Shown here piece by piece: positions 1 to 64,000 of a stretch of DNA of 64,000 nt. This DNA is from Tubiluchus corallicola (Eukaryota > Priapulida > Priapulimorpha > Priapulimorphida > Tubiluchidae): NCBI GenBank assembly GCA_030141605.1, contig JAQGDQ010000133.1, positions 124,001 to 188,000 on the forward strand, read 5' to 3'. The notes beneath the pieces were generated by a model that was given only the letters and a program-made list of their open reading frames with translations, had not been told where the DNA came from and made no database searches. Every line of letters starts with the position of its first letter. Position 1 is the stretch's first letter. Position numbers and translations under genes: made by a program.

Positions 1-3000
1 ATGTGCAAAAAGGAAAGAATCTACATTCGAGACAGAGATATGTTGGATCGGCATCCCAGTTTACAATCTAGAATGAGATCTATATTGTTGGACTGGTTAA
101 CTGAGGTTTGTTTCATTTTATTCCATTTTAAATAAGTTGCTTAATGATAAGTGTATTGTAATTGTAAGAAAGCATGTCCTTCATTTTGATCTACCATTTT
201 TTTTATTTTCTTAGGTATGCGAGGTATACAAATTGCACAGGGAAACATATTACCTAGCTGTGGACTACATTGACCGGTATTTAGCCTCTGAAGAAAATTT
301 GCCCAAACACCAGTTACAGTTGACTGGCATCACATCACTATTTATAGCTGCAAAATTAGAGGTAATACTGGTCGTTAAAGTACACTAAAAAGTATTTTGT
401 ACGGCATCACCATGAAAATATTCAAGCTGTAAGGGTATAGTGAAGTATTTAGAAAATTTGGAGTGCTTACTTGGAGGAACCAATTGAGAAATAGTTTGAA
501 ATTGAATAGTAATTACATTTTGGAGCAGTTCTGTGCCTCTCAGATGCAAACTCGTGTGGCTTTGTTTTACTAATGAGTCATTGCTTATTGTGTTGAAAAA
601 CCCTGATGGATGCCTTTCTATATAAACTTTTAACTAGCTATGCATTCAAGAGCATTAGGGGATTCACAGAATAGCTCAGTGGTCGCAGTGTGTACACAGT
701 AGTCAAAGTCAAGCAATGTTGAGCCTGGTCAATAAATGGATGGGTGTGTGCTACAAAGTTTCATCTGCCACTTATCTCGATAAAACACGTTGTGTACATC
801 ATTTTTGATTCTTGGCTGTCGTTGATAGATAGCTAGATTCTGGCCCTGTCATGATTATTAGTTTTTTGCGTGATTTAACCTGGATTTTGACTTGCAAAAT
901 GTCGAACTGTAAATGGTTAGTATCCCACGAGAAACTACTACAGTGTAATGTATAATAATATACTATATCACAAGTTTATGAGCTGTCTCTTGAGTGGCAT
1001 ACAAGTTTTATATCACATTTGTGCCCGTTGCATCCCGCCAATCTTCGGCCTCTTATATGTGGCAGCCTATCAGATTTTTTTTCCAATGTTAGATTTGCAT
1101 ATTAACAATTGAACATTCCATTGTGAAACGTAAATATATATAAAAAAACTAAAAAAATTTCAACTAGTGATGGAATGAACCTCTAATTTGCTGAATGAAG
1201 CCATCGCCGAACCTTTCATTTTAGAATCAAGTTGAACTGGATCGTGTGTTGAAATAAGAAATTGCTGGCTGAGCTGAACAGATGCAGAACCAAATTAGGT
1301 TGAACAGTACATTGTTTTCCTTATTGGTCATATTGCAAAAAATGTACAAAATTTGAGAGGGGATCTTTATCTTTTGTACTTAAACTAAAAATGTTATCAT
1401 TGCAGCTCGAACTGAACTGCATCTGAACTTGTATGCTGGACTATTAATATTTTATCAAAAAAGCATTATGAAACTAGGAACAATAGCAAAATTTTACAGC
1501 CAAAAAGAAAAATTTGGCGTCCACAAATTTAAAAGGTAGAACACACAAGTGTACTGCGCAGGGCACTTTTTTAACATTACACTTTTGCTGCTGCTTGTGT
1601 TTTGCATCTACTGTAGGTTTATCGCTGCTGCGAGAAATTCTAGGCACTTGATTATTAGTATGATTATGATGTAGTATGATTATTAGAGTTAATGTATTAT
1701 TAGAGTTAAAGTTTCTTTGCCACATGCTGATTGAGTAACAAAAATACTACACTAATTAACGAACAGAATCTGGCAAGCCGAGTAAAAGCTGTGGGTTGAA
1801 GAAAGTCAAACAAGAGTGCTGAATTATCATTGCCGGGCCAAATCAAACCGAATGGTTGGTCCCATCACTATTTTCAATTTAAGTACTTCTTACCAGTGGA
1901 GCAGATACACTTGAGCAAGTTAAATCACAATTAACCAATCTGGGCTGTTACACGGTGGCTGTTTAGAAGAATCTTGTAATAGAAGTCTTGTATCACTCAT
2001 AATAAGTAATACAAAATTAGATCTTGCATTTTGGCCAATCAGAAGTATAGATTTTTTCCTAATTTTGGACAACATGTGTTACAATAATAGAAAGCTGACA
2101 GTGACATACTTAATCACTTATTTTATTTAAACAAGTAGAAATGATATTTAAAATTGTGTATTTATATTGTAGGAAATTTATCCACCAAGACTTAAAGAAT
2201 TTGCTTACGTAACCGATGGTGCATGTACAGAAGCTGAAATCCTAGATAAAGAGCTTATTGTATTAAAGGTAAGTCGATAGGTGTTAGCGTTTCTCATGAC
2301 ATTGAACTTTTTATACAACTCCTTTAACTCTTTTAATGTTGGTTCAGATTGGGTCAGTTTAACGGCAATGATATTTTGCCACTTATTTTCTCATTTAACA
2401 TTAATTCTGTTTTATGTTGAGTTTCACTTTTCTTACCATATTGAAGCCATGTTTGCTGCGCAAAAAACAATAATTTAACTTAAATTTGTAGTGGTCTTTA
2501 TTATGGAGTATGGCTTGATTTAACAACATTTCACATTATACCAGAAGTGACAGTGGGTCTTTTCAAAGATTTGTATGTCCATATTAACATTTGTCAGCTG
2601 TACAGGTCACCGTGAGTTGTGCACCTGCAGTTTGGTGCATCTTTTTAGTAAGATATCATGGTGTGAAGTCAAATAATGTGTGATTTTGCAAAAATTGTTT
2701 TTCTGTCGGTTTTCCCTCTCGGTATGTGCACAGCCAGCACTTCCGTCCATGCTCTTTATGTTAATTGAATGTTTGGCATCATTATTTTTTGTAAAACTGA
2801 TTGAATTTGAAAGACCAATGTCAATTTTCTATGTGAATTACGTTTTTGTGGTGGGATAGCATATTTACGGTAGTGTATTTTGTGAATGTTAGCCATTGAA
2901 ATAAAATGTTGAACAGTTATTTAAATCTTGCCATTACGATAAATTTACATGTGATAAATGCTGGTGAGAAATGCAACACACATCAGTAACACCTGTTTTG

Positions 3001-6000
3001 CCGCAAATGTGGGAAAATTAGGGTTTGCTTTATGTATTGTAAAATTGATAAGGTCGTAAATTCTTGTACTGAGAAAAAGGTTTTGCCTGTTTCACTCTGT
3101 AAATTGTGTCATCTTCTAAACTAAAATGCCACTATGTTTTTTGGCTGGTTTGGTTGTTTTTTAAAGGACAAGAAAAGTGGAGTTTAGTGTGAGTTTCAGA
3201 AACATACATTACGAAACATGTTACATGTACTTTGTCATAATGCTTATGCAAATAAAGTACTCAAGTTTAGGATTTGGTCAATGTCTGTTTTAGCAACCAA
3301 ATCAACGTTTTGGCGCTTGACTTGTTTCATTATAGTAAATCAATTAGTTCGACTGGGTAGTGGGGCTACTGGATCTATGACATTTTGAGCTTTCTTGACA
3401 CCTAACCTACGACAGAGTTTCTTTTTACAAAATGCTGGTTAAGTAGGAATTCTTGAAACTATAGGTAACTTAGGATATGTAAAGAAAACGTTTTTGGTAT
3501 TACATTATATCAAACATTTTTAATTATCAGGAAATCATACAAATGTTTTTTCGACATACTGGATCCGACTATTACCAACAAATTTTGACGCTATGCATTA
3601 GCTTCAAGCTTACGACGTTATTTATAGGTAATATACCTAGGGCAGTTTAGCAGAATGATTTAAAATGAAAACAAATCAAGACTTCTCTTAGCGCAAGTAT
3701 TTTGTACACATGTAACTATAATTAAATTTGTATTTTTTCAAGCTGGTTTTTCTGAAATTTACATTAAAAACCCTTTTTGGCAGCCCTCTAAGTTTGTTCA
3801 AGAAGTTTAATTTTGAATTCAAATGGATGATTTGCTGGTTACCTGGAATGTGAAATTTCAAGATTCTTAAAATTTCAACATTCAAGACTGCTTTGTATTG
3901 TGTTATTGTTAATGTTCACTACCCTTGTGTTTAGATGTTAAAATGGGATTTGACGCCAATGACAGTCAATTCATGGCTAAATGTTTATCTCCAAGTAACG
4001 AACTTAGAAAACAGAGAGGGAGAAGGGGAGATGTTCGTAGTACCACAGTATTCACCTCATGTCTTTGTGCAGGTAGCTCAGGTACGTTAAGACTTTTTAT
4101 GGCAACATGTAATTTATGATGCATTGCTAAAATGAATAAATTTTTTTTTGTTTTTCTGCAAAGTTCTTTTGCTGAACTAATCCTTTGTCTACTGCATTTC
4201 TTATTATAACTAAACTTTTTTCTAAAGACATTTATGTATAAAAAGAGTAAGCCGTTTGCACATTTAGATGTAAGAAGACAATGCACTGAAAATAAAAAAT
4301 GGAGGTGTTTAATGTGTTATTAACTTCATTTGTTCCCATTGAAATCAAAGCTTGAAGACACATTTTTTTCCCAAAGAATTTACATTGATTTTGCTTGGGA
4401 AACTTTGGAAAGCACAAATTTGATGTTTGATGCGACTGTGCAGTAACAGCTTACCCACGATGTTTTGCTGCACTTTGCTGGACAATTTAGCAATTTGAAA
4501 AAATGCAAAAGCAACTGTCAAAGCATGAAGAGCTAAACAGGCTGTGGGCAAAATAGGTAACTAGTGGAAAGTGGTTGTCTGAAATAATCACACTGTGGCT
4601 GTTCCAGTCCTTTTGCAGAAGATATGGTGACCACAGACCCAAGTGCATCAATTCCTTATACCAAACTGTAAATCTAGAAATGCTCACACACTGTCTAGAC
4701 AGCCTACAGTATGGACGGTATAACATGAATGAAGTTTTGTTGATTATCACTATTTTGGTGATGATAATTGCAGTGAGATATTCTTTCCAACTAACATCTG
4801 TTATACTTCATTTCAGTTGATAGATTTAGCAATGCTGGATATTGGGTGCTTACAGTTCTCATACAGTGTGCTAGCTGCTTCAGCAATCTACCACTTATCA
4901 TCACAGCATGTAGCACTAGGAGTTTCTGGTAAGAATATTCACTAGTGGACCTTAAGTGAAGGAACTGGAAAATTGGTATTTTCTGAAAATTTAAAAAGGG
5001 CTGTCTTTGTGAGCAAGCCGCACGAACCCCAAAATCTGTAGAATCTATCAAATTGCCAGTTGTCAACATCATGCTGAACTGTTTAAAAAATTACAATAAG
5101 AAATCAAGAAGCTGGAAGCATGACATTTTAGTACGCTATTTGTACAACTTTATCAGTTTATGCACACGATTTAGTTTAATCATTATGAAACTTTATTAAC
5201 ATTTGAACTACCAAGGTTGATGAGGATAGTGTTTACATGAGTTGCAAACAACAGACTTGCTACCATTACCTATGACTTGCAGGCATTGGTTACGAGTCAC
5301 CATCAATTAAGAAATTTAAGTCATTTCCTAATTACAAAAAAAACAAATACCGGTGCAGTTCACATTACATGCAGAGTTATCGTTGCAATAAATATTCAGT
5401 TATTACATCCTGTAAAGTGAAAAGTTTTACCAGCTTTAAGGAGGCATGAACGTTTTTGTTTTTGCCCTTATCTATCAGACTTACTTATAATTTGCACCTG
5501 GCATTGGGTCAGCTACATAAACCTGTGCAGTAAACACTGTACAGCACAGGCAAATAACATTCTATATACTTTTTATGTGAATATTGTTAAATGTAATAGC
5601 CCCTTGTTGGTGACTTTTTTAGTGATCTGAAGTACTTTTTTAAAAAACTAAAAAACAATTTCGTTTGGAGAACTAACCTCTAAAAAAATTATGGCTTGTT
5701 TTCGTATAATATCTGTGCTACTGTGCTTTTTCTGCAGTAGTAGTTTGATTTGCCATGTGCTTGCTGGTTTACAATTTGCTGATTTTAGATTAACTTAAAT
5801 GTAAACACTTAATTTTTTTGCTTTTCTAGCTGTGGGGTTGAAATACAGTAGCTAAAGAAATAATCATGCGCGATATTTATTACCTGATTAGAATTATCAG
5901 GTCGTGTAATGAACAGTGTGGATAATTAATCGAGGATGCGAACTTGGCTGCGTTATATAACTTATAAGGGTTATCAGGAACCAAATCTGATTTATGGAAG

Positions 6001-9000
6001 ATAAGCAGAGTTGCATTTCATTGTAGATTTTCTGGGACTTTCTCTGATAGTGCGAACAGATTTAACAGATTTACTAAATAAACTTTTCTAATAACCTTTA
6101 GACTGTAGTTACAGCTTTGTATCATACAAAATTTGGGCACTAAGTTGAACAAGTATTGTTAAAAGAACCAGAAACAATTATCTGTTGTTTTGGTTATTTA
6201 TGTACTATTTAAAAATTCATGGAATTGGATAGGGCTAATTCTAAAACTACGTTCTTAAAGAGTGTTCTTAGTGTCTTCTTGTCAACTTTAATAGGAGGTT
6301 ACTTCTTATGTGCCAAAGAAAACTACTTTCTGTCAATATTGCGGAAATTTAGAAATTACCTAAAATGATGGCTTTTAATGAACACAAGTTTAGGAAATAT
6401 AACAAGGAGTATGTGTCACAAGACTCACAACTGTAAAGCTTTATATATATACTATGTGCTGTTGTTTGTGTTTATTGATAATTGTGGTTTGAACTTTAAA
6501 GTTAAAGATAGATGTAGGAGCCAATATTTTTGGTACCTGTTGTGATATTGCACAAAGTCTTCTTGTAACCAATATGTTACTTTTTTGTAGGTTTCAGTTG
6601 GCAAGATATTGCTCAGTGTGTTCACTGGATGGCGCCGTTTGCGGTGACAATACGAGAGAGCGGTGGAACTGAGCTTAGGCTTTTTCCAAAAATTAACCCG
6701 GAAGACAGTCATCATATACAGACACACGGCGTGGACCTAATGTTATTGGTGGGTATCCCAAAACGTTATGATATTACCCATAGCAGTGCTGTGTTCAATG
6801 CCCTGCATACAATCCACATATTAAACACAGAAAGCATGTTGAGGTACTTTTTTAATTCAAGTAATTAACGATAGGAAGAATGAATCCATTGTTATTTAAT
6901 TTTTCAAGCTAAACTTGACTGAAAGTAAGAAATATGAAAGTGCAGGACTGAGCCTGGTTTGACCCCACTAGAGGATGCGCGGCCTGACAAGTACAGGGCT
7001 GTTGAGTTGGAAATCTGATAAAGATGCACAATGTCAGAGTCCAACTATATTTAGCTAAGAAGTGGTGCTGACACGCCACTGACCAGTATTTATGCTGGTC
7101 ATTTTATGACCATGCGTCTTGTTACCTGCAGCTTTCTCAGTTTATGTGCTGGAGATTTGGAATGGAGAATGGTTTCATATTTCACCAGAATACATGAAAT
7201 GCCAAGAAATTAGAATTCGATCACTCAGCGTTAGAGGTTCTAGAAATGACATCAAAAAAGGAATCTTTAGCCAATGATTTAGAGAAGTATAAATTATTTT
7301 AGCAATACAAGAAACATACAGAAATACAAAGAAACTGATTATTTTGACTAAAATTGTAAATACAAAGTATTTGTTCATGGGAATGAGAAAAACTCACGTG
7401 CGGGTGTTGGTTTTGTTTATTTGTCAGATTTCCCGTGTACATTTGATATTATAGGTACCAGAATAATTGCACTAAAGACAACGGTTGGTAAGAAAGAATT
7501 CACAGTTTTGAATAGCTATGCTCCAACGTTAATAACTAGTGAAAAAGATCCGAAAGTAAGAGAAAATTCCTATGATGAGCTTGGTAACTATATATAAAGT
7601 CATATTTTGATAATTTGCGGAGATTTTAATGCTAAAATCAGAGAAGTGCTTAGCCAACTTCCAAAAACCTAATGGCAAGCAACACAGTATTCCAGCACAA
7701 ATATGCGCATGTAACAGCTTGGCACAACACACGTAAGAATAAAAAAACATGGAAAAGCGAACCAAGGACAAATCCCTATCAGGAATCAAATCGACTTTGT
7801 GCTAGTCAGAAAATGGGTAATCTACTCAAGATCATACTCTGGCACATTGACATACACGGACCATTCCCTGGTAATGGTGAAGATGTCGCTAAACTGGGTG
7901 AATATGTGGCACAAAAAATGTCAAACAAAGCACTAGATGTACAGAAATTAAAAGATTCAAATGTTTTAAGCAGTTGTCAAACCAAGTTTAATGGAAATTT
8001 AAGTGGAGAGCACTTTGAAACTGATGTTACTCAGAAACGGAAACAATTTAAAAAATCAATGAAGAATGTTGCTGCCGAAGCCATTGGATACAAAGAACAA
8101 GAAGAAAAGAGATCAAGTGATGAAGAAATTGTTAAATCAGAGTCAGAAACAACTGAAATAAATACTTCATACGAAAAATTTATCTGAAACTGATGAACTG
8201 GAAAAAGAATAATAATATCCTGAATCAAATTCACTAAAGGCTAAATGAAATCGTCTACAAAAAAGTCTTTTTTTGAAGTGCTTATTTTCTTTTATTGAAT
8301 TGCTTGAATACATGGAAAGTGCATTTCGCAATGAAGCCTCAGCATTTAACTGTTCAGTCCATCACCCACGGGTCAAAGGTCAACAATCTTGGCATAACTT
8401 ATATCATTGAGTTTGTCTCATTGAGGCCTTTCATTTGATATACAACAACCTACTTTTGGTAGACCCTGGAAGGCAGTTGTCTCCTCGACCCCCATTTTGC
8501 CCCTAACTGAGTCATAGGTTAACAATTCACACTGTAACCTATACCATTCATTTCGCCTCATGAAGACCTTTCATTTGATATGCTACATGGCACCATTCGT
8601 AGACATCGATGTACTTCAGTTCCCGACCCCCGTTTATCAGTTTTTGCCCCCTAGCGGGCTCGCGGGTTAACTATTCTCATTGTAACCTATGCCATTCGAT
8701 CCGCCTCGTCGAGACCTTTCATTCGATGTGCTACAAAGTACCACTGCTCAACACTCGGTGCACTTCAGTTCCCGAACCCCATTTTTCAGTTTTTGCGCCC
8801 TCTAGAGGGGTTGTAGGTTAACCATTTTCATTTTAACCTATGCCATTCGACTTGCCTCATCTAGACCTTTCATTTCATATGCTACACGGTACTATTCGTA
8901 GGCACTCGATGCATTTCTGTTCCCAACCCCCATTTTTTGGTTTTTGCCTCCTATCAGAAAATTTTTCCCTTTCCAAATCACCCATATTTTGCCATATCCA

Positions 9001-12000
9001 ACAACTTGGTCCCACCTAACCACATACCAAATATTGTCGCCCTTGCTCAAAAACTGTGGGAGCAGATGGATCCTAAAGAAAAATAAATGAAGACCTGACC
9101 GCTCCATGACCTTTGACCCAGCAACTCGGGTCACGTGTATACGTATATAACTTTGGCCAGAGAGTGTACCCTGTGAGTTTTATAACCCTAGCACTCAGCG
9201 TGTAAAAGGTGTAGCACAAATTTTGCATTTTGGCCCCTCACTCAGGCGTTTAAAGCTTGTCGCTTTTTAAAACCCCAGGTGCACACCTGCCCCACAGGAC
9301 CCAAATACTTGTGAAAAAAAATGGAAAATAACGAAAGCCCTAGAAGGAGTTGAATCAAAGGAAAAACTGACCAATGCCAACTGTCCTTCCCCATGACCAC
9401 TGGTCAGCAGTTGCTATACAGTTGTACGTCTCCCGCCCAGCTCTACCAACCGTGTGAGTTTGGCAACTCTAGCTTGCAAGGCATACGAGTTATTAAGCAT
9501 TAAAGTGGCAGAGAATAAATATATAAATAAATATCTCAATGAAAAACAGTAAGATTTTGCTATGGCAAAACCTTAATTAACAAAGCTGAAACTTATCACT
9601 TTTTACAACGGATGAAGTTAAATTTGCAGCTAGGTCGTTAAAGAACAGGATTGACGAAATAAATGCAAAATTACTTAAGTGTGGAACAAATGTACTTTAT
9701 GAATCAATGACAACAATGTTAAATAATATTGCTGAAACAGGAATATTTCCAAAGAATCTTCAAAAAGGCATTCTTATACCGCTGCCAAAACTGGGAAAAA
9801 AGAGAGGAGCAATAGTAAATCTAAGACCACTGATGCTATTAGCCATAATAAGAAAAATTCTAGCAATATGTTTACTCAACCGTATATATAACAGACTGCA
9901 TCTGTGTATTCCTAAAAGTCATGCAGCTTACCAGCCTTGTTCAGACTTGCAAGATACTAGCAGAAAAGCCATCTCTTCAACAGATTATTCAATATACACA
10001 TTATTCATGGACATGTCCAAAGCATTTGACTCAGTTCAAGGGAAAACATTGCTGCACTCTTTACAAGAAATACTTAATCCTGATGAAATTCATATGATAT
10101 CAATATTATTGGAAGATCTTCTAATTAGTGTTAGATGTGAATGCAGACTGAGTGACTCATTTTCTTCAATTAAGGGAATTCCTCAAGGAGACTGCTTAAG
10201 TCCTGTTCTCTTCACTTTCTGCCTAACTATAGCATTAATGGACAGGAACAGTATACCCAGAAAAGAACTTTGTGACCACAACTATGCGAGTCTGGATCCA
10301 GAAAATCTACTATCGGGAACAGAATTAGAACACAATTGTGCTAAGGAAACGAAATATCATAGAACCACAGACCTGCAGTATGCTGATGATATTGCATAGA
10401 TTGCAAAAACCAAAGATGAAATATATGATGTCAAAATCAAAATAGAAACAAAATTAAAAGAAATGGATCTCATACTAAATAAAGATAAAACAGAACATAA
10501 AAAGGAACGGAGATGATGTGTGGAGAAAATGCAAATACTTGGGCAGTCTTCTAGCAACAGATGAAGATATACCGAGAAGAAAAATCTTAGCACTAGCTGC
10601 TATTCCAAATTAACAAAAAAATTTGAAAGTGAGAGGATCAGTTTAGAATTGAGAACCTTTACTGCACTTGTGGAAACTGTATTTTTCTACAACTCAGAAT
10701 TATGGATCGTCAAAGCACAACGCAAATCAGAAATTGATGCATTTCAAAGAAAAAACTACAGGGACATTTTAGGAATAAAATGGCCAAAGAAAATGTCAAC
10801 CAGGATCTGTGTAACAAAGTCAAGCAGAGGAATGGACAGTTAAAACCAAAAGGAGAAGATTAAGATATAAGATGTTATACGAGTACCATATGACAGTCCA
10901 TTAAAATTAGCTTTCAAAGAAGCATTGCAGAAAGAAAAGAAACTAATGTTTGTAAGTTCTTTAAAAATATGAGTATATAAAATGCTTTAGCAGTACTGCT
11001 AATATTAATTAGGCGCACACAGGTTAGGGTGCTAGAAACCAATGAAAAGTAGCTTGATTTTTTTTTGTGTCTTCTATCAACATATATGGAGTTGAAGTAA
11101 TTGGGCAAATAGAGGAGTCAGAGGTACCAAAAATAGGTGTTGTAACCGGAGATTTTGTATACCAGCTCCACAGCTCTGCACTTGTTCTTAATTCAGTCCT
11201 TATAGTTAAAGAAACCAATAAACTTCCAGTATCAATTTTGCATTTCAAAGTCTGCCTTTATTCACACTAGAGAGTAATGCGTAACTAAGTAAAACAAGTT
11301 TTGTAATTAATTTGACCTGGAATTTATCCGAGATTATTAATTATTAAGATTAATTTTAAGATTATTTTTATTAGTTTCAGTCTCAACTCAAAGATTCGAG
11401 ATGGTGTTCAACACCAGGCTCAGTCTCGCCTTGTGACATTTCCTTTGTTTTGATCAAGTTTGTTTTCAAGTCAATAACTGTGGGTTTTTTCCAATCACCA
11501 CCTAATAATGTTGAGATTATTAGGATTAATTATATTAAGATAAGTAATTTATAAATAAATTGCACTTGTTTTTAGGAACGAGCACAAGCAAGGCAAGAAG
11601 AGGTTATACAGTCTTCCCGCTCCAGTCCTGTTATGGGTGCATCATCTGTAAGCGGTAGGTTATGCTCTATTTACACACCTCTCTAGCTGATATTTGGCTC
11701 ATTCCCTAGGCTGTTAGGATTTGGCCTTGATAATGAAATTTAAATGATACTGGGGGTTGTCAGTGAAAAGGTGGATGATCTCTTATTTCAGTAAATTCTG
11801 TGAGAGGTTTCATTCATCATACTGATTTTGCCCGTTTACCTATTTACATCTACCGTGGCACGTATGCGCATCTGAACGGGGTTGCAATGTTAAATGCCTT
11901 AGCTAGATTATAGACTATAGATTATAGGCACAATCATCCGACGTTCATCAAGCTTTGCTACTGAATGCTGAACTTTGGCAGCCAAATGAGAAATTCTGTG

Positions 12001-12473
12001 CTAACTGCCATGTTAACTTTTTGTTGTAACATCAAGTTTAAATTAGAAGTACTCAGGAAAATCAGTCATAAAGACATGTTTGTGTTAAGTTTGACAAAAA
12101 AACTTATGGAGTACGGCCCAATTTGTGAGTGTTCTAAACTGACAAGTTTGGCAATACTTGCCGGAAAAATTAATGCAGTTAGATATAAGCTTAGAAGAAA
12201 CTGTGTTAGTCCGCTTTGGCATGTCCATAACTGCTTATTTCATATCTATTTTTTCTTTTTGTTGTCCATGAACTATAAGATTGTAGTTATTCAAATTGTT
12301 TTTTAATATTGTTACAGGAAAACTGTTCTGCAAGTATATTACGTATTTGGGTGTATTTTCTTCTTACTTGATTTTTGCTAATTCCAGATGCAATTTTGAC
12401 ACCGCCAGAAAGTAACAAAAAGCACACTTCTGTTTCGAACATGGACATAGTTCCACAAAACTCTGGTCTATAA
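1..12473 (+). CDS. CCNE: Cyclin E (5'-truncated, 8 exons)
   Basis: Regulatory subunit of CDK2 that drives G1/S entry in the nucleus. Exons: 1-105, 215-361, 2173-2268, 3935-4081, 4817-4928, 6591-6748, 11576-11654, 12388-12473. All phases join with GT-AG introns and give 309 residues and a stop. The sequence starts inside the gene; the first codons match the region just before the cyclin box, so the N-terminus is missing. The cyclin box opens with [20 protein letters not shown], close to the MRAIL patch of cyclins. Other family hallmarks are [23 protein letters not shown] and SWLNVYLQV (the centrosomal-localisation region of vertebrate cyclin E). The C-terminal exon carries ILTPPES, matching the phosphodegron read by FBXW7/Cdc4. 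Intron 6 (6749-11575) is swollen by a dead LINE. The identification is secure; which cyclin E paralogue is meaningless here. Confidence 0.95.
661..810 (+). mobile_element. 5S-rRNA-like SINE, copy 1 (cyclin E intron 2)
   Basis: Positions 701-746 follow the internal promoter half of animal 5S rRNA: AAGTCAAGCAATGTTGAGCC, then CTGGTCAATAAATGGATGGG. It is preceded at 671-690 by ATAGCTCAGTGGTCGCAGTG, which resembles a tRNA A box, and followed by a GTTTCATCTGCC segment also found in the copy near 43.8 kb. Other copies occur near 37.4, 43.7, 48.3, 53.7 and 56.9 kb. Element ends are not defined. SINE3-type classification is inference from this resemblance. Confidence 0.6.
1165..1870. mobile_element. 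hAT-like MITE, 706 bp (cyclin E intron 2)
   Basis: The ends are inverted: left TAGTGATGGAATGAACC, right (reverse complement) TAGTGATGGGACCAACC. Flanking 8-mers ATTTCAAC (1157-1164) and TTTTCAAT (1871-1878) agree at six of eight positions, as for an aged hAT target-site duplication. No transposase frame is visible, so it is non-autonomous. Confidence 0.55.
7672..8187 (+). pseudogene. LINE endonuclease C-terminal fragment and linker
   Basis: An open frame of 171 codons inside the dead LINE. Its start ([20 protein letters not shown]) resembles the section before the last endonuclease motifs, but the NQIDFV and TDHSLV motifs lie in another frame, so a frameshift falls near 7760. The second half is lysine- and glutamate-rich linker. 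It is not a host gene. Confidence 0.6.
8280..9560. repeat. Insert with ~146-bp diverged tandem repeats
   Basis: Four units begin with AGRCCTTTCATTTGATATRC near 8424, 8565, 8712 and 8863, giving periods of 141, 147 and 151 bases. Each contains a CAGTTCCCGACCCCC-like block, TTTTTGCCCCCTA and a CYATGCCATTCGA-like block. Past 8950 the sequence continues with weaker internal similarity (TGACCTTTGACC / TGACCACTGGTC; CCTGTGAGTTT / CGTGTGAGTTT). No convincing protein frame is seen on either strand. It interrupts the LINE between endonuclease and RT. Boundaries are approximate. Confidence 0.7.
9597..10399 (+). pseudogene. LINE reverse transcriptase fragment
   Basis: A continuous frame from FTTDEVKF through the palm motifs: [43 protein letters not shown] and YADDIA followed by a stop. 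The order is that of non-LTR RT domains. Similarity resumes after the stop ([22 protein letters not shown]) and continues with shifts to about 10950 ([16 protein letters not shown]). The coding remnant is dead. Confidence 0.85.
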
Positions 12474-15320
12474 AAATGCTATTTCTAAAATAGCTGAAGT
12501 TGCACTAGTTCAAAAATTGACAGTTTTGTTTGGCAAAGCCAACATTCTGATTCATGTGAAAACCGTCGACGGGCAAACAGCGATCAGGAATGAGGAAGTA
12601 CCTCTGCTGGGGTTTGTGTCATCAGTTTTTGAGAGGTTTATGCATTTTCGTGTGTGAGGAATCAACATTGTCTCAGGAGTGTATCATAGATATCAAAAAA
12701 ATATGTACTAATGGGTCCGGAGGTAAGCCAAACAGAGTGGGTTGACGAATTTTGTGCAACTTTTTTAAAAATTCGTGTGATATGTGGCCTCAAGTTCTTA
12801 CTGGTGATATTCAATATGAGATGGCTCTAACTAAATTTTATCTAAAGTCAGGTTAATCGTCTAACTGTTGTATATTATGGATATTTGTATAACATTTTGA
12901 TGAAGTGGTTAGTCCAATGTATTTAGATCAGGCAGTAACTGTCTTCCCACGCTACCATGGAACCTAAGTGTCTTTCAATACTAATACTTTGTTTGTCATA
13001 GATTTTCAGTTACGCACAAAGTAGTTGACTAGTTGTATATATCTAGTGGAGGAGACAGTCTCCTCCTTTTTTCAGAACAATCTAGATTTTCTAGGGTAGT
13101 TAATTAGTCATTGCTGGATATAGACAATGTGTACAGGAAAAATATGGGAATGTTTCCATCTCGTATTTTTAGCTATAATTACAAGAAAACGAACTTCGTT
13201 TTTTAACGCATTGCACCCAGAAGAATAGTCTTGTTGTAGCTTTAGTTGTGGAGATGTTTAATCAAAACTTTTGACACTGCCTGTTTAATGTTGTTGTAGT
13301 TGCTCATTGCAAAATTATTGTTTTACTGTGTATGTATTGCATTTGCTTTAAATTTTAATGTACTGTTGACATACGGAGTAAGTAATTTTCATTGACATAC
13401 GGAATAAGTAATTTTCAATGTGGATGTAATGGCAACTCATAAAGCATGTGATGGCAACAGGTTCACAGTAACTTAGGATGATGTAAGATGCTTTTGGATT
13501 TTAAAGTTCAAGTCTTGTGTACAAATTTTAACATTGCTGTTTAAATTTTAGAAGTTGAACCTGCAAATTTTTTTTTGCAATCACAAGTATGTGTGATTGT
13601 TGTCACAGTTTTTGTGGATGTTGCTACAACAAGTAACCACACTAGTAAATATTTGCAGTTGTCTGTATTTACTGTTTTACAATTTTAACTTGAGTGACTT
13701 CTAATAAATAACATTACTTTGGATTTGCTAGTATCACTGTGTAGCATAGTTCTTATATTTTGATGGCATTTTTGTGATTTGCCTAAAATATACCAATGTT
13801 AAAGGTAGTAGAGCAGGATTTTAAAAATAGTGTTGTGCATAGCCATGACTTTTTTGAGTGAGAATTTTTAGTGGGATCTGCAATACTATGTGATTAAATT
13901 TTGTTCAGCTTTTACTGAATACTTACTCTTAAAATCCTTGTGGGTTTGTGCTATCATTAGTTGAATTAATGGGTTTCCTCACAGTGCTAAACAAGTCTCA
14001 TTCTCACGAAAATGCATTCCTGCCATGGCTTATCATTAACGAGCTTTCCGCCTTATGGACCAACTTAGTGTAATATATAAAGAGTATTCTTAACTATACT
14101 ATTGTGTATAATGTCGTGTGTTCGTTAAAATACTGTATTTATACTCTACTCTCTCATGTCGTCTTGTAAATAATTACAATGAATTAATATAATTTTTCGA
14201 CAACACGCCCAGTTGCTTTTGAAGCTGTAATGAGTATTCAGATTTTGATGTAAATACAGATTGCAATATTTTGTTGTTTGTAGTTTAAATAATACTATCT
14301 TACCCAGAGTTTTATTAGCATTTACCTGTGAAATATTTACTCCTACATTTACAGCGTCTTCCATTTTAAATGCCAGCGGCTCATGTTTTAACTTAATGTA
14401 ACAGTATTTTAACCAGAGTTTTGTCATCAGTGTAACAGTACCTTAACCAAAGTTTCCTGTACTTTTGATGAAATGTATACTCACTGCATCGTCTTCTCGT
14501 TGTCTCATCTTAACTCAGCATATGCCCTTAAAAGGGTATTTTAGTAATATATATGTCAAATGCGTGTAATTTGTGACTAGCATAAGTATGCCATCTGCAT
14601 ATGTACTGGTCTTCAATGACATTTTATACGCTGCATGTTTTTTTTGTTATTCTTCAGCACTTCCAATTTAGTGCATTTACTATTTAACAATGTTAATGTT
14701 GGTGTCAGTAACTCGTTCTGCACCTTGCTATTTGTAAGCAGGGATTTCTAAGGATTTGTTATAGTACTGACCTCCTGAATGATTGTTTTGAGTGTATTTT
14801 AGGGTATTTTCCCCCCGCAACTTTTCTGCAATCAAACTGTTACAAAACACATTTGTCATGCCAATTTGTTATCTTGTATTTTATTGCTCCAAATAAGAAA
14901 TATTATTTTTTTGTCGTATTTTTGTACAAAATGATTTCTGTGAGTTAATAAACTAGTATGTTGTGTTATAATAACTAAAGTTTTCATAGTTTGTTATGAC
15001 AGCATTACATAACTGTGCCGCTTTGCAAACCTGTGTAACAGCTAATTGGTGTACTGGCTGTTATTGAAACAACAGAATACAACTGCTGGATATTCACTGT
15101 TAACAACATGTCTGTTTTTTCACTAATTTTAATTTTACAAGATACGAACAACTGTTTTTTTTAAATGATTTTGCTCTTACATGATAAGAAGATATTCAGT
15201 GTTCTTTTAGAACACTAGCTAGATTTCATTAAGTGACAATGAAATCACACGATATCTAGCTCGAATAACAAAAATAAATTGTAAAAACTAAAAATTCTGC
15301 TTGTTGTAAATATACTAAGT
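12474..15320. other. Spacer between convergent cyclin E and URI1 genes
   Basis: No coding frame is supported. It should hold the 3' UTRs of both genes. On the plus strand AATAAA occurs at 13703-13708 and 14947-14952, candidate cyclin E poly(A) signals. TGTAAATA, the Pumilio-type element, occurs at 14165-14172 and 14249-14256. A 25-base direct repeat (TTGACATACGGARTAAGTAA core) lies at about 13366-13415. A hairpin lies at 13048-13066. Confidence 0.6.
13048..13072 (+). other. Short perfect hairpin followed by six T
   Basis: GGAGGAGA, loop CAG, TCTCCTCC, then TTTTTT. The stem is eight perfect pairs, about 575 bases after the cyclin E stop. It would form in the 3' UTR if the transcript extends this far. 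Function unknown; the layout recalls a Pol III or intrinsic terminator but nothing upstream here looks like a small RNA gene. Confidence 0.45.
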
Positions 15321-18300
15321 TCATTTTTTACTGTTCAGGGAGACGCCCAATCTCAGGGCGCGAAATCGAGACAAAGGTCGATGTCCTTGAGTTTCCGATT
15401 TAGACTCGGAGATTCCAACCGCTTTGACATCATCTAAACTACTGGCCTTTTCAATGACTGAGTCGGATACAGCAGCAATTTTGTAAAGAGTCTTTTCGTT
15501 ATCTGTATCCAGTTGATCACACTGCAGTGTTTCTCCTTGAGGTTCACTTGTCTGGAAAGTAAAGGATAAAAGTAATTTATAGATCTGAAAAGTGTACCGG
15601 TAAAGCCTTCCTCTTTTTTATCACTAAATGTCATCACTTTTGGCATAGTACACTAGTATCAGCATCAGGACTGTCACTTGCTAAAATTAGTACCAAAGTT
15701 AGTAAAATAAGAAAAAATACACCTTTAAAATAAAACTAACAGGTTGGGTCATGCAGTGATGGTTACAGCAAAATTCAATATGTAAAAAAATTGGTTTGCT
15801 TATTAGATTCGTGAAAATGCTTTTGCCGTAGGTCTGAATTATTTACGCTAACAACGTAGCAAACTCTAGGCTTCCAAAGAGACACTCATTACAGAGATAT
15901 TTCATGGAAGTGAAACTTGTTTCTGTGACTGGACAGATGCTAGACTTCTCAAATGGGAGGTACTTCAACTGTAAGGGAGAAGAATTTGCAAGGCGAGGGA
16001 TTTTTTGTTACAGGAACATCAAACTGTAAAAGAATATACTTCGTACATTGCGTGAATTCTTAAAAGAAACACTAATGTCAGCATCCAGGCAAATGTTAGC
16101 ATTGAAACTCAAAGGGAAGTTTCGTGTTTCCTTGCCGTCACTTTTTTCTTTTAATGGCACTTAATAAAAGCTCGTTTTGCCCTTCCAACAACATGCTTGG
16201 GCAAATAAATCAACTGCAATTGCTACACCCATGATACGGGAAATTGAAAAGAGAATTTAATTGTTCTAACGAATTTAATTGTCTTAATTATTACCATCAT
16301 AAAAGCACAATGGAGAAAAGATTTCTAGAGTAGATGGGGAGAATTAAGCATGCCTGGCATTGCAAGGGGAGGATTGCACCTTTTAACTCTGACAACCACT
16401 ACGCTAGATAGTCTTCAAGAGTTTTTGATTTTTTGCTAAATTTTCCCAATTTGCCAGCTTGTTTAGTAACTACGTAAATGAGAGTTTGCTGTACATGTAA
16501 AGACTACTCACTACTCAGGTGCTAACATAATCATAAAATGACAACAACTAGCACATCGTGAAGCATCTACCAAATGACTATACATGAATTTGTAAATAAA
16601 AGCAAATGCATATGCAAGCATTTGAAAACCTTTTCAGTCTTGTGATACTGCAGCATGAAATCCACAGATGATTTTGGTCCTGAATCTGTTTTTAAAATTG
16701 ACTTTCCTGGAACCTTTTCTCCGCAATTCTGAATGAAGGCCTTGTGTATATCCGCCGGGCTTTGGATGTCAGAAAGTTCTGTGGCTGGCTGAAGAAAGCA
16801 AAAAGTGACAATTATTGGTGTTAACCATTTGTGCGGCATTGTCAGTTACAACTACTTTTCAGTACAGCAACAAAATTTAAGAAACGGTAGAAAGAAATCA
16901 CTAATTACCAACTGCTTCATCTATTTAACACCTTTTTTATACAGTTCTGAATGCTGCAGTGCCAAACTCAGTGCCAATGCCTATTTAATATGGATAGTTG
17001 TGGTGGATCTGAAAACTGACTCACTAACCCTCTAAGGCGAGTGTGTAAAATGTGTAAACTTTTTCCCTCTGCGAGGTAAATGCTCAGGGACATTATGGAA
17101 GATGGAAATACTCAGAAGATGTTTTTCTGGCAGTCACCAATAGTGCATAAATTCAATTGCTCAGCACATGCCATCACTACTTGGTTATTCCAAACATAAA
17201 CATAAAAACTAATGCATTAATTAAATTAAGACGACACATTAAGTCATAAAATTTTATAGTTACCAGATACGAACAGCAAGAATAAATTATCCAACTCTTT
17301 TAGTGATACACGTATTCTGGTGTAAAGTTGTATGTACCGCAGAATTAATGCATATTGGATATGTTTGCAAGTAGTGAAAATGAACTTATGTGATCATTTT
17401 TCCAGGCATACAAAATCTTGCTTACTGTACTAGCATGTGGGACTGATCTGCTGTAAATGAAAGGCACCACTTTTTTAGTTTTTCACTTCTAGTTACTCAG
17501 CAGGTGTTAAATGACCAACGGTTTGGTGATTAAACATCAAGGTCAGTAATTGTAAAGGTAGCTGCTATAAGCAAATTGTCATTGGAGAATGTGTTGTTTT
17601 GGTCCAGACCATTAGCTTTGTTTACAGTTACGTAACTTACTTGCTCAGCTGATAATCAATTACACTAGAAATGTGAGATTTGCAACCTACCTCCATAATG
17701 CATTTGGCATGGTACTTTGCAAATAAGGTTTTGAAGCTAATTTGCAAAAATTTAGCCCCGGCTTTATTTGTAGTTCAGAACATTATGTGTTAGTTAACAA
17801 TACATAAATGTTAATGAGCAACAATAGACTACCTACAAAATTAATTTCATTTTCTGTTGGTCGACTGTGCTTGATAGTAATTCGCAATGGAGGATTAACA
17901 TCATTGCTGTCAGAATCATCAGAAACTGAACTTTGTTTGATGTCCTTGAAAGACACTCTTTTTGAAAGTGGCTGAAAAATACTGATCTGATTAAATTTTG
18001 AAAAAAATTATGCATGTGAGAAGACGTCATTGTACAAATGAACTTACAAAAGTTTCCACAATAAATGAGTGCAGCAGAATCAATCAAAGACTTTCTAGTT
18101 ACTACAGAATGTTTAACTACATGGCAAGGTTCAAAAGAATCTCCAATCCCTTTGTTAAGATTAGATAAACAAAATGGTAAAATTCCAAAAAAAGAAGAAA
18201 ACTTTTAGATAATAGCTCATATTCACTTATGATTTGTTGCCCATAATATTTGCCCAAAATTTTTAAAAGTTAAACATCAGCTCAAAATCTAATTACTAGT

Positions 18301-21300
18301 CCACGAGTGTAGCTAGCAAACACGCCACTGTCGGGCTTTTCAAACAGCAGGAATCACTCACGTGCATGTGCACGTGTTTGCAAGACTGCAACAAGACAAT
18401 CAGCACTTTCACTGTATGTTAAGCGACAAAATCTTGATTAATGACAGTTCACCCTTTACACAAGCAAGCTGCTATTAATTTTGCTTTTTATAATTTTTTT
18501 ACAGCTAACATAACTGCATAAGCTCTCATCGATGGAACCTATACCGTTGGTGATACCAGAAACTAGTTAATTAAGAATAATCCTCTGTGATGAAAGTATG
18601 CGTTGACAGAGATATATGTTAACTACATTTGGATGTCTACAATACATAACTGGGGACAGTATGGTTGACGAAATGACCTAGCTGCGGTTTTCTCAAAGTT
18701 GCTCAACCATTTAACTAGCCTAACTCGATAATGACTAACTTGCACAGTTAAGGATGTTCTATTTCCTTTGTCTCCAGATAATATAAACAAAGTAACTTAA
18801 TAACTTAAAACAAAGCAGAGACCCATCACACACAATTATAAGAGCAACTTGCACTACCTGATCTCTTATCGTTGATATTTGTTTGGCTTCTTCTTTTTCA
18901 AACTGCACAACATCTCGGTCTGCCAAAGATGCAGACAGCGCTTCCTCCTGTTCACTGAAATTCATGAAATACATAAATGTCTCTCCTTAAAATACCCAGA
19001 ATGCAGCATTTTACCTGACCTACAGTGTGGCATTTTACCATTACAAAATAACCTGTAGTTACAGCAAAAATTTCAAGGACCTACTTCTTCAAGAATAATT
19101 TATTTATATTTCCTTCCATTTCTTCTTGTTTTTCCAGCTTCTCGAGTTTCTTCATTATGTCATCATTGTCGTTAGATGTCATGGACATTTGTGAAGCTTT
19201 TATCTGTTTCCGATGAGCCCGCACTTTCTTCCTGTGTTCCTCTAAAAATGTATATCTAATACTGAACACACGGCAGCTTCAGGTACACATTAGTCTAGAC
19301 ATTTACAAAAAAATTCCAAGAGTTAAGGTAAGGCCAGAAAGATTTCCCATATTGATAAACAATTTCTGTTGACACTCTGGAAATGGAAAAATGAATGAAC
19401 TGAATATTTCAAGTTCGTCTTATATGCAGTGTGGTACAGGGATACCTTCAACGAAATATAATTGCTACTAACTCAAAATTTCGTATTTCCTGATACACCA
19501 ATACTCTGTGTCAAACTCTGTAATGCTGTGCATAATGTTCTACTATAACCCATGGTGTAGCCGTTTGCTAAAATTAGTACTAAACTGTGGAAGCTAGACT
19601 ACTGGAAGTATCATAAAATGCATGAATATTGCTTAAATAAAAAAAGTGTCATTAAAACTTTGCAAACTGTCAATACAATAATAAATTAACTGGTAAAGAG
19701 TTAGTAAAACTAGTTTAAACTATTAAGAAACTACCTCTCCATTTTCTTTCAGCCTCTTCATCATAATCTTCCAAAATTTCCCTTACACCGCCCTGCTCTT
19801 CAGCAACAGCTTGAAACTCTGCTGAATATTCCAAGCGTGGTTCAAGAAGTTTCTTCTCTTCATTTAAATTTTTAAGTTGCTTTTCTAGATCTGCAAAAAT
19901 AAAAATAAGTTAACAGTTTCTGTAAAATAATTTTTTACCTACAGAATATCAGAAATAGCCGTATTTATTTGTACTGAGGAAAATGAAGCAGTTGAATAGC
20001 ATTCATCTGTATGTTTATTTGAAAATATCAACAACCCAGTGATGCATAGAACAAACTTGTGAAGCCATTTTCCACTTAACAGATACATGGTCAAGGTCAC
20101 CTGTACCTAGCACAAAGGCTAATGGTTAAGGTACTCTGCACTAACACAAAAGTTACCGGTCAGGACACTTTATACCTAACACAAAGTCAAAGGTCGGGTT
20201 CTTTTGTATCTAACACAACGTCAAAAGGCAAGACCCCTTTGAGTACCTAGTATAAGAGTCAAAAGGTTATTTCTGGTCCTCACTAACTAACACAAAGAAC
20301 AAAGGGCAAGATCATCTCTACCAAACAAAAAATGTCAAACTTCAGTAACCACTGTGCAAAATCCTAAAAGCAAAGCAGGGTCAAAGTTGTAAAAGGAGAT
20401 TTGCCTATTTATTATTTACTAGCTGTCTAAATATGGGTCAGTCTCTGTATAATTACATAAATTTTTTACGATAAACATTGCTAAGATTCAGAATGCAAAT
20501 GCTTGCTCCAATTTTATTGCCACAAGTGAAACTATATGGTTTAATACAGCCAAATTTCACAGCATTGCCTGACTATTCGGTGCCTCTTAAAATATTTATA
20601 TTATAGCTAAAATGGTGGGTTGCACAATGGATCTCTTGTTTCAGCAATGCAATGCATTATTTACAAACTTAGTCTTAAAGAAAGAAAAAGATAATTTGTA
20701 CTTGCAGTCAATTCTTCTCTGAGTTATTTCGCCTGCTTGTGTTGCAGATCTCTTTGCAAACCAATTGTCACCAAGTAAGACCAAAATTTCGTTTGTGTGT
20801 ACCAGTTTGCCTGGCATGAATGCATACTTGCCAAATGCAATCTGGAAGAAACATAGTATAGGCACAAAAGAATAAACAGATAAAAAGAAAGAATTTATTA
20901 CATCAAATAACTAAAATAAATTGAGCAGTATTAGCACATAAAGGCCAAAAAAAATCACAAAAACTTGACCAGTACCTCCTCATTTTAACTTTTTCTTAAA
21001 AGAGAAAGTTTGTTACGTACCTGACAGCTGAATGTATGAGCTGAGGACAAAAGAACAAAGGTAGTAAAGACTGATGTGGCACTACGGGTCACAGCACTGT
21101 TGTTACACAATTTACAGTGTCGTAAAATGCTTGTTATCATGATTGATAGTGCTAAGCACACTATCAAATTGTTAAATTAAACAAAATGTGGCTAACTTTT
21201 GGATGAATATCTATACATACGTATCAAAGCCTTGATTATTCTGCTTTCAAAGAAAACAAAATGTGCAAAATTTGAAATAGCATGGGGAGCCTGGTAATTG

Positions 21301-23035
21301 TAAATTGTAATTAAATGAAGAAAGTGAAATTAATTGTCACAGTATATGGTTAACGATCAATATTCTCTTTCTATGGGAGGTGGTATACATACTTGGGCAT
21401 GGCTAAGACACTTCTGCCAGTTCAGTTTCTTATCTTAGAAGATCATTTTTAGACAATATAATTAAAAACACTTCAGAAGTATACAAGGAAGAAAGTGTGG
21501 AGACTTTAAAATTAGTAGGCGGGCTCATACCTGTTTGTACAAGCTGAAACTTACATTATAATCATATGAAACTTTATGAGGGAGCGTTTCCAGCTTTTCG
21601 AATAATTTTTTGTAGTCACTTATAAACTTCTCTCTAGAAATAAAACAATTGGATAATGTACCACACTATAAACAATAAAAAGCATAGAGTTGAAACGGAC
21701 TGTATACAGTTAATTTTAATATTAAAAAAGTTTTTAATAGCTAACAAGTGATGTAAAATGAGTTCTACATAATGTCAAGAACTGACAGAGACGTGCAACT
21801 TACCACACACACATATAAACGTGTTTTTAAAGTTTAGTGATATTATTTAACCTTTTTGTCCAATTCTAGTCACTTTTTATTCTAAGAACAAAGTACTCCA
21901 AGACATGATTTATAAAACTAGTCCCTTTGAGAAACTCCTGTGATCGTAACTCAATCGACTAATATCTACCAAGAGCTACAATAGGCTAGAAAATTTATAA
22001 GTTTTCTTTGTTAAAAATTAAAAATGTTTTTTTGTACCTTCAAATTTTTATTTACTTCTCTTTAAGGTTTTACCAATTCCAGCACTTTGATTATTCATAT
22101 GGATGAAGCTATTTTGGTTTTATCAAACATTTTATAGAAATATTCTTTGGTAAACTGGTAATTTTCGAAAAACTTTTGCTATGCCAGCAGTCATGAATTG
22201 TGACCATTATGACACAGACCACTTTAAGGGTATGATACATCTACATATACTAGTTTGACTTACATCCAAATCACCTTACGATCGACCAGTCAGAATTGAA
22301 TGAGGTTTTATCTTATAACTCTATAACTCGAAAACCTGCTATATAAAATTTCAGCAATTTTCGAAAATGTCACCTGTATTACAGGCAAGTGTTAACTTAA
22401 TGCTATAGGACAACATTGTGTGCTCAGATAAAATTGCATTGCCATAAGTACAAGGAATGTTGTACAAGCAAAACTGTAAAATAGTTAACTAAAGATGTTC
22501 TTTTTTCACTACTTACAGCTGTGCAATTCTTGATAAACAGTTATCCAGTTCCTACAAAAGAAGTAGTTCACATTAAATAGATTAAATGTATCAATTAAGT
22601 CATGGAATAAAAGCACAGTTATATAGATCTCATCATCAATGCATCTCACTGCATTATATAATATATAATGCCAATCTACTAATCTTTCCAATCAACCGAC
22701 TGAATTATATATAACTGTGCTTTTATTCCATGACTTAGCTGATAATATTTATATAGTTATTGGTTGACTATGCAGTTATATAGAATCTCATCATCAATGC
22801 ATGTTACTACTGCATTATATATAATACAAAAGTTTGTCTAGGCAAAGTGTGTAATTCGAAGATTTTGAATATACTTTTTTCTAGGCATTTTATGTAATTG
22901 CAATTGCTGTTATAGGGCATGTGTGAATACTATAAATTCAATCGGTTTTTTGGAAAGATTAGTGGATTGTAGGTACGTAGACAGATTGAAAGACAGGTAG
23001 GAAGAGAGATTGATAAACAGACAGATAGACTGAGC

Positions 23036-23066
<31 letters not shown>

Positions 23067-23121
23067 GGAGAGAGAGAGGGAGGGAGAGAGGAGAGAGGAG
23101 AGAGGAGAGAGGAGAGAGGAG

Positions 23122-23187
<66 letters not shown>

Positions 23188-24832
23188 CCTTATGCGTCCA
23201 TTGATGTTCATTTAATCAAATGCAAAAAATTCGTTCTCTCCGCATCATGTTTCTAATATTAACCTCTTCTTCTTATGGCAATATCAGTCATACCCATTTA
23301 AACTCTACACAATACGCACAATTGTATTTTCGTAAGCGCTAATCCTTGGGCAAAGTTATAAAGTTACTTTAAGAAGACTTTTTTGAAAACTGGCCTAATC
23401 CGTGAATAGCACTAAGAACATTCTTACACACAGATAAGCTCACGCAAAAATTGTCCATAAGGACTTAATGAATCCGGCCCCAAGGTATAGAAAACGATTA
23501 GCCCGATTGAGCAGCATGTCAGAGATGGTGACGTTGCACCAACCGCCAATAAAACAATTAACTTAGTCAATAAATTACTTGAATTGCTTGCTTAGTTTGG
23601 TAAATTAACTAAGTCGTTTTATGCATTCCACTACAATGGCCAAGTAATGTATAAAATATCTAGGAAAAATTCAATTCAACATAAATTATGTTCATTTTGC
23701 ACATTATCAACATCACTTTACGCATTTTATGTAAATCCTAGGTATTACACAAAACATCTAGGCAACGTGTGAAAGACTTGCAGCAACAATATTTATTTCA
23801 CACTTTTCCTGAAATGTGTAAGTATTATATGAAATCCATCAGAATTTTATATAATGCCTAAATTTTACACATTGTCTGTAACACACATAATAAATATCCA
23901 ATGTTTCCAATCACAATGGAAAGGGCAATAAAAATAAATTGTTGAACCATTCATTCCTGCACTCATTGCCATACAATATTACTATTACTATCAGCTGCAA
24001 CTCTATGCACAGATCTGTAAATGCCTCAGAGATGCGCGGCTATCACTTTCTTCGCAACTGTACACATTCACATCTGCAAAATCCACTGAAATATGAGTGC
24101 CCTACAGTTAAAAACTTATTTTGCATGAAGCTAAGAGTTATAATCTCCGCAAAGGAATTTTTTTGTAAACCCTCAACAACTCTCACCACACAATGTACTT
24201 ACATCACCCCATCATATAATACCCATCTTACCACACCAGAAGCTATAATAATTATCGTTGCAAAACAGAAAAAGTTGTTCTGAAATTGGCTAAACTTTTT
24301 GTGTAAGCAATCGAAAATTTTACCATGCATACGTGGTTTCTGCATGATGCAATTTCAAGCAAAATCTGCAAAATTAGGCATTAAAAATCTGCAATTTGTA
24401 TATCCACACACAACACACTATCCACAAAATTAGGGTGGATTCTGCAACCGCATGACCGCAAATCCACTATCCACGTATCTCTGAAATGCCTAGCAGGCTT
24501 AGCACACTATAGCCAAAGAACCAAGATTGATGTACACTAATTTTATGTGCAACTAGTTTTCCTGGTATAAAGGATGGCCTGATGAAGGCAAATTGAAGAG
24601 CATCACTTGACTTTTGTATTTAGCTTTTTCAAATGAATCCAATAAATAAGTCCAGAAAATGTCAGACATATTTGAAGCTCTTACAGGGCTACAAAATCTC
24701 AAAGTGGGTTAACTTGTTTAATCCAAAAACGTGTTTCTCAGTCTGACTATACAAGTGTAAAAAACACAAAAGTTTTTACAGACTAACCTTTTGCTGTTCT
24801 TCCCTCAGCCTTGCCAAATATTCTTTATTCAT
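15321..24832 (-). CDS. URI1: URI1, unconventional prefoldin RPB5 interactor (10 exons)
   Basis: Prefoldin-like subunit of the R2TP/URI complex that binds RPB5 and helps assemble RNA polymerases. Exons in transcript order: 24832-24788, 22551-22517, 21633-21555, 20841-20706, 19890-19735, 19241-19085, 18954-18858, 17971-17837, 16788-16630, 15551-15321. Every phase joins, giving 409 residues. The N-terminal prefoldin coiled coil contains YLARLREEQQK, then the signature FMPGKLVHTNE...VLLGDNWFAK (about residues 61-85) and a second helix. C-terminal hallmarks are SPADIHKAF, KSILK (309-313) and a basic PLSRFRALRLG tail. It is shorter than the human protein (about 535), apparently lacking the long Asp tract. 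RVSF (240-243) fits a PP1 docking motif. Intron 4 needs a GC donor. The start ATG is the first in frame before the LREEQ helix. Confidence 0.93.
18359..18376. promoter_or_regulatory. Palindromic pair of CACGTG E-boxes
   Basis: CACGTGCATGTGCACGTG: two CACGTG cores in arms CACGTGCA/TGCACGTG around a TG centre, inside URI1 intron 7. bHLH-type factors bind single CACGTG sites; that this pair is functional is untested inference. Confidence 0.3.
20100..20345. repeat. Diverged ~36-bp minisatellite (URI1 intron 4)
   Basis: About six units start with CTAACACAAAG-like sequence near 20106, 20142, 20175, 20210, 20246 and 20284, each followed by a GTCAAAGGTCAGGAC-like block. Units differ by substitutions and small indels. 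Non-coding, within the intron that follows exon 4 of URI1. Confidence 0.65.
22589..22820. repeat. Compound inverted and direct repeat (URI1 intron 1)
   Basis: Positions 22597-22625 (core GTCATGGAATAAAAGCACAG) recur as an exact 29-base reverse complement at 22708-22736; an imperfect extension reaches 22589 and 22745. In addition CAGTTATATAG, ATCTCATCATCAATGCAT and CTGCATTATATA at 22616-22660 are repeated in direct orientation at about 22769-22820. It looks like a foldback element or rearranged MITE. Intronic, non-coding. Confidence 0.75.
23033..23181. repeat. (GA)n microsatellite with GGAGAGA interruptions
   Basis: Nearly uninterrupted GA dinucleotides with a block of GGAGAGA units in the middle. 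Open frames across it are low-complexity artefacts. It lies in URI1 intron 1. Confidence 0.95.
24027..24483. mobile_element. hAT-like MITE, 457 bp, perfect 8-bp TSD (URI1 intron 1)
   Basis: The terminal inverted repeat reads CAGAGATGCGCGGCTATC on the left and CAGAGATACGTGGATAG on the right (reverse complement). Both flanks are AAATGCCT (24019-24026 and 24484-24491), an exact 8-bp duplication as made by hAT transposases. There is no transposase; the 114-codon frame inside resembles nothing known. Confidence 0.85.
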
Positions 24833-26890
24833 CCCGTGAAACATATATCATTTCATGCTAGATATTAAAATTTTGGTAAACATCATAACAAACTTTTAAC
24901 TATTATGTAAAAATCTTTATGCTATATGTAAAAATATGTAAAAAAATATGATAACAAGTTGTACTGGCTTTCCAAGACCTCGTCTATCAGATTAAAAATA
25001 AAAATTAGCAGCACTAGTTGCCAATTTTCATACTGCTACTTAAAGTTGAAAGGACCAACAAACTAGAAATGAACACGCATAAAATTTTATCAGCATAAGC
25101 ATGAATGTGTGTGTTGCCAATGACGCTGCCATTTATACTAGTAGCTTTATTATTTTTTGATTAATGGTGCAATCTGAATCTGATGCTGGCAGACTGAAAG
25201 TCCTATTTGCCATCACAGCTATAATCAAAAATAAGGAAAGCATGGCCAATACAAATTAAGTAGTATACCACCAGTTTAGAACAATTACATAAAATTACAA
25301 ATGCAGTCACAAGTTTAATGACAAAATAAACACTAAATTCCAGCTAAAAATAACACAAGCTCAATACTAAAAGAAACTATTTAACAAAATGAAAACTACT
25401 GCGACTCATCATAATTACATTATATGCCATTTACTGCTAAGCCAGCGGGTTGCTGACACAACTTCTGACAGACTAATACTGCAGTCAGCCACTTTTTGGC
25501 AAAGTAGCCCATGTACTGCACTTGCAATACTGTGCATGATGTGCGACACATCTCAGAAACAAGCATGACATATATATATATATAGGGTGCCTAAGAACTG
25601 CACGGAGTCTCACATACGTGAAAATAGAAGATCTATAATTAATCAAAATTTTAGGCAAGTTTTACTAGTAAAGCATTGTGGCATTTGGACAAGTTGCATC
25701 TGACAACATTTATTGCCCTGTTTTATCTGTATGAGTACTGCACATGTACTTCAAAGATTTAAAAACTTAAATTGTTTAACTTGCCTAACTCATATCAAAC
25801 TTTACAATGATAATAATTTAGTGACATTAGTAATAATAACAATAACATATTACAACAAATAGCTGTGAGTAAAACTACAATTAAACTGCCTGTATGAGCC
25901 TAAAACAACAGTCTATAAATAACTGGTATTGTCACTTACATGAAACAGAAACTGTATATAAGCAATTTTGGCTTGCCATGGGAATTATAATAAGCATATC
26001 ATGCACAATTCACACATGGGTCATAATGCAAAATCCTGGGTATAAATAGTTCACCAGCCTTTAAAACTCGACGAACAGGCTCTAATACTTAAAAAAAGCA
26101 AATTAAGACACTGAACCTATACAATATAGTGCAGATTACAAAACCCTGGTTAGAAGGTAAAATAATGGCTCAAGAGCCCGGTACTGAAGAAAAAATGTTG
26201 ACAAAAAAGCAGACATCTCATCTACCCTAATACACCTCATATGAGGTAAAATATACGTGATATGTGCTAAACAAAATGTTATTATTATTACTTATAATTA
26301 TGTCAAAAGAGTTGTCATCTTTAAGCTTAAAAAGTTTGTAACCTTACGTATACTCATCGCCTTGAAGCAATTCAGAAGTGTTATCTTCACTTGGAGCATG
26401 ATGTGGATTTATTTTCTATAATTATCTTTTCCAGGGTTTAGTGGAAAACCAGGGAATTATCTTAATCAGGGTTTTGTAACTTTCGCTGAAAAACATTTTT
26501 TTATAAGGTGCAAACTCACTTTTTATGAGTTGCTTAGTAGTTTGCAAATTTATCATGGTTATTGGTTTTTTTTTGCTGTTGCATTTTTGTTTTTGTATTT
26601 CTGCACGTTTATGTATTTTTTATTATAGTTATGTCTACTGTCATTAGCGTCCTTTTGTTTACTGTCCGTTGAGAAGGGTTGTTGACTCGATAACCTTTGG
26701 TTTTTCGCCACCCTTTCTCCTATGTTCGTTTGTATTTTTGTGTATTTTATTATCAAATCGTGTATTTATGGAGGAAAATAAATTACTATCACTATTACTC
26801 CAGAACAAAGGTGTAGTACTATTTATCTAGTAAGTGCATATTAGATTTTGACTGACGATATTACACTGTAGTAAACTAATTCCTTTTTAA
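24833..26890. other. Intergenic, upstream of URI1
   Basis: AT-rich and without a recognisable coding frame. The first few hundred bases should contain the URI1 promoter and 5' UTR, but I see no clear core element. A short (TA)n lies near 25570. From about 26550 to 26805 there is a T-rich stretch ending in AATAAATTACTATCACTATT, which resembles the 3' tail of a LINE and precedes the LINE fragment below. Confidence 0.5.
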
Positions 26891-26894
26891 GACC

Positions 26895-27106
26895 TTTTCG
26901 TCGACTTCAGGGACATTCTGGTAAACTTATTCGTCCAAATCCTACTATTAGTATTAAGTATTAAAACTAAAGTAATATAATGTACGGAAACATTTTTTAG
27001 TCATCGTGTGATTAGTTAATGGAATCGTCTCCCAAGCAATGTAGCAGCTTCAGGGAACATAAGCAAATTTAAAAGTGCAATGAGAGTGGCGGGCTCAATG
27101 TAACTA
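26895..27106 (+). pseudogene. LINE reverse transcriptase 3'-end fragment
   Basis: Reads GHSGKLIRPNPTIS and, after a frameshift, SHRVIS-stop-WNRLPSNVAASGN, ISKFKSAM and a stop at 27104-27106. The order RGHS...FFxxRVxxxWNxLP...FK is the usual C-terminal signature of jockey/CR1-type RT proteins. An internal stop and a shift make it dead. No longer upstream part is recognised. Confidence 0.65.
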
Positions 27107-27424
27107 TAGCCATTGGCTAGCGCCACTAAACCATTCAATAGTATAAAAACGATTAGCTCTCGAGATCAAATGTTGCCCATCCTAATTAAAGTAGTATTAG
27201 TTGCTTTTTAAACTACAATTAAAACTTAATTGTTAGCTATTATTATTTGAATATTTAATTAATTATTAAATATAAAAACGGTGCTTAAAAGACTGCAACA
27301 AACGGTAACCTCGTTATTTCAGTTCAAGTCATATGGGAAATCTTTTACGCTTGTATTGTTGTAGATATGATCAAAGTCAGAGATTTAGATGAAGCACTGC
27401 TGACGCTTAATGACGAGTAATGAT

Positions 27425-27775
27425 GATGATAGACAGCAATCTCTACCAGAAAACGAATTCGAATCGAATCGAATTTGTGACTTTCGAATTAGAATCGAAC
27501 CGAATTTCGGAGTCGAATTCGAATTGAGTTTGAAATATTTTCGAACTACTAGTAAAAAGTGGTCTTACAAAGATCATGCATATTAGTTGATTCTGTTCTA
27601 CAGTCAAACCACTATTAGAAATTTTTCACAGAAACCGCAGCTAAATTGTGCTAATTTCGTGCTGTTTCAAATATTTCAATGATAAAGAACGTATGTGGTT
27701 GAAGTGCTGAATTATTCGATTCTACAATAGGTTCGAATCGAATTCGAACTAAAAAAACTCATTCGATGCTCACCT
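27425..27775. mobile_element. Possible hAT-like remnant rich in TTCGAATCGAATT
   Basis: Clusters of GAATTCGAATCGAAT-type sequence occur at both ends (27465-27545 and 27715-27760). The right end, read inward, is TAGAGGTGAGCATCGAATG, like many hAT termini. The flanks (TAATGACGAGTAATG near 27410 and TAATGACGACTAATG from about 27776) are similar. The left terminus does not match well, so the call is weak. Confidence 0.35.
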
Positions 27776-28510
27776 CTAATGACGACTAATGTAACAGCCA
27801 AGCACCTCTTTTTTAGTTTCAACTCCGTCAGGACTGCACCGTTCAAAATAAGTCTTATAAAACCTTTGACTTTTCTGTTACAGTCTGAGCACAGAAAAAC
27901 TAAATGATTACAAATTAGTTGCTGTTATATTCACGAGAATCTCAGCTATCCGATCATGCTATTTGTTTAAACATCTATAAGTGATTTAATTGGATAAAAT
28001 TAAGAAAAACGCGCCCTTTCAGGCATTCCAGCTTAGCCTATTGAGTAGCTTAGTCTGGTTGATCGTACAGACTATTTTATTGATCGCCTGCTTGCTGCGG
28101 CCAAAGAGAACTATAAGTAATAATATTAGTACTAACATAATCTCTATGAAGCGAACCGTCTGGCGTGCAGAGCTCCAGAAAAAACTAACCGATCAGCTTA
28201 GGAGAAATTAAGGCTGTTTCATCTTTTAACAAGAAGTTCTCCTTAAAAATAGAGTAGACTTGAGGACAAAGTGTATTAGAATGTTGTGTCTGAATAGCTG
28301 AAATTTTCTGCATTATCCGGTTTCACACAAGTGATACTGTATATTGTTACGGTGCAAGCATTGCAGCTACTGAAAGTTTTTTTTTAATTTTTCGTCAAAA
28401 ATCGTTTTTTAATTTGTTTAAGGTAAGCAGTTCATATATAATTTTTCATGAAAATCCATTGTGTGAGGACTAGAAACCTACAAAAATTATGAACGAGCAC
28501 TCGAGCAGTA
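27776..28510. other. Intergenic stretch, nothing recognised
   Basis: AT-rich sequence with no supported gene, RNA or element. A 73-codon plus-strand frame at 27990-28211 has a hydrophobic middle but no family resemblance and no splice context; I do not call it. Confidence 0.4.
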
Positions 28511-28519
28511 TTGAGCAGC

Positions 28520-28871
28520 AATTCATGAACCGCAAACGCTTACGGTCCTGCAGGAGCAGTATGGATGCGCATCTCTCTGCTTAAGTTTCCGGCAAAACCA
28601 AACAATATTTCTATAATTTTGCTTCCTGCAGATAAAAGAGCGATAAGCCTGTAAATGCCTTTGACTGTAATATCCCCATTTTTTATCTTTAACAAGCAGT
28701 ACTAGTGTAGATAACATCAACGATTGCGGCAGGTAGCCGTGTGTTACACAGGAGGTGAATAAACATGCCAACATGATTGCCAGCAGAAAGGAATGTAGTA
28801 CGGAAATGTTCACCTTTAAGTCCGTCTGGACCAGCTGATTTATGTAAAGAAAGCTTACCAATAATTGTCAT
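28520..28871 (-). pseudogene. LINE reverse transcriptase N-terminal fragment
   Basis: On the minus strand: KLSLHKSAGPDGLKGEHF, then after a frameshift NGDITVKGIYRLIALLSAGS and KIIEILFGFAG. This is the start of a non-LTR RT domain (K-S-A/P-G-x-D-G followed by N/xYRPIALLS). The frame is broken at least twice and it ends directly at the adjoining (GA)n tract. Confidence 0.8.
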
Positions 28872-28879
28872 CTACCAAT

Positions 28880-29069
<190 letters not shown>

Positions 29070-29617
29070 GAGCTAAGCAAGCAGAAATACAAAAATGTGC
29101 CTGTATTGGTATTATATAAAGTAGCAAAATACTGACAAAACATTTGGCTCTTTAAATAGAATTATATAATCAACAATTCACGAATATTTCGCACAGTGTT
29201 TATCTACCTTTCTTAATACATTAATTTTGGCGATAGAAATAGACTCACATATATACATATTTACCTACCAAGTTAGCTTATAAAGCTATACGCATTAATA
29301 AGCAAAGGTTATAGACAGTTTTCCAAGAGCGAATTTCTCGAAATGGAACCTGGAACTTGTAGTTAGTTGCCCTGGTGGAGATTAAACACTATTTCTGAGA
29401 CCTCCACGAATGTTTTCTTTTGTATGGAGTTCGGTCAAGTGTTGCAAAAAAAGAACGCACGAAAAAACGCCCATTTTTGGCACCCGATAGCCACCGTCTA
29501 CGCAATGTTTCATGGAAATCTGTTCGGTAGTTTTTTGTGTTATAAGCCTAGCTAACTACTATAGCAGGCAAAAACAACTAAAAGTTTTGACCCTAAACTC
29601 ATATTTTACTAAGCCGG

Positions 29618-29766
29618 TGTGCCATTTTTCCTCTGCCGTTTTTACCAGTGCCATTTTACATACTTTTCCATTTGTGATATTTTTTCCGTGTTATTTTTTC
29701 GTGCCATTTTTACTTACTTTTTCATTTGTGCCACTTTTCCTGTGTCATTTTTACTTACATTCATTT
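29618..29766. repeat. Diverged ~28-bp minisatellite
   Basis: Repeated GTGCCATTTTTACTTACTTT and TTCATTTGTG-like blocks, about five copies with indels. Non-coding, intergenic. Confidence 0.5.
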
Positions 29767-30085
29767 AATATAGTGTAATATTTCATGTGAGAATATTATT
29801 AGCTCAAATCTTTATTAGTCTTGACAACCAAGCCAATCAAAACAGCAGTCAAAGCACTAACCTATAGGTGACTTAACCAAGTAGGCGATTACTTATAGTT
29901 AATATTGGCCACGCAGTTGATCCGTTTGGTGGACTACCAACGAAGAACCAACTAGCCAACTGTTGGCTATCGCACGAAGTGACCAACCATCCAACACAGC
30001 TGAACAATTTGTTATTAACAGCACACGGCTGTACTTGACTAACTCTCTTATCTATTATGCAGCCATTGGTCAGTCAGATGAATGG

Positions 30086-30162
<77 letters not shown>

Positions 30163-30222
30163 GTCATAATCATCATCGTAGTCGTAATCATCATCATCAT
30201 CGTCATCGTCATTATCGCCATC
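30086..30222. repeat. (TCA)n trinucleotide microsatellite
   Basis: Pure TCA repeats to about 30163, then an interrupted tail with TCG and TAG variants. The apparent poly-Ser, poly-His and poly-Asp frames come from the repeat and are not evidence of a gene. Confidence 0.97.
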
Positions 30223-31281
30223 ATAAATCACTCGAATTTCCTTGACTAGCTTTGCTGCTAAATAAATTGATAACATTTATTTTGCAAGAGTATATTAACC
30301 AGTGAAGACTGACAGCGCAAATCAGTCACTGATTTGTATTTGTCGTCAAAAGGCGACATCAAAGTAGGGGAGTGGTCACAGCAGAAGTATGTAGCACGCC
30401 ATTCTGATGATTTAATAGGTAGATCGCAAGTTGGAAAGTTGGGAACACTGTTTTAGATGGTTTCGTCAGGCATTCTGCCTAGTGACGAAAATGTGAATCA
30501 TCATCTGCGTAGGCCTGTTTTCTTTCATAAGAACTACTATTAAGAAGTTTTAGGTCTTCTAATTTTTTGAACATGTTTACGGATAGTTTGCGTCGTTTCA
30601 TATAAATGAATGAATATATAACGTACGTATGAATAGACATGCATTCTTCAAATGTAGAGGTAATGCCATTTTGCCCAAGAAATATTGGGGTATTACATAC
30701 GTGTGTTACATAAATTTAAATCTAGGAAATTAAGGTAACTTAGGGGGCGCCCCAAAATCGTTACTAATTGAGGCCCGCAACTCATACCTGAGGTGCGACC
30801 CTGTGGGCCCTACAGCGAAAGTTGTGAAAAATTGAAAAACTTCATTAGTGTTAGGTTAACTTTGTTGTTGTCATAAATATGTTGTCATGAGCACAGGCTG
30901 TTACTACGCTCAGCAGTACCTTTCAGGTGCCGGCTCGCCAGATTCACACCCAGTTTAGGCCAATTAAAACCAAATAATCATCTTTCATAATTTGAGCTCA
31001 GCATTCAAGCCTAAAATATTAAATCATTAGCCTTGCAGACAAAGTTACAATTCTGCTATTGCAATAATATTGAAGAATTAACAGTATTAATGATTATGAT
31101 ATAATAGCTATTACAAATCAAAATAGGCCAACAATTACGAAAATGTCTATATCTCAAGCTTTTGCAAATGTTTGACCGTAAAGTAGTCTTTAAATTTTCG
31201 AATTAGAATAATTTAGGTTACTTTATGATATCAATATCGGACAAATATCATGAAACATCTGAATGTGAACGTGTTAAGCAC
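30223..31281. other. Intergenic, 3' flank of the 7TM receptor gene
   Basis: No coding frame is supported. The part near 31281 is expected to hold the receptor 3' UTR (minus strand). A GGGGCGCCCC palindrome lies near 30744 but has no context. Confidence 0.4.
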
Positions 31282-32256
31282 TCATGCTTTTGGTAATTCA
31301 CTCGGCATGACTTGAACACTGCGGCCAGCGTTTTCTGGAATGCTGCTGTGCACATTAGTCTTTATAGTGTCTTGCTCCCCCGAGGGATGAATTTTCATTC
31401 TTCGCAGCAGTTTTGCGAGAGCATTTTGGTTTTCTGCAATGTTGACTCCATACATGATTGGAGCAATGATGAAATTAATAAATGTAAGATCTTCTGCTAG
31501 CCTAATTGACCACATGGGCAAGCACAGACAGATTTCTACAATGCAGTTGAATATCATGTATATCATCCACGTTGTAAAGAACAACACCAAGATCCTAGCA
31601 ACTGCTATTGTGGCCTTATTATCGCGCTTTTCCTTTTTCTTAGTTGTTGCTGTGCTTACCGCTCTGGCTCGTACTTTTCTCGCAATCTGTACGTAAGCGG
31701 CTACCACAATCACTGCTGGGGCACCAACGGTCAGTACGTATAAAATTAACAAAGCAATATTTCCCATTTCGAAAGTGCATCTTCCCGTTTTATGAAAGTC
31801 CCATGCATATGAAGCAATCGTAAAGACTAATGGATAGCTCCAAAGAAAAACAACAACAAGCATGAGCTTCTTTGTAGTAAAAGACGTCTTATGCCAAACT
31901 GGATGGACTACGCTAAGGTATCGTTCCATGGCTATTGCACACACGTGGTAATACACCACACACCCTGAACCATGTAACAATCCTATAATGGCACAGTTTA
32001 ACCGAGGAACCATTAGATATGTAGTGACGACCCTCATTACAAGCATTGATGAGCATATCAAGTCCGAGGAAGTCAGTGACAGCAGCAAGATGTTTTTAAC
32101 TGTTCCTGGTTTCCCAGATTTCACTGCTGTAACAGTCATGATGGTATTAGTCATTATGGCTGCGAATGCTAGTGATAGTTCCAGAGCTGCTAGCAAGTGC
32201 GTTGACAGGCCTGGTGCAATTTCTAAGAACGCTGAAGATCCGTTGGATGTATCCAT
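31282..32256 (-). CDS. Rhodopsin-like (class A) GPCR, single exon, orphan
   Basis: A 324-residue seven-helix receptor of the plasma membrane. A short N-terminus carries an N-glycosylation site (NGSS, residue 5). Helices lie at about 22-46, 54-80, 88-113, 130-150, 167-194, 216-242 and 252-276. Visible class A features: Asp65 in helix 2 (SLTSSDL), Cys88 and Cys160 as the likely disulfide, ERY (111-113) in place of DRY, Trp139 in helix 4 and Trp230 in helix 6. Odd points: helix 6 has TWMIYMIF without the usual proline, and NPxxY is replaced by APIMY (265-269). The third loop is strongly basic (KKKEKRDNK). Being intronless, it could derive from a retrocopy or a tandemly expanded family. Ligand and subfamily cannot be assigned. 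The start is the first ATG upstream of helix 1. Confidence 0.9.
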   Translation of the reverse strand: MDTSNGSSAFLEIAPGLSTHLLAALELSLAFAAIMTNTIMTVTAVKSGKPGTVKNILLLSLTSSDLICSSMLVMRVVTTYLMVPRLNCAIIGLLHGSGCVVYYHVCAIAMERYLSVVHPVWHKTSFTTKKLMLVVVFLWSYPLVFTIASYAWDFHKTGRCTFEMGNIALLILYVLTVGAPAVIVVAAYVQIARKVRARAVSTATTKKKEKRDNKATIAVARILVLFFTTWMIYMIFNCIVEICLCLPMWSIRLAEDLTFINFIIAPIMYGVNIAENQNALAKLLRRMKIHPSGEQDTIKTNVHSSIPENAGRSVQVMPSELPKA

Positions 32257-35202
32257 TTTCTCTCTATATGGAACTATTCTGTGATTATGCGTTCAATCTT
32301 TTTACATTATTTAAAGCTTTACGCTCGCAAGTTCTGTTTCTAGATCTCGTTTGATGATGATAACTTGCCGATTGTAATATCGCGTAATATTTGATACGCC
32401 GATGCCTGCCTGATGTCTGGCCACTTAACAAACTTTGTAGCTTTGAATTAGCATCAGCACGCGCTACAATCCATGACGCAAATCTTTCACGCAACCTCTT
32501 CGAAAATTGGCTTTGATTTTCATGCAAAGAAATTGTCACATGCAACATATGTCAGGCAAATACGTAATTAAATCCGTTGGGTTCTATTGAGAATATCGCC
32601 GTATTCTGTCCGCAATAACATAAAAATATCACAATCAATAAAAACTTTTGCGATTTATCACTGATTTACAAAGTCAACTTATAAAGCATTGCAATTTACG
32701 CATAACAAATTGCGTGACCAACATATTTCGTCGTGTCTTCAGCGTCAGAGCAAAACATTGTCAGTCACGTCAATTTTCTTTATGAAATTTAGTTGTGAAA
32801 GCTTTTAGCTGCGGTAACGACAGACTTAAGTTGGTATATGCAGACTTGACAAAGGCAGTACTTATTAGATTGAGTCACCAGCAAGATATTTAAAACTTAA
32901 TTTAAATTTAGACTCCTCTGATATGTTTATGCCAGACAAAGCTACGTCCATGCACAACGATTAGTTATTACAATCACATTTTACGCCTACAATAGTAACA
33001 AATTAAAACAATACTGTATTTAAACTCACCTAGTTAAAAGAGTAATTCACTATTATTTAATCGTTTGTAAAGCCAGGTATGTAAAATTCGTCGTGAGCAG
33101 TCCAATATAATACATAACTTACATAAGCAATACTGTCATATACGGTCAGGGCAATCTTTTAAAACGATATGCATTAAAACATATCCTTCATACTAAAGGT
33201 CATCGTATTCGCATTATAATGGTCACAGCACAAAATTAACACTAGTGAAGGAAAAGTTTGTCAATTATAACCGACACACGTCAGTATGCTGTTAGTATTA
33301 TGACTAGTATCATTTAAGTGTCCTAATTCAGTTCACTCACCATTTGTGCCAGCATTAAAAATTACCATAATACTAAAGATAATTGCTATACACACAAATA
33401 TGTCAACTCTACTAATTACATGCAAGAACAACAACAGGAAAATAAAAGCTACCCACATGAAACAAGAAGGACGACCACAAATAAAAAAAATTGATATGTT
33501 TCCAGCATCAGAGTCATTTGCAATATTTGCCCCCTCCCCAGACTGCCAGGTTGACTAGCATAATTAATGGGCGGTGGCGTATATGTTAAAAACATGAAAT
33601 TTTATGCTTCGGACGATAAAGCAGTAACAGTGGGGCAGTGGAAATGAGAAATGCAATATCAGCAGCTTAGTCGAAAAGCAGCAGTAAATAGCAAAAACGT
33701 TAATTAAAAGCCATTAAACTTTATTTTTTTCATACAGCTTTGGGTTAATTAATAAACGTTGCAAATGATACATTCAACAGAATAAGGTTTTGATTAATAT
33801 TATTCGTAGTTGAAAAGTGAAAACTTAGATTTGTTCCTCTGCACATACATATCCGTTGACTTAAAATATTTAATTTACCCGAAGAGCAAGCTAGAGCTTG
33901 TAGCTGAGCAGATTAGGAAGAAAACATTGTTTAATAAACAGGATTAGCGCGTCGTTAACACGCTTAAAGGTTTCGGAAATACGATGATACGGGTAGATTG
34001 CAAGCAAGCTGCACAGCTTACACTTCAGTTGTAAAAAGTTACCACTAAACTTGTTTAGTGACAACCAATATGGGTAAGGTCAAGGGACCTCTTATTATAG
34101 GCTGGCTTGACAAGTTATCTTTATGAGCATTGTATTAATCATAATGTCAATTATGTGTTTCTATCTAGACATACTGTGACTTTATTAAGTTTTATAACAT
34201 ATTCTTCTGAGAGGGCTAGCAACATTTCCCCAGCAAAACGCAAAAATTATATCGTTTTGGTAATATTTTTCATAATTATTTCGATACTTGAAGTCAGTTG
34301 AAGATAATATTTGAGACAAGATGAATTGTAGCTAAGTGCTCTTGCTTCACTCCTGATGTTAAGTAATGCCATAGCAGGCTAGCAAATGAGTGACAATACC
34401 TACATTCTGGGGAAATTTCGCACACCAAACTGATTCTGACTATTCCAGTACCACATTGAAAGGAAATGATTCGCATCCGAATGTGCTCAGAAACTCCTGC
34501 TGGGAAATGGAATTACGAAATACAGAAACTATTTTTCGTTCAAAGTGAGCGCGTCCAAGCGTGAAGTGATTGCTACTTTAAATTGATTTTACTACTTACA
34601 TGAGGCGTTCATCACAAATTTATTGTTGAAACTTTATTTTACTTACTTATTTATTTATTATTTTTATTTTATTCATTTTCTGTCCATACACGCAAAATTA
34701 CATACAACACAGTACAAAAATACATATTTCATATAAAAAATTGGCATAAAAATAAAGCTGTACATTACACAAAATGATTGTATAATTGCGTCTCAAAAAT
34801 TTTGAGCAAATCTAGAGAAAACGACAAGTTCACTAGGTACAAGGCATTAACAGTGGACTAGAACATTTGTTTACAAGTTAATTACAAGTTTTTATAACAC
34901 ATCATCGATGACCTATCTAACCGATCACCTTCTAACATTTTTCTCAAAATTTAATATTAAAATAAGCTCAACTTCGGGAAGACTTGGTTTTTTCTTTAAC
35001 TGAAGGAAATGCAGAAAAACTGGAATTGGGATTTGATTTGAGCTAGCTATCTTTTTTACAAGCCCAAGTCCAAGCAGAACAATAATTATTATATACTGTG
35101 CCTTTAAAGAAAACTGTAGAACTTGTTTGCATTGAGCAAGACGTAGCGGTGCCTGACAGAGTGGCGGTGCATTAGAAATTTAAGCATCGCAAATTTACGA
35201 AT
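32257..35202. other. Intergenic between receptor and MRPL3 genes
   Basis: A divergent pair, so promoters of both genes should lie here. AT-rich with no recognised gene, RNA or complete element. Short frames near 32285-32548 (minus) and 33346-33558 (plus) show no family resemblance. Just before 35203 the sequence AATATGGCGGC overlaps the MRPL3 start and fits the YY1-type motif often found at animal housekeeping genes; that role is inference. Confidence 0.5.
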
Positions 35203-38200
35203 ATGGCGGCTTCCTTGAAATCATGTTTTATCTGTAATGGTTCATTAGAAAGTTTGGAAAAACTAAGCAAAAGGTACTATAATTTATATCTTCCATAGTT
35301 ACGTAATAACTAAAGGTAATCAAGTTTTAGCTAAACAACGTCAGCGTTTCCTATACAATATTTCTTAATTTCATTCGTAGGCATGTAGTCTAGAAGCCTT
35401 TTGTCGATTTGTTTGTTCACTGCTATAGTTGAAACTTAACAATGTATAACGCTTTTAGGTTAGATTTTTAGCGTCATAGTTTTCGCAGTTTTTGGGGTAT
35501 GGTGGACGGCGGTAATAATGTTCTGTTTTACAACGTGTTTACCATACTGCGTTTATTGGTGTTTCATGTATTTAACTGAAATGTACTTATAGTCGTCATT
35601 GAGAAATTTGGAGGAATGCAAGCTTCTTAATCTGTGTTCCAGCACAAGACTGGAACTCCAGTAAATATATGTGTTTTATTATTAACTAGGGTAATTATTA
35701 TTTACTCTATTAATTTAATGAGTTACTACTACGTTTTTTCACATTATCATCCAACCACCCCAAATTCACTAATCTTTAAAATAAGAGCAACGTGTTAAGG
35801 ACATTATGGTCGCATGTTGCCCCTTGCATTTGGCTTTGTTATTCTTAGTCCTTGTGTGTTTTCTTGTAATTATTGCATCTAACCATGTATGTGAAATAAA
35901 TAATCTATATCTGGAGTAATCACAGGCTCGCAGCCGTTCATTTGATTATTGAACCGAATTTTTAGTAAACTATATTCGTAATTATTTTATGTAAGTTTAG
36001 CTGCTTTGGCCAATCACTTCGCTCTGAACTGTGCTGTAGGAAGTCATTGCTACTTAGCCTTTTGTCTCAGATAAAGTTCCAAGTCCAAAAACATCTCAGA
36101 TGGAAATCAACATCTCTTACATGACTTTCAAGTCTAAACGTGATCACAGAAACATGTTAGTTCATACAGTTGTGCCATAGCTTAATAGCAAATAAACAGC
36201 TGTCTCTAATAGAAAGCAAATAGACTGTAATACTAAATTGTAAAAGTAAACTATAATACTCACTGTAACCATAACTATAATGATTACTGTCTTCATATCC
36301 ATAAATTACAGTGCTGCAACTGCATTTGAACATTTGAAGCATTTAGTTGCACCCACTGTACATTTCTTAATCGTCTGTATCTGCATCTGCAATTTTTAAC
36401 ACTGTCTCATCTTATGCCGTACTGTGTTTTTATGAACTTATCTAAGCTTATGCTTTGTACTTTTCACATTAATTGTTTTTGCTGTGTAAGCTGTGTTGAA
36501 ACACTGTGTAACATAGCACTTTTTGAAAATCAACAACCATTATTATTAATTATTTTGACTAGCTAGTATATTGTAACTGACCAAAAAACACCTTAATTTA
36601 TTGACGGACTCACGAAAACCACTTGATTCAGATTTGAATTCAACTGTACCAGTACAACAATACAGAAGTAGAACTGATAATTATTTGCAAAGTGTAAGAT
36701 TTTCTGAATTACAAAAAATATAATCAATTTAACTGATTAGTAATGAATATAGTCTAGATAGTGTGAGAGTATATAGTACTAACATTTGGAAATGTTTGGG
36801 TTATAATTGAATTAAGCCCTGTCTTCATCACAAGATGCAAAGTGGTATAGTATCCATGGGATTCCACTTGTAATCCAAAGGTCTGTGGTTCACATCCAGG
36901 CTAAGCAATAACTTTTTACATATAACTCCTTTTGGTTAGTTTTGTCTTCAAAATTATGTTCTCGTTCCATTACTAAATACCATTTGCTTTGATTCATTTT
37001 TAGGCCTTCGGTTTTGCTAACTTTTGTTCGATTTCGACGCAGGACCACAGTGCCACCAGCCTGGTGGCAGCGCCAGTATGATAAAAGTGCTCCTGAAAGC
37101 TTGACAGCAGAAAATGAAGCATTTTTGCAGGAAATAGTAAAAGAAAAATACTCAAAAAGCAGTCTGTTGAAGGATGGTCCATGGGAGCGTGGTGAATGGG
37201 TGACAAAAAGGTATGTTGTTTGCATTTAAGGCTGTTTTGTGTTTGATTTTTATACATTTTGGCACACTCCAAGGTGGAGTCCAGGTGCTTATTGCCAGGG
37301 TTTATTCATTTCAGTTGGTTGTGGCAGAACAGGAATCTATCTCATTAACAAGGATGTGCCACTAAGATGAAACACCACTAGCAGAGGTGTTTCAGCCATG
37401 TTTGACTGTGTATGCAACCTTCCTCAATCAGGCCCAGAAACTGTATGATTAAAACTACTCAAAATGAGATTGAACTCAGATGGTCATTATCCCATTCATT
37501 AACTGGCTTTGATGTTGGCTTACTTTCATTTGGTAAGCATACACTGTGACCAGTCAGCTGTTTTCGCTCCATTTTAAAATATCTTATCTGATCATCTTCA
37601 AGATTTAATTGTATTAAAACTGCTAATTTAGTATTTTTGTACTACACATGTACAGAGCTCAATTTAGCCTGGAAACAGCATAAGATAGAGATGTTTAAAG
37701 TCTCGCCACATTTTTGACTCAATATTTACTTTCTACTACAAAAGCAAAGAATCAGAGCAGATTTTTATACTTACACACTAAAGCTATAACTCCATGTGCG
37801 AATTCATGATGTGCATTGATTGTTTCCATGTGCCTGTGAATGCTAGGCATATCAACAATATTCACAGTGCTCTTTCTTCCATTTATGATCGCTGTTTATG
37901 AAAATTGCAAGTTTTTTTTGGAAGCCAGGTTTTTGTCGAAATTTCAGTGTGATAGTTATAGCGATGGCATTAGCTTGTTATTGTAAAATTAGATGAAAAA
38001 AGAAGTACACGTTTTGGGTGCACAACATTTTGTAGAGGAGAGAACAATATGGCACATATCATCGTTTAGTGAAAGAAGATATATAACACATAAGTATACG
38101 CTTCTTCCACCCTTTAGAAACTCAAATAGAGGAAATATTATTGTGTGTACATTTTGCAATGACCGAAATTCACCTAGCCAGAAATTTCAGTAAGCCAATC

Positions 38201-41200
38201 ATTGAAAATAGTTATCGAAAACTTGAAAACTTGCTAAGTCTACTGGGCAGCGGCGGTTTCCCATCTGCGTATTGCAGTGTGATGTTTATTCGAACAGTAG
38301 CGGTGACATTAGGTGAATACTGATCACGCATTACGTATGTATGGAAACACTTCCATGTATTTAAATACAAACAGTTGTATACTTGTTGCAGATTACGCAT
38401 CATGAATTATGTGCACAACATCGTAACTTAAGGCTTATGTGATGATTCGTTGGTATGAAACTATTATATTATAATTGATCTAGAGCGATTTAACGTCAGT
38501 TCCTCAAATCTAATGCTCGGTTCACATGAGCACTGTGCACATCAACAACTAAACAGGAAACATTATGCAGACAGAGCTCGTAATTTACTAATTTGTCTGG
38601 ATAATCACTTATGGTAATTGATAAAGGTACCAATTACATTGACCAGGTAAAAATGTCCCGGATAGACATCCGTTCAACAGAAAATGAAGTACGCAAAAAC
38701 TTAGCCTAGTTGGAATGACCTTGTATGCATCCTATCGCATCTGATGGCTTCTATATGGTTCAGTAGGGCATTGAATGGCATGTTAACTAGCGGCTATGTG
38801 TCACATGACCGTTACAGCTTAGTTAACCAAAAACCAAAAACATGTCTAAGTTTAAACACCAGCTGACTTTTTGGCTAACTTTGGTACATAGTTTTTTGTG
38901 CAACTACATCAGCAGCTGCTCTTTTTGAGTGCCCAACATTTTTTCTTTCTTATGTATAGACAAAAAATCTATTTGCACGGCTTCTTGCAATGGTGAATTA
39001 ATGATCCTTATACACTAAGCCATAATGACCATACATTATCTACTTTCTCCAGATTATGTTGTTACAGCCAGTGACAAACTTGATAGTTTTTTACACACTT
39101 GAATAAACATTAAACAGGTGTCTTCAGAAATGAGCATATAAGTTTAAGCTGTGATGTTTTTTTATTGAGAAGGAAGTAACACCACAAAAATTGATTAGCT
39201 GTGACTGCAAAAAATGCAAAATTGAAATTATTTAGCACCGAGTGAAAATTGTGTGGCATTTTGCAATGCGATGCCAGAAAAATCCAGCCATGCATGTAGT
39301 TGAGTCCATACCCGTTGCAATCGTTATTTTGGATGTCATATTGGATATTGTTATTTAGATAGACGAGGGACTTTATAATATTAAAACTTGGGACCATACC
39401 TATATCTTTTAAAAAGTCATATTGGATGACTATATGTAGTAGAATGTCTTAAAAGGGCAGGCTATATTTAGTTTTTATCTTTTGTGAATGTTACAGAACT
39501 ATACGTTGTGGAGTAATCTGTAGGAAAATTGGAGTGATGCCTCAGTGGCAAAAAGATGGTAAACGCATCTTGACGACACTATTACAGGTAATGCTGATTA
39601 CTACAGGTAACAACAAGAATTGGAATGAATTAGTAAAACATCTCACAGTGTAGAGAAGGAATGATGCAGCAATTCATCCCATCCGTTATATTTTATATTT
39701 AATGTAGTATCTTATAATTATATTTTAATGACAGGTGGCGGATAATCATGTAATTAACTATGTTCCTCCGGAGGCTGTAGAAAAAGTTTCCAGGCTCCCT
39801 AAGAATAAATTGAAGCCAGGAGTGGGGTTTAACATCGTTGGTGCGGAGAGTATTGATCCCAGACAGGTAAATTCATATTTTCTTTTTTGTAAGTTTTTAT
39901 CAGGCTTATAGTTTGTGACTTTTCTGTGGCTTAAAATAATTATGTGATATTTATATAGTTTGTTTTTATAAGTGGACAAGACAATGTGTATATGTTAATC
40001 AGTTTTGGTTTGTGAATGTGTTTATTGATTTTTTTGTTAGTTTGTCGGGTAGTGGTTTATTGGTGGTTAGGGGTGTTTGGGTTTGGGATGTGCCTCAGTA
40101 GTTTGGGATTGTGGTATGGAATGGCAATCGAGTTTAAGGTTAGAATCTTTTGGGGTTCAGATTCAAAAGGTTTGGATCAGGGCTGAGGTTGGGTTCATTG
40201 GTTTGGGATTAGCGTGCTGGATGATAGTCGAGTTCAGTGTTTGGACTTTCAGGGGTTTGCGTTAAAAGATCGGGTTCGGCACTCAACAGAGGTTTGTGTT
40301 CAGGATTTGGGATGGGATTAAATGTTTGGGATGTTGGGATCTGAGAAAAATTTTAGCTCTGGGTGATTTGTATTTGTATCTGATAGTGGCCCATCAGATA
40401 CTGTGTTGAAACTTTAATCCTTCTTTACTTTTTTCAGCACTTTTTGTGGGGATGCTGCCGTAATTTTTCTTGTATGCCATTTAGTTTTGGAATTTATCTG
40501 TTGTCTAAATTTACCTCATTAATGATTCTCACAGCCATGACAGAGTTAGCTATTAAAATGTTTTAAAATGAAAAATATTTTTTAATTCTAGTTTAAAGCG
40601 GAATATTTGGGACTTTTTCAAAAGGCTGGTGTTATGCCAAAACGAATACTGCAAAGGTTTCTAGTCACTCCAAATGCAGCACTGCAACCTGGTATGTACT
40701 TGTGTAGCTTGTAATACCTAGGCCACAGGAGCTATCAGAAGAGTTATGTTACATTAAGTACTTGTTAAAACAAATCTATTTTTTTATTTGCCATTTTAGA
40801 ACCTTTACTGATGTGGAGTCGCACGTCGTAGCATTATGCATAGCGCTGCCGCCATGCGACGCAAAGCTCGGTTACAAATGTGATTTTTTCAAGTCGGAAT
40901 TCACAATAGTCGTAGATTTCAACTTAATGTATATCTAGGCCTAAAAGTGCACTTGACTTTACATGCTGAACTACTTTTAACTACCACAAAGTAGAAGTTC
41001 AGATTTTTAGAGTTTGGCCATGTGATTAGAGATCTTCACATGATGCTGTCATTGAGTTTCAGTTGCTTTGCTTGTGTTTAACAGCTTCAAATGTCTTCCA
41101 GTCGAGATACTTCTTTACTGATAGTTTTCAGATTTTATGACACCTCTGCACATGTCATGAAGTTTATATTTTTTTCGATACCTCTATTCTTGAAAGCGGC

Positions 41201-44200
41201 TTTAGCGAAACTAAATGTTTTTACTTAAACAATCTAAAATCTAAAGCTTTGTGTCGGACAATATTTAACATACTTTAGGTTTGTTAAATATTTCACCAAT
41301 AATTTCATAGAATATTGTTGAAACTGTTACTTTTCTCACTTTGCTGATATGACCTGGTAACAGGTGCTACTTTATCTTGTAGGTACTCCACTTACTGCAC
41401 TGCATTTTAAAGTTGGAGACTATGTTGACTGCCAAGCTAAAACGCAAGTATTATTATCTAGTAGTTAGACACTATACTGTGCTTATTGCCATCTTTTGAC
41501 AAACTGTTATTTTGTAGCCAAGTTAAAGAGTGATATAATTATTCTACTTGCTACTGCAAGTGGTTGCAATAGCTGCTTGGGATGACTTGAAGTATTTTTA
41601 GCTTTAATGATTAAATAGTCAATTAGACCTGTGTCAGATAGAACTGGACATAATCTGTAAGGCGTAAGCCGTGAGGAGAAAAAGGCATCTTATAAAAATG
41701 AATATACACTGATCAAGTGCATTTGCCATAATCTATGGTACACTCCTTACAAGCCATTCGTGAAATGAATTTGGCCGTCTTTTGCTTGTCGCTAACGTGA
41801 AAATTAGTGTAATTAAGCTTTTTTCTATACACAATTCATTTATATTATAAGAATTTATAACACCGACATAACATAAACATTAAAAAGTATTTTTAACCTA
41901 CAACACATATTTATGAATGCTATACTACTAACAATAAACATAAGAAACGTATACTACGTATAAGAGACAGCATACAGTCAATCGTATTATACAATGCATG
42001 CGATTGACAATCAGTGTTATTCCGTAAAAAGAAATCTGTTATTCTGTAGTGACTAATGAATAATGTTTCTTAAACAGTGGTTAATAAAAATTGAAATTAA
42101 CACAAATATTTGACAATAAACCGTTCTATCTCATTAACACCTTATCTAGTCATCTGTATGTGAACATGAAACAAACGTGCCATAAATTTCCAAGCTTACA
42201 GCGAAGCTTTTTAATATGAACGAGCAAGGATTGTTTTATTCTGTTTGTAGATTGTGTGGTTTATGATTATGTGTGGTTTCAGCTTACTGTACTAAGTTAC
42301 TAGTAAACATCTTGCTATAAATTTACAGATTACATTAAACTAGTAGCATAGTAACTATTAAACTATAGTATCTATTATATTAAAATATAGTTTCATGCCT
42401 CCTGCCAAAAACGGATTATGGCAAAATGCCTTGCTAGTTATACAGAGCAAGGCGTATACCACAGATTATAACATGTGTCTTACCAAAGATGGAAGATGCC
42501 TTATGGATTGTGGATTGCTCCTTACAGTTTTTTCTGTGTGACACGGGCCTTATGGAGTCAGCAGATTACAGTCATTCTGTTCTAGCCGTGGGTAAAATGA
42601 AAACATCCATGAAAATGCTTAAGTCGGCTGACAGCAAATTTTGTATTCTAATATTTTGTTGATTTAGCCCCTTAAAAGCTCAGCGTTTTGGAGATAGTCT
42701 AATGTGTGTGGTTTTCATTAACAATAGAAATGAATGATCCATTTTGTATTTATTCATAGTAAAACTGGTTGTTTTTCCAGGATAGATTATGGCTTTCAGG
42801 GCGTGGTCAAAAGATGGGGAATGAAAGGTGGTCCGGCATCACACGGCACTACTAAAGCACACCGCCGGATGGGATCAGCTGGTCCAGGTGGGGTAGGTAT
42901 TTTCAGTTAACTGGCACTCCATCCTATAAGTGCAGCTAATAGTTTAATAGGTATTTGACAATAGAAATGTTGGCATATGATATTCGATGGCCTTAGTATT
43001 CTAAAATGCTGCATGCAAGTATTAATGCAAATGTGGCGCAATTTTTTTGGATAAGTACAGTTTTTGTATTTGCAATGTGGAATTGTGATCGCCTAGCTGC
43101 TTTGTGTTTTGGGGTAGCACTGTTGATAACACATGGCAAAGTAAATTTGTATTTGTTTCCGACCGACTTAGCTTGCGCTATGATGATAGGTAGTGAATGA
43201 AATGATGGCAGTTGTGAGTATTGCAGGCATGTATTTTTTACAATGAAGAACAATGAAACAATAGTTAATAGAATAATTTACTTTTTCTTTATCCCATTCT
43301 TGGGTAATTTCCCCATCATTTTTTTAATGCCATGCAGTGTCATTTTTTCAAGCACAGTCATTGCAGGCGCCTATGTTGTTATTTTGCTGATTGATGAGGA
43401 AATCATCTGCAGTTACCAATTTTAGGTTGAATGTTTATTACATGCATTAGGCCAGTTGGTACAGCGATAAGCAGACGAACTTGAATAATGTGGTATGATG
43501 TAGCATATGTCTGACTTTTACCTAACTTATTCAACGATGTGGAATTTAGCTATTTTTTTGTTGTGTTTTAGGATCCATCAAGAATTTTCCCTGGAAAAAA
43601 AATGCCTGGTCATATGGGAAGTGAGCGCAGAACACTAAAGGGAGTCCAGGTAAATCTTTAAACTTGCTTTATTCGTATTTATGAGGCGAGGTGCATAGTA
43701 CAGTAGTCACAGCATCACCTTGGTGACAGAACTTAAGTGTGGCATCAAGGTTAGTCAGTGACTGGGTGACCCACTTTGATTCTCGTTCTGGGTGGTTTCA
43801 TCTGCCGATTATGGCTTATGATGAGCACATTGACGAGACTTGATGAGTCAAATCCAGGTCTCGCCACTCTGTGACGCCACTCTGGGTTGTGGAACAATGT
43901 ATGCAACCAGCTAGGATGTCTGGGGTGCGCTGTAAGCTCACCCAGCAACATCCGGGATGGACCTCAGACACCAAAGCATTTTGGAGGCCTAACATGAGAT
44001 CTAAATTCTGGTACACAGACTTCCTCTAGCAAGAAAAATGCACCTAGAAGAAGTCTGTTTTTAAGTACATTTGAAGAATAGGCAATTGGTAATTTTTAGG
44101 TAATTTATGTCAAAATATTGCTCATGAGCAGGGCTGGATAACCCTATAGGCTGCAGCCTACGGACTCTCAAGGTCTGGGGGGGCAGTACTTTGCATTGCT

Positions 44201-47200
44201 AAATAATTCATATAACTTATTAATAAAATTTCAAATTTAAAATAGAAGGCCATCGGTTTAAAAGTCCAATTTTAAAGTGACTCCTCATTTGAGATAAAGG
44301 ATTCCTGTTTGAGGCCTTTTATTTGAGACAAAGGGCCCTTGTTTGAGACCCTTTATTTGAGGTAGGGGCTCTCAGTTATTCAAATGTTGCTGAAATATAT
44401 ATCAAGTAAAAAATATGCGAGACGAGTATCAGCAACTTAGAGGGTGGCTTTGTCTGAGGAGGCTCCATAATTTCATTAGCCTAAGGTCCCCAAAGGGTCA
44501 TAATGCGACCCTGCTCATGAGCCATAACATATCTAAAATTTAGTTGCCGTACAAGTTTATTTAGTTGTACTAGGCCTTGTCCTTTTATTAAAGCAAAAAC
44601 GGACCCAATGTTAAACTGTAGGTCAAGATAATTTGCTCTTAAAATAATGAATGGAAACATACTAACATGTATTTTTTCCAAAATGACTTTGGTGAAAGAA
44701 TTGTTAGCACACAAACACAATTTCGCGTTTGTGCTACTAATTGTTCGTTGTTACATGCATTTCGCCATTCGCTAGTTAGACGGGCACTAGCACCTGCTTT
44801 TCTATAACACATTGCACAAAAACAGGTGCTGTACCTCTCAGTTCAGATATGTTAGTTTGTGACAAACTACATATGTTTGACAGCTCATGTGCTTGCAGTA
44901 AATTTGAATTTTTATCTTTTAAAACTTGTCTAGTTTTAGTACAGCATACTGAATATCTTACAGTAGCACTTCACTTTTCGCTTTTGCAAACACATGAAAC
45001 ATGCTCGTAGAACATTTTTGGTGTTGAAAATTATGTTAGTTTGTGATGTCATGAATAGCTGGGCTCGCTCGTCATTAATTAAATTTTTAATCAGAAACAC
45101 TTTTGCAGTATTAATTGTGTTAAAATGTGTACCTTTTATAGGACTTGAAAATGGGGTAGTATATGAAAAAATCATCCTGTGTTCCTTTAAGTTTTTAATC
45201 TGCAGTGTTGCACTTTTGGTATCATTACAACAGTAAAGTGCATTCGCGTACCCTTATTCTACGTGCTTTGTTCCCGGACAATTCTTTTCACTAGTACTAT
45301 CGGTGGGTGATTCTATTTCTGGAAAAGTGAGGGGAAGTTCTATTTCACAGCAATCGCATTTATGCCATGTTTATGTTGAGCTAACAGTTGGAGAAAAATT
45401 GGTAGTAAGGGAGGTTACCATTAAAATCTTCCTTAGAAGAAAGGGAGTCTCCCAAAATCCAGTGTTGGAGTGTCTGCAGTATTTATTGCAACTAATGCAG
45501 ACTGAGGTCTCAGGGTAGGTGTAATTCAAAAATTGTGTCATATCAAAAGACAGGCTTTATCTCGATGATGCAGTCTGTTGCTGCTTTGTAATTACATGAT
45601 GAAGAGCAGATTTAGAACAGCGTGCTTTCACAATTTTGTGTAGTTTTACTTACGCTTTTCTGGATTAGGCTTGCAGTAACAAGCACAGTCGTTCTTATTT
45701 AAGTTACATGTATGTGCTAAATTGCTAGTTCTATATTATACCGTTTTAAGTTTCTAGATACACCACTGAAAATAATAAAAGCTCGACTTCAGTACCTATA
45801 CCAAAAGCTTAGCCGTAGATTATTTTGAAACCAACCTGTAAATTCTGACGAATTAAAAATAATTTTATCTGTAAAAAGACATGTACTTATTTTAAACAAA
45901 GAGAAACAATGTGAAGAGAATGCACTTAACACATACTAAGGCTGTCCATCTCTACATTTACTAGTACTAGTACCCAAAATCTATGCATCTGTCCTTTTTA
46001 ATAGCTCTACAGTCCACAATAAGTAAGTAATATTGCTGATTTAATGCACAGATGATTCTGTTAATACAATAGAGTCGAGATAGAATCAAATAGTTCTTTT
46101 ACATGACTTGATCTGGCTTGCTGCTTTAATACTACACTAAAATCACTATGGTCAATTGAGTATACTAAAGCGGTTAAAATACTGACACAGTGAAAACTAA
46201 AAAGCAATGAAAAATCTAAACAGTACAACTATAAGTAAAACACCACATTGCTTGTTATGATCTAGCAGCAGTTACAGAACCCCAGTAACTACAGTATGTA
46301 TTACGTAACATATTCGATAATGGAAACAAGACACGTGTGCACTTAGGCAAGACATTCACGATTCTTCACATGTGACCAGCAGGCAAATGCCAAGTTGAAT
46401 AAATGGCGTTGTTTTTTGCACAGCTAGGCATGGGATAGAAAGCAATGCCATTACTAATTTGAATTGGACAGATTTTGAATGCCTTCAAGCGTCCTGCCTA
46501 AAACTGCAATTGTAATGATTTCACAATACATATAGCCTATGGATAATACGATTGCAAAATGTTAGTGAATATCAACAGCAATACTGAATTATTAGAACGA
46601 CTTACAAGTGCTTTTCACATTTTTTGAAAATAAGATGCGTATAGAGCATGCATATATGGACTGCTTGTCAGTGTGGCCACAAATCCAGTGTTGAGTAGGA
46701 CCTGCCGCTCAAAGCTGGATTTTTGCTTGCAGGATTTCGAAATATGCTAAAAAAATTTAGCACCTACTTTAAGGGATTTTTTATTAAATGTGCACTTTTT
46801 GTATTTGGATACATATTGCTGTTTCAGAACTTGTTAACTCCAGGCAAATTTTTTTTCTTCATTATATGTTTTCAATTTTTTTGTTTTTTTATGTTTTGTA
46901 AAGCAAAATGACTTATTTGCTGCTCCGCGCTACAATTCTGTGCTAGACTTCTCTTAAAATAGATTGGAAACAGCCTGACTAACATGACTTTGAAACTAGC
47001 AGTGAAACTTTGGTTGATTTTGTTACAGCCCCCTCCCCTTTCTCAAAATCTGTGTGCATTTGTAGATGATGTAATGTATTTTACGTAAAGCTTAGGTTTT
47101 TGAAGAAAAAAGAGATGGAGCTTCCTCACCTGCTGAACTAATAGTCTTTTGTATTTAACCTATGAATGTCATATTTCATTTTGTTCTGAAAATTAAAATG

Positions 47201-47569
47201 TCATTTGTGAAAAAATTCGACCCAAATAAATATATTGCAGTGGTAGGCTTAACTGTATTGTCTTCTTTTAACATCACCAATTGTTTGTCAGTGGTGCTCT
47301 TACTATTTTTGACACATTTGCAGATTTTGAAAATTGATACAAAGCATGATATCCTGTACGTACGCGGACCCGCCATTCCAGGGCCTACCAACTGCTTTGT
47401 ACATGTGATGGACACACTCATGGTTCATAAAACATTCAATGATAAGCCAGATGCATTTCCGACGTGGTATCCTGATGATCACATAGGCGAGGAGATACCG
47501 GAAGAAATATTCCACGAGAGCTTGTTTCAGTTCACGATGCCTAGCATTAAATTTGAACCAGAGAAATGA
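35203..47569 (+). CDS. MRPL3: Mitochondrial ribosomal protein uL3m (9 exons)
   Basis: Large-subunit protein of the mitochondrial ribosome. Exons: 35203-35273, 37004-37210, 39497-39587, 39735-39866, 40592-40691, 41383-41443, 42781-42892, 43572-43649, 47324-47569. Phases join throughout, giving 365 residues (human about 348). The basic N-terminus ([15 protein letters not shown]) suits a mitochondrial presequence. Family motifs in order: [68 protein letters not shown] and [11 protein letters not shown], the conserved L3 loop that reaches towards the peptidyl-transferase region, then [11 protein letters not shown]. The last exon ends in an acidic tail. Intron 6 (41444-42780) uses a GC donor. Introns carry several mobile elements. 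The weakest part is exon 1, chosen because its ATG and phase fit exon 2. Confidence 0.92.
35700..36560. other. MRPL3 intron 1, part without recognised content
   Basis: AT-rich. The TGAAATAAATAATC segment near 35890 and AATCAACAACCATTATTATT near 36525 look like retroelement 3' tails, but no protein remnant could be read upstream of either. Confidence 0.3.
36815..36905 (+). mobile_element. tRNA-Thr-like SINE head or tRNA pseudogene
   Basis: GCAAAGTGGTATAGTATCCA resembles a tRNA A box, followed by CCACTTGTAATCCAAAGGTC (anticodon arm of tRNA-Thr, TGT) and GTGGTTCACATCC (B box). Stems are imperfect, so it is a relic, not a working tRNA. It lies in MRPL3 intron 1. Confidence 0.55.
37290..37565 (-). 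mobile_element. 5S-rRNA-like SINE, copy 2 (MRPL3 intron 2)
   Basis: On the minus strand CAGCTGACTGGTCACAGTG is followed by GAAAGTAAGCCAACATCAAA, GCCAGTTAATGAATGGGATA and ATGACC, which follow 5S rRNA order (AAGTTAAGC, CGAGCC, GGTTAGTA, GGATGGGTGACC) with substitutions. A longer tail runs to about 37290. Same family as copy 1. Confidence 0.5.
40095..40330 (+). repeat. G/T-rich ~100-bp tandem duplication (MRPL3 intron 4)
   Basis: Unit starts GTTTGGGATTGTGG near 40100 and GTTTGGGATTAGCG near 40201 share GAGTT, CTTT-GGGGTT, AAAAG-T and GGGTTC blocks. The plus strand is strikingly G/T-rich from about 40030 to 40330, with many GGG runs. Non-coding; the 62-codon frame is incidental. Confidence 0.5.
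41636..42549. mobile_element. Harbinger-like MITE, 914 bp (MRPL3 intron 6)
   Basis: The left end GACCTGTGTCAG and right end (reverse complement) GGCCCGTGTCAC are inverted; a second inverted block CTGTAAGG and a third AAGGCATCTT follow inside. Both flanks are TTA (41633-41635 and 42550-42552), the TWA duplication typical of PIF/Harbinger elements. Further inside, ATAATCTATGGTACAC and its counterpart near 42460 are also inverted. No transposase. Confidence 0.6.
43690..44010 (+). mobile_element. 5S-rRNA-like SINE, copy 3 (MRPL3 intron 8)
   Basis: GCATAGTACAGTAGTCACAG, then ACTTAAGTGTGGCATCAAGG, TTAGTCAGTGACTGGGTGAC and CCACTTTGATTCTCG. The middle parts follow the 5S rRNA pattern. GGTTTCATCTGCC at about 43793-43805 is shared with copy 1, supporting one family with a common body. 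A long tail reaches about 44010. Confidence 0.5.
44129..44513. mobile_element. hAT-like MITE, 385 bp, perfect 8-bp TSD (MRPL3 intron 8)
   Basis: Left end CAGGGCTGGATAACCC, right end (reverse complement) CAGGGTCGCATTATGACCC. Flanks are CTCATGAG on both sides (44121-44128 and 44514-44521), an exact 8-bp duplication. The interior has repeated ATTTGAGRYAAAGG/CCCTTGTTTGAG blocks. Non-autonomous. Confidence 0.85.
44522..47323. other. Remainder of MRPL3 intron 8
   Basis: AT-rich intron sequence. The 71-codon frame at 45303-45518 and the 62-codon one at 46723-46911 show no known family and lack splice support. I see no RNA gene here. Confidence 0.4.
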
Positions 47570-48214
47570 TCTATTGTGTGAATCAGCCACACGGCTGGTA
47601 ATACCCTTTGTTTAAGAACTTTTCTGTACATATCACCTGTAAACAAACTAGAAATGAAGAAGTTTGTGATCTGCTGATAGTTATGTTTTGTATAGATAAA
47701 CAGAACTGAAATATTGCCATAACTAGCTCCACATTTTAAGCATAGAATTAAGAAGTAAAAACACAGGTGATCTTTATCCCAATGTATTGCCATGATTACC
47801 CTTTGCATCTGTGATCTTAGTGCCAGAATCTTGACACAGCAAGATGTCAAAGATACATTTACACTGTATCTGGCTTGCATTGATTTGATAATTCCATCAT
47901 TTCTGCATTAATAGCCTCGTTATATCACTAAACTCAGATTTTACCTGCAAAATGGACAGGTACGAAACGCTTATATTCAAATGTATATAAAAATAATTCG
48001 TTATACTGCCTCCTATTATTTGTCATCTGCCAGGCAAATTAATATTATGCATGTTCGATGGTGAAATACTCTGCTTGTATACTTTGTTTCACTGCTTTGC
48101 GATTCATGGCCATGTTTAACACACCTCACTGTAATGCCAAAATCGCTATAATGTAAACATTTCAGGTTCCATAGTGGGCAGTATAGAGGTTTGGCTGTAT
48201 TTTTTTAATTTTAT

Positions 48215-48455
48215 AGTAGCACTCACTCAATGTAGTTCACCGTGACAGTACTGGAATTTACCTTTCATCAAAGGTTCAGATGAAATGCTTCACTGACAGA
48301 TGCAACAGCTGTGCATGGATGCGTATATATCCTTTCTTAATGAACTAGTCATGATCATTTGGCATGACACCTGAAACCATCCCAAACCATCTATACATTT
48401 ATCAGTTTAACTGGGCATTGTTTAACCTGCAGCTAAGTATGCACTATGACCACTC
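48215..48455 (-). mobile_element. 5S-rRNA-like SINE, copy 4 (degraded)
   Basis: On the minus strand GGAATAGCTGAGTGGTCATA is clear and shared with the other copies; the 5S-like part (GGTTAAACAATGCCCAGTTA and on) is badly decayed. Assignment rests mainly on the head. Confidence 0.4.
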
Positions 48456-48789
48456 AGCTATTCCTGTCAATGGCAATATGCATATCAGAACTCGAAATGC
48501 ATATCAGGATTGTTGTTAACAGACTTTTACACATTGCACAATGTTTCATCATGCTTGTTGCACATCAGTTTACTAGCTTTGTGTGAGCTGCTTAAAAACA
48601 CAAATAACAAAGAAAATCCTTTGAACAATAAAATTCTTATATGAACAATAAAGTAAATAATTTCTAACATGATTTTGTGTGAGCACACCGTGTGATAAAG
48701 AATTGTAAAGTTATTACATACATACAGTCCCATTATAATGATAAACTTGATGCAGACATATGCTAATAAAATTAGGCATGCATTTTACA

Positions 48790-49065
48790 GCAAGTTATAG
48801 AGTTACTGGTATCTCATTAAAGTTAGCTATCAACACTCCTAACCAAAGTATTGGTAAACAAAGTGTTCTAGAAATGAAAAATTGAAATGTACATGATTAT
48901 GACACAAATGACAGTATTTGAAGCAAGAATAAGAGTTACTGGTATCTCATTAAAGTTAGCTATCAACACTCCTAACCAAAGTATTAGTAAACAAAGTGTT
49001 CTAGAAACAAAAAATTCAAATGCGCATGATTATGACACAAATGATAGTATTTGGTGCAAGAAAAA
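48790..49065. repeat. 133-bp tandem duplication
   Basis: AGTTACTGGTATCTCATTAA at 48801 recurs at 48934; the two units differ at only a few positions (for example AGTATTGGT/AGTATTAGT, GACAGTATTTG/GATAGTATTTG). A partial third start (GCAAGAAAAATAG) follows. Intergenic. Confidence 0.9.
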
Positions 49066-49721
49066 TAGTGCCTACTAAATACTGAAAATACTATCTCTAG
49101 AAATGCTGAAAATACGATTAATCCATAAACAATTATAACTTGATAATCTACGAATGAGCAGAGCTAGTCATGTAGCTAGGACTAGGAATACACACAATTT
49201 CCAGGTTTAATAGATTATCACCGGCAACACATTTTGCATGATGCAATAACAATCAAAGCTAAACAGAAAATAAGATCACCTGTAGCAATTACAATATCGT
49301 TATGAGCAAATTTTGATCACTTATACTAGAAGACACAATCCTTATGTTATTTGCTTATCTTAATACAGAAACTGTTACAGTTAATAATGTTTTCCAGTAA
49401 TTATAAGGCTGGCATTCTTTTGTAAATGATAGGAACTAACAGTCTTTGCTGAACGCCTATTTATTGGGAAATGCGTTCCAGGCTTTTAAGAAAAACTATT
49501 CTCTGGAATTGTTAACTAAAACAGTTTCGACCTACATACAATCGCTAACATGCTGAAAGACAATTAAACAATGTGGAGACCTGTTTTGCTACTGGAATAA
49601 TTGTAGGCAATTTGTTGGGACACTAGGCTTGGTCTGTTCAATGTTCACAAGTTCCTAAGAGTGTCAAATTACACAAATATATACGCATATAACAACAAGG
49701 ATGGCCATTTGTGAATCAGTT

Positions 49722-52700
49722 CTACTTTGTGACATCATGAATTGCTTTGGCAAGGTAGCCAACATTTTTCGAAGTTATGCCAGCAATCGATATGCGACCA
49801 TCTTTCGTGAGGTAAACACTGTGGTCTTTCGTAATCTTCTCACACTAAAAAAATATGTGAAATCTTGTTAACAGAGTTCTATAATTCTGTTTAGTGTTCA
49901 GACCAACACAACAGGTGAAATTTTTTGTAAAAAGGACATAGCTAACCTTTAATGACTGCAGTTTTAAAACATTTTCAAAAAACTCATTTCTCTAAGAATA
50001 AGACGTTCAAATAAAAGTGACTGTAAAAAACCCATATAATTATATAAATCTATTAAAAATTCCGACATCTGCAAAATGTTAAACTGCACTATCTTAAATG
50101 CTATACATGCAACACAACCAAACACCATATTCTATTAACAATAGCTCTAACAAACAGCATTGAAAGTGCCCTGTAGAGCCCGAAAGGCATGAATCGTTCA
50201 AATTTTTCTGGAAGCCAGCTGATCAATTTTTAAAAATACATGTTCCGTTATTCACTCAAATTGCATTATAAACCGTAGCCGAATAGTTTTATTTATTCGT
50301 TGGTGACATAAGCTCTTGCGGCTTGTAGTCGTGTGTTTTAAAGTTGACGTAAAATAAATGTTTATCTTATCTTACCTCATTATAATACCAGCTTGTGCCC
50401 TGTATAAGACATGGCATTATACTGAGGCTTTACTATGCTACAGTTCCTGCATTCTGATTGAGAAAATGTCATGCCTGATTATTGCAATGTCACTTTACTA
50501 TGATAAAGATTATTGTTTGTGTATCTGCACAATGACTGGAATCCAATCTGTTGTTAAAAATGTTTCAGTGAGGCTAGGAAATGAGCAAATTAATAAATAC
50601 GATAAGCCATTTAATAAGTGATCTTCATACTTGTCTTATCCCCCAATGACCAAGTTAAAAATGAGGTTCAAACCTGCTCTGGCGTCATCCCAGTAAAACA
50701 GAACATGCCAATCTGATCTGTTATGTGTTGCCAGTTTCTCGACGACCCCTCCTTAGCTAGATTATCTCTCAACTGTTGCCTCATTGAAATGATACGATGT
50801 GCCATTCCTTTGACCTCTTCTAACCTGAAAAGACATTTGCTTAAACAGAACGTTCAAAATTTATGCATTCAAATACTGATACATTAAACAAATGCATTGC
50901 ATTAATTACAATATGTCATACCACAGCAGTTGGCCATACAGCAAGTTTATAGTCTTTAATGATTCTGCAATATTGCACCACTCACCATTGAGCTCTGAGC
51001 TCGGGTGTTGTTAAGACAGTAGTCACTATACGCGCTCCATGAATAGGAGGATTGGAGTACATAGGCCGGATGATAATTTTCACCTGAGACATTACACGGG
51101 CCACTTCCTCTTTAGAGTCGCAAATAATTGTATATGCTCCAGCTCTCTCACCTGGAAATAAACGTACAAACAAGATTAAAATAAGAATAGACAACGTGGA
51201 ACAAGTGTTTATTGAGAAGTCAAAGTAACAGATGCATATTGGCAAACAGACTATTCATAAAGCATTAAAATTACTTACAAAATTACACAATGGTGCATTA
51301 ATTGCATTACATTTCCAATTAAGAATGCTTTGCTCTCTTATTAACTTGCAAAATTGCAGGAGTTGAATGAACCATGTGCAACTCTAGTAACAACTTCACA
51401 AAAACATCATTAAGCAAAAGCATATTTTAAAAAGTTAAAGTCAGACTATCAGATAACGTGCTAAAGTGAACATTTCCAATACTATTAAGACAACCCCAGT
51501 TCCTAATCATTAGTTTATAGAGACAAGAATGGCTAGGGACCACAAAAAACATCCATTGTTATACTTTTCTGGACACTTTTGAAATAATATTTAATAACAC
51601 CAAACTAAGCCAAGTTGACTGCTTACCATACAATCCCATGTTCTTAGCAAACGATTGAGCTAAGCAAATATTGTGCCCATCTTTCAAAAACAAACGAACA
51701 GCTGCTGCATCTTTGTCGCAATCACTGCTGGCAAAGCCCTGGTAAGCCATGTCAAAAAATGGAAACAGCTGCCTATCCTGGTAAAAGAGAGAAAAACCAT
51801 CAATCTGGGAAATGCGAAAACATATTTATGAACATGCAAAAAGTTAGCACACCAGCGATTGTTTGTTACCAGTCTTGCTAATCTATATACCTGGTAAAGC
51901 ACATATTCATAGATATCCAAACACGTATTCATAACAAACATCTGTTAAATGACATGTGTAAATGTGTACATTTTGTTACAAACAAAGTATTTTTCATCAA
52001 AAACTGACAATGTGATTTAAGTATTGTAGCACTATAGTCAACAAATTTGCGACATTGAAAATATCATTCAAGCAAATGGTACACTGTCCAATACCAAAGC
52101 AATTTCAATAATAAAACATCGTCACTGTCAGGCTTGGGACACGATAACTGATTATAATGGAAAATGATTATAACTGTGATTGGGACATGATGCAAAATGA
52201 TTATAACTGTGATTACAACAGATAACTTTGAAATACAAAGTTTTACAATTATAATTGAGTTACAATTCAGGAAAAAATTATGCTGCCTGGTGTGCTACAA
52301 GAGAACTTTTTGGAAGGAGTTTACAATCACCACACAATTTAAATACCCTAACCCTAATCCAACCCTAATCTTAATCCTAACTCTAATCCATTTCACGATA
52401 ATTTCTTGTGTGTGGGGAATCAGTGTAAATTGGTTCATTCAGCTCTAGCACTTTGTTTTTAACTTATAATTAGGTGCACAATCGTAAATGACCAGCTCAG
52501 TAAAGTTGAAACATCATCACTGCAATTCCTGAACTGAAAAGAGGACACTGTGACGGTGCTGTAACCTTCACATTGAAATATTGTCATTGTGGCTTCCAAG
52601 CCGAGAGATTCGTACATTTGTGATATGTTGTCACAGCAACTTCAGACATTAATCGTATGTCACGAGAAAACGTGTAACCGCAACACTAACACTGACAACA

Positions 52701-55700
52701 AGTATCATTGGTGGTCTGTCTTCCCCAACTTATTAGTCAATTCTCCTCCATATGAAGCGCTGTCACAACTAAAAAAGTGTCAAGTACAAGTACAAAAGAT
52801 TTTGCTGAAGTAGAAAGATACCTTAATGATTTTAGACAATTCAACCCACTGCTCGGGTCTTGGATCAACTCCGGTAGGATTGTGAGCACAAGCATGAAGA
52901 AGAATGATGGATTTTTCCGGAATTTTCTGTAATAAGTAAGCGCAAAAGTTATACCACAAAATTTCCATTTACTTGTTCATTTGACCCAGACACATTCCAG
53001 CACACGAAATTCATAGAAGATGTGCAGTTCTGTACGAGTGTTAATTAAGTTAACATTAAAACTGCAAAACACGAACCACGTACAAGTGAGCATACATAGA
53101 AAACCAGGCACGGTTTTTCCAATTTTTCTAGCATAGCTAATGTGCTTCTTTTGTATCGACATCATATTAGGAGGATTAGGACTTGAGAAAGGTAAATAAT
53201 AAATCTCATGTAGATAACATTTATGTAGAATGTAGAGTTTTATAAAAGTTGGCAGAACTCTGTTCTTTGAATTACAGTAACAAGTTGAAGTTGTTCTAAA
53301 TACAGTACAAAATGTAATTAAACAAATAAGGATGAGCAAAAAAGGGTTATAGCTACATACACTAATGTCATCTTTGGCTCCTTCAAAATCGAATCCGCAA
53401 GTTGTTTTGTCATAGTAACGGTAAGGCTTCACATCCATACCAGCATGCCTTTAGAAAAACAAATGTGATTTACATGAGATATACAAAAAGAAGATTGTGA
53501 GCATTGTGAGCTGGAGTCCAGTAGTCATCAAGAGATTCTATTCAAACTGGAAAGTCATGGGCAGACCATTATCATTATCAAACCCGCATCATTATCAAGG
53601 CCATGCTCTAAGATGGCTGGAAGAGCTTTCTTAGTCACATTCAGATGTGAGCACATCTTCCTTCTACAAAGTAAACAACCAGCATCATTACAGCAAATAA
53701 AACCTCCTAGAGTCAACATCAAACTGGTCACCCATCCATTTACTGACCAGCGTCAGTACCATTCGGTCGCTAAGCACAAAACTGTGACCATTCGACTCAA
53801 GTGCAATTGCACAATATTGATGTATATGTGTGTCTACGAAACTTTGCTAAAAGACAAACTACTACTCGTATATGTGTGTCTACTAAACTTTGCTAAAAGA
53901 CAAACTACTACTTAAAAAAGTTTGGAAAAGAAATGCAGATATCATTTGAAATAGCAAAATTAATTTGGACAAAATTTCAAAACAGTGGCACAATACATAA
54001 ACACAAGTAAAGCACAAAATCTATCAGTGCAGGTTATAACACACAGAGACAATATCAAAGAGGGGAAAATTATACATCTTAAAAATTGCTAAGCAGATAT
54101 GAATGGGTCAACTGATGGTTTTATTCAAATACAAGTATTTCGACATATGCTATGGAAGCCCTTATTAGTGTAATTAATGCAACCTATAATTTAGAATTTA
54201 AAATTAAACTTTAGGGTCACTACAACAATAGACTAAAAAATTACCATTTCATCTGCTAATTAGCTTGACCTGTGGCTAGTACAATCTCATGACAACTAAA
54301 TAAACTAATAATCAGCAAAAATAGATATTTTGTGGGAAGCAAAAAATTATTTCATGAATATTTTGCAGATGAAACTATTTCACAAAGATTTCACAAGTGA
54401 TAAAATATAAAAATATATAAGTAATTACTCACTTGAATACTGGCGTGTGATTGCCCCAAGATGGAGAAGGTATATATACAACCTTGTTCCCAGGGTAAAA
54501 CTTCGACTAAAAGACATTTATTCGTAAAAGGCATTGAAGGAAAATGCAATAAATACAAAACAATAATTTAATGCCTTTAAACATTGTGCTGACTTGCTTT
54601 GCACTTTTTGTTAACCCTTTCCAAGTTGCTGCACTGTGAGAGAGTGAAAAGCATAATTAATGTAAGCCGATGTTCAGCAAGTTTTTTTGCCCGACAGTTC
54701 TATTTTTATACCATTTCAATGTGTGAGTTAATGACAATGACAAGTGTGGCAACTGCAGCTCAGAGTTACTGTAACAACATCAACTGCAGAAACCGTAGCC
54801 ATTTGCTGTACAAATGAAGGTGCCCCTTCTTTCTAATTTAAGAACAAGAGCTTCTTTTTATAAATTATTCAAGAGATTTTGCAAGAGATAGCAAAGTTTT
54901 TGAATAGTTAGAGTTAGCAGGACCTTTTGAATTAATTGATATGTTTAGAGCAAACAGAAAAAGTAAGTAGCCTTTTCTGTTTCAAAACACAAAGTTTGAA
55001 AATTTTTTCTCAACTGTGGGTTTCGAACTCCGGCCCTTTGTCACCTTGCTAACTACTACTACTACACCATGAGAAACTGCAATCTCTCAGGTGCAGCATT
55101 GTAATTGAAAGATGAGTAACCAAAAAAAAACACTGGGAAATAATAACTTGAAAAGAAATGAAAGCTCAAACCAATTTGTTTGACTTAGTGGGAATGAATT
55201 AAATTATATACTGCATTTAACATATAACAAATGAGCCAGAAATTTCTTAAGAAAGGGCCAGTGGTTTAAAATCAGAATTGATTAGGAACTGGAACAATAA
55301 ACCTTTAGTTAAAAATTAAAACATGTAAACTACACTTCATCTTCACAATTTCAAAATTCCTACTTTACCAACGTTTATGACTATATAAGCGTAGAAAGTA
55401 CTGCACAGTTGCACATTATTTATGCACTGGTGCAAGAGTAAGACTGTGAGAGGCCTATAATGAAGATTTTCATATCTCAAGAAAAATAAAGTTCTCAATA
55501 AAATATAATGTACAAGCACGGAAGCTTTTTAACATTTTGGTACTAGAGTCAGATATGTTTCTACTAGATTTAATTTTGTTTATTTAATGTGATTCACAGA
55601 AGATGTGCATGCAGTTTATATGTCAGGCTGAATAAATGTGAAAATTTTATACGCAAGAGCATCTCAAAAAGTGATGCAAACTTTGCTTCTGAGATTAGAG

Positions 55701-58172
55701 GTCAGTGATATGGCATAGTTTGTTATATTGTTAATTGTTATTTGTGTTACTGCTGCGAGCCATAATTTACTGTATTTTTTGTATTAATTTGTGATGTGTA
55801 TATGAACTTTGTAAAGTTTGAAATAAAATATTAAATCAAATCAAAACAAATAAATATCTATATCCTGATCACTGAGCTGTTACTCACCAAGAATGCAGAT
55901 CCGACTCTTAGTGATCCGGTTCCAGAAACACACTGGCTGGTTGCATTCTGTGCAAGAAAAATGCATAAATTGTTAAGAATTACTGCCAAGCTAGCTAACA
56001 TGACAGAATTTTAAAAATAACACTTAGAAAATAGACTGGAAACTTATGTTTGAAATTTGCTGAAATATTAGTCTTTACTACAAAAAATAACTGAATTAGT
56101 CATAGTTTTACACAAATTGGCATTACAGTCTTAGTGAAGGAGTTACTGTAACTTTTCTACTTACAAGGCCATTTGCAACATAGTCGTTACCAGCTCCAAA
56201 TGCAAGGTTTGCAGCTTCTTTGCAAAACTCAGGAAATCCACTGATGGGTGCGTATTCTTTATCAAAACCCTTCTCTATCATGATCTGCTCTGCCTATAAA
56301 GCAGAAAAAATATTCCAACTTGGAATACTGAACTTCCTTAAACACCCTTCAATAAGTACACGAGCAAGTACAGTGAAATCATCAAACTAAACATCGAATA
56401 AAATAAAAAGTAAAAGTTGGCAGTTATGACACGCTGAAAGAATTTTTCCTGGACTTCATTTATTCAGATACGGGTTACTTTTATCATATTTCAGGAAGTA
56501 AGAAATATATCCATCGCCTGATGATGTGCAGCATACAAATTCATTGGAAATTCATTAAAACAGCAGACAAAACTAGTCCTATTGTAAGTATTCAAATTTC
56601 ATAAGTTCTTAACAAAACTGGAAGGTACCAACATAATATAAACTGACATTTGTGTAAGACGAACCAAAAAGCGGTAATATTAAGAGTGGAATCAGTGCCA
56701 TGCCTCATTTAAAAGTTTACAACGGCCTAAATAAAAATGATATTTTCAGTATTATAGCTTAATGACAGTTTTAGAACTACTGAAACAAGAAGTTCAATAG
56801 CTGTTTTTACAAGTAAAATAGAAGTACTGAACATACGACTTGATTTAGATGTGCACTCAACAATCAAAATTAAGCAAAGTTGAACCTGGTTAGTAAATGT
56901 GTTAGTAACTGCTTGAAAAACTACCAGTGAGAGTCTGTCATACTGTCCCTGCTACTTACCGTGTTAATGGATGATGTATACAACACACCCACGACGTTGA
57001 TGCATACAACATGACACACCTTTGACAGAGTCCAATTATAGTAGATCTATATTCATTAAACACTTTTGATGTGTACTAGCCTCAGATTCCTGAATGCTGA
57101 ACTGTACACAAAATCCTTACATTTTTTGTAGTCGGGAAAACAATGAAAATGAAAAATCCAACTGGATGTCTAACTTCTAGTTAATGACAATTCTATAAAA
57201 AACAGAAACAAACCAAAAAATATAAAATTCTAACCTTTTTCACACTTGGTAACACGTAAGGTTTGTTATTGTCATCCCTGTAAGCTCCAACACCTAAATT
57301 AATCCTGTTAGGATTGGTATCTTTTTTAAAAGCTTCAGTTACACCAAGAATGGCGTCTGGAGGACCCATTTCCACAGAAGACCACCAAGACCTACAAAAT
57401 TATCATATTCATAGTGAATAAAATTCAGTAAACCAGCACAAAAACACGATATATATTATATAACATAATATAATTAATATTTTTATTTTTCAAATAAAAT
57501 ATGAATGTAAAAGAGCCCAGGACAGGATTCATTATGCGTAAATACAAATTAGGATCACTGGTAGGGATCATGACAAATTCAGTGAAGACACTAAAAAATA
57601 TATTACGGTACACTGAAGTAATATAAAATAAGCTACAAAACTAATTACAAAACTCAAGACTTTTCTTGGGAGATAGTAAACATGAAGATTTGCCATGTAA
57701 TGTCACTACGCTCTGCAGTTGACTTTCCTTGCATTACAAAATCTCTGATGCAACTACTCCAGTAATTTGCTGAGTTCTCGTTTATTTAAAATAAGCAGCA
57801 AAATTAAACATCGAATCATTAGGGTTTAAAATTCGGACCCGGTGTTCAACGTTTGAGGTGAAGTGAAGGACTCTATGATGCCTAATGCAAAGTTACTCAC
57901 CATAAAGGAAGAACGGATAGGTTAGTTTTTATTATTATACGTTATAAATTGCCACTAAAGGAAGAATAAGGAAATGTCCTTAGTGTCCTTGATGGTATCC
58001 AATATCTATAAATTGGGTTATTTGCATATTGTCTTACTGATATTACTATAGCTTGACCTGTTAAAATTCAAAGTCATACTTACGCATTTCGGCAAGAAGA
58101 CGATCCAAACACACGGCCAAACTGGCTTATAAAAGCAGCGGAGAAACTTGAGAATTTCAGTGACAAAGCCAT
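49722..58172 (-). CDS. GOT2: Aspartate aminotransferase, mitochondrial (11 exons)
   Basis: PLP enzyme interconverting aspartate + 2-oxoglutarate and oxaloacetate + glutamate in the matrix; part of the malate-aspartate shuttle. Exons in transcript order: 58172-58084, 57391-57235, 56293-56165, 55947-55888, 54506-54433, 53448-53361, 52926-52822, 51777-51627, 51151-50986, 50824-50674, 49844-49722. All phases join; 430 residues, the length of the human precursor. The N-terminus ([10 protein letters not shown]..., Arg and Ser, no acid) is a mitochondrial presequence, then [20 protein letters not shown]. Catalytic landmarks: [26 protein letters not shown], and [10 protein letters not shown] with Lys279 forming the Schiff base. 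RPMYSNPP and [16 protein letters not shown] are also conserved. The mitochondrial rather than cytosolic form is supported by the presequence and these motifs. Confidence 0.96.
52345..52389. repeat. Degenerate telomere-like (CCCTAA)n stretch
   Basis: ACCCTAACCCTAATCC followed by AACCCTAATC, TTAATCCTAA and CTCTAATCC. This fits decayed units of the animal telomere repeat TTAGGG (read on the other strand). It is inside GOT2 intron 7. Chance low-complexity origin is possible because only about seven units are present. Confidence 0.5.
53515..53800 (-). mobile_element. 5S-rRNA-like SINE, copy 5 (GOT2 intron 5)
   Basis: On the minus strand GAATGGTCACAGTTTTGTGC leads to GCTGGTCAGTAAATGGATGG and GTGACCAGTTTGATG. 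The GGTCAGTAAATGGATGGGTGACC-type core is the closest of all copies to the 5S rRNA sequence GGTTAGTACTTGGATGGGTGACC. A body of about 200 bases follows. Confidence 0.6.
55010..55085 (-). mobile_element. tRNA-like SINE head (GOT2 intron 4)
   Basis: Minus strand: CTCATGGTGTAGTAGTAGTA resembles an A box and GGAGTTCGAAACCC fits a B box (GGTTCGAANCC). The stems are poor. It lies between GOT2 exons 4 and 5. Confidence 0.45.
56845..56945 (+). mobile_element. 5S-rRNA-like SINE, copy 6 (GOT2 intron 2)
   Basis: AAATTAAGCAAAGTTGAACC, TGGTTAGTAAATGTGTTAGT, AACTGCTTGAAAA lines up base by base with 5S rRNA AAGTTAAGCAACGTCGAGCC, TGGTTAGTACTTGGATGGGT, GACCGCCTGGGAA. It extends further into the 5S 3' half than the other copies. 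It could be a SINE or a 5S pseudogene. Confidence 0.6.
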
Positions 58173-58541
58173 TGTCTAAATAATTGGTATTTTACACTAT
58201 TTTTAAATGAAAGCAATTAAATCCACCGACTCAATTCACGATTGTACAGTGTACACTGATTTTCCCATACGTTCGATCAAATTCCAAGGTGGTGGCGCCA
58301 TCACTTGGACAAAGTAATAACATTTATACTGTTCTGCTTGCATGACAAACAAGCATCTCTAGTTTGCAGCTCACGAAGTTTTACTTGTCCACAGACTTCA
58401 AGAACCCGAGTGGGAAGTAGGAAATGGACAACAGCTCATCCACTGGCCATGCTGCAGCGGCTACAATGGAAGAGAGAAGTTTTGATAATTTCTTTTTTTA
58501 TTTTTTTATTTAACTTTCTCTTCCCCTCCTTTTACTTGTCC

Positions 58542-58544
<3 letters not shown>

Positions 58545-58612
<68 letters not shown>

Positions 58613-58691
58613 CTCTGTTTCTCTCTCTCCTCCCACTCTCTCTCTCTCCCTCCCTCTCTCTTTCCCTTTTTCTCTCTAACTCTCTCTCTCT

Positions 58692-58742
<51 letters not shown>

Positions 58743-58743
58743 A

Positions 58744-58807
<64 letters not shown>

Positions 58808-58862
58808 CGTTTCTCTCTCTCCTTCCTCTTTTCACTCTTTTCTCTGTCGCTCTTTTTCTCTT
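58545..58862. repeat. (CT)n microsatellite
   Basis: More than 300 bases of CT dinucleotides with scattered ACC, AAC, CC and TTC interruptions. About 370 bases upstream of the GOT2 start codon. Coding frames through it are artefacts. Confidence 0.97.
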
Positions 58863-59079
58863 CTATAAATTTTTAAATCAAATTATCAAAACGAAAACGT
58901 CCAATGATTTTTCTCATAAATAGCTAGTTAACCAGCCCCCAGAGATTTTTTGGTTCTTAATGATTTAAACCAGATTTTGATTACTGACTCTGTTTTGGCG
59001 TAAGCAACGTAACACGCAGAGTTAGAAGTCAGGATCAGTAGGCTTATATACTAAGGCCTCTTTTGATTTCAATAGTCAG

Positions 59080-59165
59080 TTTGGCCAAGCGGTCTAAATA
59101 TTGGACTTGTAGACTAAGAGTCCGTAATTCACATATAAGATTTCGACAGTCTGGTTCAAAAAAGT
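59080..59165 (+). mobile_element. tRNA-Leu-like relic
   Basis: GTCAGTTTGGCCAAGCGGTC matches the A-box side of tRNA-Leu, followed by TTGGACTTGTAGACTAAGAG (an anticodon-arm-like section). The B box (AGATTTCGAC) is decayed. A SINE head or tRNA pseudogene. Confidence 0.5.
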
Positions 59166-59304
59166 CATTATTTGAAAATCCAAATATTGGTAATATAAAC
59201 AATTAAACTCACTCCAGTGCGTTCAAACTAATAACATGTAAATGTTAGGTGATTGTTGGGTTGTTTGAGCATTAATTATTATTGAACCAAGACTAAACTT
59301 TGCC

Positions 59305-59385
59305 GCGGGGAACAGGATGGTGCAGCCGTTTTCGCACTCTATTTAATCAACAGATCCTTATTTCAAATTCAAATCCAGTTTGAGT
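59305..59385 (+). mobile_element. tRNA-like relic with A and B boxes
   Basis: GATGGTGCAGCCGTTTTCGC resembles an A box with D loop, and AAATTCAAATCC a B box, 30-40 bases apart as in tRNA-derived SINEs. Stems are weak. Confidence 0.4.
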
Positions 59386-60009
59386 ATTAATTTTTTTACG
59401 CATGTTTGCCAGATTTTGTTCAAAAAACTATAGTGTGTTAATCCCATGCTTAGAATTCTGGTTCTAATTACAACGCTTGTAAAATTTGTTGTAGTGTTTT
59501 TTCTACTCATAATAGTTAAGTGTGATGCTTTTTATTTTAATGCTTGCAATCATTCTTTTAAAACCTAGATTTTCAGACGGTTTTCGCTTCCAACGTCAAT
59601 TGTTCTGAAGCTTTGTGGCTACTCCTGGAAATCGTTCGTCTGTACTTGAACTCTCTTTTTTATAATTTAGCGAATGTGTCTACTGCAATAAAGCATAAAA
59701 TAAAAACTAATCTTAGCATAGTGTTTTATTCGACGTCTTTGTATAACGTTACATTATCGAACCACAAACAGTAACAATTATGCTGTTATAAAAGTAGTAA
59801 AATGAACAAGCAGTTCGTGTTGGCTATATTATTGACAATTTATTGTTGATATCATAGCCTGAAAGTCAAGCGTTTAATGCATGGGTTTATAATAGTTAAT
59901 TGGTTGTTGCGAAAAACAAGCCAAAAGGCAAAGAAAGTAAGTTTCACGAAAACACGGACGTTGATGAAAGTGTTGGAAAAGTCGTTTCTCTTGGATATCA
60001 GAAATGTGG

Positions 60010-60085
60010 TTGCTTTCCAATTTGATGCTCAACGGGTAGAGCAACAGTTTTGTAAGCAAGATACCCAGGTTCAAGAAGTGACTTA
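60010..60085 (+). mobile_element. tRNA-Thr-like relic
   Basis: GCTCAACGGGTAGAGC forms a D arm (GCTC/GAGC), TTTTGTAAGC matches a TGT anticodon loop, and CAGGTTCAAG a B box. Acceptor and T stems do not pair well, so it is a relic or SINE head. Confidence 0.45.
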
Positions 60086-60418
60086 GATAATTTTTCCTTT
60101 CATATCGAGTCGCAAGAGCTTATAATATTCGTTTGTTAAGGTAAAAAATACATCAGTACATGTTAATACATTAATATCCCATCTAAATTAAATAGTTAAG
60201 TTACTAATTACATTTCCGCTTTAATCGCTTTCCGCTGCAGTATAATAATGACAATCGAAGAACATAATGCGAGATGGATTTTTTTGCGTAATTATTGGCA
60301 TTTTCTAAAAATGGTTCTTTCTTCTGAAAACTAGCCTCCTCGAACAATACGTGTTACTCAGCACGTGTCGAACAGCGATATTAAAATACTTGGTGATATT
60401 TTTGTTAAACAATGACAG

Positions 60419-63138
60419 TTACAGAGCCTCCAAGTCAGAAGACAGTTCAGCGTTTGAAGTTGGTTTTGAATCTTCGACTTCTCGTCTATTGTGTTTCTTT
60501 CTCCCACCACACCAACCAAAGAAGGCCATATCGAGCACAAGCTCAATTACCTCAACTATGGCAATGACTGACAGCCCTAAATAAAGACCAAACAACCCTC
60601 CCAGATCAGCTGCCAAATCTATGAACGAGTAAGCGTACTGTTCTGATACCTCCGTATAGGATGCGTCTCCAATCTGGACGGTGACGGCAATAAGGTGCTC
60701 GTCATATGACTTTCCTTCCCATTCCTGATGGCGTATGAACGCAGTGTGGTTGAAGAGGGACTCGTTAATAGGCAAGTCAAAAAGGATGTCATCCATGGTG
60801 GTGTTGACAACAGTGTTGTTGCTCTCCCAGTACGTCCACGTCCGGTACTGATCCGCACACCATCTGCAGTTCCTCAGTAAATCAAGATCTTGAAGGATAG
60901 CGTCATCAGTGACGTTGTTCCTCATCTGTTTACCAATGTATCCAGCCAGTGTGGCTTGCAGTCTTTCCTTAGGATCCAGTTTTTCTTGACCGCCCTCGAT
61001 GAATCGCCAAGACAGAGAGTAGAAAAGGTTGTCGCATCGGGCTGGACAGGACTTGTAACAACTTCTAGACCCTCTCTTTTCTTGTTTATAAGCGCAGGCA
61101 ATCTGCTCTTTTTCAATGACGTTTTGGTAATGATCTCTGTAAATAACGAAATTAAATATCTCAATTAAGTTATAAAATAATGTTTTGTTTGTTTTTCAAT
61201 TGAAGGCAATGAAATGGGAAATAATTGTTAATATATAAAAGTTTAATGGTGTTCCGCACTCTACAAGCTAGAAAAAGTATACAGTTCAAAAGGTTGTAGC
61301 GCGCGGGGGGGTCATTTTGCTCTCTGTCAAGAATAATCCTCTAAGATGAGTGACTGAGCCGTGTTCAGGTGCGCATGTAGCTTATACGAGGCCAGAATTA
61401 ACATGGAGAATCGGCAGTCACTCATTCATTCACAGAGCAGCCTTAGCGTTGATTAATTAATTCTTGCGGCTAAGCGCATGTCACTCATGTAATCACTTCG
61501 CAAAATACAAGAAGGAAACGCAGTTTATTGTAGAGTAAATATGTATTGACTGGACTTGCACACTGACTTTCACATTTCATTTAATTTGACTGGACACTGG
61601 GCGAAATATTAGGAGATTTAGATTAGGTGAGATAATAATTGTATCACATACGAACTCGATTAGGATGCCACCAGATAGTCAGAACAAACGAGAAATTACT
61701 TTTTGGAAACCTGGCTTATTTAATAAAGGTATAAAAGTTCAAACATTCGTTTTGTTTTATCTTCAAAACCCCAAGTCTTTCATTTAAATTTTTGAGTGTA
61801 TGGTCTTTGATGATCTATTTTTACTGTGGTCAAAATTATTAGCGTGATAAAATTTTTATCGCATTTGATTTTATCTGGAACCAAGGCATGCTGAATATAT
61901 TGAATACTTTGGTATGTAAACTTCTGAACATTTAACACCTCTAACATTCGGAAAAAAAGAATTTTGAAAACAAAGTCAAACGAAACCTGTAAAGAACCAG
62001 AAAACTTTGATATTACTTACTAGTGGAATAAATAAAATGATTTATAGTCGTGTGAGAACAATTAACAACGTTAACTAAAGATTTCATTATTCAGCTTTTA
62101 CATGCATTTGATGGAAAATACAGACCTACCATTTCTTACTGAAATAACTTACTTGCAAATTGGGTATCCATCTATTGTTTTTGTTCTGGGACAGAACACC
62201 CCAATACATCCACAGTTTTTCAGTATTCTCTTGCATTTGCACTTCAGCACACAGTCAGCCCTGTCATATGGTTGTTCCTCACCAACGTACATCACATTCT
62301 GGGCAATTTCAGACCGTCTTCGACCACGACTGCGTCCAAATATGCAGTTGTTGTCCGTGGGAATTCGGGATAGTGAAGAATTCTTGACCTCTATTCGCAC
62401 ATGAGCCCCAGGGGCTACCTGCCAGAAGTTGTTGGGGTTGTGCACGTGGGGATGCACAGAAACTAAAAGATTGCCATTCCAACCCATGTCTAATGCATCG
62501 GTAACCTTCGGATTTAAGATCAGCTTGAGCACTTTCGTGTCTTCTTCTGATATTTTTTCTAGAAATTCGTCACGAATAATTTTGTTTTTCATCTTGCTGA
62601 TGTCAGAGTGGACCGTAACGCAGCTTCCTTTAATATTTTGTACATGAGCCGTGTTGAGACTTGTCCTAAGATACGCGCAATCGACAAATTTAGAATTGTT
62701 TGACCTGCTCTGTATTCCGCAATGCCGTATCACCTCGTCTTGAAGCGGAAACAATGTTTTCAGCTGTGAAACGGCCTGGTCGCCAAACGTCCAATAGTCC
62801 TTCAAGCGTCTACTGGTTAGCTGACTTCTGTTTATCAAGACATCCATTACTCCGGAAAACTTCAACGGGAAGCCAGTACATACAGTGACCGCCGGAAAGT
62901 CGAAGACACCTTCGTAGATTTCCCTGGACACTGGCAGGATGGGGTAAGCACGATAGTACATGACTTTGTCACGAGTCTGGTAAGCTGTGAAACACAAAGC
63001 GACGAGCACAACCAATGCCCAGATTAACTTTCTCAATATGGATCCAGACTTGACGATGTTTGGCACTCCGTGGGTTGAAGAACTTTCCGCCCAGTGAAGA
63101 ATGTTTTCTTTGTAAGCTCTTATGCGCCTATTTGGCAT
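60419..63138 (-). CDS. DEG/ENaC-family sodium channel subunit (2 exons)
   Basis: Trimeric amiloride-sensitive-type cation channel subunit of the plasma membrane. Exons: 63138-62153 and 61136-60419, phase-consistent, 567 residues, one 1-kb GT-AG intron. The cytosolic N-terminus holds the gating His-Gly (STHGVP, residues 23-24). TM1 is about 36-56, followed by the family signature FPAVTVC (81-87). The large extracellular loop contains a Cys-rich stretch (CVLKCKCKRILKNCGC, GYPIC, SCYKSCPARC) and several N-glycosylation sequons. TM2 reads DLGGLFGLYLGLSVIAIVEV with the GLS selectivity filter at 516-518 and Ala505 at the degenerin position. The His pair after TM1 of proton-gated ASICs is absent (MYYRAYP). 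The gating stimulus and subfamily cannot be given. Confidence 0.93.
61137..62152 (-). other. Intron of the DEG/ENaC gene
   Basis: Donor GTAAGT after GGATACCCAATTTGCAA, acceptor TTTACAG before AGATCATTAC. A GCGCGCGGGGGGG patch lies near 61300. No element or RNA recognised inside. Confidence 0.7.
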
Positions 63139-64000
63139 TTTCGTGGTGTGTTATATGCAGATTTCCAGAGTCCAACAACAGCGCCCGTTCGATGTATGAT
63201 GGAAAACTCGACTGAAATTTTGTCGGGTCATTACGCCCGAGTCTAAGTTTAATTTTCCAAAGTGCCAGCAACGTCATTAAGGTTATATGTAGTAGTTTGA
63301 ATCAAATACAGACATTGCTGATAATGACATTTACATGTTTTTCGCAAAGTTTTATAACATCATCTCATTAACAACGTTTTATAACAGCATTCTCATCATC
63401 AGTCATTGACGTAAAATTTCAGGGTCATTATTGAAGAGAACAACGATAACTAACTTGATTTCTGATTAGTTACCAATACAGTTCAGCCGATTAATTATTG
63501 ATCCAACTCAGCCGATTAATTACCGATTTAGCTGAAAGGATTAATTACGATCCAGTTCTGCTGTGTAATTACTAATCCAGCTCAACGGATTAATAACACT
63601 GACCCAGCTTTGCCGATGTTGTCAAATACAAATTATACGCATTAAATTTTACAATGATTTTTTTCCTCAAAAATGATCAAAAAACAAGGAAGCCTTTAGG
63701 TTTATGCACTGCGCAGATAATCTGTAAGCTTTTGTAGCTAATTATTTTCTATCAAAACATAATTAATAAGGATAAGCCTGCTGCTTCATGCAGCATTAGG
63801 CCATAGTTTTTCCTTGCTTGCATATTTTGGCCAATAATCCATGGGTGACTTCTGAAATCGATTACAATCCATGATCGTCTTCATTTTGCTAATACATATT
63901 TAGCATACTGCAGCAGAGACTGATGATCTCTAGCTTAGTGAACATGGTTTCAAATAAACAGCGGCATGTAAAATTCGGCACATATTTTTTTCAGAGATTG
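63139..64000. other. 5' flank of the DEG/ENaC gene
   Basis: Should hold the promoter of the minus-strand channel gene. Apart from the minisatellite below I see no recognisable gene or element to the window end. Confidence 0.4.
63470..63618. repeat. 25-bp minisatellite, about six units
   Basis: Units such as TTATTGATCCAACTCAGCCG+ATTAA and TTACTAATCCAGCTCAACGG+ATTAA, with a roughly constant 25-base period. The consensus is TTACYGATCCAGCTCAGCCG+ATTAA. It lies 330-480 bases upstream of the DEG/ENaC start codon. Confidence 0.85.

Follow-up and report, generated by a model that had tools for sequence, protein, structure and literature searches.

The question raised by this locus is whether the genes for cyclin E and URI1 are direct neighbours here, as at human 19q12, and whether such an arrangement would have come down from a common ancestor. 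Cyclin E is the CDK2 activator at G1/S, and URI1 acts in the assembly of RNA polymerase as a prefoldin-like chaperone subunit. Both genes were modelled in the window, that is, the whole stretch of 64,000 nucleotides that was analysed. For cyclin E, eight exons on the + strand join into one open frame of 327 residues ending at 12,473, in which 8/8 acceptors are AG and 7/7 donors are GT; the model is without the N-terminal exon(s), which sit upstream of the window. The features of this gene are:

-54..105 (window part 1..105), + strand, cyclin E coding exon; Pfam Cyclin_N, E 1.5e-29, jointly with exon 215..361
215..361, + strand, cyclin E exon, joined frame
2173..2268, + strand, cyclin E exon, joined frame
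3935..4081, + strand, cyclin E exon, joined frame
4817..4928, + strand, cyclin E exon, joined frame
6591..6748, + strand, cyclin E exon, joined frame
7352..10843 (outer limits approximate), + strand, remains of a decayed non-LTR retrotransposon inside the cyclin E intron 6749-11575
11576..11654, + strand, cyclin E exon, joined frame; aligned to human cyclin E1
12388..12473, + strand, last cyclin E coding exon, stop TAA at 12471-12473; aligned to human cyclin E1

The best PDB match to the model was human cyclin E1 (E 5.7e-112), aligned over residues 2-315 of the 327 in the query, a span that includes the C-terminal LTPP..KK motif. A partial query matched cyclin E1 at E 2.5e-62 and cyclin A2 far more weakly, at E 2.9e-17; the cyclin box is nearer cyclin E than A, B or D, and the C-terminal LTPP motif is present. 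A long-shot pattern search for cyclin E relatives in a prokaryote contig collection returned 25 stretches, 0 of them confirmed. The reverse-transcriptase ORF of the retrotransposon remains (9590-10396; Pfam RVT_1, E 1.7e-11) lies within the cyclin E intron and outside the interval between the two genes; an endonuclease-like NQIDFVLV was also spotted by eye in these remains.

The URI1 model is on the - strand, with its ATG at 24,832 and its stop at 15,321. The last eight of its exons, which begin at 21,633, form one open frame of 387 residues; one donor is GC, as judged from the frame, and the others are GT. The first exon does not join in phase with the next, so a small exon between it and 21,633 is absent from the model. 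The features are:

15321..15551, - strand, last URI1 coding exon, stop at 15321-15323; C-terminal ..GHRPLSRFRALRL
16630..16788, - strand, URI1 exon, SDIQSPADIHKAFIQ..GKSILK
17837..17986, - strand, URI1 exon with RVSF, joined frame
18858..18954, - strand, URI1 exon, EQEEALSASLADRDVVQFEK..
19085..19241, - strand, URI1 exon, EEHRKKVRAHRKQIKAS..KKLEKLEKQEEMEG..
19735..19890, - strand, URI1 exon, LEKQLKNLNEEKKLLEPRLEYS..
20706..20841, - strand, URI1 prefoldin exon, IAFGKYAFMPGKLVHTNEILVLLGDNWFAK..; Pfam Prefoldin, E 4.8e-8 for the exon alone; GC donor
21555..21633, - strand, URI1 exon, EKFISDYKKLFEKLETLPHKVSYDYN
24788..24832, - strand, first URI1 coding exon, MNKEYLARLREEQQK

In the joined frame, a Pfam Prefoldin domain was found at residues 2-88 of 387 (E 3.8e-14); it is of the alpha type and is followed by a long C-terminal extension. 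PDB matches were weak, with only prefoldin 5 (E 1.6e-4) found, as a related match. We take LARLREEQ, FMPGKLVHTNE..LLGDNWFAK, RVSF, PADIHKAF..KSILK and SRFRALR to be URI1-type motifs; the last three stand in the order expected from human URI1. RVSF in exon 17837..17986 is presumably a PP1-docking motif. From the long C-terminal part and, to some extent, these putative motifs, it seems likely that the gene is URI1 rather than another prefoldin. A figure legend describes the URI architecture as including a C-terminal URI box and a PP1-binding site (PMC2346476 Fig. 1 legend). A long-shot pattern search for URI1 relatives in a virus contig collection gave 45 stretches, 0 of them confirmed.

The two genes face each other across a single interval:

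12474..15320, no strand, CCNE-URI1 interval between the stop codons, 2847 bases

No Rfam family at the gathering threshold and no tRNA was found in the window, and the five ORFs of at least 60 residues overlapping 12,287-14,948 contained no Pfam family above the cut-off, a search that could miss a gene with short exons and no known family. The gene models and the Pfam, Rfam and tRNA scans thus bear out the first-pass annotation, which had placed the two genes side by side with no gene between them, in convergent orientation (cyclin E +, URI1 -). The stops are 2.8 kb apart and the start codons more than 24 kb. The first poly(A) signal on the + strand is at 13,703 and the nearest on the - strand are at 15,133 and 14,885. 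With signals so placed, the two genes need not overlap at their predicted 3' ends. A shared bidirectional promoter was ruled out, since the genes are convergent.

The assembly is a draft of 2344 contigs, and a misjoin at 12.5-15.3 kb would produce the adjacency as an artefact. We consider this scarcely credible: the interval is without N, its base composition is even, the sole tandem repeat reported in 12.0-16.0 kb measures 52 bases, cyclin E and URI1 are both complete at their facing ends, and a random misjoin is very improbable as the source of a pair that are neighbours in human.

The first-pass annotation also described the human genes as neighbours, and in a published 19q12 table they are indeed consecutive: in hg19, CCNE1 at 30,303-30,315 kb is followed by C19ORF2 (URI1) at 30,433-30,507 kb (PMC3446387 Table 2). 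The same two genes, which also form part of an amplicon in human (PMC3446387, PMC5362444), are thus paired here, although the human gap is 118 kb compared with 2.8 kb between stops in the present genome. The human list continues after URI1 with ZNF536 and TSHZ3, and has POP4 three places before CCNE1 (PMC3446387), whereas here POP4 lies on a separate contig (C2282). The search for further 19q12 genes in this genome covered POP4, out of a set that also includes UQCRFS1, PLEKHF1, C19ORF12, VSTM2B, ZNF536 and TSHZ3. As for ZNF536 or TSHZ close by, the searched part of the contig gave a match to a single C2H2 gene (about 234-245 kb), which by eye resembles neither; the pattern match lies at about 234-237 kb, some 46 kb past the window. 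The orientation differs as well, since the pair is convergent here and the human genes, presumably on one strand, are head-to-tail. The published table gives positions only (PMC3446387).

Such a likeness could be a coincidence, in which genes of a common ancestral linkage group became neighbours independently here and in vertebrates. With assumed numbers of genes and linkage groups, the chance of adjacency per pair was estimated at about 1 in 10,000 under full shuffling and about 1 in 400 with shuffling confined to 24 linkage groups. These per-pair figures (about 0.01-0.24%) argue against coincidence, whereas about 48 shared adjacencies would be expected by chance genome-wide with shuffling inside 24 linkage groups, and the orientation unlike that in human (where both genes are presumably on one strand) also speaks for it. 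The same is true of Drosophila, where, in the published accounts of the two loci, uri is uncovered by a 2R deletion and CycE maps to 35D4 (PMC2346476, PMC4978916), so that by these loci the adjacency is absent. The orthologous uri too has a convergent neighbour there, with overlapping 3' UTRs, but it is CG12252 and not CycE (PMC2346476, PMC4978916).

By the counts given in a study of 49 genomes, three-gene blocks inherited by the vertebrate ancestor number 70, compared with 110, 120 and 124 in shuffled genomes (PMC8851819); because such blocks are fewer than in shuffled genomes, a match to human only is weaker evidence than it looks. The conserved metazoan microsynteny blocks described there (Robert et al. 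2022, PMC8851819) likewise keep neighbour relations over deep animal divergence, but they need at least three orthologues, whereas the present comparison is of a single pair with a single named species. Literature searches joining the CCNE/URI1 pair with synteny or microsynteny found no paper; a broader search on the pair gave no gene-order study among the matches listed, and one on chicken chromosome 11, GOT2 and CCNE1 gave nothing relevant among the matches listed.

The rest of the contig bears on this choice. Within about 100 kb upstream (contig C1080) we found one direct and one interrupted human-neighbour pair. In the first, a BPHL-like gene (+, contig positions about 43.7-48.3 kb; best described by its PDB match to valacyclovir hydrolase, E 5.4e-72) has as its next recognised neighbour a beta-tubulin gene (-, about 59.6-63.5 kb; Tubulin_C, E 3.4e-45); two published lists of the OMIM genes in human 6p25 give BPHL, TUBB2A and TUBB2B in succession (PMC4502905, PMC7479479). 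In the second, an ANO10-like gene (+, about 26.7-36.6 kb; PDB anoctamin-10, E 5.7e-54, versus anoctamin-6, 4.6e-33) is two recognised genes away from SNRK (-, about 72-100 kb; PDB match of the kinase exon to SNRK, E 5.1e-105; the 72-73 kb stretch assigned by eye). The human genes are at 3p22. A GWAS table annotates one SNP at chr3 43M as [ANO10] and SNRK at 51,244 (PMC6746768). Both further pairs were picked out post hoc, and the tubulins form a multi-gene family. At least two direct human-neighbour pairs among 12 intervals would be expected with a probability of about 6.5e-7 (full shuffle) to 4e-4 (24 linkage groups), or 2e-6 to 1.2e-3 with ten-fold weight on the tubulin interval.

Since the contig carries both of these pairs as well, local ancestral gene order seems to have been retained in general here. 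This speaks for inheritance of the CCNE-URI1 pair and makes the pair less special. The two pairs also argue against independent placement, which we regard as unlikely, and make ancestral inheritance the best reading. The proposal of ancient microsynteny in the first-pass annotation thus stands in part: the genes are adjacent as in human, chance is improbable and the contig holds two further human-neighbour pairs, while Drosophila, by its published loci, lacks the pair.

The pair might instead be held together by selection, through enhancers that serve both genes, a common chromatin domain, or a bystander arrangement, with regulatory elements of the partner or of a nearby developmental gene sitting inside one of the two. 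Nothing observed at the locus speaks for shared regulation. Blocks of linked genes held by selection do exist in animals (PMC8851819), and in the human list the genes next after URI1 are ZNF536 and TSHZ3 (PMC3446387). We nevertheless find this improbable, as the genes are convergent here with distant start codons, the human gap is so much wider, Drosophila has no such pair by its published loci, and the C2H2 match on the searched part of the contig comes only well beyond the window. Narrower still, and doubtful to a slightly greater degree, is the proposal that the adjacency dates from a bilaterian or older ancestor and was maintained by selection acting on a chromatin or regulatory domain common to both genes; tumour co-amplification at 19q12 would then involve a linkage that goes back over 500 million years.

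Probably, then, cyclin E and URI1 were neighbours in the ancestor common to this animal and vertebrates, and both lineages retained the pair neutrally as local gene order has been slow to decay here. One or more small inversions would have flipped one of the genes, giving the convergent arrangement here and the presumed head-to-tail one in human. The adjacency itself would most likely be without function, each gene having its own promoter at its outer end and working independently. No evidence of a special function for the pairing emerged, and as it stands the pair resembles any other instance of retained local gene order, of which the contig shows two more. If it proves common to several phyla, it would add to the known old gene linkages, in this case with a tumour amplicon involved, and one could then test whether genes that are amplified together have long been neighbours.

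The first-pass annotation placed cyclin E and URI1 next to each other, and the coding models of both genes uphold this:
54 bases before the window to stop 12,471-12,473, + strand: cyclin E coding model (spliced open frame)
ATG 24,832 to stop 15,321, - strand: URI1 (exon model and Pfam)

Eight coding exons of cyclin E, with AG acceptors and GT donors, were spliced into a single open frame of 327 residues. In a PDB search, residues 2-315 aligned to human cyclin E1 (E 5.7e-112), and the alignment extended through the C-terminal LTPP..KK motif. An additional 5' exon (RGKRKAED), picked out by eye near contig 118.0 kb, probably belongs to the gene; retrotransposon remains (RVT_1, 9590-10396) lie inside an intron. 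For URI1, 8 of the 9 recognised exons join into one 387-residue frame, whereas the first exon is out of phase with the next, which indicates that a small exon is absent from the model. Its ATG falls exactly on the end coordinate of the first-pass annotation. The model carries a prefoldin domain at residues 2-88 (Pfam, E 3.8e-14) and motifs that we take to be URI-specific; its sole related match in the PDB, a weak one, was prefoldin 5.

The genes are convergent, with stops 2847 bases apart and no gene recognised between them. Five ORFs lying in the interval or at its margins, each at least 60 residues long, matched no Pfam family above the cut-off, a search that short exons could escape, and the window held no tRNA and no Rfam family at the gathering threshold. 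Judging by poly(A)-like signals, the two transcripts could end without overlapping; in Drosophila, the 3' UTR of uri overlaps that of CG12252 on the opposite strand (PMC2346476). The source assembly is a draft (343.5 Mb, 2344 contigs), and a misjoin could have made the adjacency, but this has little in its favour; no N run occurs in the interval.

The coding-stretch scan covered 334,042 of the 534,042 bases of C1080, the contig carrying the window at 124,001-188,000, where the other genes are:
contig ~26.7-36.6 kb, + strand: ANO10-like anoctamin (scan and similarity search)
contig ~43.7-48.3 kb, + strand: BPHL-like hydrolase (scan and similarity search)
contig ~59.6-63.5 kb, - strand: beta-tubulin (scan and similarity search)
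contig ~72-100 kb, - strand: SNRK (scan and similarity search)
contig ~107-111 kb, - strand: BtpA-family gene, between SNRK and cyclin E (Pfam E 3.2e-10)
window 31285-32292, - strand: single-exon rhodopsin-family GPCR adjoining URI1 (7tm_1 E 4.8e-21)
window ~39.7-47.6 kb, + strand: MRPL3 (similarity search; outer exons by eye)
window ~50.7-57.4 kb, - strand: GOT2, mitochondrial aspartate aminotransferase (similarity search; outer exons by eye)
window 60422-61195, - strand: amiloride-sensitive sodium channel (DEG/ENaC) type stretch (ASC E 3.3e-13)
window 62152-63150, - strand: second DEG/ENaC-type stretch (by eye)

Further along the contig (~234-245 kb, - strand) is a multi-finger C2H2 gene, one upstream exon of which encodes an eh1-like motif (KSCDFSVDGLL). 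At ~460-475 kb lie two aminopeptidase-N-like (M1) genes in an apparent head-to-head arrangement (Peptidase_M1 E 6.1e-5 for one exon, the remainder by eye). Near the contig end an identical ORF occurs both ways, at 528,482-529,066 (+) and 532,964-533,548 (-), an inverted duplication that is either a palindromic element or a palindrome introduced by the assembly.

Drosophila CycE is at 35D4, on 2L. As CycE is listed at that position (PMC4978916) and uri is uncovered by Df(2R)Px2 (PMC2346476), the two are not neighbours in Drosophila. Human CCNE1 (30,303-30,315 kb) and URI1 (C19ORF2; 30,433-30,507 kb) are neighbours, being consecutive in the nine-gene 19q12 amplicon list of PMC3446387 (Table 2), from which MRPL3 and GOT2 are absent. 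That list puts POP4 three places before CCNE1; here POP4 is on another contig, C2282. Within the open-licence PMC literature we found no paper joining CCNE-URI1 with synteny.

Upstream of cyclin E the order is ANO10(+), BPHL(+), TUBB(-), SNRK(-) (contig ~26.7-100.4 kb). Two OMIM-gene lists of human 6p25 give BPHL, TUBB2A and TUBB2B one after another (PMC4502905; PMC7479479), and a GWAS SNP at human chr3 43M (3p22) is annotated [ANO10], with SNRK at 51,244 (PMC6746768). Two pairs on the contig, CCNE-URI1 and BPHL-tubulin, are thus direct neighbours in human as well, and a third, ANO10/SNRK, is here separated by two genes; the extra pairs were noticed post hoc, and tubulins are a many-member family. 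Assuming 20,000 genes, two shuffled orders would share ~2 adjacencies genome-wide by chance, or ~48 when shuffling is confined within an assumed 24 linkage groups. For the 12 intervals between 13 recognised genes (contig 1-188,000; some by eye), at least two direct human-neighbour pairs would arise with a probability of 6.5e-7 to 4e-4; giving the tubulin interval ten times the weight changes this to 2e-6 to 1.2e-3.

The ancient microsynteny proposed in the first-pass annotation is partly supported, by the human adjacency and the further pairs, but not in Drosophila. Against inheritance we counted the absence in fly, POP4 on a separate contig and, from the 49-genome study PMC8851819, three-gene blocks inherited by the vertebrate ancestor being fewer than in shuffled genomes; the same study reports that ecdysozoans lost 50% and vertebrates 84% of the blocks new in the bilaterian ancestor. 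Inheritance from an ancestor common to the T. corallicola lineage and vertebrates is nevertheless most likely. The pair has probably been retained because this genome tends to keep genes in their local order, to judge by the other pairs; CCNE-URI1 would then not be special, and selection for co-regulation would be unnecessary.
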